Below, piece after piece: positions 1 to 64,000 of a stretch of DNA of 64,000 nucleotides; positions within the stretch are counted from its first letter, which is position 1; each line of letters starts with the position of its first letter. A program made the translations under genes and the position numbers. The notes under the pieces were generated by a model. The model ran no database searches and was not told the origin of the DNA. It saw only the letters and a program-made list of their open reading frames with translations. This stretch comes from Liolophura sinensis (Eukaryota > Mollusca > Polyplacophora > Chitonida > Chitonidae): positions 14,379,386 to 14,443,385 of the forward strand of contig NC_088306.1 in assembly GCF_032854445.1 (NCBI RefSeq), written 5' to 3'.

Positions 1-449
1 AAAGAAACATGATGTAATATTTAAAGATGGGGTTCGTAACAAGGTGCATGTAGAGATGCTAATTTAAGAGGTAGAGATGTTAATTTAAGAGGCAGAGGTG
101 CTAATTTTATTGATGAAACTAGCCTGGATTTTCTGGTATCGGTTGACTGCTTCCACCGTGATTGGGATACTTACTGTATACTAATATTATGTGCATTGTT
201 GTTTTTTAATTAAGGCTCGGGGACACGGTTCATTTCCACCCTTGGCCTGAGGTTAGCTGTAATCATGTGGTCTTCCTTTAGTTTTGTTAGTGATCATTTG
301 CCGTCTCAACACACGTTGATTGCGCTCTGCAGATGAATATTTACGTCAAAACATTCTTAAACTTATTCCCAACGGCCTGTGGTATTCTCCTCCTGCCTCC
401 AGCAATAAAACTTACCGCCGCCATGAAAGTGAACATCATTGAAAATTGT

Positions 450-665
450 TGATTCCTTCTGTTTTATGAATCCGTCTTTACATGCATTTCGTACTTCGTA
501 TACTTTCTAAATCATTTTGTAGTTGTTTTTTTTTTCTTTTTTGAGGCGTTGTTTTGGAAATTGGCTTTGCGATCATTGTTGATCTGGGACAAAATGGTCC
601 TTGCTGATCTTTTGGTTGTCCGCAAGTAAACCAATGTCTGGTTTGACGCCTAAATTAGCATTGTC
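450..665 (+). repeat. Dispersed repeat DR1, module a
   Basis: Shares ttcgtacttcgtatactttc and aattggctttgcgatcattg with copies near 10.2, 24.3, 31.2 and 48.5 kb. The rest of 1-967 shows no gene. Confidence 0.65.
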
Positions 666-967
666 CACTCGTTCTTGATCTGGCTTGTTTGTCCATGGCT
701 TTTCTACTCTAGGCAATTTTACTAGAGTTGTTTCTTACCCACCTATTCGGTATTTCCTTTGGTTTAAAGCAACACAGTGCAGAAATTCAAGAATATATCT
801 GTGGATTCATAAAACGATTCTGTAAATAAGTTGTCTAGTTTCAAAGTGAGAGCCAAAACAGCAGCGGAGAAAGTTTTCAGACTTTTGCTGAAATATTCGT
901 AGTTTCAAATCCACTCTGTGTACAATAGAGGGAAGTTACATGGTCATAAGTAGAAAATGAATAATAC

Positions 968-1234
968 TATTTATTTATTTATTTGATTGGTGTTTTACGC
1001 CGTACTCAAGAATATTTCACTTATACGACGACGGCCAGCATTATGGTGGGTGGAAACCGGGCACAGCCCACGGGAAACCCACGACCATCCGCAGGTTTCT
1101 GACAGCCTTTCCCACTTACGGCCGGAGAGGAAGCCAGCAAGCTGGACTTGAACTCACAGCGACCGCATTGGTGAGAGGCCCCAGGGTCACTGCGCTGCGC
1201 TAGCGCGCTAACCGACTGAGCCACACATGCCCCC
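968..1234 (-). mobile_element. SINE family 1, near full length
   Basis: TTTA tail on the left, tRNA-like head on the right (gctagcgcgctaaccgactgagcc). It keeps the conserved 3' domain gtactcaagaatatttcact. Confidence 0.9.
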
Positions 1235-1905
1235 TGAGTGATATTAGTAACAATATGTAAGACATAAGCTTCTAGTGTACCTATGTGGTTCTTAAAATAA
1301 ACCCAAAACTCCTAAAATTAAATCATCACGCTTTACCGCTGTTGTAGATTATGTAGAGGTAGAATAATAGAAAAAGCTGACTCTGTATTACCAAGTATGG
1401 CCCACATTGAGCAGTTCACCGATAAGGTAGGTCGAACACGGGAGATAACCTCATCAGTTTTGTGACAAAAGTAAAACTTGTCAGGTTATCTCCCCTGTAA
1501 CAATGTGTTAACCCCAACTTATATATAACGTAAACTGTAAAGTAGCATCACAAGTTAATAATCATATATAACCAATTTTCAAAAGGCTCTAAAACACCAC
1601 CTCTGAAATGAATATGTAAGAAATAAAACAAACACAGAAAAGCTGGTACATGAAAGACATAAGACCGAAACAGTGAATAATTTTCAGTGAGGCAAGGAAT
1701 ACAATTGTTATTCAAGATATGACGTCTTGTTCAAATTTCAAACTCGTAATCAGTGGATAATTTCCAGGTCGAATAAAACTTTATCTGGGTCAAACTGTGA
1801 TTATCAAAAATACAGATGTAACAACCATGGATACTTACACAATCGCCAAAACATTTCAAACCTATGGTGAAAATCTTACATGTAATGACGTCTTGCATAC
1901 CGTAG
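1235..1905. other. No feature recognised
   Basis: AT-rich spacer between two SINEs. Only short chance frames are seen. Confidence 0.6.
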
Positions 1906-1910
1906 GTTTG

Positions 1911-2213
1911 AGTGAGTGAGTGAGGGCTTGGGGTTTAACGTCGTACTGAACCATTTGTCAGTCATACAACGACGAAGGAATCCTTAGAGCGCATGTAATG
2001 TGCTTCCTTGTTGCAGGACGGATTTCCGCCGCTTTTTTACCTAGTGCTGCTTCACTTCGACAACTTACCAAAGCCACGCACGTGCCATTATACTGACACG
2101 GGTCAACCAGTCGTTGCACTATCTCCTTCATGCTTAACGCCACCCAGGATTGACCCTGGATCTACCGCTCCAGAAGCGGAAGCTATACCAACTGTGCTAT
2201 CCGGATGGTCCAT
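1911..2213 (-). mobile_element. SINE family 2, full length
   Basis: Left end is a gtgagtgag tail plus a 3' domain (taacgtcgtactgaaccatttgtcag). The right end, as reverse complement, is tRNA-like: ggatagcacagttggtatag, then gggtcaatcctgg as B box. Upstream of gene A. Confidence 0.82.
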
Positions 2214-2630
2214 ATGTTTTAGGGGACAATCCCACGTGCACGGACTAAAAATGCTATATAAACCTTTCATAATGTTATGATTAAGCCTTATTCAATTCTT
2301 TGCAACAACAGACGTCGTGTCTGTTCACTTCAGTCAGATAGAGAACCCCTCCTCAGCCATTATGCGTAAAATTTCATTACATACGCCTTAAATCACATAA
2401 CGAATAGTGCACTACATGCATGTCAATCGAGCTTTAAACGGTAACTCGAAATAAAAGACTCTTACAAAGCTTGATCCATACACAAAGCGATATTCAATGA
2501 GAATAGCTGTTGGAACGAACAGCTCAATGTCTAATTGACAATCTGTCGATATCTGTTGTAAATAATATTGGGCAACGGATATGTCGTTAGCTAATCTTTG
2601 ATATATTCTGATGTCGATTCAAATCTCTGG

Positions 2631-2704
2631 TATTTATAGCAGCTGCAACCTGACGGGCCCACTTTTTCCCCAAAGGCGTTCATCATCTTTCTTTCTTGTC
2701 TCAG
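2631..2704 (+). promoter_or_regulatory. Putative promoter and noncoding first exon of gene A
   Basis: A TATA-like tatttatagc lies at 2631-2640 and a strong donor, tcag|gtaagt, at 2704/2705. The box-to-donor distance of about 71 nt matches the 73-82 nt seen in the four paralogues. The first exon would be roughly 40-45 nt. The assignment is by analogy; no transcript evidence is available. Confidence 0.5.
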
Positions 2705-3544
2705 GTAAGTCTCTGAACTTCAGTCTAGGGGCCGTATCTTCATCGTGTTTATTTAGATGGCCACGTTGTATATATGAACAGAGCAACTGAGATACATATT
2801 TTATTATAAAAATTTATAGAATAGAATATTCCTTACGTCTTTCCAGCGTCATTGAAAACTGTTTCTCTTGGCGTATTTTATATATCAGGGGTAGTGTGTG
2901 AGGCACAACACGTACAGTGCCAGCGCAGCGAAAAGTTATCAAGTGTACTAGAGAGTCCACACAGCTACTGCTTTGGTGGGGTCACTCCTTTGTATAACGT
3001 CTTATTCAAAGCATTTATAGCCATTAATGGAGTCCAAAATAAATTTGTTTGTTTCTTGACATTATGTAGTAGTCTTCCCACTGCTACAGTGGTCACGCCA
3101 AGCTATTTATCAGTAGCTAGGCAATACATGTACCCTTTCTGACCATTAGATACAGCTCTATGCAGATACACGCTTTATAGCTATTAGGCACATAAGGCAG
3201 TATTCAAAACAGTTTGTACTATTTATATAATATAGAGTAGAAATAATTGCATGGTATTACAGAGTAGGCACAAATTTCTTTTGTCTCACAGGCGTCAGGT
3301 CGTGCTGCTATGAAGCAATTGATAAAACTGTAATTCATTGTCACTTCGTTCTGTTTCGAAGTAGGATGAAACTGTTTCTACCTTAGAGAGTCATGTTATT
3401 CTACTCGCTTGTAAGCCAAACAAATCTTCTCCTTTAGATATGCATAGCTGGGCTTAACCCCACTGCCGCATTGGTGTACCGCCAAGCTATTTCATAGCCT
3501 CAGGGCTACCACGCTACCATACTGTCAACTATCAGTTAAGTGTG

Positions 3545-4052
3545 TTCAGTATGTTTTGCCGAAGTGCGACACCCGTTATATAAACTGCAATCGACTTTAA
3601 TCTAAACCCTGTTTCGGACGTTGCCATATTTGACATTATTCGCACCTTTTTGGTGTAATATAACCTTCTTAAATGAATAATGTTTTATATCTTGTAGTAC
3701 ATGATCTCACAGCAGGATGGTTCTGGGGTTGTACGTGAAGAAATTTCTTTATAAAAACAATGTAGTTTGTTGTCCGAGGCAGTGGTGTAAGCTGTGTTAC
3801 TGCTTGGAGTTTGTTCTAACCGCATATTGGTGCAGCCATTGTAAACCAAATTACTCTGCACTCCCATTGTGCAACGTGCCAAGTGCTGAAAAAGTATCCT
3901 AACAGTATTTGTCTTGTATAAATATAAACGTACAGCAGATCAAAGAGCAAAGCTTGTATTGTTACGTGCCACTGATTATAGACAAGTTTGCTATGACTGA
4001 TTTTACAGATAGCTGAATATAGGCGACTGGCTAAAAGAAATAGGCTATAAAT
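3545..4052 (+). repeat. Dispersed repeat DR2
   Basis: About 500 bp shared with 8395-8945 and 55365-56085: ataaactgcaatcgacttta, gttgttctaaccgcatattg-like strings and the end gctgaatataggcgactggc. Noncoding. Located in intron 1 of gene A. Confidence 0.78.
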
Positions 4053-4066
4053 TGCTACTATTCAAG

Positions 4067-4181
4067 TATTTATTTATTTTCATTTGATTGGTGTTGTACG
4101 TGTTTAGTTAGAGTTTACGCCGTACTCGCACGAATATTTCACTTATACACCACCGGCCAGATTTATGGCGGGAGGAAACTG
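4067..4181 (-). mobile_element. SINE family 1, 5'-truncated, with internal insertion
   Basis: Only the 3' domain remains. An extra block of roughly 25 bp (tgtacgtgtttagttagagt) splits the gtgttttacgccg motif. Lies in intron 1 of gene A. Confidence 0.8.
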
Positions 4182-4445
4182 TTTAAGCATTTAAAAGAAA
4201 AATCCTCATGAAATCTTAAGTTAAAGTGACAAGAGGGGGTACTTACCGTTTCCGTGTGCTATTTGCCATTGATCACATTGTTGTTGCTGCTCTGGTTTAC
4301 TCTGTAGGCTGTAAATCTTTTATTATATTATTGTTTTTCACCGCGGGTTGCATTTATGAAATACGTGTGCGTTGCAGCTTGTGACGGTACATCGATGATT
4401 TTTTTCCTGTTTTCTTGTTTTGCTTGAATTTACAGAAAGAGAAAA

Positions 4446-6793
4446 ATGAAGGCTCCGTTGTTTATTGGCATTTTTGTGTGCCTTGTCAGTCTCACTTCAT
4501 CCACATGTATGGCCGGTATGTTACTGCATTTGTAAATTACTTTTACATTTACTTTAAATTATAAACCGTAAGTGGAAAGGCCTGTCAGCAGCTTTCAAAT
4601 GGTCACGCGTTCCTCCAGGCTATGCCCGGTTTCCCCCCACCATAATGCTGGCGGCCGTCGTATAAGTGAAATATTCTTGAGTACAGCCTAAAACACCAGT
4701 CAAATAATAAAGAAAAATCAAATAAATTTAAATGCCCGTATTTAATTTAGGGGCAAAGCATCGATTATATATCAACAGTACAGTTTATTTGGTAGAGGTC
4801 GGTCAGCATACAGATGATATCATATGTTAACTAAACAGTGCACACCTCCTCCACAACTAGAGGTAAAAATTCCCACACTACAAACAAAGGAACGATATCA
4901 TAGATTTCCATTATATATGTGAAGTCCATACAATGATTTAAATATTCCGCGATTAGGATCCTCGCCACAATTAGACGAAACGGAAATGAAATTCAATTCA
5001 GTTTTACCAATATCCCTGCAACTCGTTTCTCGTAAAGTTTGAAAAGATGGGCGGACTCACGGGCAGGCGGACAGACGGTGACAAAAGCATAACCGACTTT
5101 AGGAAGGCATATTGTGATGGCGACATTATATTGGCTACTCTCGGTTTGATATCACATGTCTAGTTAATTATGCACACAACATGAAGACATCCCCAGCCTT
5201 TCTTGTGTTTTTGTCCGTTCTGAGCTTTAAAATTTTCCAGAAGAACGTTGGATGTCAATTAAAACCACCACCACAAGGGTTTGTCTCGGAAATTTTTCGT
5301 CGTCTCTAAATGACGAGGAATCTTTTGTCCACGACCAGTCACCAGATATGACAAACACAACTGGTGGTCAGTATTGAATCTTTCAGGAAACTATTTGTTT
5401 ATCCGTCTGTTTCCTAGCTACTATACGGAAACAGTTATGCAGGGATTTGTGTGCCGTTTGTGTGGCGGAAACTTACGCTCTTGGCATGTAGACTAATTTT
5501 CGATTACTGACTGCTGTTTGGGGTGGGTTTTGAGGCATTTCTGAGCATTCATCTGATTTGTTTTGAGCTTTGCACAGTATAGAGAAATATGTGGGCATAG
5601 TCCCAAATCATGCCAACAAAAGTTTATTCAGTTTGTGATCCTCGATAACCTGCTCTTGCAATCGTGCAAACATTATGAACGATATGTTCGCGCTGCAATT
5701 CATAGTATCAGCTTTCATCTCTTAATCTCTCACCAGGTCCAGAGTCCTCGTGCATGGAGGGGTGGAACGTCGTTTGTAGCCGACCATTGGCCGACTTTAC
5801 CGTCAAGAAAGCCAAAAGATTCTGTAAGAAAATGCGGAACGGGCAGGTAGTCAAAGGACAGTGTGTAATAGGTAAATTCAGGTCATAAGTGGTTAAAAAT
5901 GAATTTACATAAGATTCATTTGCGGAGTTCAAAGACATTTGAACCCAATTTACCCTAACATACGGACCCCATAATTCTGATTATGTTTTCTAATTTTTTC
6001 CATGGTCAGAGAGAATATGAGACAATATTGTTCAATTCAATAATCTATATATTAAAAATATATAAACAGAAAAACTGGTGTAGCGTACCTTCATTTGTTT
6101 TTGATTAGTTTTGTTGCATTCGGCTACATAATTTGTTGTCACAGCAGTTCCAGCAGCCACAAGCCATAATGTGGTCGTAAGCTCGAATCCAGCTCTCGCT
6201 GGTTCAGCTGTTTTCGGATCAAGAAGTTTGTGAGGTACCTGGCGAATTATGGTGATTGACTCCAGGCAATTCGATATGCTCTGATGATAATCATACTATT
6301 GTCATATAAGAGGAAAGAATCTGTATTACGCTGTAAAGCCTCGATGATATAGGTAAATTTCTTAGCATCTTTTCAAACCTATCCGAGGGATATTTGTACC
6401 CGTTACGGACTAACCTGCCATACATTACAATAACCTAAGCGGATGGGGAGATTTATATAGTACATTAACATATACACGGACCAATTTCGATAAATGTTAC
6501 CATTAAATTGCGCGTTACCAAACACATTTAGTGTCGTAATTCAAATCTTCTTAACTATATTTGAGATTTCTTGTCAGGGCGTAATTCACAGTTTCCTCTA
6601 TCACATATGTTTTCCTTTATGTCTTCTGCTACACCTATACCTCCAGTCCTGATTAATGTTATACTTCAACTTGTTTTATCTCCGACTTATTTCCTTTGCT
6701 AAAACTCTACATATTTTGAACGTTTTCCTGTTAACTTTTTCAGCGGGTGGATTGGGTGTAAACACGAACGCATGTTGTACGCTTGGGAAGTAA
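4446..6793 (+). CDS. Secreted six-cysteine peptide, gene A (3 coding exons)
   Basis: Coding exons are 4446-4515, 5737-5871 and 6744-6793, joined by GT-AG phase-1 introns; the product is 84 residues. A noncoding exon probably ends at 2704 (donor tcag|gtaagt), and the signal exon starts at 4436 after ttacag. The first 23 residues are a hydrophobic signal peptide starting MKAPLFIGIF. The mature part has six cysteines: C-x7-C-x15-C-x12-C-x12-CC-x2-GK-stop. It contains CMEGWNVVCSRP and ends NACCTLGK. Net charge of the mature part is about +7 by hand count. AATAAA at 6939 is a likely poly(A) signal. The protein should be exported and disulfide-bonded. The family is not recognised; an antimicrobial, venom-like or signalling peptide are all possible. 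The gene model is strong because four paralogues share it; function is unknown. Confidence 0.82.
4572..4730 (+). mobile_element. SINE family 1, 3' half
   Basis: Begins in the middle of the body and runs through cataatgctggcggccgtcg to an A-rich tail. It lies in the second intron of gene A. Confidence 0.85.
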
Positions 6794-7439
6794 ACAAAAG
6801 AGCAGCATAACGAAGAGAGGACGGAAAGATTTGAACTCAAGACTATTTTGATGCGAATACAAAAACATCAGTGATGATGATTTGAGCGTTCCTTTCACGT
6901 ACGGTGTCGTTTTCCCATATTATATTACATGAGGGTTAAATAAATACATCAGGAGATGACGAAGGACTCTGCGTTGTTATTATCAGAATATGGATATAAC
7001 TGCAGCCCTCTGAGGAGATTATTTGTTTGGCTGAGAAAGTTCGGACAGTTTTATCCAATGATACAGCACTCAGGTCTTATCAATGGGAGAAGTAAGAAGT
7101 AGTAAGCAAGTCGACAATGATTTGGCAAATCTTCTGACTTAAAGCCACTGCCGATACAGTAACAGGTGTAGAATCGGGTGTTTCGAGAGCATAGCTTTTG
7201 TCCAGTGACGGCTCCCATCTTTTGGAAAGTATTTGATGGAATCGATGGGATTTTGCCGGCGTTACGCACGTGTAACCGTTCATGAGAGTTTGGTACGAAC
7301 ATCCGTGTTTCTTTCATCCTGTCGACTACATTCTACTGTCTGCAAAATCAGTCATATTCGCTACAAATTTTGCCTTAAATCAGTGACACATAACAATATA
7401 TGTTGGAAGTCGATATTCCTGCACAGAAAATGTAGTTTA

Positions 7440-7645
7440 AGCACTTTTCTAATTCATAATGCTAAAGTATTGAAGCTGCATTTCCCTTGCAATTGTATAG
7501 ACTTACAACGTAACAATGTGTAGTGCTTGTGGTGTTACGTGTCTCTAACGAAAGACAATTTTTGTTGCGAGTATGACCGATTTTACAAACATCTGAATAT
7601 AGGCGACTGACTAAAAGAAAAAGACTATAGTGTGTACATCAAATC
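7440..7645 (+). repeat. Dispersed repeat DR2, 3' part
   Basis: Ends with gaatataggcgactgactaa like the fuller copies. The surrounding 6960-8170 has no gene that I can support. Confidence 0.68.
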
Positions 7646-8172
7646 TTCACTTCAAGTTTCGAAAATGTTACATCACTCAGATCGTGCATGATATCTGGCC
7701 TGTGATAGTTGTATCTAATTCCGCTTAACACGGGGCTGAGGAAGCCAACAGGAGCCGGCACGCTAATCACGAGGCCATGGAGGCACCCAGTTGCAGTCTA
7801 AGCGCGACCTATATTTACATGTCACGTCATCTTGTTTATATTGCAAGATAAACAAACGCTGCATAAAACAATACACATTTACTTTTTCAGAGAAACTTGC
7901 CCTCTGTGCTCTTTTACATTGCGAATTTGTATATTTTCTCGCTTTCACTGCTTGTTTACATGAACAGTTAGAATAAAACCCCAGCAGAGGTAAATAGACA
8001 AGAGCAAGTATTTCACCGGTTATGTGTGCCCTTTTACCAATAATCACGCTGTTGTCGCTGCTCAGCTATTTCTCCGTGTGCTGTACGTTTTAACTATATT
8101 GGATGCAATAAGGAGACTATAAGGAGCTAGGGTCTGTTTATTCATCGTGTTAAATTAGATGGACACGTTGGA

Positions 8173-8370
8173 TTTGTTTATTTGATTGGTCTTTTGCGTT
8201 GTACTCAAGAATATGCATTTATACGACGCCGGTCAGCATCATGCTGGGAGGAAACTGGGCAGAACCCAGGGGAAATCCACGCCCACCAGGTTGCTGGTAC
8301 ACCTTCTTACGTACGGCCGTATAGAAAGCCATCATGAGCTGGACTTGAACACACAGCGAACTCACAGATT
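8173..8370 (-). mobile_element. SINE family 1, head missing
   Basis: Body and B-box region (gagctggacttgaac) are kept; it ends abruptly in repeat DR2 sequence, into which it appears inserted. Confidence 0.82.
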
Positions 8371-8394
8371 ATTGGGTATAGTTCAACGTTTTGA

Positions 8395-8945
8395 CGGAAG
8401 GCGACGCCAGTTACGTAAACTGATATCGACTGTATTGTGAATCCTGTTTCTGACACTGCCATGGTGGAAATTGTTTACACGTTTTTGTGTAATATAACCT
8501 TATTAAGGGAATTCTATTTTATCTGTTGTAGTATATGATCTCACAGCAGTATCATTTTATAGATGGATGTTAAGAAATTAAAGCGATGTAGTATATTTGC
8601 TAAGACAGTAGTGTAGGGTGTGTTATAGCGTAAAGTTTGTTCTATGCGGTTGTTGGTGCAGCCAGTGTAAAATAAATTACTCTCCACGCCCATTGTCCAT
8701 TTGCTTTTGAATAATTATGACGTCATCCAAGGCAGTGAGTTTTTTTTATCGAAACTAAGCTTATGGAGTTCGAACATTATAAAATGCATTTTCTTTGCAA
8801 TAATGTGGACGCCCAATATATATCAGTGTTTAGAGCTGGGGTTGTTACATGTAACTGACTAAAAGCAACCTTGGCAGTGAGTATGACTAATTTCACAGAG
8901 AGCTGAATATACGCGACTCGCTAAAAGAAACAGGCTATAGGACGT
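8395..8945 (+). repeat. Dispersed repeat DR2, fuller copy
   Basis: Aligns end to end with 3545-4052, including ataaccttattaagggaatt and gctgaatatacgcgactcgc. Confidence 0.75.
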
Positions 8946-8949
8946 TACA

Positions 8950-9230
8950 CGGTTTGAATATTGATTTCACTCATTCGCAAAGAACATACTTTGCGTCTTT
9001 TCAACACATCATGGAAAACCGTTGACCGGTTCCCTCGCATGACTCCATTCTATCTTCGTACTTTATATACTTTCTTAGTTTTGATGGTCTTGGCCTTGTG
9101 ATAAATGAACAGAAACGTCCATCTTGCTTGACGGCTGGTATAGGAGTCTATGGTTCGACGCATAGATTCGTAAATACCAGCTGATCCCTAAAACGACGTT
9201 TAACACAAACCACTTAAGAATTGAGAAAGT
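8950..9230. repeat. Dispersed repeat DR1, module a, with inverted piece
   Basis: ttcgtactttatatactttcttag and aacgtccatcttgcttgacg are in direct orientation; acgacgtttaacacaaacca further right is inverted relative to it. Confidence 0.6.
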
Positions 9231-9349
9231 ATATGAAGTATGAAATAAGGACCGAAATCTAAGGAATGCTTCTCTATTACGTTCTGCCAACTTTATTTAA
9301 TATTTACATTTATGTAATTATCCCTTGTATATTCCTTACATAATTGATG

Positions 9350-9614
9350 TTTATTTATTTATTGATCGGGGCTTTACGCCGTACTCAAGAATATTTCACT
9401 TATACGACGGCGGCCAGCATTATGGTGGGAGGAAACCGGGCAGAGTCCGGGGGAAACACACGACCATCCGCAGGTTGCTGGAAGACCTTCCCACTTACGG
9501 CCGGAGAGGAAGCCAACATGAGCTGGACTTGAACTCACAGCAACCGCATTGGTGAGAGACTCCTGGGTCATTACGCTGTGCTAACGTGCTAAACAGCTGA
9601 GCCACGGAGGTCCC
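9350..9614 (-). mobile_element. SINE family 1, full length
   Basis: Complete from the ttatttattt tail to the head ctgagccacggagg. Close to the family consensus. Confidence 0.92.
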
Positions 9615-10134
9615 CTCATAACTGATGTTTAGTGTTTCTCGAAAATGCCACTTCATAGTTTCCGAGTTTATGAATGATGGGCTTGCCTGTTCCCGCGGTT
9701 CTCAGGGAACAAGAAATAGTTTCAATTCAGGCTCATAAAATGTCTTTTCTTGCAGAGCCATACGTAAAAGAGGCATGCGAATGGCTTGTACCTATCTCGC
9801 CTTGTATATTTATTTGTACAACGGTGATTATTTCGTCGTTTGAGCTCCTTCTGCGTATGAAGTGCGGGTTTCTCAACCGTAAAATTATAAAAAATAAATC
9901 ATTCTAGCACACGTCATATGTGATATGTATCATAACTGGTTAAGTGTATAAATGAAATGTTGAAGAAGTGGCTTGTACACAGATTGATTCATTTATAGCA
10001 ATATAAAGATAGTTATGTCTTTCCACTATATCCTTGGTGTTTGCACCGCACTTTTACCGTGAAATAACATGTGCCCGTGTTGCACATTTACTGGGCGAGA
10101 TAAGAAAGTTATTTACTTATTACATGCTTCCCTA

Positions 10135-10335
10135 GAAACTTTGAGTCCTTCCAACATCATTGAAAACTGCTTTATCTTTTTATGAATTCGTCTAAATTTC
10201 GTACTTCATATACTTTATTCATTATTCAGTGTTTTGGGTTGAACGTTGTTTTGGGAGCTTGTCTTGCGATTTTTTAGCTTGAGCGTCCGTTTTGGTTGAC
10301 GGATGATATGTAAGAACGCCTAGATTAGAATATGT
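10135..10335 (+). repeat. Dispersed repeat DR1, module a
   Basis: tgaacgttgttttgggagctt and gagcgtccgttttggttgac match the family. From here to 11285 no gene is recognised. Confidence 0.65.
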
Positions 10336-10959
10336 TAAGTTTAAAGACTAGGTATTATCGCCATTCTGGGATCACTTCGTTGACCGTCCGGCTTGAAGTG
10401 GAGTTGCTCGAAATTAAACCGGGGTCGTGTCATACAAAAGACTTAACAAATTCTACTTGTTGCTGTGTCGCTTAGCGCTCAACACTGACAGGGTAGAGCA
10501 AGAGCTACTGGGCGGCCAGGTGTCACTATAATGCGACTGGATGGACCATCATGTCTATCTTCAGCTTGTCAGCACTTTGGCGGCATGGATTCGCCCTGCA
10601 ACAATAAGACACAGTATATATATACACACCGAGCGTCATCGCGTCACCTGCTTGTCGTCATATGAAGGAAAAATTGTTACATACGACGTAAAATCCCAAT
10701 CATACTCCAAAGAGTTGTCAACAAAAGTTCTTACACGATTGACTGGTTTTTATGAATTAGTTGCAAGGCTTAATTCCTGGTAAGGACATTAACTTTCTAG
10801 ATATTATCTATTTGGTAGCCGGATTACTTCCTGTTACTATAACGAATTTGCAAGACAAAGTGCAACATACTGTCAATTTACTTCTGAGTATAAAGGATGT
10901 TAGGAGAGCTCTTGAAAGTAGCAATATAAAATCAAGTCAGGTTATAATGAAGCGGTATT

Positions 10960-11215
10960 TAGAATTCTTCATCGCTGGTCTGCTGTTACTCTCTGTTGCA
11001 GTCTTTGATACTGTGTGCCTGACGTATAAACCAGGATTCTCATGTCTCATGGGGGATTACTAGTCCCCGTGGCATTGTCCCTGTGTATTGTTCTCTTTGT
11101 TACAATATATTAAATGTGATGACTCTACAAGATTTGAATCATTTTGTACCAGTGATGTCTAGTAAATTTTTTATTAACATCGCCGCATTTTTCTCTAATT
11201 CTGCATCACTGCATT
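10960..11215 (-). repeat. Dispersed repeat shared with 40.56-40.81 kb
   Basis: taaaccaggattctcatg, aaatgtgatg and ccagtgatgtctagtaaatt reappear in the same order at 40630-40800. Short open frames here are chance. Confidence 0.6.
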
Positions 11216-11301
11216 TTTTTCCTAATTCTGTCTAAGCCAAGGTGCGATGGGGTGTCTAAGTTGATACTATTAACACATTCACATGAAGTCAGAGGTATTT
11301 A

Positions 11302-11390
11302 TTTGTTTATTTATTTATTTGATTAGTGTTTTACGCCGTACTCAAGAATATTTCACTTATACGACGGCGGCCAGCATTATGTTGGGAGGA
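11302..11390 (-). mobile_element. SINE family 1, 5'-truncated, with target-site duplication
   Basis: Flanked by AAGTCAGAGGTATTTA (11286-11301) and AAGTCAGAAGTATTTA (11391-11406), a 16-bp duplication with one mismatch. Confidence 0.88.
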
Positions 11391-11406
11391 AAGTCAGAAG
11401 TATTTA

Positions 11407-12640
11407 CAGCTGACAAGAGGCTACGTGTGACTATTTGTCCCAGTGTCGCCGCTGCTATACTTCAAAAGAGGCAATGTCTCGTAAAGGACATTATGATAAG
11501 TTGGCACATCCTAGGTGGCGACATGGCGGTTTAGTGATACAAACTGCATGCCAAGAACAAAGAACACAACTAATTATATGGCGTTATTTCAGGAAACACG
11601 GTCAATAGGCGTGATTTTTTGACGTCTAGATCATACTGCAATAGCAACTGGCTTCGCTGCATATGTTTTTTACCAAGTTCTCCTTGTACCATGGTGCTAA
11701 GGGTGTAAATTAAGCATATACATGAACAATTAGAGTTATATCCCTAAAAGGGGTGGTTTGACAGGCCGTATTTCACACGTCACGTATCACAATTCTTCCT
11801 TCTCAGCTTTGGTTTTACTCTCCAAGCTTCGGTATATTTATGTCCATCAAAAGGGTAATTTACATTCCCAAAACTAAAATCAGATATTCTTTGGCAAAGG
11901 CGTAAGGGTATGCTATGCTGCCGGTTTTTTTTTAAGATGGAATTAAAAAACATACTATGTAGAGTATTACCGAATTTCTGTCAACCACACAATTTATATA
12001 TTCAGAAGTGCAGCGCAAAACACCAATCCAAAAAATTACATCAATACATAAATATATTCAAGGCTTACTGAACATGTGAGCTGCGGCCATTAAAACTTCG
12101 TAAAATTTATTTTTGCAACGGCGGTAATACTTCACACGTTTAATTTGTTATGTGCATATACATATCTCACATATATATCAATGATCTCAAAGACTCTTCT
12201 CAAATCCATAATATAAAAATAGAACAAAATACCCAAGAGTAGTTTAGCGTTAGTACACACTGTCCACACAATGTACGAGTTTCCCAGTTCATCCAAAGTC
12301 CAAACACCGGTCCATCAGCTTATGACATAATAAATGTGAGATGATGTCTTCCTGATTTTTAAAACCTGGATTATATTTCGACAGGATTAAAATGATAAGA
12401 TAGCCCGTTTTTTTACCACGGAGGCAGTTACCATAGAAAAAGGTGTCATATTTAAAATCTGCTGTTTTTAACTTGCATGCTCATCGATGGGATTCGCATT
12501 CACAGGTAGAAAATTCACACGAAAGCTGTGTTCATGAGGGAGAAAGTTGTTTCACAATATATGTAGGATCAACAGTGAAAGACAATAATAAATAAACACC
12601 ACACAGGTAACCCTGTTTTACGTGACCCTTTGTATAACAC
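11407..12640. other. Desaturase 3' flank
   Basis: No coding signal. TTTATT at 12106-12111 is AATAAA on the minus strand and could end the desaturase transcript, giving a 3' UTR near 530 nt. A weak SINE tail (caaaacaccaatccaaaaaa) lies near 12020. Confidence 0.45.
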
Positions 12641-12643
12641 AAG

Positions 12644-13687
12644 TCACCTGTACCAATACACTTCCTCGTCATCTTCTATAACACGTGTTCGTAGATATTT
12701 CCAAAATAAACGAAAAAATGACGGTAGAATTGGAGCTGGATTAACTCGTAGAAGATGTGGATAGCTTTTTTTGAATGCTAGAGTAGCTTCCTCCAAATGA
12801 TAGTGGGGCAATTTGGGAAAGAGATGATGGAGATGGTGCGTGCCCACGTTGTGAATTATTCCGTGAAACCAGCCATAGTGCCGGTCCACTGTTGATAACT
12901 GTCCTTGCACGTAATTCCATTTTTCGTGAGATACCCAGGGGATATCATCGTCTGCGTGCTGAAGGAATGTGATGACTAAACCCCACAGGAGGTGTGCTAT
13001 GAGCGGAAGGACGAAGTGGAGTAGTAAAGAATCCCAACCGTAGTGCACCGCGTACTGATACAAAATGGCGGCCCAGAGAGCATCCAACATTAATGATACA
13101 ACGCTTTCAATCCGGCGTCCTCCATCTACATAGGTATGGATAAGATCGTCATATGAACGAACAGATCTTGGCCCGGAGTCCACGGCCAAGTATGCAGTCC
13201 AAAGTAGACTGTTTTCTGGTTGCCAAAGAATTTCCCTTTTTCTAAGCGGGAAAAACAATTCGTCTTTGTCTATGTTGCAAGTGTTTTTGTGGTGGACCCG
13301 ATGTGAGTACTTCCAACAGCTGTAAGGCATTAGGAGAGCAGTGTGTAACACACCGCCAACTACGTCGTTGAGAAGCTTGTGCCTGGAGAAAGATCCGTGG
13401 GAACAGTCGTGCCCTATGATGAACAGAGCGACGAAGAACGTACCCTTGAGAAACGCATAAACGGGAGCGACAGCATACACAATGTACCATGGCAGGGAAA
13501 CGCGCATCCACTCGAAAGTCAGGTGAAGAGAGGCAACAGCGGCCAAATCCCGAAAAACGTAATACATGGACGTCGACACTTCTGGCTCGAAGCAATGTTT
13601 CGGGATGACTTTTTTTATGTCAACCATAGTGGGGAAAGTCGCTTGTGTCTTTCCATTCACTTTCTCCTGCACCTTTGACGCATCCAT
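12644..13687 (-). CDS. Methyl-end (omega-3/omega-6 type) fatty acid desaturase
   Basis: A 347-residue membrane di-iron desaturase encoded by one uninterrupted coding exon. The three histidine boxes are HDCSH at residues 93-97, HRVHH at 129-133 and HHLHH at 284-288, and HHLFPKLPHYHLEEA is typical of delta-12/omega-3 enzymes. Hydrophobic segments lie before box 1, between boxes 2 and 3 (about 196-242), and near residue 320. There is no N-terminal cytochrome b5 domain, which separates it from front-end desaturases. Such enzymes insert double bases' counterpart, a double bond toward the methyl end of acyl chains, in the ER membrane, allowing PUFA synthesis from monounsaturated precursors. A likely acceptor, tgcttacag, sits 15 nt upstream of the ATG, so a noncoding first exon is likely. 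Regioselectivity (delta-12 or omega-3) cannot be decided from the sequence by eye. Confidence 0.93.
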   Translation of the reverse strand: MDASKVQEKVNGKTQATFPTMVDIKKVIPKHCFEPEVSTSMYYVFRDLAAVASLHLTFEWMRVSLPWYIVYAVAPVYAFLKGTFFVALFIIGHDCSHGSFSRHKLLNDVVGGVLHTALLMPYSCWKYSHRVHHKNTCNIDKDELFFPLRKREILWQPENSLLWTAYLAVDSGPRSVRSYDDLIHTYVDGGRRIESVVSLMLDALWAAILYQYAVHYGWDSLLLHFVLPLIAHLLWGLVITFLQHADDDIPWVSHEKWNYVQGQLSTVDRHYGWFHGIIHNVGTHHLHHLFPKLPHYHLEEATLAFKKSYPHLLRVNPAPILPSFFRLFWKYLRTRVIEDDEEVYWYR

Positions 13688-13750
13688 TCCGAAAGATTCC
13701 TGTAAGCATACAGCGGTATAATAATATAGAGTTGAAAAAGCACTGCATAC
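13688..13750 (-). promoter_or_regulatory. 5'-UTR splice acceptor of the desaturase
   Basis: Reading the minus strand, tatgcttacag|gaatctttcgga runs directly into the ATG. This is a good 3' splice site, so the transcript probably starts in an unseen upstream exon at higher coordinates. The exact promoter is not identified. Confidence 0.5.
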
Positions 13751-14334
13751 TTATAATAAGAAATGATTACATACAGGATAGAAGAGGCTTGCGAATAAAT
13801 TGTAACTGCTGTCCTTTGGCGAATTCTACATGATGGAGTTGCTACTATATTTAAGCACTTTCATAAAGTAAGACTAAAATATCAAAGATCACAAGCAAGG
13901 TGGATAAATCTAGAGTAGCGAAAAAATGTTGTATTCATATTTGCCTTGTAAAAAGAGCAAACAAAATCAAAATAGTTTTCTCAGAATATGTCAAAGTTAG
14001 CCCAGGCTTACAATAATAGGCATATAAATGCATTTGCAACAGAACTGATCACAGCTGAGTAATTGTAGGGCAGATTTTAGACAAGTCAGAACCTCAATGA
14101 CAAGAATCAGGGTGTCCTATTTTGATGACGGCTCCATTCTAACAAAGGATGGTGGTGGTGCGGACGATTACTGGTTGATCAAACTGACTGGGAAATTCTG
14201 GCCATTTAAGTCATTGACTGCATTTAAATTAAAGAGCGTTTCAGTCTGTTTTCCATTTCATTTATAGCAAATGCAAAACACTGGTGTGCCGTACATTTTG
14301 TTCCTTTCAGAATTTACATCTGTACATATCGCCG

Positions 14335-14515
14335 CTGTTAGCTTTAAATATGGAAGACTACAGCATAGGGAGAAAAACCAGAGCAGCATCGGCACCTCTT
14401 GTTTGTTTACCTGAGTCATGGTCTTATTCTAATTGTGTAAATGTTTAAGTAGTAGCAAATTACACACCCCTATCTCCTTGCCTTAAGCAGAATTATTTTT
14501 TAGAAGGCAGTGATG
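14335..14515 (+). repeat. Dispersed repeat DR1, module b
   Basis: gactacagcatagggagaaaaaccagagcagc starts a block matching 31360-31560 and 56395-56760. The remainder of 13750-15580, upstream of the desaturase, shows no further coding exon I can recognise. Confidence 0.6.
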
Positions 14516-15580
14516 TAAGTTGCAATTTCTTAGAGATTTCAGGTTTAGAATAACTCAAAATGCAGGAATTAGTAATCTTGGGAGATGTTACTGAAGACAT
14601 CAGGCTCTTGGAAATATTTGTTGATAGTTGAAGCAGGCAGGGGTAGATGCCAAGTTTTCGAAGGGAACTTAAAGTTTAAGGTGTACTGGTAACTTGATAG
14701 CAAATTATAGCCATGCATTAAGTACATGGGGACTGGAAAACTCCTTCGTGTGTGGTATCTGATGGCAAGAGTTACTGCCCTTGACGAGGAAATAGCTGTC
14801 AACTTGTCTTGGCTGTTTATGAGAGGTTTAGTTACAACCTTCATGAAATATTACAGTTCCTACTGATTGGCTGTTGTCGTAACTTGCTTTATCAAGCTCG
14901 CAGAATTCGTCTAATCCCATGTCACTTTATCATCCACGCATTTGCACTAAGAGTAAGCTATAACTATCGTGTCCAGCAACCGTGACTGAGATAATTAGCC
15001 TAATGAAATAGACGTTGTATGCTAACGACTCTTACAACGTTTGACGGGAGGCCCTTTCTTAAAACGCTGTATATTTTTCTCTCCATAATATACAGAATCT
15101 CCGTAGCGTTGTATACATAGCATTTTCTCAATGAGTAATTCATCGCCCGGGGGAAAATACGAGAGAATCTGACTGTGGTTTAGATTAACTTGTCTTGAAT
15201 TCCGTTGCACCCATGAACGTCATTGTATTAATACTATATCGACGACTCTGGAAATTGAATGCAGTCATTGACCCACAACGACACAGACGTTATAAATTAA
15301 TCTGCGCCGTCGCTGCTCACCGTATTGACCCTCTTCGCGTGTATCCCATTCATTGCTAACCAGTTGTATTTGCGCGTAGAGATGTGGCTCAAGAGAAGGG
15401 GTGGGGAGGGAAAGATATTGAATTTTACACAAAGAACACTTACAACTGTCACTTGTAAGCCTATCTACCTTTGTTGATAATCGGTTGTGGTGGGCGGCGA
15501 GATGTGCTCATATATCATGTACAAGATCTGATCGATACGCTCAGCTTTGAAAATGTGTGTCTTATGTCATAAGACCATAC

Positions 15581-15839
15581 AGGGGTCACCTTAACCGAGA
15601 GGTGGATGTACAAGCGCCGCACAATGGCCCAGAAGACTCACGCCAATGTTCTCGCTATGGGTTCAAGTCCAGCTCAAGCCGAATTCCTCTTCTGTCGAAC
15701 GTGGTGAGGTCTGACGGCAACCTGCGCATGGTTGTGGCTATCCCCGGTTTCCTCCCACCACAATGCTGTCTGCCGTTGTATAAGTGAAATATTCTTGAGA
15801 AGGGCGTAAAACACTAATCAATCAACTAAATAAATAAAT
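15581..15839 (+). mobile_element. SINE family 1, full length, diverged
   Basis: Head, B box (gggttcaagtcc) and tail all present. The A-box region is more diverged than in other full copies. Confidence 0.85.
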
Positions 15840-16374
15840 GTGTTTAAAGTTATTTAACATAGAATACAGAAATACAGTTCATTTACAACCAAGCTAATTT
15901 TTTATTAAGATTTAGAAAAAGATATATTTGCGGTGGAACCGTTGAAATGCAATCGTTTTTCTATTTATCTCAGCTAGGTTAATCTAACTGTTCAAGCAAA
16001 TGCTTAACTGTAGCAAATTGCACTCCCCCTAGCACCAAAGGCATTATAATGTAGTCCATCCACATTGTAAAAGCACTGCCATTTTATCTTCAATCCAAAT
16101 GCAATATCATTCATTTGTATAACTGCATTGCAAAAGCTACTTTTAGCTTTTATACAATAAATAATAAGCACTATCATTTATGGCACGGAGTTCGTTTCAT
16201 ACCAGGATATATAATGTTAATTGTATTTATCTTTTAATGTTACTGATTTAATAATCATTCGGAACAAGCAATAATCACATTGCACTATTTTCGACATTTT
16301 TTCCCTTCGTATCATTAGTGCAAATATATGTCAGGTTCATCAAATACCAAGACACTGAGAGACTTTGACATCAA

Positions 16375-16474
16375 CAACCTGCAGATGTCGTGAGTTTCCC
16401 CCGGTTTCTTCCCATCAAAATGCTGGCCGCCGCCATGGGTGTCAAATATTCTTGAGTGGGGCATAAAACACTAG
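16375..16474 (+). mobile_element. SINE family 1, 3' fragment
   Basis: Retains ccggtttcttcccatcaaaa and atattcttgag, with a disrupted centre. Confidence 0.75.
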
Positions 16475-17449
16475 TTACATTTCAGACGACATATCTAAAC
16501 AGGTACAGAACTACCTTGCCAAGTAACTCTTCAGAAATCGACAAACTTGAACGAATACATTAAGACGAGATTTAGGCCTCGCGGGACATGCCCAGACAGT
16601 TGACAGCAGATGTTCCTATTACACAAACCGCGCGGCACATTCTATGGACCAGTGTAAACCTTTCCAGAAAATATTATCCACTATCTTTCGTTTGCGAGGA
16701 AAACGAAAATTTCAGCGTCTGTATAGAATGAAAGAATATTCCAGAATACTTACAATCTTCCAAGCAGTCCTAGCAGAAAAATTGGAATGTTCAAGGGCAC
16801 TGGTGTTGAGCGATAGGTTTGGTCTTACTTCCACAGGCAGTCACCCGTGGTCAGACCCGCAGACTACACACCACCTGTGACCGACTGGTTCAATGTGTCT
16901 GTAAATATATTTCGTTGTAACAGATAGTCCTAGTTTCAATGAATGGTGTGATTTTTTGTCACATGACCTGGCACATATACAGAACATGCATGTTTAATAT
17001 AGGGATATGCACACAGACCACGCCTGGTGATGTCTAACGTGTCGCTATTGGAAGGGTGTACTCTAATAAGACTAGGATTACTCCCTAACCTAAAAGGGTC
17101 TGTTCGACCTCATATATTTTGTTACGCACACAGTCTTTGTGTCTTCGTTCCAGTCTGACGAATATCTCATAGATTGTCTGGGCAAAACAGATGATCGGGT
17201 TGACAAACAATTCACGAGTTCAATCCCGAGTTTTGACACGGAATTTGTGCATTGGACCACGCTCGCATGATCGCTTATGCCGTGCAAGACGCGACTTGTC
17301 TTCCACTGATAGGGTGTGCACATCTGTATCTTGCAATAAGGCAGTCACAGCACATGGTAAAACCACAGCAGCAAGGCCACCAAAAAGCTTGCCTATATCA
17401 GACACATGAATGCAAAACTTCCGCTCAATACATAAAGAACTGAAATCGT
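16475..17449. other. No gene recognised
   Basis: Short overlapping frames on both strands with no domain, splice or repeat support. Confidence 0.5.
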
Positions 17450-17922
17450 AAATTTGGTCATTTAAGGTAACTAATATCCTCACAGAGCTTCAGCCATGGA
17501 ACATCTTTGAGTCATTGTGCTTTACATACATCTAAAACTTCAGGTAAATACATACAATACTTTTCAAGATACCAAACTTAACATATTTCTTTAACATTGA
17601 TCCTTACACACAATACACTAAGTCAGGAATTCAGTAATTTACGGTACTTAATATGTACACACGGAACAAAGGATGGAACATTCTTCCCGTGCATTTCTGT
17701 TCTACATGTGTGCAAACCATGGGCTCAATACATGCAGTACTTTTTGAGAAACCACCCATAACACCCTGTTCAATATTGATTCTTATACAAAATACACTAA
17801 ATCAGGAATTCAGTAGTTTACGGTACTTGATATGCACACATCCAATCAATGAAGGAATATCCCCCTCGTGCTATTGTGCTCTACATGTGTGCAAACCCTG
17901 AGCTCAATACCTGCAGTACTGA
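17450..17922. repeat. Tandem repeat, about 179 bp, 2.6 copies
   Basis: caggaattcagtaatttacg recurs 179 bp later as caggaattcagtagtttacg, and ctacatgtgtgcaaaccatg as ctacatgtgtgcaaaccctg. Units are about 80% alike by eye. No coding sense. Confidence 0.85.
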
Positions 17923-19056
17923 AAAACTGAAAGGGCGAGTTCATCGGACAATGTAAAATACATTTAAAAATTGTGTATTTTACTTCTGTATAACAACCAT
18001 TCAATCGTTAAAACAGTTAACTTAATAATTCAACGTAAAATTCTGTTATAGACTGTGTGCTTGAAAAACAACGGCTTATTGCGATGTTGCAATCAGTTAG
18101 AGTGTATATATATAAAGAATACAACAATCAATTGTTATTATACGCATTATACGGTGAATGAAGCCCATATATTCTTTTTTGATGCATCATGTAATCAAAT
18201 ATACGTCATAGCCTCACATAAAAAATCAAGATGTACATTTGCTCTTTTAGATTGGATGACACATTTAACACCTTTACATCACAGTCAACTCTCAATGCAT
18301 AAATTTAAGATTTTCTGTTATTCTAAAAATTCAGAAGACTTTTAAAGAGGCTATACCAGAAATTTTTGGCCGAAAGTTTCGCGTGGCCTCGTGTATCACT
18401 CAAAATCGGTACTAAAGTTCCTAGTATTTACGAAGTTGATCGCAATATAACAGTTTAAAATTTATAATCATTTAAAACCACATAGTTAGCCATTTACCGA
18501 AGGTTATACATTTGAGCTATTCTTGGTGAGTACATAAAGTTTGATTTGATTAGAGAATACGCACTTTTGCCAAAAATCTCCACTAAGCTCTACAGTTTTT
18601 TCAAATAAATGCAAACTCACCTCGTCGCTTGAACGCACTTCTTCTGCGTTGACTTTTTTCCATTGGCGAGTCCACATTCAACAACTTTCAACAAAGAAAA
18701 TGCTGTATTGTTGTTAAACAACGTTCAGTCCGTGCCGAATAAACTTCATCCTGTTCAAATCAGAAACATTCATGCTGGAAAAATTGGGGTTCTCCAGCAC
18801 CTTCAATTAGACAAACATCTTAAACCTCACAAAACAGTGAAGTCTACTAACTTGAATAACAATTCCAGCTATAATTATTTATGATCACATGAGTTTATTG
18901 ACATATTTATTGACACATTAAATTTGTTACGCTTGTGTTAAAATCTCTTGTATTGATATTCAGTTACTGCTTTATGGGTTATTCGATTTGCTTCGTTTTG
19001 TAGTGGGCCAGTTAGCCCCATTGAGCGCAATACATTTTTGCTACATCAGTTTCATT
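17923..19056. other. No gene recognised
   Basis: AT-rich. Frames at 18055-18345 and 18663-18884 have no recognisable motif. Confidence 0.5.
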
Positions 19057-19236
19057 TTTTTTTATTTATTTGATAAGGCTTTTAAGTCATACTCAAGAGT
19101 ATCTCAGGTATACGACGGTCAGCATCATGGTGGACGCAAACCGGGGGAAACCCACAATTATTCGCGCGTTGCTGGCAAACCTTCTCACGTAGGGCCGGAG
19201 AGAAACCCAGTAGGTCCATGGACTTGAAAATTCACA
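19057..19236 (-). mobile_element. SINE family 1, head missing
   Basis: Old copy with small deletions in the ccgggcagagcccg segment. Confidence 0.8.
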
Positions 19237-20353
19237 AATGGTCACACTTAACTGATGATACGACAACTTTTCAATTTGCCTCAGTTAGTGGTCAACAGCA
19301 AAACAAAAATGGTTATTATTTCTTTCAGGTTGAACATTTTATCGACTTATCACCAGTCACTATGACAAAATATACAAGGTTTCAATTCAGTGTGACGAAC
19401 CTTTTTTAAAATAGTCAAAACAAAACAGAGCTGTCTTGATGGGTGACTTACAAAGAAGCTACATACCAAATCTCAATTCAGTTCGATGCAGGCTATTTTG
19501 TGACAAAAGTGTTTAAATTTCAACCCACCTGTAAGGCACTCTTCCACTCGCGTATGTCATTGTTTGAAGTTTGATGCTTAGCTCACTGAGTTATCGAGGC
19601 AAGCTGTGAGAAAAATGCTTTTCAAACGCCTGAGAATGACCAGCGATGCACGTATTCCCCCAACATTGTCACAAGATAGCCCCTGACCTTAATTTCTGGT
19701 CAAATGATAAAGGATACCTTGCGTTGTTTATTCAGGCCATGTGTCCGATGGTTAGTTACTCTGTCAAACATCTGCTGTGTTCATGTTGTATTTAACCAGA
19801 TGACGGGTATACACGCAGTGCTCGAAATGGGTCAAAACTATACATGAATAAAGCGAAAAGCGCAAAGTAAAGCACTGAATACTTTGTAAAATATTGTAAA
19901 TCCGTGAAAAGTCCACAAAATTCTCATGGGTATGACTTATAGGGATATACTGGTAAAAAGTGGTAAAATCCCCGACTGTAAATAGATTTTGGGTAAGCAA
20001 CAGCGGGTTAATTTGTGAATATGTCGAAAATTATGTCGAGCAACTGCAGAATAATGGGTAAACGTTTAGTAAGCACAGGTGTATATATGAAAATAAACTG
20101 ATAAGGACATCTAGTATCAAGAATAAGCTCTCGTAAGTAAATCCGGTAATAAAAAGAACCGACAATCTTAAATCTGAAGGCAATGGTCCCTGGTTCAAAC
20201 CCCAACAGGGCCTTTTCGTCATACATATTGAAATAAATAATCGTACGGGAAGAAAACAGCTGTGGTCAATCAGAATTTACTGATGCCATGTTGTGTAGGT
20301 TGTCGTTGTCTTCGGCACGATTTTGCTACAAGGCTGTCTGCTGCGGCGATACT
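19237..20353. other. No gene recognised
   Basis: Short frames only; a tRNA-like string (aatggtccctggttcaaacccc) near 20183-20204 resembles a B box but no A box or cloverleaf was found. Confidence 0.45.
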
Positions 20354-20594
20354 TGTTTATTTATTTGTCTGGAATCACTTATTTCACTTATACAACGGCG
20401 GCCGGCATCATGGTGGGAGGAAACGGGCAGAGCCCGATGAACACCCACGACCACCCACAGGTTGTTTGCAGACTTTCCCACGTACGACAGGAGGGAAAAC
20501 CAGCATGAACTGGATTTGAACTCAGACCGATCGCATTGGTGAGAGACTACTGGGTCGTTCCGCCTCGCTAGTACTCTAACCACGTCGGCAGTCC
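20354..20594 (-). mobile_element. SINE family 1, near full length
   Basis: Carries a short deletion in the 3' domain (missing gtgttttacgccgtactc) but keeps head and B box. Confidence 0.85.
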
Positions 20595-20599
20595 GCCAG

Positions 20600-21120
20600 T
20601 GCGAACAGATTATTACAAAAGACTAAACACACTCCCTATGGGGAACACCATGGCTTAAGTATAATTACATGAACAAAATTAACTTTAGTAACATTATTTT
20701 AATTTCATTAGACGTTATTAGTATAGAATTAGTCAAAATACTGTGTTGTCATGTATATTCAATAAAGATTTTCATACAAACGATGTAAATGCTCCGGACC
20801 TCTGCAGCTACTATAGTTCGCCGGCAGAATCCTCGCTTGTTGCGCAAATATGCAGCAAAATAAGGTAAAATTTGAGCAGCGACAATGGCAAATCGTGACG
20901 TGGTCTGTGAAATACAGCCTCCCGTCAGTGTACCGCAGTTGGGGTGAAATTTTAACCATTCATATCAATGCTCAATAAGGCAGAGACTTAACCTCTACCC
21001 ACAGCACTGTGGAATTAGGCGCGATAATATCCTTTACAATTTATTAGACGGCATTGATCTACAATTACACAAAACGATGTGTTGTCATTTAATAAATATT
21101 TACATGAAAACAGTCCAAAG
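20600..21120 (+). repeat. Dispersed repeat, diverged DR1 module b with flanks
   Basis: Shares the gcagcgacaatggcaaat, gtgaaatacagcct and ttttaaccattcatatcaatgc order with other module-b copies, bounded by two related tgtgttgtcat blocks. Confidence 0.45.
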
Positions 21121-21663
21121 GCAATATAATCGTTGCATTCGTGGTCTTTCGTATCGATTTGTGAGTGTTCTAATTCGTGTTCCATGTTCATTTCGGGGAA
21201 AATTTCAAAAATTTTGGAGGCAACATTCGTATAAAAGGTTTCGTAAATCTTGGGGAAGCTGTTGGTTGCAATTGGAAGCATCGCTATGTCGTAACGGTTC
21301 CCATATTCAGTCGATTTATGGAGAATAGGTGCGAAATATTTGCGAAAGAATACAAATTTTCAATAGTTTCGTAACGCATTCTTAAGTCATAAACAGAGTG
21401 CGGAGATCGACCAAGAGAATCTTATGTCGTCACCGTCTGGCACAAGATTCCGCTAAGTGTGAAGTACTGAAAATAATCAATAGGATACGTTTCGGGCGTG
21501 TTGTTGGCTGAAACACTGGATTCTGCGACCAAGAATGAATGCTTGCAAAATCAGGCTAAGTCGTTTCATATACTCATCCTTGCATTATATACATTTTCTT
21601 AGTTCTTTGGTGATTTGCTTTGGGAATTGCCCTTGCGATTATTGACCTGGTTCGTTCATTTAG

Positions 21664-21728
21664 TCAGCCAGAATTATGTTGGACGCAAACCAGGCAGAGC
21701 CCTGGGAAAATCCACGACCATGCGCAAA
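21664..21728 (-). mobile_element. SINE family 1, internal fragment
   Basis: About 65 bp of body (cagaattatgttggacgcaa, accaggcagagccctggg), directly after a DR1 copy. Confidence 0.6.
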
Positions 21729-22412
21729 GTTTGTACTTAAAGTTTACAACTTGAGCTGCCTGAATCAATATGATTTCGGTGATGATTCTTGGATGACTAT
21801 TCGCGCAAATGTAATCAAATATTAAACAGTAACCAAATCCCGACCAAAAATAACCTTCGAAATAAACACAACATCCTTTAAATCAATGGTTATTAGCCTC
21901 CTATCGCTCGTGGAATCCTCTCCAAAACAATACAACAAAGAGATTATTAGATTAGATGGTATAGTAAGGCTCTACAAGTGACCCGTGACAATACAACACG
22001 TGACACTGGATTAGCAGGTAGGAAGAAGTTGATGACAACTGGTCAGAAGGCCTGGTATTATGCAAATGAAGACATAAAGGCTGGTTTTCTTCATCCAAAG
22101 AGTCTGTCCCTTGCTGCCCTTGCTCGTTGGTTAGTTCGTACTGTATTTCATGTTTTATTTCGATCCCCGTGATGTAGAGTTCATAATAGTCGTTACACAC
22201 AGTTTTCTTTCTTCTAGGAAAACGAGGAAAATTGTGCAAAACTGAATTGTCTCGAAGTATTTGTAGAGCAGTCGATGTATGCCATACCTACAGAGAGAAG
22301 CCACTTGCACGTATTTACAACGTACCCAATCATCAATGTGCCGGCCCTATGTCCGACTTATTAGAACAGAGCACGTCCAAAAAGGATAATCATCATTAAG
22401 CCACAGAGCTGC

Positions 22413-22513
22413 TTTATTTACTTATTTATCTGATTGGTGTTTTACGCCGTACTCAGGAATATTTTACTTATACGACGGCGGCCAGCATTATGGTGGGAGG
22501 GATGCGGGCAGAG
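22413..22513 (-). mobile_element. SINE family 1, 5'-truncated
   Basis: Tail and 3' domain only, near consensus (acgacggcggccagcattat). Confidence 0.85.
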
Positions 22514-24140
22514 TAGAGCTTCTTTAAAGTAGATCTCCAACGCAGAGCTTTCCAAACTTCAGACCGATAGTTAGATGTCCCCTGAATTAATTCCGATCGT
22601 TTTAAAACTTCGAAAACGGAACAAAACCGGCAGATTTTGGTCATCAAACATCAGAAAATCTGCTCCGCTATGAACGAGCCACAGTTGACGTTGTGACGTC
22701 ACAGCGGTACTTTCTCTGCAGGTATCTGAGGCTTTTGAATGTGTATAACAAGAAACACTACAACAGTCACGAGGCTACAGAACAAAACACACCTCGCCCA
22801 CAGGCCGCTGTGCGCGCTTGATACATCACATCATACCGAACCTTGAATCCCATAACGGGATTCCAGACAAATTTTAAATTGGCATTTTTATATGTTACCT
22901 ATTGCTGTTTCCATTCGATATAATTCAAACCTTATTTATTTTTGCCGGTGATACTTTTGTAAAATTAAAAGATTAGCTCGATTGTTGGTTTCAGCGGCGT
23001 GGAGTGACTGCCGTCAGCGCAACTCAAAATCGGTTGGCCCGACTGCAAGGATCCTCGTGTCACAGTCAGTATCGCCCAGCTTGGCGGTACACGCTTTTCC
23101 CCAATTTAATAAACCTCCGGTAGCCTATCTTTCCAAATATTTGTTGTAAAACTGTTTTACTTATATTACTGTCAGGGTGCTAACTAAAAGATGTGTACAT
23201 GCACGGGTAATTATAGGTTAAGTCACACGATAGCTTCTGGAAAACCACACAGCTGGTGAACCTAATGCATGGATTAGGGCATGCTTTGCAGGGCTTTCCA
23301 ATACATACTCCCGGCAGGTATTCACGACATGGCGTACCCCGCCAAGGCTCCGCGGTCGACAACATAAGCAGAAGGTCCAACTTTATTCTTTGTCTATTTA
23401 AATGGTTTACATAATAGTTGTTTAGATGCAGCTTACAGACTAACATAGCAATATTGTGTTTAGTGAACATTTAGTGAGAAAATAAAGTCGTTGGGGTTCT
23501 CCGTTAAAGAGTTTCTGCTTATGTTGCTCAGATTTAGTTAAGCAATGATTTCTTTTTCAGTCAGCAAGCAAGGAATGGAAGTGCCAGTAAAAGGCCTGTG
23601 ACGTCATTTTAATGATACACCCCAGTGATATTTGATAGCCTAAATAACCAAACTTATCCAATCCACAATTTCTGCAATCAGTTACCAGCCACATGCATTA
23701 ATCATTCTAACATATACCACTTACACCAATTTGCTCTCCAGAAATGAAACTCTTTTCCGCCTGCAATATCCTTCACTGGATGTGGGGGTAATATAGTCTT
23801 ATCTGATTTAATTTCCGAGACAAATTAAGCAAGCCATTGATGAATATTCACTAAGTGAGGTCTTTGTTTACATCCCATCTTTTTCCATCCTTTGTTCGTC
23901 ATACAACACCGCGCATACTTTTCTACATGCGTGAACTTCAAGGCTGTAGCCGAAGACAACTGTTACAGAAAATCACAATGGAAGCTTCGACTAATATTAG
24001 TAAGATAAATTTGAAAAGGTGTAAGTAGATAAGAAGATTTCAAAAGAAGTATACACAAACGAATTTAATAAAAACTTAATTGCAAGAGTTACGACGAGAC
24101 ATCAATTATTTTAGAACAGATTCTGAAAGGGCGGAGACTT
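22514..24140. other. No gene recognised upstream of gene B
   Basis: Contains a gc-richer patch around 22670-22850 (gacgttgtgacgtcacagcg includes a TGACGTCA CRE-like palindrome) but no transcript model can be supported. Confidence 0.45.
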
Positions 24141-24147
24141 TAATCGA

Positions 24148-24221
24148 TATATTCTCGGAAGGTACAAAAAGTAAAGCCCAGTTTATAGCTGCAAATATAT
24201 CTACCACTTTCTGTAAATAAG
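24148..24221 (+). promoter_or_regulatory. Putative promoter and noncoding first exon of gene B
   Basis: TATATT at 24148-24153 is followed 73 nt later by the donor aag|gtaagt at 24221/24222. The spacing fits the other family members. A second TATA-like string, tttatag at 24182, is too close to the donor to serve. Inferred by analogy with paralogues. Confidence 0.42.
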
Positions 24222-24224
24222 GTA

Positions 24225-24690
24225 AGTTCATATTTATATGTTACCAATGTACTTTATACACTTTCTCAGTTCTTTGGTTTTTTGTGTTGAAGGTTTTCTT
24301 TTTTTGAGTTGATCTAGCGATTACTCAAACGGAACGGTTGACGGCTAGTATATGAATGCCTGTTTTAACGCCTAGAATGAACATGTATGCATGTAGAACC
24401 TTTTCAAGTTTGACTGTATTTTTGGTTGAAAAAGTTGGTGACTTATTTCATACTTTATATTCTAATACAAAAACCTTACAGCATAAATAGTAAAACCAGG
24501 ACAGTTACAACAGTGTGATAGCTGGCATCGTAACCGATGAAATACATCCTCTTCTCAATTTAACTGAAGCAGTGTTCTAATAACTGTACATATAAATGCT
24601 TAACTAGTAACCTGCTACACGCCCACTAGCATCATGGAATTTAGGTAAACAAATGCAGTGATGTTTATTTGCGATTATAGGTGTGCATTT
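24225..24690 (+). repeat. Dispersed repeat DR1, modules a and b
   Basis: Begins almost at the first donor of gene B. Module a (tttatacactttctcagttctttgg) is followed by module b (gtaaaaccaggacagttaca) and ends in aaatgcagtgatgtttatttgcg. Confidence 0.7.
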
Positions 24691-24852
24691 CCAAATTTTT
24701 CACCAAAATTTGGCTACAGGAATATTTGCTTACATTTGTGTTCAAGCCCCTTTCAACATTTCTTTGTTTTATTTCAACGTTGTCCTGTTGGAAAAGTATG
24801 GTCCAAGTATTGGTGATAGTAATAGCTCTTTCATGAAAGCTTCATAGGATCC

Positions 24853-25102
24853 TGGGGCCTCCGTGATCGAGGTGGTTAGCGTACCAGCACGGCGCAATGA
24901 CCCAGATGTCCCTCACCAATGCAGTCTCTGTGAATTGTGTCCAGTTCATACAGTCTTCCTCTACGGCTGTACATGGGAAGGCCTGGCAACAACCTGCGGA
25001 TGGTCGTGGTTCTCCGCCGGGCTCTGCCCGGTTTCCGCTCACCATAATGCTGTTATATAAATGAAATATTGTTGAGTACGGTGTAAAACACAATCAAATA
25101 AA
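24853..25102 (+). mobile_element. SINE family 1, near full length
   Basis: Head ggggcctccgtgatcgaggt is present. The copy lies in the first intron of gene B. Confidence 0.88.
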
Positions 25103-25592
25103 AGCATAAGTACATATAAATCATAAGGTCCTTGTTGACTTATTGGTCACGGATTGAAGCGCTGGATGTGTAATCGTCAGTCAATTGACCAATGAAGCAG
25201 TCTGTTAATTGATTCGTCAGGAAGATAGTCAGGTAACAAAACCAGAGTCAATTCTGGAAAGTAAAGCTTTTCCTTGGCACGACACCAACGTCGTTTACGC
25301 GTAAAATGCTTGTGTATTGATTTAACCTCTTCTTTGTTTTGCCAGTGTTAGCACATTAGAAAGAATCAAGTTACACGCCCGATTAAACAGGTTGTATCAC
25401 TATAGGGGGCTTAATAAACTTGTCTCGTAAAGCATTTTAACCTAGACGAGCTTGGTTAAATTTTAACCATCTGCAAAGCTGCAACTGTTTGAACAGGCGA
25501 TACCAGTAACGGGGAATGAATTAAATTAAATTAAAGCTTTTTAACCTCGTGTAAAATTTTTAACGTTTTACCTTCTTTCGCAGTGTGCAAAG

Positions 25593-28500
25593 ATGCGCTC
25601 CTTGTTCGTTGTCGGTCTTTTGGCCTCGGTCCTTGTCTTTGCAATGACACAGGGTAAGTAAATATCAATTCTGCCTAAGTAACGATTTGAGTAAATTCAG
25701 AGAGTAATATACAAAGATATGCCTGGACCGAGCTGGTTTCTAATCTTGACCTAAGCGGCCTAATTGCACCCATTTCATCAAGTGTCGGTCTATATGTAGA
25801 GCAGTTATTGCACGGAAACCAACGACCTTTCAAGATCAGTGAGATCAAAATACTCAAAACTCATGCATGGATGGAGCTCGTTTTCGAACACGATCTAATG
25901 TTGCTTTGTTCTGGAAGGAAGCTAAACGTTTCGAAATTTCGAAAATGTCTTCGAAAAACTGACCCCGGAACTGTTTATCGACACTCCAGACTTGTGTTGT
26001 GTTCTGCAGGATCTACCGTTCTCATAGACTGCACATTACGCAAGCGCCCACAATTTCGGTCACCTAACAAATGTTCACGTTTAAACTGTTCTTAACAGAT
26101 TTAACTCTTCTCCTGTAGACTTCCGCCATTTGTGTCTCCAGCCAGAGCAAACTCAACAATGTCAGTGCATGTCAGTTAATGTGGCTTAGGCATGTTTGCT
26201 TGATGATTTTAGTGCGATTGTAGGCGCCTTCTAGTGATCACCATCTTTTCAGTAACTTCCACATCCATCTGTCTCGCTTCTTTCGCAGCATTTTACATAA
26301 TCTACGGATAACAACTGGAAATCCTAACCTGCTCACCAGATGATATGTAGAACACGTTACTTTTCTGTACTAAACCATTGCAATCCTTAGCAATGGTGGG
26401 AAGCTCCGTCAGCAACCTGCGGCTGGTCGTGGGTTTCCCCCGAGCTTTGACCGGTTTCCTCCCACTTGGCCACCGTAGGACAAGTGAAATAATCTTCAGT
26501 GGGGCACACAAACACAAATCAAATAAACAAATAAATAAATAGCAACATACCTTGAATTAGTGATTCGAGGGGAATCGAATCTGTCTCTTTCGAAGTGCCC
26601 GCCTACTCGCCGATGGTGGTATTTATCCAATACTGGCAGATTTACGAAGTGGTTGTCAACGTTTCACCAATCGCATGCGCTTGTAGAAAATAGCGGGCGG
26701 GATTTAACGGCGCCCGATGCGGAATCTGTAGGTTGTTTGTATATTGCAATGGTTCCGTGTACAGAAGGCACCCGGATCCCGATCTAGATCCACTGCTGTG
26801 CGGGGTAAGGAAATCATGTCCGAAAAAAGTCCATCACTGATACAGCTTGAGAGACTCTCGTAGGTTAAGTAAGCTAGGGCGATCTTTGCCCTGCCTTATA
26901 ACTGCTGAGCGCTGAGGTAATATACTTGAACCAGCTCTCTATGGCTTCACTGCAGCATTAAATCATGCGGTTTTTGAAGAATCTCAGGAAGAGTAGTGTT
27001 TTAGCCCTTTTTCTCCCGATACATAAACCTGTCTTTTATTACATGTACATGGGAATGTAATTCGTGAGCTCGACACCCAATGAGTAGTGGTGGAGCTAAT
27101 AATTGTATCCATGCAAATAAATCATTGTTTATTCTTTCTTATCTTTTAAGCAGCTAACCATAATTTACTTGTTTCACCAAATTTGTTATTCAGTCTTTCA
27201 ACCGTGTTGTTGTTGTTGTTTTATGCTTAGATTGTCCTGAGGGATGGGAGACTAAATGTTCGAGAGACATGAAGCAATTCACCAAGAAAGATGCCAAAGG
27301 TTTTTGTAAATCTCTACAAGGCAAATATAAGAAAGGCATATGCTATATCTGTAAGTCAGTAAATCGTCTCATATCTTAAAAGTATCTCACAGTGCTGGCT
27401 GGCGTCGTATAAATGAAATATTCTTGAGTACGCTGTAAAACACCAAATACATATAGCGATTCTATAGACATTTATCTACTGAAGACAAAACATTTTCATC
27501 CAGATAGATTCAAAATGTAAACCGATGCATAAATGTTTCCGTTATTATATATTTCCCTGCCGTTTAACGGCCTTCTCAAACATTTTCCACTTCGGATACG
27601 GCAGACAGGTTTTGGGCTATAGAGGAAACCAGTGTGCCTGGCGTAATCACATACGATACAACATAAAAATAGTATATATAACTGTGGGACAGATAGGAGA
27701 AACGCAGTCAACAGTTTTCAATCATGCAGGAAAGACAGTTCATATTATAGGTATCACATCCAATTAAAATTCGTAGCCGGTGAGTAATTTAAATGTCGAA
27801 CATAAATATTGGTATCTCTTTTGCGCGTTCATTATAACTTAAAATAACAAAACCAAGTTTATGAAGAAAACACAAATGCTTACAACCCCCAAGTCTCCGG
27901 TTATAGGCGGAATTGCACACAACTGTGACACAGATGGCCAGAGATCCTGTATGCTGTGTCAATATTTGCCAACAAAAGGGTTGTACTCACTGTAAAATGT
28001 ACTCAATGTAAAATTTACTTTCCTTAAAAATGTTGTTTTGTACTTTTTTTTTGGTGTTCGCCAAAACTCATCAATATTTTTGAATCGTCTGCGCATTCTG
28101 ATTAACGCTGGTTGAAGACCAAAATGCTATGCACGTATATCTGTGTGTCAGATGTCGGAAACACCCAGGGTAAACCTGATTTAAGTAGATGTGTTTATAC
28201 TGCATTGTCTTCGCAATAATATAGACATCCAACATATTCGTGTGTAGAACTTATGTTATGACGAGTGAATGACGAAAGGCAATTTTTGGTTATATGTATG
28301 ACTAATTTTGCCGAGAGCGGAATATAGGTGACAAATTACTACACACTATGGAGTATTTATCGCACTGGAAACCGCTTCTTTTCACCAGAATCTGTATTAA
28401 CTTTTTATGCTTTCTTAGCTTTTTGGAGATATGTCTTGAACGTCTCCCTAAGTGCCGCTCCCTAAATTATATCTCTGCCACTGTCAGACAAGTTTGACCT

Positions 28501-29334
28501 TTCAAGTATGTGCGAGACTTGAAGCCTTGTTTAGGATTAGCCTCACAACTGGAGTCTTCGCGAGGAACTATTTAATCAGCATTCATCAATACAATCGCTT
28601 CATTTATCATGGTCAGAGTCATGCTGGGCATACCTTTGATACGCAGAATGCATGTCAAGGTATTGTCAGAAACACATGTTGAACCACAGTTTTTGTCTCC
28701 TGCCTCATCACCGCAACCTCAGCGTTTTTCAAGATGTCTAGACAAAGTTTGCTAGTGGTGACAGTGATGCAAAGCAAATGTAGAAAGCCACGCATGCGCT
28801 GTGAGGATGTATGGCGTTCATTAAGGTTGTAGATTGAAATATTAATGTTTGATATCCAGATTCAATGCCTTCAGCCATGTGGATTCTCCCTCAGGCGATG
28901 TGTATTTTCATTCAAATCCCAGCTAGATTTCTAACACACCTGTGCAAGCTGTGAACAAAAAAAAAACGAAAAAAAACACGTCCAAAGCCTTAAATAATCA
29001 GTTTCCTATTTACATGGCGTACATATAGAATCGCGATTAAAATTTTGTTCTGTTAGGTCGAGAAAAATAATTTATGGCGTCTTTCTTATGACAATGATGC
29101 ATCGTTTTTCTTGAAATGGATTATTTGAATTCCAACATTTCTGTGCGTTTAATTCTTTATGAGATGTAAACAAATTAATGAAAGTATTTCACGCAGTTTT
29201 CAGCTGTCTGTTTGATGAATTTCGTTTCATTTTTATAGTTTCCCTTTACTATAATGTTAAAAATTTGGGCGTTTTTTGTTTCAGCCAGTGAGATAGGAGT
29301 TGCGGCTAATGCTTGTTGTTACGTCGGGAAATAA
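25593..29334 (+). CDS. Secreted six-cysteine peptide, gene B (3 coding exons)
   Basis: Coding exons are 25593-25653, 27231-27350 and 29285-29334 with phase-1 introns; the product is 76 residues. The signal exon follows the acceptor ctttcgcag at 25583, and its first 20 residues (MRSLFVVGLL...) are a clear secretion signal. The mature chain begins almost directly at the first cysteine, without the 4-6 residue spacer of its paralogues. The pattern is C-x7-C-x15-C-x11-C-x12-CC-x2-GK, with CPEGWETKCSR near the start and NACCYVGK at the end. It is lysine-rich, about +6. AATAAA occurs at 29519. Its introns hold SINE fragments and dispersed repeat. With A it forms the basic branch of the family. Function is not known. 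Confidence 0.82.
26393..26541 (+). mobile_element. SINE family 1, 3' half
   Basis: Starts at the gtgggaag body motif and ends in an aaataaataaat tail; inside the second intron of gene B. Confidence 0.83.
27390..27452 (+). mobile_element. SINE family 1, short 3' fragment
   Basis: Only ctggctggcgtcgtataaat and atattcttgagtacgctg survive; it sits just after the cysteine exon of gene B. Confidence 0.75.
28195..28460 (+). repeat. DR2 3' part followed by DR1 piece
   Basis: gcggaatataggtgac matches the DR2 end, and ctttttatgctttcttagctttttgg the start of DR1 module a. Located in the third intron of gene B. Confidence 0.55.
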
Positions 29335-29750
29335 GCATCAGATTCATTGCCAGCCAATGGACGGATGCACTTCAAGCTCGCGTCCTAACGCTGATCTATG
29401 AATTGTCACTATGTATCGCTTTTTCTGTTTTGTTTCTCCCTCATGTGATAAAATATATATTAAACGACATGTATGCAAAGATCCTCGTTTTGTTTTACAC
29501 TCATGTTATAAATGAATGAATAAATAAATAATTATGGCCATTCATGTAATAAAAAAATGATTGAATGAATGATTATGGCGTATTTCAGCCATGTCAGGAA
29601 TTAGTGAATGGTTTTCGATGTGACGAGAGATTTAATCAGGAATCAATGAATGGTTTCCGATGTGACAATGACAACATTCAAAGTGAAATAAAACAGACAG
29701 ACATGTTTAATACCCCTCAAAAGAACTAAACCTCAGTTATAAAAAAACCT

Positions 29751-30006
29751 GGGTGGAGGATCTGTGGCCGAGGGGTTAACACGCCAGCGCGGCGCAATGA
29801 CCCAGAAGCTTTCGACCAGTGCGGTCGCTGCGAGTTCAAATCTAGCTCATACATACATGTACATGGGAAGGTCTGACAGCAACCTGCGGATGGTCGTGGG
29901 TTTCCGCTGGGCTCTGTCATGTTTCCTCCCACCATAATGCTGGCCGCCGTCATATAAGTGAAATATTCTTGCCTACGGCGTAAAACACCAATCAAATAAA
30001 TAAATA
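29751..30006 (+). mobile_element. SINE family 1, full length
   Basis: Head, body and tail present; a tacatacatg expansion interrupts the body. Lies about 230 bp beyond gene B's poly(A) signal. Confidence 0.9.
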
Positions 30007-30540
30007 TGAGTTCTGGAAAAGTGTATGTACATATCCATATATAGTGAAGACAAACAATATTTTCTGGTATAGGCCAAGGGGATGGATATGGAATTATAGA
30101 TTCGATTGTGTATGGAACATTTACCAAACATGACCCTCATGTGATAACATTTAAACTGAATACACATGTATGTAAATGAGGTCCTGGTGTGATTTCATAC
30201 TTCTGCGAAAAGTTATTTCCCTGTACACACATGTGGACACATTCCCCATGTTTGGTCTGCATAAGGAGGCAAAGAAGGCTCTCTTTGGCCGAGTTGCCAA
30301 AAGAGTTTCATCGCTTTAACATGGATACAATATTACAAGAATGGGTTAACAATCATTCATCCCTGTTCTTTGATAAGAAAGTTAGACTTTGACCAATCAG
30401 AAGCTCGAATCGACCAGTGTCTGTCCGGCTCACTCCATCCATATATGGGTATATGCCTAATGACAATCAAAGAAGGGAGATGTTGTAAATCATGTTAAAC
30501 ACGTTGGTGAAGTGATTAAGCCTTATTGTTCCTTGCAAGA
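30007..30540. other. No gene recognised
   Basis: Spacer between a SINE and the RT fragment. The frame at 30189-30392 has no recognisable motif. Confidence 0.45.
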
Positions 30541-31080
30541 CTGTCAGGTAATAAGGAATTAGCCCCATCAGACTCGGTCTTTCTCATTTGCTAAATGGTA
30601 TATTGATGATCTGCTATCTTAAAACAATCCATATATAGCAAAAGCTGTGAAAGATATCTACCCACCCTTCGCTGGGATTAAAGGAACTCACAGACTCTCC
30701 AGATGGTACATCTTATCTCGACATGTATTTGTACAAAGGCCATAATGGTTTCCTCCCTCGAAGACTTTACAACAAGAGAGATAGTTTCAATTTTAAGATT
30801 GTAAATTATCCTTACTTGGACAGCAATATACCGAAGGGTCCCGCATATGGCGTATACATATATCGCCTTGTAGCATTTGTTGTTGTGGGACGGTGTTAAA
30901 TCAAATCAAGGTGTGTCAAGGTTATTCCATCAACCGCCTTCACTCAAGTTTCTTAAGTATTTTAATAAGCATTATTCTCTTGTAAGTAAATATGGACAGA
31001 GCGTCCAGAATCTCTTGCGCTCTGCTTATCGATCGTGTCTAATTCCGCTTTATCCGGGAATAGGAGCTGTTTATTCATTT
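30540..31080 (+). mobile_element. Reverse-transcriptase retroelement fragment
   Basis: WYIDDLLS near 30609 is an RT palm-like motif. A shifted frame gives SYLDMYLYKGHNGFL and FKIVNYPYLDSNIPKG, then KYFNKHYSLVSKYGQSVQ near 30957. This order resembles a family of invertebrate retroelement RTs with a conserved tail after the palm. It is broken by stops and frameshifts. The clade is not assigned. Confidence 0.6.
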
Positions 31081-31560
31081 TGAATAGGATTGCCACCTTG
31101 GATATATGAACAGTTGCAAACAAAGCTCAACTGAGATACATTTGTTCTTCTCACTGCATGATTCCGTCCTATTCTCCTATCTCATACACTTTCTTAGTTC
31201 TTTGGAGGTTTGCGTTGTGCGTTGTTTTAGGAATTGGCCTTGCGATTATGGACCTGGAACGTTGACGCCTCGTATACGAATGTCTGTTCGGACCCACAGA
31301 CCCTTGGTTATGGCGGATGAAGCTAGCACTTTGTGACAATTCAAGGATTTAGAAGACATCAGCATGGAGAGTAAAGCTATAGCAGCAAATGGTTAAATGT
31401 AACCGGTGAAATCCGGCCGATTGTCAGCTGATCGCAGGTAGGGTTTTATTCTAGCCCTCCATGTAAATTTTTGAAATATACCAATATACACGCAGCCTAC
31501 ATTCAGCACCATGGCTAAAGCAGAATTTTGTAAATGCTGTGATTTTAAGGGCAATTTAAT
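31015..31560 (+). repeat. Dispersed repeat DR1, longest copy
   Basis: Runs from ctaattccgctttatccggg through module a (cactttcttagttctttgga) and module b to agggcaatttaatacttatt, about 545 bp. It begins inside the tail of the RT fragment. No ORF of note, so probably nonautonomous. Confidence 0.65.
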
Positions 31561-31561
31561 A

Positions 31562-31738
31562 CTTATTTATTTATTTGACTGTTGTTAAACACCGTACTCA
31601 AGAATATTTCACTTCTAGGGGCGGACAGCACTATGGTAGGAGAAACCATACAGAAACTGAGGACAACCGAAGACCATCCACCAGTTACTGTGGAGACTCC
31701 GGAATATCTTCCGGAGAGGAAGCCAGTAAGAGTTGGTG
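31562..31738 (-). mobile_element. SINE family 1, head missing
   Basis: Diverged body; it abuts the end of a DR1 copy on its left. Confidence 0.78.
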
Positions 31739-31859
31739 CAATTTAACAGGCGTGGATTTAATACTGATCTGGAATTAATCAAAATGCAATGTTGTCATCA
31801 CATTTAATAATCATTTACATGAAAACAATGCATTGGGACCTTTTAAATGAAATGCACTT

Positions 31860-32820
31860 TGAATAAAATACGTGTTGCATGGAAAGGCATACATGTATTT
31901 GTACCCACTCTGGCAAGATTCATGCAACTTCAAACTTGCGGCGTGCGGGGAACACCTCGCGACTGTTACGATGCCGCTATTACATTGCGATAGGCCAGCC
32001 TTTGTTCTCGGAGCACGTCCGTTCAGTTCTGAGCTTTGCTTATTTTGTAATATCTCGTATCACGTTATAGTTTCTTTTTTCTGGGTTGCGGTGAATATTA
32101 TTGTTGCGTGGTTCTTGTTGGTGACTAGACTTGTCTTGTGTCTGTGCATTGGACTGTGAAGGTCTGACTGCCTTTTTTGTGTGTAGTGCCGAGGGTGGTG
32201 CAGTGTTACTGATTTAAGTGGCACTGGTCTTTGGCCCTCGCTCCATACACTTAGGGGGGAAATTCAAACTATTTGCCATGCTGTTTTGTATGTGCAACAG
32301 GCGTGTAGTCCTTGTATGCTCAGTACATTGCGTGTTATAGTACTGTTTGTATTGGTTTACGTTTATGCCTTTGTAGATGTGTTTGTACGACGTTAACACA
32401 CATGAACTCACTCACTCGCACTTGTAGATGTGTGGTGTTGTAGTTTGGTTTGGTTTGGCTATGATAATAGGGAGTGCCATGTGCCTCTGGGCAATAGTGT
32501 GGTGCATGTGGTAGATTGCTTTCGGTAACGTTTCTGACTGTGCTGTTTATTGTATTGGTGATAGCTCACGTGGTCTTGCAAATGTGTTACGGTGGTCGTC
32601 TCTGTTGTGTATGCACTTTGTCCGGTGCTGTCGGCCCCTTGCCCTCTCTAGTCATAACGGCCCTTGCTAAGCTGGCGGTTACAATCAAGGATGTATAAAT
32701 ATGTATAATATATGCATTTTAAGGCGACAGAATTACGTGGCTTGGTTAGTTACTGGGTAGTGGTAGCTGGTTTCCTGTTGGCAAGGCTTCTTCAGGGGGT
32801 AATTCGGATCACGTTGATGC
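31860..32820 (+). other. Possible gypsy 5' leader or LTR
   Basis: T/G-rich sequence unlike its flanks leads into the gag remnant. No matching 3' copy was seen after 36410, so LTR status is open. Confidence 0.3.
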
Positions 32821-33099
32821 GCGGCCGCCATTGTTGATTCATGAGTTTGTGGATCGCCTTGTGGATAAGTTAGGGGATCGTTTTGAGCAGAGTTCTAATA
32901 GACTTGATCAGGAAGTTAAACGGGAGATTGTACGCCTCCCCTCTCCCCAATCTACCCCACTGACTACTGCCAGTGCCTGTTTTGGCGCCCCCCCCCCCTA
33001 CCCCCTTCCACTGAAACAGTCCGTGGTGTCCACGATCGGACTAGCGTGTTCACTAGGGGGGTGTTTACTAAGGGAGTGTAGGTTTAAGAGATAGCGGCT

Positions 33100-33800
33100 G
33101 TTCCCAAGATGGGGCTGAGGTTAAATAGAGTAAGACACATGAGCCTAGGTTACTACCCCAGTCCTAGTAGTCGGAGCTCTGAGGGGAGACCTCGACTGGG
33201 CTGCTCTGGCAGTGGTAGGGAAACATTTAATTACTCGCCAATTAGGGTGCCGGAGACCGAGCCAAAGTATAGGAGTCGCTCCATGGTGAGTACGTTTAGA
33301 CGTCAGGCATCCCCGGGGTCCAGATCGTCTGGTATGGGAAGTGACTCGTCCCAGTTATCTAACTCGGAGGGTTGTCGCAAGCGACGTAGACCTCAGGCCG
33401 TTAAGATAGCATATTTTAGTGGTGAGGCTACCTTTAGTTTTCCGTTCGAAGCTGCGGCTAAGAGATACAAGTGGTCCTATTGAGATAGGTTAAGGCGCTT
33501 CAAAGAAAGTTTACGAGGTAGGGCCGTAGAGTTTTATCAGACCAGGTCTCGTGGTGTGGCATGATGTTGGTAGGTTGTTCAAAGATTTCAAACGACGATA
33601 CGGTAAACGTGATCCCTGCGAGGTAGTTTGGAGGCGGTTCTTTACGGAGGGGCGGGGTAGGGTAGAGGGCCTAGAACGCTGTTTGCTTTGGGGGCCAGCT
33701 AACCAGATTGAATCGAGTTCTGCGGTTGCAAATATGACAGTGCGGGAAGCGGAGCGGTCGGTAGGTGTAGATTGGTCTATGTTAACACAAGCTTAATTAG
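33100..33800 (+). pseudogene. gypsy gag remnant
   Basis: The segment encodes fragments typical of gypsy Gag, including FEAAAKRYKWSY, then in a shifted frame RLRRFKESLRGRAVEFYQ and next LFKDFKRRYGKRDP. A low-complexity Ser/Arg stretch precedes it. At least two frame breaks disrupt the protein. This part would form the RNA-packaging particle. Confidence 0.7.
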
Positions 33801-34501
33801 GAGGGTCCCAAGCAGGGGTTGTCATACATACGGCCTCTGGAATGACTATCCTTGATAGGGATTTGTACAAGCAGGTAGCCGCCCGCTACCCGATAACAGG
33901 TAGTATCAACCTCAGTGGAGCTTTCCCTACAGGTAGCTGTCTGGGTGAGGTAGTAAGGGACTTTGATATTGAGACAGGGGGTGATCCATATGTATTGGAC
34001 GTTGTGGTCGCCCATATTAGAGATCCTATGTTGCTGGGATTTGATTTCCTCACGGCTCATGATTGTGTTCTTGATTTGCATTGGAATATATTGTTGTTTG
34101 AGATAAAATTGTGCATGTTGTACAAGTTAAACTCTGCTGGAGATACGTTAGAAGTCCGTCGGGTAATGGTGCAGCATAGTACCGTTATTCCCCCATTGAG
34201 TAAGGTGACCTTGACCGGCTGTATGACAGGAGACGGTCAGGGGGAGTATGTGGTCGAACCATTGGCGCCAATAGAAGGGTTGTTGTTTCCCCGTGTTGCC
34301 ACGAATCGGCGTACTTTGGTCCCGTTGGAAGTGGTTAATGGTGGGGAGCGGGACGTTACCCTTGGACCAGGGACAGCTGTGGCGTGTGCCGTGGAGGTAG
34401 ACACCTTGGTCTCTGAAAGTGATAGGGAGCCCGAGAGTGATGGCGACGGAGATGTATTGCCGCCATATTTGGTAGACTTGTATGACAGGGGTAAGGAGTA
34501 A
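33800..34501 (+). pseudogene. gypsy retropepsin remnant, catalytic Asp replaced
   Basis: The active-site loop reads VVIHTASGMTIL, with His (codon 33827-33829) where retropepsins have Asp in DTG/DTA. The later flap and hydrophobic motif LLGFDFLTAHDCVLD is intact. A 219-codon frame stays open through the linker to RT. Loss of the Asp means the protease is inactive. Confidence 0.75.
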
Positions 34502-35720
34502 CTGGCCAGTGCTCTTCGCCAATTGTTAATTGACTTTCAGGATGTGTTTTTTCAGTATGGTTTTGATTTGGATTGTTTTAGTGGTTTAAAGCACGCTACA
34601 GAGACAGGGGAGGCCCGTCAGTTTAGGCAACGCATGCGTAGAACACCGTCAGGGTTTGAACTAGAGGAACAGCGGCATCTTGCGGCTGTGTGAAGCTGGT
34701 GTCATTCGGCTTATTTGAGGGTATTTTGATTATCGGCGGTTAAATTCGGTGACTGTCAAGGATGCCTTTCCGTTGTCGCAGGTTGATGATTGTCTACTCT
34801 TGGTGGGCCTGAGTATTTTTCTACGTTGGATTTGGCCGCAGGATATTGGCAGACTGTGATCACGCCAGAGGATTGGTGTCAGACAGCATTTATCATTAAG
34901 TTCGGTTTGTATGATTTAGAATGTATTTCGGCCTCCGCAATACGCCAGTGACCTTTCAGCGGGTTATGAATCAGGTGTTGAGAGGGTTGACTTGGAAGGA
35001 GATTTTGGCCTATTTAGATGATGTTATGGTACTAGGTAAGACCTTTGAGGAAGCATTGGCTAACCTCCGAGTTGTGCTTCAAAGAAGTTAGGGACAATGA
35101 CCTGAAGTTGAAACCCAGAAAGTGTGAACTGTTTAAAAAGGAAGTAAATGTTTGGGCAGAAATGTGAGCTCAAAAGGGTTAAGTGTAGCTGACGGCAACC
35201 TCGAGGTTATGGCCAAGTGGTCTGTACCGCAGTATAGGAGGGCTGTAGAATCGTTCCTGGAGTTTATGAATTATCATAAAGGAATTCTTTTCAGGCTTAG
35301 GTCAGTAGGCTAAGCCGTTGTATGCATCGACTGGGCCTAAGGCTATGATTATGTGGGGATTAGAAGAGCAGGAAGGTTTTGAGACCCGTCAGGATTTTTG
35401 TTGTCCACACCAGTCTTGGCCTTTCCCACTGCCGACGATATGTTTATTCTGGATACCGATGCCTCTGCCACGGGAAATGGGGCGGAGCTGACACAGGTTT
35501 AGGATGGTAAGGAACCCAGCTCAATGTAAGTATTGTACCACCCGTAGAGAGCTGTAAGGGGTAGTCCGGTTTACTAGGGAGTATAGGCACTATTTGTTGA
35601 GTCGACCGTTTTTGATCTGGATGGATCATAACAGTCTGGTGTGGTTGACCAGATGTGTAAAGGTTAATGAGACCTGGGGTCGGTTTGACCTAGATATAGA
35701 TGACGTCATCCCGATAACGG
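34502..35720 (+). pseudogene. gypsy reverse transcriptase / RNase H remnant
   Basis: RT fragments in several frames include DFQDVFFQYGFDLDCF, RQRMRRTPSGFE, TFQRVMNQVLRGLTWKE and the catalytic YLDDVMV (35011-35031). LKLKPRKCELFKKEV follows the palm. RNase H shows ILDTDASATGNG (near 35446) and WMDHNSLVWLTR (near 35618). Stops and frame changes occur throughout, and part of the fingers/palm is degraded. Nonfunctional. Confidence 0.85.
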
Positions 35721-36194
35721 TTAAAGACCGATCGTGTCAAATGGCTAGTAGAATAGTGGCTGGGGGTGTGACCCCCGAGCCCAGTAGTCTGGAATTGGCT
35801 AACGCAGCCGGGGATCCGGAGGGCAACGGTCTCACTAATGAGAATACGGCGGTTGGCCAGGGAGATAGTGTACTAGAGGACCCGCCACATAGTCTTTTAG
35901 ATTGTACCCTAGGCATAGAGACTTCGGGAGAAATTTCATCCCATGTAAAAGGTAACCCCATGGAAGGTGAAGAGGGGTTTCAGTTAGTACCAGAGGAACT
36001 GGGGTACGTTAGTGCCGCCCAATTGGCGGATCCAGATCTAGTGCCTGTTTTGCGATCGGTGAGTGATGGAGTAGAGCCTGAACGGGTGCATTTGAGTAAT
36101 AAGGTAACTAATCATCTATGGCAATGTAGGTCGCCGTAATTAGTGAAAGATGGTGTCCTGATGTAAGAGTGGGACTATGGGTCGTATAGAGGAG

Positions 36195-36410
36195 GGAAAT
36201 TGGTGGTGCCAGCTGAGTTACGGAACGAGGTACTACGGTTAGTGCATGATGTAAAATTTTCTGGCCACTTACGACAGCAAAAGAACATAGCTAGGTTACG
36301 TTCCACCTTCTTTTAGCCCAGAATGAGTGCACATGGCGCTCGCTTTGTTGGTATGTTTGCTGCCTGTAATCGGGACAAGAAACCTCGCCAGAATAACCTC
36401 GGTGGATACA
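36195..36410 (+). pseudogene. gypsy integrase zinc-binding segment, truncated
   Basis: LVHDVKFSGHLRQQKNIARL gives the two histidines of the HHCC finger. A TAG at 36314-36316 replaces the usual Trp of the FFWP motif. ARFVGMFAACNRDKKPR continues in the same frame with only one of the two cysteines recognisable. No DDE core follows. Confidence 0.75.
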
Positions 36411-37200
36411 CTTTGATATCCTTGAACCCTTGTCCCCCCCCCCCCACTCCCCACACACACACACGTAAAATCGACGTGCAAGAAACCCTGGGTAGTTGCA
36501 TATTGTCAGACATCACTGATCTACACGATTATCATATACAAGGTGTTACACTGCATTGCAGACAGCCACACAATTGTCTACATAGTTGTGCAACACATGA
36601 CGAGAGTCTGTATTATTTGTCATGTTTAACAGCCCACGCCTGTAACAGTAAATGTCACCCCAACTGGGGTGTCTGTTATATAGATACCTTGCTCTGCCGT
36701 TACCGTGCCTTTCCTGTTGATGTTTAAGAGCTGATGTAGAGAATGAAGAGTGATTTACATACAGCTGTTCAACGAGGGACTGATCGTTGGTTGGAGATTA
36801 TAGGGTTGACAATTTTACATCTGTGTATCTGATTAGCGTATTTGAGGACAAATACATGTATTTTATGTAATGGCGGATTAGGTGTATGATTCAATGACAA
36901 ATACTTTTAATAACGGTATATGCCTGTTGTGGGCGAGATATATCATAATACTTATGGATAAACCTAGCTCTGTAGGGCTGTGATTACATATACTATCAGA
37001 GATCTGTCTGGTTCTAAAAGCCTACCCGGAACACCTCTGTGCATCCCTTGCTGTCTTTAATATACTACTGCTCGGCACCAAATAATTTGTCTGTCCGTAG
37101 TCATAGTTATCTCAGCCATCAATTCCGGGTAGGTGTTCCTGTTACAGCCCAAACTGCCTCTATTATAAAGAGATGGCTTGTTCGAAATACACGACAGTTT
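36411..37200. other. Gypsy 3' junction and spacer
   Basis: Poly-C then a CA run near 36434-36465, followed by unannotated sequence. cctacccggaacacctc (37021) and ccgggtaggtgttcct (37126) form two swapped 8-bp inverted matches. Confidence 0.4.
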
Positions 37201-37239
37201 AGCCGCACAAAAAAGTAACCAAAACCAGCAGATTTTATT

Positions 37240-37692
37240 TTACAACAATTTATTAGCTTAACAAGAACAGATAATAAGACTTATACAAATACTAAAGAAA
37301 TTAAGTTTAACAAGAAAGGATAACAGTATCTATACAAATACTAAGGTACGTACGGTGTCAAGTACAAAGGGACGCATATATTCCACAATATATACCATAC
37401 AGGCATAAATGCTCAGAGGCAAATTCACAAGAGGGAAAATCCACAGTATAACTGAGTGTATGACGAAATATACACAAAATTCCACAGACAGGGTCCGTGT
37501 GCTAATAAGCACTGTGTATACAAGAGCACAAATTAAACATACAAGTTCAGACTGAACAAGTGCTCGGTGGAGATAGGATATAACAAAGCCAGAGGCTATA
37601 AAGACACCAAAATTCAGCACAAAAGGCCTACTAAAATAATACACAGCGAAAGCATCCAAACTCTCAATAATTCTCCTTTCTCCTCTCTGTTC
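37240..37692 (-). ncRNA. Putative short heat-shock-driven transcript
   Basis: Downstream of the HSE/TATA block the minus strand has a purine-rich leader and then about 330 nt lacking stops in one frame, but with no ATG early in that frame. The first ATG opens only 13 codons (MLSLCIILVGLLC, stop). An AATAAA is present near 37248-37255. Two imperfect 58-bp direct repeats occur at about 37260-37345. The hydrophobic open frame is not a recognised protein. It could be a noncoding stress RNA, a decapitated gene or a captured promoter. Transcription is inferred only. Confidence 0.3.
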
Positions 37693-37718
37693 TCTCCGTT
37701 TGACCTGCTTTCATAGGT

Positions 37719-37813
37719 CTTATATAGCCTTGTGGAATTGTCCAGAATAAGAAAATTCCTGAACACTTGATGTAAACAAACAGGCACCGAACTGAGCGTA
37801 TTCTGGAACATTC
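37719..37813 (-). promoter_or_regulatory. Heat-shock-type promoter (two perfect HSE triplets and a TATA box)
   Basis: TTCTGGAACATTC at 37801-37813 and GAAAATTCCTGAA at 37751-37763 are perfect three-unit heat-shock elements (nGAAnnTTCnnGAAn type). GAATTGTCCAGAA at 37735-37747 is a third with one mismatch. On the minus strand CTATATAAG (37719-37727) follows at the proper distance. Such clustering upstream of a TATA box is typical of HSF1-driven genes. Direction is inferred from the TATA box and the downstream poly(A) signal. Confidence 0.62.
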
Positions 37814-38679
37814 TAAGGTAGAGGCAGACAGCACTCCCTGAACTTAGCATATGTAAACAGTGGCAAGCTATATTTAGAAACTGACGGCAGTTGTGCGCAT
37901 AACATTCCCGTGTTCCCAAGTGTCATCACTAATTTAATCCACACAAACAGGAAACTAGTGGAAGCTTGATAAATGCTAACTCCATGTTTGAATGCATACT
38001 CCGTAGGGTGAAGCGAATCATGTATACAATTTTCACTGCCACTATTAGACAAGTTAGATCTTTTGACATGTGTATTGGATAATTGTTTAGGATCAGTCTC
38101 ACCAGCAATGAAATAGCAGGAACCCCTTAATCAACACTGATGAATAAAAAAAATTCCAGACGGACCCTCACAAAGTTAACGATGGACTGTGTGTGGTTCT
38201 GTCGTTGTTGTGGCTTCAAACCGTTTTATATCTGAACATAAATCACACTTCTGTAATCTGTGGTCATGTGGAACCACTCGACAGCCAATGTAAGGAATGA
38301 CACCGTTGTTACCGTTGTAGTCTGCCTTGCTCAGTAATCTTGTTCGCTTACAAAATGGATTTATCAACTGGCACAGACGAACAGTTCTGTGGGGCGAAGG
38401 TGCCAGAAGAGAAGAAAACAAAAGCTTAGCTTCTATGACATTGATGAAACGAGGCAGAGTGGACAGCACATATGTTTTCTTCCCTCCATCTCCCCTCAGT
38501 ACGGATAATGTGGTACAAAAGTTTCCCGCCCATGCGCAAAGAATAGTCTATGTTAAACATTAGGGTAACGCGTTATTAAACCATTTTCCTCTGGCTTAGA
38601 GGATTAAAATGTTGGGAATTTGTGATTTGTTAGAAAAAGTGGTAACATCCCGTATAACTCAACGAACTGTGATATAACC

Positions 38680-38925
38680 ATGTTTATGAATTGCACAGAC
38701 AGGCCTACGACTGTGCCAACATCTTCCGAAAATTTTACAGTTTCGCCTAATATCACAGCATTGGCCAAGCCAGCTATGGTAACTGGCAGCTTGGTAAGCA
38801 ACTATTTTGCCAAAGAAGACACTGTCAGATCTGAAATCCTGTGGGCCTTTCATACTGTGGAGCGTCATTATTCTTTTCGTTCCAATGAGGGAATAGACAG
38901 GCTATTTCAGAATATGTTTTTCTGA
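38680..38925 (+). mobile_element. hAT-like transposon-derived fragment
   Basis: An 81-codon frame contains SEILWAFHTVERHYSFRSNE, followed by GIDRLFQNMF. This resembles the block following the zinc-binding region in hAT/ZMYM-like transposon proteins. The match is by eye and short, and no other part of a transposase was found. Confidence 0.35.
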
Positions 38926-39029
38926 CTGACTTGGCTAAAACATTTTCTTGTGGACAATGCGTATATTTGCTCATTTGCAAAATGACGATCTGCAGCAATA
39001 TCCCCCAATATATTAAAAGAAATACCCCT

Positions 39030-39225
39030 TACACAGTAAAACCAGATCATCAACAGCAGTTCAAATGATGGAATCCGACCTCTTAATAGTCTACGTCACG
39101 GGGGGCTTTATTCTGTTTGCGTAAATTGTTAAATAATCGCAACTAAAACGCCCCCGAGCACCATGGCTTCAGCAGAATTAGGTAAAATAAATGCAGTGAT
39201 ATTATTTGCGATTTGATAGTCACTG
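39030..39225 (+). repeat. Dispersed repeat DR1, module b end
   Basis: gagcaccatggcttcagcag and aataaatgcagtgatattatttgcg match other copies. Confidence 0.6.
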
Positions 39226-39240
39226 GTTTTAAATTACCCT

Positions 39241-39392
39241 GGTACGTGGGAAGGTCTCCAGCAACCTGCGGATGGTCGTGGGTTTCCACCGGGCTGTGCA
39301 CGGTTTCCTCCCACCATAATGCTGGCCGCCGTCGTATAAGTGAAATATTCTTGAGTACGGCGTAAAACACCAATCAAATAAAAAAATAAATG
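39241..39392 (+). mobile_element. SINE family 1, 3' half
   Basis: Near-consensus 3' half with aaaaaaataaatg tail, following a DR1 module. Confidence 0.88.
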
Positions 39393-39978
39393 AATTACTC
39401 TGAATCCTGTCATTTCATGAACAATGGTATGAAAGTATTGCAAAGGTATCCCAGGCCTCAAGGATGCTCAGTCCACCAGCATGCAATACCATGCAATAGT
39501 CACTTACAATCCCAGCAGCATTTATCGGTAATGTACGGGATATTTCATCAGCTACATGTATATTGTTGCTCGCTGTGCATGGGATGACGCTGACCAGAAG
39601 TCGAAATTAAGACGGTTGAAAAAGGGAAGGGGTAAAAAAAAAGGTCAAAATGAAGTAAACAACTCTCACCGCCCACAACTTACACCAACATAAATTTTAC
39701 ACATTACAATTAGCATGCAAGATTTTACGTGACAATAGAGAAGGAAAGCCCTCGTCTGTTTTTGGTCACGTCAGGCTTAGACTTCGGAGAACTGCATTGG
39801 ATGCTGAGTTTGGCGAAAAATTTAAGTATAAAATGTGACTTAATACAAGTAATACGCTTTCGAACAATTTGCTCCTGAGCTTCTGCGTCGCGAAGTCAGC
39901 AGTCATCGTCTGACTGTTTTCTGTATAAACAAGAAAAGTGGATATGCCCTCAGAAAAATATATACAGATGATTGACTA

Positions 39979-40128
39979 CTGCTTTACTTCATCGGGGAGG
40001 TCGTAGGCCATTGTCGGGTGAACGTGAGCTATTACTTTGACACTGCTTTACTTCATCCGGGAGGTCGTAGGCCATTGTCGGGTGAACGTGACCTATTACC
40101 TTGACACTGCTTTACTTCATCCGGTTAT
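39979..40128. repeat. Tandem repeat, about 64 bp, 2.3 copies
   Basis: ctgctttacttcatcggggaggtcg begins three successive units; the two complete units are almost identical, implying a recent duplication. Confidence 0.9.
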
Positions 40129-40414
40129 CGTTGTACATGAGTTTGTTCATGTGACCCAGCGCTAACCAGTACAAAGCAGGAATAGCTCTGAAGGTATAAC
40201 AACTATTCTATTTTATCTTTTATATATAACACCTATTGCAGCGATGAAAAAGCTTTGATTTGGACAGGTTGAAACGTAGTAGCACACAGATTTCACAAGC
40301 CTATTACAAATTTAAAAGTGAAATCATCTTGGAGTGGGTATAAACTATCACTTTATGTGGCGAATTCGGCTGTGGTTTTAAGTCAGGCAGCTCATAACGT
40401 AAGTGAAGGAGGGA

Positions 40415-40442
40415 AGGGGACGGGGGAGGGGGGGGGGGGGGG
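40415..40442. repeat. Poly-G tract
   Basis: gggacgggggagg followed by an uninterrupted run of G; likely length-variable. Confidence 0.9.
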
Positions 40443-40556
40443 CAAAGATGTCTGAAACAGGCCGAATCATCGGAAGCTAAGATAGCAGTCAAGTATTTTT
40501 GCTAACAGGTATTCGACACGACTTCCAAATTAAAAGTGAGCGCAGACAGTTTCGAC

Positions 40557-40810
40557 ATGTTTGCCAGCTATCACACTCTCGTCGCTGCTCCAGTTTTTCT
40601 CTCTACGCTGTACGTCTCAATTACACTGTATTCCTGCATAAACCAGGATTCTGCTGGTAGACTAACCATCCCTGAGGTTTGGTCCTTTTGCATTGTTTTA
40701 ATGTGATTGTGCGTTAAATGTGATGCGAACACAGCATTTTGAGTAATTCAAGACCAGTGACGTCTAATAAATTGCAATTAACACCATTGCATTTTACCTA
40801 GTTCTGCTAC
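40557..40810 (-). repeat. Dispersed repeat, module b inverted plus flank
   Basis: tgccagctatcacactctcg and ctctctacgctgtacgtct are the reverse complement of the module-b start; the rest aligns with 10960-11215. Confidence 0.6.
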
Positions 40811-41092
40811 TGTTTATGCATTTACATCAAGAGTTGAATAAAGTCAACAGAATAAAGCAACGTCCAGACTATCCAACATCACTTAACTTTTGTGAACTCA
40901 ACAGCAAGTGTTGAGTAATGCATGAGTAATATAAACTCTCAATATTGCATTAACTTGTTACATTTTCGACACCAAAGTTGGTGTGAAACACACGACCAAA
41001 AGAGTTCCGTTCTCAACCGTCCTCAATAAATGATTTGAACATCTCATGTGGTTTATGTGGCTATAAATGTTACTGTACGATGATCAGCTTTC

Positions 41093-41331
41093 ACTGGTGG
41101 CCGAGGGGGTTAGTGTGCCAGTGCGGCGCAATGACCTAGCAGCCTCCCACCATTGCGATCGCCGTGAGTTCAAGTCCAGCTCATGCTGGTCTGTCGCCAA
41201 CCTGCGGATGGTCGTGAATTTTTCCAGGCTCTTATCCTGTTTCCTCACCATTATGTTGGCTGCATTCTTATAACTAATATATTCTTGAGTATGGCAAAAA
41301 ATAAAACAGCAATTAAATAAATAAATAAATG
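41093..41331 (+). mobile_element. SINE family 1, near full length
   Basis: Head ggtggccgagggggttagtg, a good B box and tail kept; about 20 bp are deleted after the B box. Confidence 0.87.
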
Positions 41332-42225
41332 TGTCAAACTGAGCTGTATTTGAACCATGCAGCGACCTTCTTGATGAAATGATGGTGAACTTGCGAATAG
41401 GCCATTCAAAAGTGAAGAAATCAACCGTTTTGACAAACTCCCAGTTTCTAACTGACTGTTAATTAAGTTAGGGCGTATCTGAAGGGATGTATATCTGGAT
41501 TATTTTCTTTTAACAACGTTTTTATACATTTTTCACGCATGGGTGAATGAAACCCGAATAAGCCACCATGCCTTCGTCAGGTACATGGCTGAAAAGATAG
41601 GGCTAGATTCCAACAGGCAATCACGTTGGTCAAACGCCAGAAAGTCACAGTGAACCAACGCTGTACTCTCGTCTGAGCACAGGAATCGTAAATACTATTA
41701 TTATACCCTGTAGAGTGATTCTTGCTTTTCATTGGTTAATACACGATCCAACGATATACTGCAAAACATGACATAAAATTATAATGTACCCAAACAAAGC
41801 AACGTCACCCTCACGAAGTAATATTCCAATTTCACCAGGCAACAGCCACGAGGCAACAACCTGGCGCTAACATCCGATACTCAGGTGTGTTTATTTTGTT
41901 GCAGTTATCTCCCTTTGTGAACTCTGTTCTTTTGTTTACACAGTAAACACCTGGATGATGGCTTGCTCCGCTATCGATGTACAAATTCTGCTATTCAAAG
42001 TACCAACTGAGCAAGTTAACTTTTTGTGGTTTAATAAAACATTAGTGCATGCTGGGGGATGATATCTCAGGAATTACCAGGCCTCGGCATATCGTTGAAC
42101 ATCTATTCTATCGAGCTGACAATTCCTAATATAAACTCCCTAAGCACTCAGTATCTGTAAATCAGACCCTATTTCAGTAGTCTGGGTCATTGTAATAGCT
42201 CTTGGCTGTACAGCCATAACTATTT
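41332..42225. other. No gene recognised
   Basis: Spacer downstream of the minisatellite ORF on the minus strand. Confidence 0.45.
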
Positions 42226-42558
42226 CTAGGGTATGTGTGGTTCGTACTGTGAATAGGGTATGTGTGGTTCGTACTGTGAATAGGGTTTGTGTGGTTCGTA
42301 CTGTGAATAGGGTGTGTGTGGCTCGTACTGTGAATAGGGTATGTGTGGTTCGTACTGTGAATAGGGTTTGTGTGGTTCGTACTGAGAATAGGGTATGCGT
42401 GGTTCGTACTGAGAATAGGGTATGTGTGGTTCGTACTGTGAATAGGGTATGTGTGGTTCGTACTGTGAATAGGGTATGTGTGGCTCGTATTGTGAATAGG
42501 GCATGTGTGGTTCGTACTGAGAATAGGGTATGTGTGGTTCGTACTGTGAATCGGACAT
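42226..42558 (-). CDS. Repetitive protein with 12 nine-residue SQYEPHIPY repeats
   Basis: A 110-codon ORF starts MSDSQYEPHIPY and is a run of twelve nine-residue units made by a 27-bp minisatellite. In this frame most unit-to-unit changes are silent: TCA/TCT three times, GAA/GAG twice, CAG/CAA once. Four of the five replacements hit the isoleucine position (K twice, T, M) and one changes H to R. In the other frames the same changes alter residues. This suggests selection on a Tyr/Pro-rich protein. There is no signal peptide, the start context is weak and splicing is unresolved, so the real protein may have other exons. Alternatives are a noncoding minisatellite with a lucky frame. The product is not recognised. 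Confidence 0.45.
   Translation of the reverse strand: MSDSQYEPHIPYSQYEPHMPYSQYEPHIPYSQYEPHIPYSQYEPHIPYSQYEPRIPYSQYEPHKPYSQYEPHIPYSQYEPHTPYSQYEPHKPYSQYEPHIPYSQYEPHIP
42229..42552. repeat. 27-bp minisatellite, 12 units
   Basis: The plus-strand unit is agggtatgtgtggttcgtac followed by tgtgaat. All twelve copies keep the 27-bp length, a multiple of three, with only scattered substitutions and no indels. Confidence 0.95.
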
Positions 42559-43700
42559 TTGTATGAATGATCTGCCCTCTTTTTACCACCCGTGCAAATG
42601 ATCACCCTACTATAAGTGAAAAATTCCATGTACCCGTTAAGCAACAGTCAGATAAGTAAATGTGCACGTTTTTTATGAACCTGTCAGTTTCCACTTACAT
42701 AATAGGCACTAGTCACAAATAACTTGAAGCGGAAGATTAATATTTCCACTCACCCTTCTGACTGATGAATATATTGATGTTTTCGAGGACATATTAGACC
42801 GATAATAATATTATTAATATAATATTATTAATGATATACCCCTTCATGATATGGCTATAATACACTCATCATGAAAATTTTCATCGCGGATCTTACCGAT
42901 AGACCCACTGTAAAAAATCCAGCATGCTTTTTGGCTAAGATTTTTTTTTTGTTGTTAACCTTAAAGTGCTGCTCTCAACCCTCGTTTTAGATCACTTCCA
43001 TTATTAGACAAGACTGACCTTTGAAGCCTATGCGATGGACGTAAGTTTGTTTGAGATATGCCTCAACACTGTCCTCGCGAGAAGCCATGTAATCATTCAT
43101 CAATAAACTTGTTTGATGTTTGTTGGAATCATACCGGTTACGTTTGATCATCATTTTGAATACCACATGTCCGTCGTCGACAGTTTCCTTGATGGTCTGT
43201 AAGTAATGCAAACGTCAGACTTGACGCTTAAATTTCACACAAAACCCATTTGCTGCCGCACTGAAGTGGTACCAATCGAAGAGCAAAATTGGTAGCAAAA
43301 TCGCAGTTCAGGCCATAAACAGATAAAAGAACCTGCAGAATCAAATTCGTGAAGAGTAATTTCATTAATACAATCAGCAGCATAAACCGAAGATTTTATC
43401 TCCGACAGTCATCAGTAATCTTATCTCATTTGCATTGTAATAATTAGAACTTACGTCTAAACAAACTAATACCGCGCGATCTTGATTCTATTAGTGGTTA
43501 ACGAAATCAGTGTAAAATCAACTGATTTGGCCATGCATTTTAATAATGGAAGCCAACAGCTGGCGACCTGTTCACGTGCAGGGTGCTGTGATGCGTGAAG
43601 TATTAAAGAGAAATAATTCGATAAAATTCATTTAATTGCCGGAAGTTTCATAAAATGCCAGCAGGTGCTCATATCCGCTTCTCTCTGGATAAGAACTAGT
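42559..43700. other. No gene recognised upstream of gene C
   Basis: Contains an AT palindrome aataatattattaatataata near 42805-42832. A block at about 42995-43110 (cattattagacaagactgac, ttcatcaataaacttg) is related to 28480-28600 and 38040-38150, a third dispersed family. Confidence 0.45.
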
Positions 43701-43707
43701 CAGTCTG

Positions 43708-43790
43708 GATAAATAGTGGACACACACTGACCATCGACACACTACACCTGTTGTCCAGTCTACCAGAGTGACCAGTGCCTCAAACCTCCA
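43708..43790 (+). promoter_or_regulatory. Putative promoter and noncoding first exon of gene C
   Basis: gataaatag at 43708-43716 acts as a TATA-like box, and the donor cctcca|gtaagt is at 43790/43791, 82 nt downstream. The first intron to the signal exon is only 265 nt, the shortest in the family. Confidence 0.5.
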
Positions 43791-44067
43791 GTAAGTATAT
43801 GCCTGTGCGTAGATTTGAGATCTGTTTAATTCTTTCTGGCTTAACTTCTAGAAATACAAGTCTGTACTTCTCGATTCATTAACATGGAACTCGGTCTTTT
43901 CGAATGTTCTGTTCTCAAACACACTAAAGCTGCACTAGTACAAACACGTATTTCATTTAATCCTGCAGTAATTATGACTATATGGCTGCCTTCATCTTGC
44001 ACTACTCTCTCCCTTAATGCTGAGCACCCACTTATTTCACATAAACTTTTTTCAGGTCAATTTAAAG

Positions 44068-45837
44068 ATGCATTCACCTACTCTGCTTGTGTTGCTTGCT
44101 TGTCTTTTGGGAGTCGCGGTTTGTCAGACGGGTAAGTTTTGTAACACGTGACCAATCACATACGGCTGTAGCAAAACTGCAGTATATCACAGAATCTGTG
44201 AAGTATCCACTCCACAAAATTTTCAGGCAGCACAAAAAGTCGTTCAAACAAATACATATATATATTGGATTCCTAGATACTGTATAACATTTTAACGAAC
44301 AGTAGTTTCATTATTCTGGAGCAATAGACGTGACTTCTGTGTGTTACGCTTCACCTGTAGTCACATTGTGGCATTCAGTTGTCTGGTAGATTTCCTGCCT
44401 GGAACAATTTTAATATGCACCATCAGAGCTTTGTTGTCGCCTTGAAAATAAAAGATCAAGTAAATTTAAGGTAAATCTGTAGACAGGTGGTTAAGGGTTG
44501 GATGGGTATTCTTGGTTTATAATAATAATCTTAAATGTCCAATATTATCAACCTTTACCAAAATGTGCAAAGAAAAGTTTGCAAAATCAGAGCGGTAATC
44601 TACGCGAAAAATGTTCAAAAGTCTTGCCAGGAAACAAAGGTCATCTTTTTGGGCTGTGTAAGCGTTAAGGATTTGTAGGAATAAATATTTTGAGTTATTC
44701 AGGTAGAGTAGCTTGAACAAAACACTGAATCTGGACAAGCGGATATATATTACGCGCCTGGCAAGACTCACAAAAGTGTCCTCAGTAGAGATAGGGGTAA
44801 ACGTTACAGACACAATATATATAATATGGGTGTATACTAACAATCAAGAAAATCATAACAACGGCTTAAACCTATAAAACGTGTGCTATTGCAGATGTCT
44901 GGCAATGAAAACTGGTTGCATCCTGAACTCATTGCCAGACATCTACAAAAGACCTAATTCAACAGGCTGCCCTAGATATTACTCACTGACTGTTAGTATA
45001 CAAACATATACTGTGTCTCTAACTCTCTGTCTGCATTTTCTGTTGAAGACACTTTGGTGAATGTCGCAACGTAAGAAATCGTTAAGGATTTGGTTCATGA
45101 CCTATTTATTAGGAAACAAAAGAAACCAGATCTACTGACTGGCTCAGTAACAATACATAACAGTACAACAGACATAGACGATGAAATTAAATCGGACAAA
45201 TTGTTAAAAATGTAGACTGTCGATGAGTTTACAAAAAATATAATAATGATGACAAAAATAATAGCTGGTCTGTATTGGTGTGAGTCTTGTTTGTTCCTCT
45301 CCAGAGTCTCCCGCTGAGGTATGTCCAGAAGGCTGGAACATTACCTGCACTCGACCTCTGTCAGAATTTACCGAGGTGAAAAGGCCCAGGAAATTCTGTA
45401 AATCCATCGGTTACATCGCGAACGGCCTCTGTCACACAGGTATCCGTTTACTGTTGTTTTCCTGGCGTAGATCGCAAAAAGTGTTGCTTCCTTTCAGTTA
45501 TGGAAACAATGTAGCTTTGCAGGAAATTAATGAAAGTCCTAGTATCTCAAGGGTACAGGTGATAATCTTCGCATATATAACGTCATTTTAAACAATTCAT
45601 TTCGTGAAGATCCAGTAGAAACCACACATTTTTACATTCCTTCCTTCAAAACTAGTTTTTATTCATTAATTACATTCATGTATTTATTGTTGAGCCATTA
45701 TAAATGCGTACTTCATGTAATTACATATAATACTTTAACATTTGACAAATTTTATTTGATAGTTTTGTTTTCTGTTTGTTGTTTCAGTGTCCGGGGATCT
45801 TGTCACCCCTAACGGTTGTTGTGAATATGGGAAGTAG
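44068..45837 (+). CDS. Secreted six-cysteine peptide, gene C (3 coding exons)
   Basis: Coding exons are 44068-44131, 45305-45439 and 45788-45837, phase-1 introns, 82 residues. The signal exon begins at 44056 after ttttttcag and encodes MHSPTLLVLLACLLGVAVCQ. The cysteine pattern is C-x7-C-x16-C-x10-C-x12-CC-x2-GK. The central block KFCKSIGYIANGLCHT is identical in gene D and nearly so in E; the end is NGCCEYGK. The mature charge is near zero, unlike A and B. AATAAA occurs at 45992 and 46044. The third intron contains a perfect 16-bp hairpin at 44893-44944. Secretion and three disulfides are inferred; no named family is recognised. Confidence 0.86.
44893..44944 (+). repeat. Perfect 16-bp hairpin in gene C intron
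   Basis: AGATGTCTGGCAATGA at 44893-44908 and its exact complement TCATTGCCAGACATCT at 44929-44944 enclose a 20-nt loop. The stem does not extend outward well. Confidence 0.85.
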
Positions 45838-46306
45838 ACTAACCGGACTGGTATAAATGTAGATATTTACTCTTATGGAAAGTGTAAGATGATTGGGTTA
45901 TTTCGAGCAACTCAGAAATCAGTTCCACTTCGATTGTTGTATGGTCATGGATTTGTCAAACTACGCTTCAAGCGCTCACAATACGTGAGGTAATAAATCC
46001 TTCTGTTAGCATAAAAACGAATGTCTTGACTTTAATCTGGACAAATAAAGTATTGCATAGAATTTAAAAAACTCTTGTTAAAATTGTTCTTTTACGTTGG
46101 AAATCGGTGTTTAGAGAACATGGTTATTATTGGATAAATCCAGTGCCTTTATTTAATCAGTTTTTAATGCTGCGTTAAGGTTCAGTGTTCAGGTTACTTG
46201 GTCGAGAGAAAAAGGATTGAACACGAGGCCTCATTTTGGTAAATACAGGTACTGCTTCCGTCTTGAGATTCAACGCCGGAAAATTTGTGACGCCAGTAAA
46301 CTTGTA

Positions 46307-46570
46307 TATTTATTTGATTATTGTTATTCTGAATCTTAGTGAAAAAATGTTTACTTCTACAACGTCGACCAGCAATATGGTGCGAGAAAACCTTTTAGAG
46401 CGTGGGATAAAACCCACGACCATCGGCATATTGGTGGCGAATTTTCCCAGGTATGATTCTGGAGAGGAAGCCAACATGAGCTGGTCTTGAACTCATTGTG
46501 ACTACATTTGCGGGAGACTTTTAAATCACTACTGTGGTAGCGCGCTAACCACTCAGTCAAAGAAACCCTC
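46307..46570 (-). mobile_element. SINE family 1, full length, old
   Basis: Complete but the most diverged full copy in the window (for example gtttacttctacaacgtcga in the 3' domain). Confidence 0.82.
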
Positions 46571-46639
46571 AGAAGGCATTGTAGTCATGTGACAAGTGAT
46601 TGTTCTTTTAAACTTATAGTATCTGACGAAATAACAAAT

Positions 46640-46800
46640 ATCCAAGACGACGTAAAGTTACACAAACAACGAAAGTGTATGAAGTACGAAATTAGGACGG
46701 AATTCCAACTGTTCACGTAAATCTTAAATAATGCAAAGGAACTTAGTCCACCAACAGAATCCTGATTTATCCCGACAAACAACATAAAAGAATAAACAGT
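46640..46800 (-). repeat. Dispersed repeat DR1, module a inverted
   Basis: gaaagtgtatgaagtacgaaatt is the reverse of the usual aatttcgtacttcatacactttc. The rest of 46050-47180 has no recognisable gene. Confidence 0.55.
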
Positions 46801-47179
46801 GAATATCAATGAATACCTTTTTGGTCTATTCTCGTCTGTTCGTCGAAAATTATTCGTTACTTGGGAGCAAATGGTATATGTACGCACCAAAGAGAGAACA
46901 CACAGAGGTGATGTAATATGTCAATGTGTTGGTAAATTCTCAATCTTTCCGGGTCTGGTTTCCAAACAGATCCTCAAACAATAATAAGCTGCGGCAAATA
47001 TAAGCTAAGGTCGGGAACCAGCTATACAAGATCACCAGAGACTGGTTCATATGGCAAATTACCAGTAAGCAACACGATCGAAATAAAACAATAAATGGTG
47101 ATTACATCTTATTTCTTTTGCGTATTGCTATTTATTTAATAACAAATTCTAAGCACAGCTCCCCTATATGTCACGTGGT

Positions 47180-48280
47180 AGGTCTAACATGTCACCTTGA
47201 TGACGCCTCCTGTCGACCCGAGACATTGTAGTCTGCACGTTAATACCAACACCACCGCAAACCAGATGCCGTTGGAGCAGATCACCAGACACTCGGGAGT
47301 TCCAGTGTGTCTTGCTGGTAAACTTCTGACTGTTTTCTGGCTTCCCAAGAGTTTTGAACTACGTCATTGTGACAGCTCTGATTGCTTGGAATGTTACAAA
47401 CATCGGTCCGAGTAGAATTTCAGGATACCTGTCTTGTCCTGCAGGAAAATGTTTTAAGCTATTACTTTGGGTATATTTTGACATATACTCTAGAGCCTGG
47501 AGAGAAAAAAAAAAGACGTACCTAAAGAGATTCCTGCCTTTGTAGTCAGATGCATTTCTAAAAAATAAAACTTTCTCTGTTATTGCTTTTCCCAAGCTAA
47601 ATATACTTTTTCCTCAGCGTACTCAAGTGTTCAAAATTGATCTTCTGTCTAACTTCCGAATTGTTGACAATATAACCACATAGTGTTGTTTAGCCCGTCT
47701 GTATAAAGCGACAAGTAAGATGGTTCCAACACAACTCTACCGTCTAAGTATGTCGGATAAAAAAAAGACTTGATCCCCTCGTCTGCGACCAGCACCACCT
47801 CAAACCGGATGTCGTTTGGGCAGATCAGACTTTTTTCTGTCAACCCCAAAGTACGTGTTTAGTACACCTTTGACTACATGGAACGTTTTCAGGCATCGGC
47901 CTGAGTAGAAATTGCCGTTAACTGTCATGTCCGGGAGGTTTTTCCCTGCAAAGAGACATCATTCCGCTATTATTCTAGGTATATCAGAAGAAATCAGGCA
48001 TATTGTGACGGATGTTCCGAAACCTGGTGAAAAAGAACAAATATGAGATGACATAAATTGCTGATAGACCAACAGTTCAGAAAAAAAAACTATATACTAC
48101 TACACTGCTGATTTCAAACTAAATATAAGTTTTCCTCCATGTATTCACGTGTTCAGTTTTGAGGTCTCCCACACCTATGAGAACAAGTGTATACGACATT
48201 TGATCTGTGCTTCTATATAAAGCGATAAGTTACATAGTTTGAACACAATTCTACTATTGAAATATGACTAATATAAAGAC
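47180..48280. repeat. Diverged tandem duplication, unit about 550 bp
   Basis: The left copy (aaaccagatgccgttggagc, catcggtccgagtagaattt, tataaagcgacaagtaagat) and the right copy (aaaccggatgtcgtttgggc, catcggcctgagtagaaatt, tataaagcgataagttacat) are collinear. Neither has a convincing ORF. Confidence 0.7.
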
Positions 48281-48960
48281 TACAGCATAGTAAAACAAGC
48301 TCAGCGACGACGGTGTGATAGCTGGTAAATTATAACCCATTACCATTGCACAAATGAGATACATATTTTAGTATCGACAACTTGTATACCAGCATGATAC
48401 ACGATTTTAATTCTGATTTTACTCAGTCGCCTGGAACATAACTTGCATCTTTCCACCATTAATGAAACCTGTCGACTGCTTCACTTTGCATGATACTGTT
48501 CTCATTTCGTACTTTATATACTGTATTTTATATGGTGGTTGGTGTTTAACATCATTTTGAGAATAGGGCTAGCTATTATTGACCAGGGGGCCTCCGTGGC
48601 TCAGTTGGTTAAAGCGCTAGCGCAGCGCAATGGCCCAGAAGCCTCTCACCAATGCAATCGCTGTGAGTTCAAGTCCAGCTCATGCTGGCTTCCTCTCCGG
48701 CCGTACGTGGGAAGGTCTGTCAGGAACCTGCGGCTTGTCGTGGGTTTTCCCCGGACACTGCCCGGTTTCCTCCTACCATAATGCTGACCGAGGTCGTATA
48801 AGTGAAATATTCTTGAGTACGGCGTAAAACATAAAAAAAAACAATAAATATTATTGACCAGGAGCGTCCATCTTGGTTGACGGCTGATATACGAATGTCT
48901 CTTCCGACATATCCATGGAACGTTGATATAGAATCACCCCGTCCAAATGCACTTAGTGGT
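48270..48960 (+). repeat. Dispersed repeat DR1 with nested SINE
   Basis: Module b (ctacagcatagtaaaacaagc) precedes module a (ttcgtactttatatactg). A SINE at 48588-48848 interrupts the ttattgaccaggagcgtcca motif. Confidence 0.75.
48588..48848 (+). mobile_element. SINE family 1, full length, with 14-bp target-site duplication
   Basis: Best copy in the window. A box TGGCTCAGTTGG at 48597-48608 and B box GAGTTCAAGTCC at 48665-48676 fit a tRNA-type RNA polymerase III promoter. TATTATTGACCAGG is duplicated at 48574-48587 and 48849-48862. It is inserted into a DR1 copy. Confidence 0.95.
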
Positions 48961-49329
48961 GGACCTCCACCTGTTTAAAAGATCGTCCATTACCGGGCAG
49001 AGGATTGATAATAGTCGTTGTTTTATTTTCTGTCGTTATGTTTTGTGAAGTGCAAAGCAGAGAATAGAAGCTATTTCTTCTCAAGTTTAGAAGAAAATTA
49101 ACTAAATCTTGTGCTTCAATGGCTACGAACAGTTTATTTTCGAAATTAAATTCTAAATTTCTACAGCTGTTGTAAAATGGTTTTTTTTTTAATTTGACAA
49201 TCTTTTTTGCAACTGAAGTAAACTTGTAAAGTGTGTCCTCTTGTGAAGTCTAAAATATTCACACATACTCGTATAAAAAGTCAAGGTTGACAACTCTTTT
49301 ATGAAAAACAATGTGGGTAATGACATACT

Positions 49330-49990
49330 CTTTTTATTACCTGCTGTAATTTTTTGGATTACCAGCTTGTCGTCGGATAAAAAGGGTAAGCAGGCGTTGT
49401 TTGGATGGATAGCCGAGGTCGTCAATCAGATGTATGTGTAACGGCACCCGATGAGTGTCAGAAAGTTGCCGGAACGTGTCTTGCATCACGTGTCGATCCC
49501 AGCCATTTTGCCACAATGTCAAGAATGTTGTATTTACAATCCTGAACAATTTGGACTTTCATGCTGTGGTAGTTGTGATGATTGACGAACTAATTTTCAT
49601 ACGTGTATGATGCAGTTATTTGAATGTGGGTACCATCAACAGCCCCAACAACACCTTGGAAGCTGGGCAATAGCGTAAAACTCGACCTGTTTATAGCAGA
49701 TTTCTTGCTCAGTCAGAGAGCGGTCATTCTGTTTGAAGCAAGGCAGATGTGATTGCTCTTGATACCGATGGTTTTGTGACACCCATATCATCACCACTGC
49801 ACAGCTGCATTTTTCCGGTTGCCAAGAAAGGTAGAGTTGTCAACACAAAGCTGTAGGTCCAGTTTGATCCACTTGAAATGTCGTCCCTAACTATTGACTG
49901 TATAACAGTTTCCCGCATCATCCAGACGAAATCTGACAGCTTCATATTATTATATTCTAATAAATAATCTCTCCTTTCTTTAAACTGGAA
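49330..49990 (-). pseudogene. PIF/Harbinger transposase pseudogene
   Basis: Minus-strand pieces read ATGKMQLCSGDDMGVTKPSV, then GVVGAVDGTHIQI (first catalytic Asp of the DDE nuclease), an in-frame TAG just after YEN, HSMKVQIVQDCKYNILDIV, GSTRDAR (second Asp region) and LIDDLGYPSKQRLLTL. The order is that of HARBI1-like nucleases. Internal stop and frame changes show it is dead. No terminal inverted repeats were identified. Confidence 0.82.
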
Positions 49991-50379
49991 TCCGTTTGGT
50001 CAAAGGCCAGCCATGCTGTTAATGTTTTTAACAACAATTTTTAGGCAGATAAAAGTGGTCTTGGGCAAACTTAAAATTAAGAATTTACTTTTTTATCATT
50101 TTTATGAATAGTTCTTAAGAGTTTCTGGAGAGACCTGATATTTTAGTTGGTGTAAGAATTTCTCAGCACTATGAAATTCTTAGGAATGTTCATGCATACG
50201 GGTTCTGATGTGATGCCATAGGTCCCAATATGTTCAGAAAAGGCCACCGTAGAATACAAAGTTTTAAATGCATTTTACTAGGCCAATTTTTTTAATCGAA
50301 ATATTTCATCGGAAATGTACTTCACGCCAGCGTTTCTCTTGCTTTTATGCCCAGCCTGATGTAATATGCCTTCCATTGC

Positions 50380-50565
50380 GCTTTCAATATTACAACCGAC
50401 AAGCGTTCACCCAAAATATACGTACCCGGTGCATATATCCGAGACAATTCCCAAAACGGTGTTTAACACAAATCATCAAAGATCTAAGAAAGTAACTAAA
50501 GTGTGAAGTCATGACAATCAACTGTAAACATACAAAGTAAACAGTTTTCAATGATATTGGAAAGG
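50380..50565 (-). repeat. Dispersed repeat DR1, module a inverted
   Basis: acaattcccaaaacggtgtttaac and acagttttcaatgatattgg are the inverted module. The remaining 49990-50923 has no gene that I can support. Confidence 0.6.
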
Positions 50566-50923
50566 CGCAATGAATGTTCAGGGCGAATGAGTGAAATCAG
50601 TGTTCATATTGTGTACCATGCTAGCATATTAGTTGTCGGTAATAAAACATACATCTCATATCGCCCTTGATAGCAACAGTTCATGTATCCAACGCGGCAA
50701 TATAATTCAACACGATGAATAGACGTAAGGAACTTAAAATGAAGGTGTTTGGTGGAATAACCTTGACACCCTCGTTTTCGCAGAAATAGTTTTGGAGGTT
50801 GATTGGAATCGCCACATATCACAAAGGATTTCGCATAGTCATACTACAAAGAAAGGCTGAATGTCTATATCTTCTGCTCCTAGTATATAGGTTCAGAGCT
50901 TCTTGGGCTACGGCCTTGCCAAA

Positions 50924-51117
50924 ATTTATTTATTTATTTATTTCATGGGTGTTTTACGCCGTACTCAAGAATATTTGACTTACATAACGGCATCCGCAGG
51001 TTGCTGTCAAACCTTCCCACGTACGGCCGGAGAGGAAGCCAGCATGAGCTGAACTCACAGCGACCACATTGGTGAGAGGACCATGGGTCATTGCGCTGCT
51101 CTGGCGTGCTGACCCCC
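50924..51117 (-). mobile_element. SINE family 1 with internal deletion
   Basis: Head and tail are present but about 60 bp of the body between gacttacataacgg and catccgcaggttgctg are missing. Confidence 0.85.
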
Positions 51118-51673
51118 ATTCATTGCCAAAGTCAAAATTGGAACAATTCCACCGTATTGGTACAGTCTTCGGCCCTATTGTATTTGCCTATAAACGTCTA
51201 TAATCAGAAGACCAGTGGAGAAAGTACTTCTATAACAGTACACGAAGGCGATGTCTGGGTGAGGAAAACCAGAGTATCCATGGTGTAAACCACCAGGCTC
51301 GAGCAAGTTACTGACTAGCCTCCTCAGGAATGACATTCAGATGTGATCACCATATTGTTGGAAGACAAGCTGTCTTAACTAAGTAACGTTAGACTGCTAA
51401 AACTAGACCATCGCCTAATGCTGCGAGGGTGCCAAAAGACCTGCAGGATCTTACAAATTGCCGACAACCGGATTTGAATCCACACCTAGTAATTCAGGTG
51501 GTCATCAATTAATAAAGCAATAAATCTTAATTCTGATTATTAAAACTTAGTACACGTCATTCGTTTGACAACAGCTGTAAGTTTATTCAATACAGAACAT
51601 TTTCCACATAACATTTAAAGAGTAACGAAGAATCCTTAAGGGGTCTTTTTACAGTGATATTCCGCCGATCGGA

Positions 51674-53683
51674 TTACTTCCCGTACTCACAGCATCCGTT
51701 GGGAGTGACAAGCTGGCCTGACGCTGGAACAAGACAAAAGGAGATCAAGTTTATAGTCATAAAACATCTAAAGACCGTGAATGAGTAATGTATTTAATTC
51801 ATTGGTGTTTAACGTTATACTGAAGAGTTTTCTCTTGTAAATGATGGCGATTAGTATTATAGGTGAAAGAGACAGGAAAGACCGGACAAAACCACCGACC
51901 AATGAGTAGTTACTTATGAACATTCCCACATGTGGCTTACAGATATACACATAATATTGGTGAAAGATTTATTTGTTTGGTGTTTTACGCCATACTCAAG
52001 AATATTTCACTTATACAATGGTGACCAGCATTATGGCGGGAGGAAACCGTGTAAAGCCCGGACCAAACCCACGATCATCCGCAGGGTGCTGGTAAGCCTT
52101 CCCACGAACAGCCGGAGAGGAAGCATGAATTGGGCTTGAACTCAGAGCAACCGCCTTGGTGAGAGTCTGCTGGGTCATTCCGCTGCGCTGGCGTGGTAAT
52201 TCCGTAGGCCACAGACGCCCCAATTATTGGTGAAAGAGATGTGGTCAAACGAAAGCCGGACTTTGCTAAAATGGCTGCACGAGCGTCTATGTCCGCCTAC
52301 TATCACCAAGGCCTAACTAACAAAGACGAGGGGAATCGACAAATTCCCTGTAATCTCACTTGTGTCTATCATCTTCACAGTTATGCATGCGATATGTGTG
52401 GTTGGTTTGAACATTAAACGAACAGCGCCTTAAGGAAGTTAACCTAGGTTTAGGCAGGAAATGGCATCCACAGAATATGTATGTCAGAGGGTACGTTTAC
52501 ACTACGTACAAATCTAGGCGTCGTAACACACATTCGTGTATCAGCTGTCAACCAGACATTCGCGGTTAATCATTTTCAAAATAACATTACCGCCAAAGAA
52601 CCGAAAAAAATTGTAAACAAGTATGGAGTCACTTTTAATAATTTAAAACTGCCAAAAGTTTTACAAGATGCCTGAAAGACGCAAGAAGTGTTTTAGTCTC
52701 ATACATCAGACAACTATAAAAGCAGAGTGCCTATGATTCTGGATACTCTGTTCATATTTACTTACAAATGAGATAGTTGTGCTTTTTGCGTGTCTAAAGA
52801 AATTTTGACTGAAATTTTTTATTTATTTGATTGGTATTTTACGCCGTAAGAATATTAAGAATATTTCACTTATACGACGGCGACCAGCATTATGGTGGAA
52901 GGAAACCCACGACCATCCGCAGGTTGCTGTAAGACCTTCCCACTTACGGCCGGAGAGGAAGCCATCATGAGCTGGACTTGAGCTCACAGCGATTGCATTG
53001 GTGAGAGGCTTCTGGGTCATTACTCTGCGCTAGCGCGCTAACCAACTGAGCCACGGAGGCCCCGGAGGTGCAAAGGAACACGGATGTGCCAGTATACTGT
53101 GTGTCATTAGGACGCCGTACACTGTACGTTATGCCCGTAACACCGATGTGACACTTAACATTTCATACCTGTCTGACACAAATACTACATCCTTGTTTGA
53201 AACAAAAACTAAATACCTGTGTGGCAGAGGTCGTTACCGATATAACCGATGGATTTACAGAACTTTCTTGGACGTTTCACTTCGGTGAATTCCGCCAGGG
53301 GCCGTGTACAGGTGACACTCCAACCCTCAGGGCACGTGCTGGAAGACTCTAAATAAGTAAACGTTACAGCCGTTTATCGTATTACAAAAGGACTAGAAAT
53401 CAGTTTTAGTAGTTTAACTGATGAGACAAAATAGAAGTTCAAGAGAAGACGATGTACCATATAAACAAATGAGGAAAAGACGGCATTTTCAGATGTTTAT
53501 TTTATAATTGAAATGAAATTTTATCTAAACATCCATAAGATACATTATTTAGCCTTGTTTTATTTAAGTAAAAAATAATTTAGGCTGTTGACTAAGAGCT
53601 CACGTATAAAGGTGCTTACCAGTTTGACAAAAGATCACGCCCAGCAGGCCGGCACACAAAACAGCGATTGGCAGGAAATTCAT
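51674..53683 (-). CDS. Secreted six-cysteine peptide, gene E (3 coding exons)
   Basis: On the minus strand the coding exons are 53620-53683, 53217-53348 and 51674-51723, with phase-1 introns and an 81-residue product. The acceptor for the signal exon gives an exon start at 53695. The signal is MNFLPIAVLCAGLLGVIFCQ. The mature part has C-x7-C-x16-C-x10-C-x12-CC-x2-GK, with CPEGWSVTCTRPL and NGCCEYGK. TTTATT at 51582-51587 is AATAAA on the coding strand and a likely poly(A) signal. The last intron carries two family-1 SINEs (51968-52222 and 52817-53063). It is the closest relative of gene D: their last exons differ only at synonymous sites and the stop codon. The two genes are divergent. Confidence 0.87.
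51968..52222 (-). mobile_element. SINE family 1, full length
   Basis: Inserted in the last intron of gene E; small deletion before the B box. Confidence 0.88.
52817..53063 (-). mobile_element. SINE family 1, full length with body deletion
   Basis: Second SINE in the last intron of gene E. The ccgggcagagcccgg segment is deleted; head ctgagccacggaggcccc is perfect. Confidence 0.9.
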
Positions 53684-53868
53684 TGCAGTAGATTTCTGAA
53701 ATATAGGGCAACACGCGATCAAAACATTAACACCGCAAATGCAGTATTATTGTGCAGGTTTTCTTTATCTTCTGGAAGAGGGGTCTATCCATGGCTAGCT
53801 TTAAGGAAGAAAAAAGTACCGCAGAAGTGATCAACTTATTTCTGACATTGTCGACCATTCTTAATTAT

Positions 53869-53949
53869 TTTATTTATTTATTTGATTGGGTCATCCTGGA
53901 TCATAGCGCCGCGCTGGCGTGCAAACCCTCTCTGCCACGGAGGCACCCC
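53869..53949 (-). mobile_element. SINE family 1, head and tail only
   Basis: TTTA tail and gattgg are joined directly to the gcgccgcgctggcgtgcaaa head, so nearly the whole body was lost. In gene E's first intron. Confidence 0.75.
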
Positions 53950-54688
53950 CTCGACCATTTTCACTACTCAAGTCCAGATATTACCAGTGGTGAAATTTTA
54001 CCTGAGAATTAAATATGAGCACGAACTGTCATTTCACCCGTAAGCACTCTGGTCAATGCCGTATACTGGAGAGCCCATTCACATAGATCGTGAGAGTAAC
54101 AAAGCAAAAGTTTCATTTCTTTTGCTCTCAGTGGTCACACTTTCTCTGATTTTTGCAAGCAAAATAAGAATTATCAGTATTTAAAATCTTTGACAACGCC
54201 AACGATGAAGGACTTGTACACTCAAAAAATTTTAACCCAAAGCCTGTTGTCTGAGTGATGCTTGAATGCATTCTGTTATAACAACAGATTGTTCTGCTAA
54301 ATACTACACAAATTTTCTATTAATTCAACATAAGGATTCTACTAGACTAACAGAATACATTCGAGTGTTAAGCAGACAACAGACCTTTTGTTAAAATTAA
54401 CAAATTAAATTTTGGAGTGTATTTGCAACTTCGGGGCTAATAAGATGCGGGTTCAGTCATGGCCTTTGAAGGGCTTCTAGCTCTTATTGTTGGTGGGACC
54501 ATGGTAAAATTCGGGCCTTGCACTCATCGAAAGCCAGTTATTATTCAACAATAACGCGTTCTCGCCAATTCTAGTTGATTTACCATGGGCACTACGGTTT
54601 TTCCCCATCCACGATGCGGACAGACATCCTGAGTGGAAAGTGGAGTTTGGCGTTAAATGACGAACAAATAACTAAATATTATACTTAC

Positions 54689-54765
54689 GGTTGTTCGAAG
54701 TTGTCACTTTGCACAGTGGACTATAGGTCAGCAATGCCCGTGGTCAGTTCTGGTCCAGTATTTAA
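54689..54765 (-). promoter_or_regulatory. Putative promoter and noncoding first exon of gene E
   Basis: On the minus strand TTAAATA (54759-54765) is followed by a first exon ending at 54689, donor aacc|gtaagt, 76 nt from the box. The stretch around it, read on the minus strand, aligns with 57961-58085 on the plus strand (tttccggtcagtttgctt, then aaatactggacca). The promoter and first exon were therefore duplicated together with the gene. Confidence 0.58.
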
Positions 54766-55364
54766 GCAAACTGACCGGAAAGGTTTCATAGCTCGTCCAT
54801 CATAAAATGCCGTAGTAATTAATGTTTTAATCAAATGTTAGAATTTTATGGGGATTATTTAAAACCGTTATCCTATACAAAGTTTGTCCGACATTTTAAC
54901 ACTCTGGGTTTGCTGGTCAGAATTACAGCTATTTGCATGTCTGATTAAGATTCCTCAACAATTTGGTTACACTGCTCGATACATATCAGTTATAATCAAT
55001 AACAGCTTTGATATGCTGTGTTGATAAAGAAATGATTACACGCGAGGCTGTTACACGTGAGTCAAAGGGAGATAACTGATGATTACTTCCAGAACTAAAC
55101 GGTTACACAATTCCCTGTTCTTCCCTAGTGCCGGTCCACTTTATGTATCAGAAATTCGGTTAACTGCACAAGGGTACTGTGGGTACTACTCACACACAGT
55201 GTTATAATCAAAAATAATTCGACATAGATCAATCCGTACATAGCAAAACATTTATAGTTTATATTGTCAAACTGCATAAGCTAGGTTTTCACGGCAAGAA
55301 CTCATTGCTTTCGGGTGAAGTCATTCAAAAACCAGCGGCATCCTGGAAAATGAGTTTAACATGT

Positions 55365-56085
55365 TTTAAAGGAATGCGACACCTGTTACCTAAACTGCTA
55401 TCGACTTTAGTGTACACCCTGTCTTATACATTTTAGTATAATGTAACCGCAATAAATGAATTTTATTTTATCTCTTGTATTTATTTGATTTACTTATTTG
55501 ATTGGTGTTTTACGCCGTACTCAAGACTATTTCACTTATACGACGGCGGCCAGCATTATGGTGGGAGGAAACCGGGCAGACCCCGGTGGAAACCCACGAC
55601 CAGCCGCAGGTTGCTGGCAGACTTTATTTCTTGTAGTATATGATGTTAACACAGTATCGTTTTATAGATGATGTTGTTGGAAATTCTGTTATTAAAAACA
55701 ACTTAGCCAATTCACTGAGACAATGTAGGCTGTGTTACTGCGTTTGGATTGTTCTAACCACATGTTGGTGCAGCTATTGCGAAACAAGTAACTTTATACA
55801 CCCATTGTCCAGCATGCAAATTGCTTTTGAATAATCATGATGTGTCCCGAGACAATGAGATCGAAACCATGCTTATGGAGTTTAACATTTTGAATTAGAA
55901 AAAGTACTCTAACTTTGAGTTTAACATTTTGAATTAGAAAAAAATAGTCTAACTTCATTTTCCTTGTAATAATGCGAACGTCCAATATATCAGTGTGTAA
56001 AGAGTGTTGTGTCAGGAAAGGCAATTTTGGTAGCGTGTATGACTGATTTTACATATAGAGGGCTAGCTAAAAGAAAGAGATTATG
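55365..56085 (+). repeat. Dispersed repeat DR2, full copy interrupted by a SINE
   Basis: Matches 3545-4052 and 8395-8945 on both sides of the SINE at 55480-55622. It also has a local 45-bp duplication (gagtttaacattttgaattag twice, 55875-55945). Confidence 0.8.
55480..55622 (-). mobile_element. SINE family 1, 5'-truncated, inserted in a DR2 repeat
   Basis: Flanked by TTTATCTCTTGTA (55467-55479) and TTTATTTCTTGTA (55623-55635), a 13-bp duplication with one mismatch. Other DR2 copies give the empty site. Confidence 0.9.
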
Positions 56086-56397
56086 GCACACGGCGTACAC
56101 TAAAACGTAGAATAAGCGACAACTGTACACTACAGAAGTGGTATTGTACAACTTAGGTCAGCATTTGAATATAGTGTAGCCAGGTATTCTGCTCCTTGAA
56201 ACAGAGTTGTTTTATTCCATAAATTGCCAACGTGTTATGTCTACCCTAACTATCGACTCTTTGCTCCAAGAATGTAATATCTGGACTGCGGCGTCTCGAC
56301 ACGGATTTTCAACACAACATGGACTCGTACAATACCACTCCATAATGTGCAAAACACTTCACAGTAACCTAATAATATAAGTTTCATGTAGCATGTA

Positions 56398-56760
56398 TAT
56401 AATTAAAGACGTACGGCATAGAGAGTAAAACCAGAGTAGCGACTACAGTGGGATAGCTGGCATATGGTCACACGATATAATTAAAGACGTACAGCATAGA
56501 GAGTAAAACCAGAGCAGCCGACTACAGTGTGGTAGCTGGTCAAATGGCCACACGATATAATTAAAGACGAACAGCATAGAGAATAACCCAGAATAGCGAC
56601 GGTAGTGTGATAGTTGGTAAATGGTCACACATAACCGGTGTAATACGGCCTCTAGTCAGTTTACCTCAGTTAGGGTTTTATTCTAACTGTTCATGTAAAT
56701 GCATAAATAGTTGCAAGTTACACGCCCCCTTGCCCCATGGCTGAAGCAGAATTAGGCAAT
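56398..56760 (+). repeat. DR1 module b, amplified as an 80-bp triplet
   Basis: ataattaaagacgtacggcat starts three successive units of about 80 bp (to about 56637), then the module continues to accatgg... A 109-codon frame starting at 56737 lies within and beyond it and is not credible as a gene. Confidence 0.8.
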
Positions 56761-58008
56761 ATATGCAGGGATGCATTCGAGGAGGACGTTCTCGCCATTC
56801 TGCTACCGAAGCGGCCTATAAGAGGTCGAAAATCCAAATATGTATCTTACATGCGCTTTGATTGTAACTGTCCATGCATCCAACTTGGCGATCTAATTCA
56901 AGACGGTGAATATAGCGCCCCTAGTTCCGGGTTAAGCGGAATTAGACACAACTGTAAGGAAGAGTTCCAGGGATTCTGGATGAACTGTCACTGTATATAT
57001 TCCAAATCGTCAACCTGTAAAATTATTCTGCTTTTGTTCATTAAATGGATATTGTCTGTATTTTAAACTCCGTCAATTTAACAACTGCAGTTTAAGTTTA
57101 AATTTAATATTGTTATACATTTTTTGATTTGTTAATTACAGGTCAAGACGAGTATATACACCCCCTGCATCATTGAAAGCTGACAAACACTTCCCGCTTC
57201 ACTTGTTTCCAGCTTTATTTCTATTTATATAATATTTTCTTGCACATACTTAAATAACTAAAGACTGATTAGGTGTAGAAAGCACTGGGTATGTACAAGC
57301 CCCTACTCACGGTTTCTTTGTGAGTGAATGCTCCATTCTCTTTAGCCAAATGGCATCGTGATGTTACCTGAGGTTAAACTCTTTCATATTGGTAAACAAA
57401 GGTACCTATTGTTTTACCGTTCAGTTTTGATGGATTTGAAATTGAATGACAGGCGTCGGTTGAAATAAACATGTATATACCACATGTTAACAGTTTGGAA
57501 AATTACAACGAAACTTTGTCTCGCAGCCAATCATGAGATATAGATCAGTATCGATTACAATATCTTAAGTGCGTGTACATGTGTAACTAGCCACATTGTC
57601 CTTTTACGGCTACACAGATTTCTTACCCGTACGGCGACTGGTCCTAATGGAGAAAAGGAAATTGCACCATGGCGTAAACATTTAACTCCGGAAGTAATTG
57701 TCATTAATTATCTCCCTTTGATTCGCCAGACCTTTGGCAGTCCTGAAGTGGTATCAAGATAGCTAATAGCTCGTGTATGATTATAACCGATGTTTATCAA
57801 GAAATATTAGCATTCTTATTGAGAAATCATAATTAGACATGCAAATGGCTGTAATTCTGTCCAGCAAATACCGCGCTTAAAATATTGTGCAAATTTGTTA
57901 TTGCAGGACAATGGTTTCAAAGTAATCTCACTTATAACATTTAATTAAAATTCCAGTTTACTGTGGAATATGAATGGACGAACCATGAAACCTTTCCGGT
58001 CAGTTTGC

Positions 58009-58085
58009 TTAAATACTGGACCAGTACTGACCACAGGCATTGCTAAACCATAGACCACTGTGCAAACTGACAACTTCAAACAACA
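58009..58085 (+). promoter_or_regulatory. Putative promoter and noncoding first exon of gene D
   Basis: TTAAATA at 58009-58015 precedes a first exon ending at 58085, donor aaca|gtaagt, 76 nt downstream. Box, exon and donor are the inverted counterpart of gene E's promoter. The first intron runs to 60077 and carries a family-2 SINE. Confidence 0.58.
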
Positions 58086-59269
58086 GTAAGTATTTTTTTA
58101 TTTATTTTATTGCCGTTTTACTAATAACTTCACTTTTCACTTAAAGGAGTAGAAAATCTACCATTGAAAAGAGTATGCATTTCCTAGCAGGTGCATGCCA
58201 TAAAAAATGCTAATATGTACCTCAAGTTGATAAATTATAAATAAAGTCAGCGCCAAAATCCTCTGTGGGCGACTCCATTTTGCCTAAGAACTAGTCCTGA
58301 AGTCTTCTGTGTTAGGAGGAGAATTGCCGTCGGAAACCTCCTCCGAAGTGCACTTGGTATATTTCTGGTAGAAATCTTCGATGGACTCAGCGATTTATTC
58401 CAGCTGTGCGGTTTCAGACTTTACGTGTATGGCGAAAATCGAAAAAAGTATGCAGCTGGCACCAACAGATAGAAAAAAATGTGCCTTTTTCAGCCTATAG
58501 TGTCATATTTTTAAATTTCTTCTTCTTAAACGATATGGATGGCGGAATTCACCACAAACAAGTTTTGCCACGCTCCCAACAAAATTTTCCTCTTTTGGCG
58601 TGCAGATTTGAACGCATTGAAGGGAGATAAGTGACCTGTACCAAACACATCCAATGGAACGTAATGCCACTATGTCAGTGAAAGCTTGGAAATTTAACAA
58701 TTCTCTCATGACTAGGATTGAATCCGCGTCCTGTTTCTTTCGTAGTTTGGGTCTTGCCTCCTTACGACGCAGTCACGTACCGTTAACACAGGTATCACAT
58801 ATCGAGGTAATCGGAGTCGTCTAGTTTGAAAACACATATTTATGGTTCTTCCTAAACGTCGTCAAACGTTTTGTACTGGGTATATTCTTGGTAGTTTACA
58901 TGTGATGCAAAACAAAGCCGTGACGTTTTACTACTCTAGCCAGGGTGGATTTCAGACTTAGCCATATTTATGCTAACATTGAAATGGAAATTCAGTACTG
59001 TGCATACGGGTCAAAGGATAGTTCGTTCTAATGTCCGGTGCTCAGGTAAAATTCCAGAATTGCTATAGGAAATGCTAGAGTGAGTATAGTACGAAGTGAA
59101 GAAGGACTTTGTACAAATGATTGACGATGTACTGAACCAATTATCTGTGGACAGATCAGAAACTAATTTCAGCGACAATGCAAGAGAAAGTTTGACAGTT
59201 ATTATAAAAGAACGCTTAATCGCTTAAACGTAACCTTTTTGTGAATCACGCAAAGATATTTAACATACA

Positions 59270-59470
59270 ACTTAAAAAGCTGTACAGAATAGAAAATCAG
59301 AGCAGCGACGACAGTGTGATAGCTGTGATAGCTGGCAAATGGTCACATGTAAGTGGTGAAACCCCAGTTAACTGTTCATTTCATTGCTTAATAGTGGCAA
59401 GTGACACGCCCCTAACACCATGTCTTACAAAGAATTATGTAAAAGAAATATGCAACGATGTTAAGTGCAA
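59270..59470 (+). repeat. Dispersed repeat DR1, module b
   Basis: gagcagcgacgacagtgtgatagct plus a tandem extra gtgatagct; ends near atgcaacgatg. In gene D's first intron. Confidence 0.68.
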
Positions 59471-59619
59471 CTGATGTTAATTGAAGTATATATTAGTCTA
59501 GAATTCGGTCAATACCGACGTAAGTCCGTTAATCAAAGAGCAAGTATGAGACCAAGCTTAAGTTGTGCCAGAAGCTAACTGATAAATAAGATAGAGGTAT
59601 TTCATTGCGTATTGTTAGG

Positions 59620-59934
59620 GTGAGTGAGTGCTTCGGTATTAACGTCGTACTCAACAATTTTTCAGTCATATGACGACGAAGGAATCCTTAGGGTGCATGT
59701 ACATGTAATGTGCCTCCTTGTTGCAGGAAGTATGTCCACCGCTCTTTTTATTTAGTTCAGATGCTTCACTGAGACGTCTTACCGAAGGCAAGTAAGCCGC
59801 CCCGGGGATACGAGTCAACTAGCCCCGTACGGGCCAAGCGAGGAAGTTACAACTTCTTTTAAAGTCTTAGGTGTGACTCGATCAAGGATTGATCCTGGAT
59901 TTACCGGTCCCGAACTGTGCTATCCGGGCCGGTA
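59620..59934 (-). mobile_element. SINE family 2, full length
   Basis: Same ends as the copy near 2 kb (gtgagtgagtgc tail, tgtgctatccggg head) with a different middle segment. It lies in the first intron of gene D. Confidence 0.8.
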
Positions 59935-60089
59935 TATAGTTAAGGTAGTTCGGAGAATATTGTCATCCTGCTGAAAGCGGTGATACTCGACTAACATCGC
60001 AATCGCTGTCCAAAACTGTTTCTAAGCGGGTACCCTGTCACTGTTAATGTTTCAACTGTGTATTACCTATGTTTCAGACATCTACCACA

Positions 60090-61266
60090 ATGAATTCCCT
60101 GACAATCGCTGTGTTGTTTGCCTGCCTGCTGGGCGTGGTCGTTTGCCAGACCGGTAAGCACCTGTGGAGATCGATGGTTTTAAATACGTTAGCTCAAGAT
60201 CGATATACCAATCTTCAGTCAACAGCCTTAATTTATGTTAACCTAGGTGCAAATTTATGTTAACCTAGGTGCAAATTATGTTAACCTAGGTGCAATTTTA
60301 TAAAATAGGAAAATTAGCTTACGATTTTATATCAACTATATAGGTAGCATTTGAAAACACCATATTTGCCCTGATCTGACAGTATGATAGTAGATTGTCT
60401 TCTTCTCTTTGATCTTTTTAACAAGTATAAATTATTTACCACTTCCATCTATAACTTCTATGCCATTCTTATCTAATGTGATAAACGATTATTTTAGACA
60501 CTCAAAGCTCTTGCCCCGAGGGGTGGAGCGTCACCTGTACTCGATCCCTGACGGAATTCACGGAAGTGAAAAGTCCGAGAAAATTCTGTAAATCCATCGG
60601 TTACATCGCTAACGGCCTCTGTCACACAGGTATGTACTGTAGTGTCTGTCTCGCACAACGATGCAATGTTTGTATCACACAGTGTTGCAAAAGGATGCAG
60701 TCTAAGTGACAAACCTGTACGCAGTGTTACGTAAAGTTACCTAGAAGTAGAAATATACTCACGGGTTTCAACCATGTCGGCAAGATGTAGTGGCCGATGC
60801 ATCAAATCCATCCAGCGTCGGGTTTGAACCTGCACCCTGTGTGTTCCAGCGATTAAAGACAAGCGCCTATAACAAAGGCCAACTCCCAACCTCAAGAATA
60901 TGTGATAGACGTATACGCACCTAGAGTTAATCTCATGGCAATCCTTGGTTAGGTAAAATTTTACTTGCATAAGGTTGTATATGTTTTGTATTTAGAATGT
61001 CACTGATAATATAAGTTCGCCAGGAACTCGCCAGATGTCGGTGGTTTTCTCCAGCACTACTCCGCCCATTAAATCGACTATAATGGTGGGAGTTAAATAT
61101 ACTCTTGTAAGTTGTTAAAAAAACAGGCAAATAAATAAGTAAATCCATGACATTTGAATCGTTCAATACTTTATAACTGAAACTTTTCTAATAAAGTTCT
61201 TTTTTTTTTCTTTCAGCTTCAGGCCAGCTTGTTACTCCAAATGGATGCTGCGAGTATGGAAAATAG
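60090..61266 (+). CDS. Secreted six-cysteine peptide, gene D (3 coding exons)
   Basis: Coding exons are 60090-60153, 60498-60629 and 61217-61266, phase-1 introns, 81 residues. The signal exon follows atgtttcag at 60077; the ATG at 60090 aligns with the starts of C and E. The signal is MNSLTIAVLFACLLGVVVCQ. The mature part reads C-x7-C-x16-C-x10-C-x12-CC-x2-GK, with CPEGWSVTCTRSL and NGCCEYGK. A 22-bp triplicated repeat sits in the second intron (60233-60295). The nearest AATAAA downstream, 61552, is inside a SINE fragment. Net charge is about +1. Secretion is well supported by the signal exon; role unknown. Confidence 0.87.
60233..60295. repeat. 22-bp tandem triplication in gene D intron
   Basis: atgttaacctaggtgcaaat occurs three times in a row, nearly identical. 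Confidence 0.93.
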
Positions 61267-61395
61267 ATCAATCTGCGTGCACTTCATCCTGTGTTAAATA
61301 CCCCTTCAGAAACCTTCGGTACACTTCAAGTGTTGCGTTACAAATTTCCTGTGTTGAATACACTCGCGTCCTTAATGTCGAATGAATGACAATGT

Positions 61396-61534
61396 TTCTT
61401 ATTTATTTATTTATTTATTTATTTATTTGATTGATGTTCTACGAAGTCAAGAATATTTCACTTATACGACGGCGGCCAGCAGGAGACTGGACAGAGCCCG
61501 GAGGAAACCCATGATCATCCGGACGTTGTTGGAA
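61396..61534 (-). mobile_element. SINE family 1, truncated, with long TTTA tail
   Basis: A run of at least seven ttta units precedes the 3' domain. A second partial tail follows, with AATAAA at 61552, downstream of gene D. Confidence 0.8.
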
Positions 61535-61569
61535 GAGTATGGCGTAAATCAAATAAATATATAAATATA

Positions 61570-64000
61570 ATAGATATAGGGTTACCATACCAATCGCGGA
61601 AAAGTCCGATACATCATCACTATCTATGTTTCCAACAAAGACTAAAACAGCACATACAAAGTAACTGGAGTTGTATACGACGACTATTAGGTTGAGTGGA
61701 GAAAACCAGAAAAACCACCGCCGTACAAAACAGAGCAAGAGCTGGATTCGATCCTGCTAAATAGTTGATCAGGGGTTCATCAATTCTGGTAAGAGCGATG
61801 AATGAGCCAGGAAGAGCCTTTCATAGATGCCTTTTATAGATGCCATACTGAAAAAAAATATCCCATCAATACGATAGGATTTTAAAGTTCGAAGAATATC
61901 GGCTATTGAGAAATTGCTGAGAAATTTTACATCTGTGAAGTACAGATATGCATCTCATGTTGGCGGACAAATAATCTGGAGTGAACGTCAGGCTGTGATA
62001 ACCGCCACAAGAGCGTTGTTAACGGCTTAGTGCGACCAACCCCTCACCTCCCCTTCCTCCCTGAACAGTGAGAACATGGGCCATGTATACATTCTTTTGT
62101 TATTTTATTCCAAAAATATAAGATGATTAATTAACAACACTCGACTAATTGATTAAACTGGTTAAGATGATATCCTCTGTTAGTGGTGATTTGAAAACAC
62201 CGACAGGGAATACATAGAATAAACATGGGTCGCAGCGATTCTGCGGAAACATCGGTGTCGCCAGCCGCAAAGTCGTAAGCGTCGTAAGTCCCATTTCCTA
62301 CGCTGATAAATCTGGCAAAACTATACATGTTCGGGTGAGACTCGAGCACACGACCTGGGATGTTAGTGTATTTGACGAGCAGTTGGATAATTTGGTTCAC
62401 GACAAATACGATATCAAGCATATTTTTACCCGAATGCTCGGGACGTTCTATAATCAACATCCGGGGAGTGTAAGGTATATTCTGTCGTGATTTTATACGC
62501 CGTCCCATTTCGGTTTCGTGTGATTGCACGACTTGATGATGTCATTTTTTACAACCTCCAGCGTGGACTTTCACAACAACCACGGCAGGAATCTGTTTGT
62601 AAACATGTCTTAGTGCTGTTACATGAGACTGCGCATGTGTGCTGGATGTATTTGCGCAATATCGTGCAAAACTATAACAGCAATCCTGTTGGCTGAATAT
62701 CAGAAAAGTGTTAAACACATCATTACGTATAACTCGAAAAAGGCAATGAACAAAACAAAATGGCAACTAGTATACAAATACTACCAGGGTTTTATATGCT
62801 CCCTGATCAGCACTCTACAACATGTACCCGTTTAAATGAAGGTTTGTATTAGTTACAATTTGAGACTTGCAAAAGAAAACAGTGTGAACATTTTGATCAG
62901 CACTAAATATTTACTTATACAATATATTATTTATGCACTAGAATACTGGTCTAATTCGATTTATGTGAAACCAAAATTTTAATGAGCAAATAACACGTCG
63001 AAACATCTTTGGCAATTCATGTCCTAGTTATGATTGACAACACTGTGTGCCTTCGATAAAACTTCTGACGATTGGTAAACAGTACAATGTGATCCACCCT
63101 GCTCAATTCATAATTATGACAAGATATTCAATCTGCTGATAGTTTAAACAGTTAAAGGGATCATGTATTTGTACATAAAGACAATCAAGTATGAGTTTTA
63201 TTTATTTATCTATTTACTTGGTTATTCATTCATACTGGAGTCGGAACACAAAGACGTAGAAAGTTGAGAAAGCTTAATTGTTTTTTATTCTATCATTTCT
63301 CCACGTCAGAAAAATCTTACTTTTATACCTATATATATATATTTCTTGAGTGCTGATTAACACCACGCGCAAGAATTTGGCTGGGGGCGTTACAGGAAAT
63401 GTAAATGGCATGAGACACGCTTGTCGTCGATCACCAATTCTCGCCAAAGACCCACAATCAGTGAGATCAGAAGAACATACAAATTCCTGGCCCGAGGCCG
63501 GGATTGAACTCGCACATCTTTATTTTGAGGATACGTGTAAGACTAACTTCTACGAAACAATATAGTTGTAAATAGTCAACAAAAGCACGACTGGATATTC
63601 ACAGTGTAATAACACTACAATAGTTCAGTCTTAACTGCGAAATACTAGTGCTATCGTAAATCAATGACGAACACGGTTTTCTCCAGACAGTAAATTTCGC
63701 TGATCCCCTTGTTTCCCGATTACGTCATCGTCCGGGTTGTCTAAGACAGACCCTTCATGCAATTACCCAAGAAATCCCAGCCTTTAAGGTAACGTTTGTG
63801 TCGAATTTAAACTGATGCACACTCGCTTAAAACAGTTGCCAGGATATTGTATGAGGCTGTGTGATGTTCAGCATTTGGTTTGTGATTTGGAAGCCCTGTA
63901 AAATAAAATACATCGAAAATTATGATTACATTCAAACGAACTGGAATTCGTCGTCCACCTTATCGAAACTTTATTTACTTGTTTATTTTCTTTCATTCGC
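61570..64000. other. No gene established
   Basis: A 132-codon minus-strand frame at 62131-62529 begins on GTG; its first useful ATG gives a shorter protein with no family I recognise. No splice or signal support was found. The rest shows short frames and AT-rich spacer. Confidence 0.4.

Follow-up and report, generated by a model that had tools for sequence, protein, structure and literature searches.

A family of secreted-type six-cysteine peptide genes in the chiton Liolophura sinensis

The stretch of DNA analysed here, which we call the window, is 64,000 nucleotides long and comes from Liolophura sinensis, a chiton (a marine mollusc). It contains five open genes, A to E, each encoding a peptide with six cysteines. 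A six-cysteine gene family had first been noted from the letters alone; that it is real is confirmed, and its reading as a family of secreted type is supported. Judged by sequence comparison, the peptide family appears to be new and of an ordinary kind, as no matching peptide family was found in our searches.

Gene structure and further copies

The features are given below by window coordinates, with the evidence in brackets.

2640..2705, + strand: gene A, upstream exon (residues 11-32 of RefSeq P0001 map here at 100%)
4436..4515, + strand: gene A, signal-peptide exon, ATG at 4446 (spliced model; identical residues in RefSeq P0001)
5737..5871, + strand: gene A, Cys1-Cys4 exon (scan, spliced model, RefSeq P0001)
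6744..6793, + strand: gene A, exon with CC-TL-GK-stop (scan, spliced model, RefSeq P0001)
25584..25653, + strand: gene B, signal-peptide exon, ATG at 25593 (spliced model)
27231..27350, + strand: gene B, Cys1-Cys4 exon (spliced model; a relative with 32/40 residues identical)
29285..29334, + strand: gene B, exon with CC-YV-GK-stop (scan, spliced model)
43711..43790, + strand: gene C, core promoter motif (43711-43733) and noncoding exon 1, donor at 43791 (motif count, alignment)
44056..44131, + strand: gene C, signal-peptide exon, ATG at 44068 (spliced model)
45305..45439, + strand: gene C, Cys1-Cys4 exon (scan, spliced model)
45788..45837, + strand: gene C, exon with CC-EY-GK-stop (scan, spliced model)
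54689..54763, - strand: gene D, core promoter motif (54741-54763) and noncoding exon 1 to its donor (motif count, alignment)
53620..53695, - strand: gene D, signal-peptide exon, ATG at 53683 (spliced model)
53217..53348, - strand: gene D, Cys1-Cys4 exon (scan, spliced model)
51674..51723, - strand: gene D, exon with CC-EY-GK-stop (scan, spliced model)
58011..58085, + strand: gene E, core promoter motif (58011-58033) and noncoding exon 1 to its donor (motif count, alignment)
60078..60153, + strand: gene E, signal-peptide exon, ATG at 60090 (spliced model)
60498..60629, + strand: gene E, Cys1-Cys4 exon (scan, spliced model)
61217..61266, + strand: gene E, exon with CC-EY-GK-stop (scan, spliced model)

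A six-frame scan finds five exons with C-x-EGW and five with CCxxGK-stop, and the pairs match the loci of the sequence-only reading. The spliced models of A, B, C, D and E are 84, 76, 82, 81 and 81 residues long, and all are open. Their coding layout is the same: a signal exon, an exon with Cys1-4 and an exon with Cys5-6, separated by GT-AG introns in phases 1 and 1. The cysteine spacing is 7-15-12-12-0 in A, 7-15-11-12-0 in B and 7-16-10-12-0 in C, D and E. Scan and spliced models together bear out what had been claimed for the five loci: a common signal exon, cysteine spacing, intron phases and a C(P/M)EGW start. Across 100 windows simulated with a first-order Markov model, matches to the full exon-3 pattern average 0.0 per window and matches to the exon-4 pattern 0.01, while each pattern is observed five times in the real window; a looser exon-3 spacing without EGW occurs 0.23 times per simulated window. 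Secretion of the A-E peptides is predicted from signal peptides judged by eye.

The claim of four exons per gene holds in part. A common core promoter and donor support a first exon upstream of the signal exon in C, D and E; in A the RefSeq model does so, although it reads that exon as coding, and none was located for B. The core promoter motif has 0.10 occurrences expected in the window and three observed, one each at C, D and E; D and E are arranged head to head. Matches to kB, GATA, C/EBP and TATA sites, scanned for 5' of A, C, D and E, are scattered. Just before the upstream exon of gene A, TATTTATAG at 2631-2639 resembles a TATA element.

Gene A is already in RefSeq as the uncharacterised L. 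sinensis gene LOC135479726, which has 84/84 of its residues plus 35 at the N-terminus. These extra residues come mostly from two exons upstream of gene A: residues 1-10 of P0001 map at 100% to 1397-1426, which RefSeq joins to 2640-2705 as coding. We think that this N-terminal piece is a start-site misprediction by RefSeq, and that 2640..2705 is a noncoding first exon. Short multi-exon peptides slip past annotation: for four of the five genes, B, C, D and E, no protein entry was found (C and D were searched by profile only). The idea that annotation misses these genes fits B-E and is wrong for A. Calling them the main host genes of the window was fair, but incomplete, as an intact desaturase gene lies at 12644-13687.

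Five is the number of genes in the window, but the family extends beyond it. A genome search with gene E as query found a second cluster of four copies on contig C9. A signal exon was found for three of them and none for the copy G1. The same search gave five degenerate copies, some plainly broken. The genome-wide count is a lower bound, gene E being the only query. The five window genes and the four C9 copies form the nine-member set used below. Within the window, tblastn gave no extra copy better than E 0.56 among the matches listed, and no further copy at E <= 0.05 lies within 20 kb on each side of the window or 50 kb on each side of the C9 cluster. Prokaryote and viral contigs contain pattern matches (8 and 28), with no relative confirmed among them. 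Six cysteines with a vicinal Cys5-Cys6 are found in 9/9 modelled copies, and in all eight copies for which a signal exon was found a phase-1 intron borders the cysteine-rich region on its 5' side. Phase-1 introns after signal exons are common among secreted proteins generally, which weakens any argument from intron phase.

Comparison with described families

Searches of Pfam, NCBIfam (with the window genes only) and PDB gave no significant match, so that a strong HMM match to a described family is absent from them. Pfam lists animal defensin families, beta-defensin and big defensin likewise, for none of the nine members, with or without the signal; these negatives are to be read with the HMMER filters in mind, which remove most matches above E 0.1. 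The sole defensin-named Pfam row, the plant family AtDEF-like, came from gene B at 17.1 bits versus a cut-off of 25 (E 0.0069), is gone without the signal and was rejected. Glyco_hydro_4 (two members, E 0.0091), Ground-like (one member, E 0.064) and three weaker rows were also set aside, being below the cut-off where one is shown. Three NCBIfam rows for a Shiga B-subunit, all from one member (E 0.03-0.084), are read as chance.

In PDB the five-member profile gave eight rows, three of C-type-lectin type, the best being a snake C-type-lectin-like chain aligned from the signal to Cys3 (E 0.013). With nine members there were five rows, four of this type (best E 0.15), and without the signal no row at E <= 10. 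The sub-threshold likeness to the N-terminal part of the C-type lectin domain consists of CP-x-GW, three ordered cysteines and a helix before the third, but the length and the CC end of the chiton peptides differ. Membership was rejected because the likeness is lost without the signal and Pfam gives no lectin row for any of the nine members. Also rejected were the 15 PDB rows of gene B without its signal, every one of glutathione peroxidase type (best E 0.42).

The check by fold prediction and structure search led to weak models and no significant match to a known fold. Two AlphaFold runs on P0001, at pLDDT 49.5 and 53.8, both predict a cysteine domain in which one strand and a helix (81-90) precede two final strands with Cys4 and CC; the CC pair (114-115) is in the last strand of both models, the number of strands differs, and the first model has an additional strand at 94-97. 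A trans-defensin would have this pair in the final strand of an antiparallel sheet of three strands. Foldseek on both models returned nothing at E <= 0.001, and VIA-align on the first gave no significant match. Two structure-search rows for brazzein (E 4.8 and 6.2) are noise.

Cysteine spacing is about 6-4-9-6-0 in beta-defensins, and that of big defensins differs from the chiton peptides as well. The chiton loops are far longer than those of beta-defensins, 7-15/16-10/11/12-11/12-0. The misfit to beta-defensins, big defensins and CS-alpha-beta defensins seen in the sequence-only reading stands on spacing; for the first two, both rejected as families, the Pfam profiles do not match either. Further, unlike in beta-defensins, another phase-1 intron separates Cys4 from Cys5 in the chiton genes, whose peptides have a predicted Cys2-Cys3 helix and no profile match. 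What is shared with beta- and trans-defensins is the order C-C-C-C-CC, the vicinal Cys5-Cys6, which is a trans-defensin mark (PMC9138766), and a phase-1 intron between signal and cysteine-rich region (PMC7203481, PMC9138766).

Big defensins are likewise secreted, with a six-cysteine C-terminal region containing CC; PMC7203481 names C-terminal amidation among their modifications, and for most of their genes it describes the layout seen in the chiton genes, where a phase-1 intron borders the cysteine-rich region on its 5' side and coding begins in exon 2. However, the chiton peptides are without the hydrophobic N-terminal domain of mature big defensins, as the assumed signal cleavage leaves 3-8 residues before Cys1 in the five window genes; they also lack a Pfam match and, as judged by eye, a dibasic pro-site ahead of the cysteine region. 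With CS-alpha-beta (cis) defensins and the mussel mytilins and myticins they share the predicted strand-helix-strand-strand order, and with mytilin genes the four exons (PMC7168163). CS-alpha-beta membership was rejected because the helix has no C-x3-C and the last strand no C-x-C, a difference that holds for mytilins and myticins too; the mytilin array has eight cysteines instead of six (PMC7168163).

Charge, constraint and the C-terminal end

Only A (about +7) and B (about +5) are clearly cationic. C, D and E have a charge of 0 to +1, and the cysteine domains of the C9 copies -1 to +2; near-neutral charge is unusual for membrane-active peptides.

The cysteine domain of C, D and E is under selection and strongly conserved. 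Its dN/dS is 0.03 for C/E and 0.05 for D/E, while for C/D dS is saturated, with 9 nonsynonymous changes in 127.3 sites. Synonymous changes are in excess in C/D/E, whose signal is less conserved than the mature domain; per nonsynonymous site, the stretch preceding Cys1 evolves at about five times the rate of the cysteine domain. Fast-evolving defence and venom peptides usually show the reverse pattern. A and B are strongly divergent (dN about 0.4-0.6), and the C9 copies G2/G3, at dN 0.17 and dS 0.41, are under weaker constraint.

Among the nine copies the precursor ends in GK in five, GR in two and G in two, so that the glycine is present in 9/9. An invariant glycine before a variable or absent basic residue supports C-terminal amidation, and the mature peptides are probably amidated.

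Function and competing explanations

Tentatively, and at somewhat below an even chance, we read the family as defensin-like host-defence peptides: secreted, with three disulfides, a trans-type (vicinal CC) geometry and an amidated end. The short precursor would be secreted and then folded by three disulfides from its six cysteines, the last two adjacent; by analogy, the likeliest pairing would be 1-5, 2-4, 3-6, that of beta- and big defensins, while alpha-defensins pair 1-6, 2-4, 3-5. A carboxypeptidase would take off the terminal Lys or Arg, if present, and an amidating enzyme would convert the exposed glycine to an amide on CC-x-x, giving mature window peptides of about 56-61 residues. They would act on microbes in mucus or blood, where the cationic A and B may bind microbial surfaces and the near-neutral C, D and E may have another target. 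Gene layout, the C-C-C-C-CC order, the glycine ends, the modelled order of strands and helix, the cationic A and B, and the clustered, duplicated and decayed copies, which are common in defence peptide families, argue for such peptides. The lack of an animal defensin in Pfam, the near-neutral C, D, E and C9 copies, the low dN/dS and the poor models argue against them. Given the strong conservation of C/D/E and that only A and B are cationic, a defence role is a best guess, with an amidated signal peptide as its main rival.

A hormone, a cytokine-like peptide or a chemosensory ligand, amidated and binding a specific receptor, would explain the conservation of the mature part, that is the dN/dS values and C/D changes given above, as well as the invariant glycine and the near-neutral C, D and E. 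However, two clusters with nine copies in all, besides the degenerate ones, are more than one would expect for a single ligand, A and B diverge widely, constraint on C9 is weaker, and Pfam names no neuropeptide family; we hold signalling to be possible but improbable. A structural or inhibitory secreted peptide, such as a protease inhibitor or a component of mucus, egg coat or shell/radula matrix, is unlikely. It would fit a secreted type that is cysteine-rich and conserved, and mucus and mineralised plates are important to the chiton body; but Kunitz, Kazal and WAP are absent from the Pfam rows and spaced differently, and an amidation-type end has no clear use there.

Could the Cys1-Cys3 part (CP-x-GW ... 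C ... A-x-x-FC) instead descend from a C-type lectin domain, as a remnant of its first strand and helix? The sub-threshold PDB rows described above point that way, and the aligned cysteines are in step with the predicted strand and helix, but the likeness fell with more members, no PDB chain is left without the signal, and the Pfam negative holds for all nine members with or without it, making this very unlikely. Of the antimicrobial, venom and signalling roles proposed from the sequence, venom is ranked last and is highly improbable: the peptides are small and cysteine-rich with an amidation-type end and clustered copies, but toxins usually show the opposite of what is seen in C/D/E, where the mature domain is better conserved than the signal. 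We know of no venom apparatus in chitons, and a literature search, a weak test, gave no paper on chiton venom by title among the matches listed. That the genes are chance open frames or dead copies is hardly credible. Some relatives are indeed plainly broken, but the expected pattern matches (0.0 and 0.01 versus 5 and 5), the synonymous excess in C/D/E, the RefSeq model of A with identical residues and the relative of the B Cys1-Cys4 exon in another source all stand against it.

Quite unlikely is that these peptides form a defensin-like scaffold of their own, chiton-restricted as far as seen, which would combine a cis-like strand-helix-strand-strand order with a trans-forcing vicinal CC, and would be amidated and strongly constrained. 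If so, the cis and trans layouts would not be the only solutions of animals. Chiton immunity and peptide signalling are seemingly little described; the only chiton defence peptide we came across is a big defensin transcript of Chiton olivaceus, reported in PMC7203481. With exact splice junctions and two clusters, the present family can be taken directly into expression, mass-spectrometric and structural studies.

The five genes and their copies in the genome

Five genes for secreted six-cysteine peptides had been proposed in the window from its sequence, and a six-frame scan recovers them at the same places and on the same strands, with five EGW patterns of exon 3 (Cys1-Cys4) and five exons 4 ending in CCxxGK-stop. 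In windows simulated by a first-order Markov model, 0.0 and 0.01 such patterns, respectively, are expected by chance. The coding introns of A-E are all GT-AG and in phase 1, which bears out the common intron phases claimed earlier. Three copies of the core promoter motif AAATANTGGACNNNNACTGACCA lie in the window, one upstream of each of C, D and E (0.10 expected), and downstream of it a noncoding exon and its donor site align among the three genes. The promoters of D and E diverge, with about 3.2 kb between them.

We searched the genome (609,464,459 bases) using gene E as the only query. PMC11068029 puts the published L. sinensis assembly at about 609 Mb, and the species name was corrected from L. 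japonica to L. sinensis in PMC12441733. Of the 15 exon matches obtained, six fall in the five genes of the window, five in degenerate copies and four in a second cluster on contig C9, at 21.744-21.761 Mb (L014-L016), with four copies, G1-G4. No additional copy at E <= 0.05 lies in the flanks, taken as 20 kb to either side for the window and 50 kb to either side for the C9 cluster.

Precursors of the nine family copies
Gene A, window, (+): 84 aa, coding exons joined, open
Gene B, window, (+): 76 aa, coding exons joined, open
Gene C, window, (+): 82 aa, coding exons joined, open
Gene D, window, (-): 81 aa, coding exons joined, open
Gene E, window, (+): 81 aa, coding exons joined, open
G1, C9, (+): ends CC-EF-GR-stop, no signal exon found
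G2, C9, (-): 78 aa, ends CC-IA-G-stop
G3, C9, (+): 78 aa, ends CC-KF-GR-stop
G4, C9, (-): 78 aa, ends CC-IA-G-stop

The cysteine spacing is 7-15-12-11-0 in all four C9 copies. G2 and G4 are recent duplicates and near-identical; G1 may be a dead copy. Invariant in all nine copies are the six cysteines, a Trp at the fourth position past Cys1, a Phe-Thr, the Lys following Cys3, one Gly, an Asn two residues ahead of CC and the Gly at the terminus. In a tree of the nine no branch is well supported by the standard of the tool; C, D and E are grouped at 85/96.

Four of the degenerate copies are of the C/D/E type and lie at 21.04-21.28 Mb (loci L009-L012, 21.03-21.28 Mb) on C12, the contig on which the window spans 14379386-14443385. 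Three have stops within the stretch matched by the gene E query, and in the alignments all four carry a stop and lack Cys2. The segments that hold them are recent duplications; most of their length is 95-98% alike and some pieces are 88-93% alike, and in one pair the duplication runs about 10 kb end to end. The fifth degenerate copy (C12, 9.55 Mb) has a signal exon and a GK exon, and its exon 3 is divided between frames.

Database relatives and predicted structure

A profile of the five window sequences, run against 5.8 billion proteins, gave 365 candidates and two entries at E <= 10, P0001 and P0002; C and D were searched as members of this profile. In the same collection gene B as sole query found P0002 only, and gene E as sole query had no match. 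Distant relatives may be missed, because the search requires shared five-residue words and similar length.

P0001, the RefSeq protein of LOC135479726 from Liolophura sinensis, contains all 84 residues of modelled gene A, and its two additional upstream exons map to 1397-1426 and 2640-2705 of the window. In the RefSeq model TATTTATAG serves as acceptor; we read it as a TATA element instead, and would place the start of translation at the signal-peptide ATG (4446). P0002, an open frame of 106 residues, spans the Cys1-Cys4 exon of gene B with 32 of 40 residues identical. Since the likeness extends slightly into both flanking introns, we take P0002 to be genomic sequence from a near relative.

The sequence-only reading had called the family uncharacterised, and searches of Pfam (all nine members), NCBIfam (the window genes) and PDB gave no significant match. 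The best sub-threshold trend, towards C-type lectins in PDB, is gone once the signal is omitted. Prokaryote and virus contigs hold no confirmed relative, and a literature search, largely at the level of listings, found no recognised description of the peptide family. Lineage-restricted new cysteine-rich peptide families are frequent in molluscs.

Fold prediction with structure search, as had been suggested, gave no confident structural neighbour for the AlphaFold models of P0001, built from a five-row alignment (pLDDT 49.5) or the single sequence (pLDDT 53.8). The input to the structure work was P0001 and contiguous exons of the window. In both models a strand (68-70 or 70-73) is followed by a helix (81-90) and by two closing strands (100-103 or 101-104; 112-116 or 112-115); the five-row model alone adds a strand at 94-97. 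Cys3 (88) lies near the helix end, Cys4 (101) belongs to the strand before the last, and the last strand holds Cys5-Cys6 (114, 115). This predicted order is a lead and not a result.

Constraint, C-terminal ends and possible function

In the Cys domain D and E differ by 18 synonymous changes over 37.7 sites and five nonsynonymous over 127.3, with a dN/dS of 0.05 (bootstrap 0.01-0.15; 995 of 1000 replicates finite). For C/E it is 0.03 (0.01-0.10; 601 replicates finite), and for C/D dS is saturated. Fisher tests on rounded counts for this domain in C, D and E give p from 1.1e-9 to 8e-16. In the stretch ahead of Cys1, the rate of change per nonsynonymous site in these genes is 4.7-5.3 times higher (p 6e-4 to 6e-6). 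A and B are widely diverged from the other genes (dN 0.4-0.6, dS saturated). Constraint on the C9 copies is weaker than on C, D and E, with dS 0.41 and dN 0.17 for G2/G3 and dS 0.06 and dN 0.08 for G1/G3.

Five of the nine precursors end in GK, two in GR and two in a bare G, the latter taken directly from the DNA and not selected by a GK/GR pattern. In the amidation pathway a carboxypeptidase acts first, followed by peptidylglycine amidation. A constant Gly with Lys, Arg or no basic residue after it is what this pathway demands, and a structural Lys would not give such ends; we infer that the family peptides are probably C-terminally amidated. The net charge if amidated is +7 for A, +5 for B, 0 for C and +1 for D and E; the family is split by charge.

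According to PMC9138766, vicinal cysteines in the last strand, which send two disulfides in opposite directions, mark the trans-defensins. The chiton peptides have vicinal cysteines too, which low-pLDDT models would place in the last strand. Most big defensin genes are described in PMC7203481 as having three exons, the second and third coding, with a phase-1 intron before the Cys-rich region, and amidation among the modifications. The chiton genes have such an intron in common with them, as well as a coding part that, in C, D and E, would begin in exon 2, and the presumed amidation. They fail the profile, hydrophobic-domain and spacing tests for defensins, in line with the earlier remark that canonical defensin spacing does not fit; we therefore do not class them as defensins. 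The likeliest reading, which we hold tentatively, is that the peptides work like defensins, in defence. That they are signalling peptides, ligands of a receptor, we find rather unlikely; it is a serious rival all the same, given the charge split and how tightly C, D and E, the genes with near-neutral charge (0 to +1), are constrained.

Other features of the window

12644-13687, (-): intact intronless fatty-acid desaturase, 347 aa (Pfam FA_desaturase, E 9.4e-23), presumably one of the methyl-end (omega-x) desaturases that molluscs are known to have
32001-36000: GC 0.48 and GC skew 0.23, elsewhere about 0.38-0.41 and near 0; three open frames tested here have no Pfam match; the block resembles a decayed retroelement
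42227-42551: minisatellite, 27-bp unit, 12 copies at 93%, several frames open on both strands
56397-56630: tandem repeat, 78-bp unit, three copies, about 1.4 kb upstream of the gene E promoter, also matching sequence around 4177-4328, close to gene A

Further, a SINE-like repeat, about 200 bp long, occurs at many sites in both orientations (e.g. 981-1233, 9361-9615, 24854-25102 and 53063-52815), and a copy of it lies within gene D, in its second coding intron.
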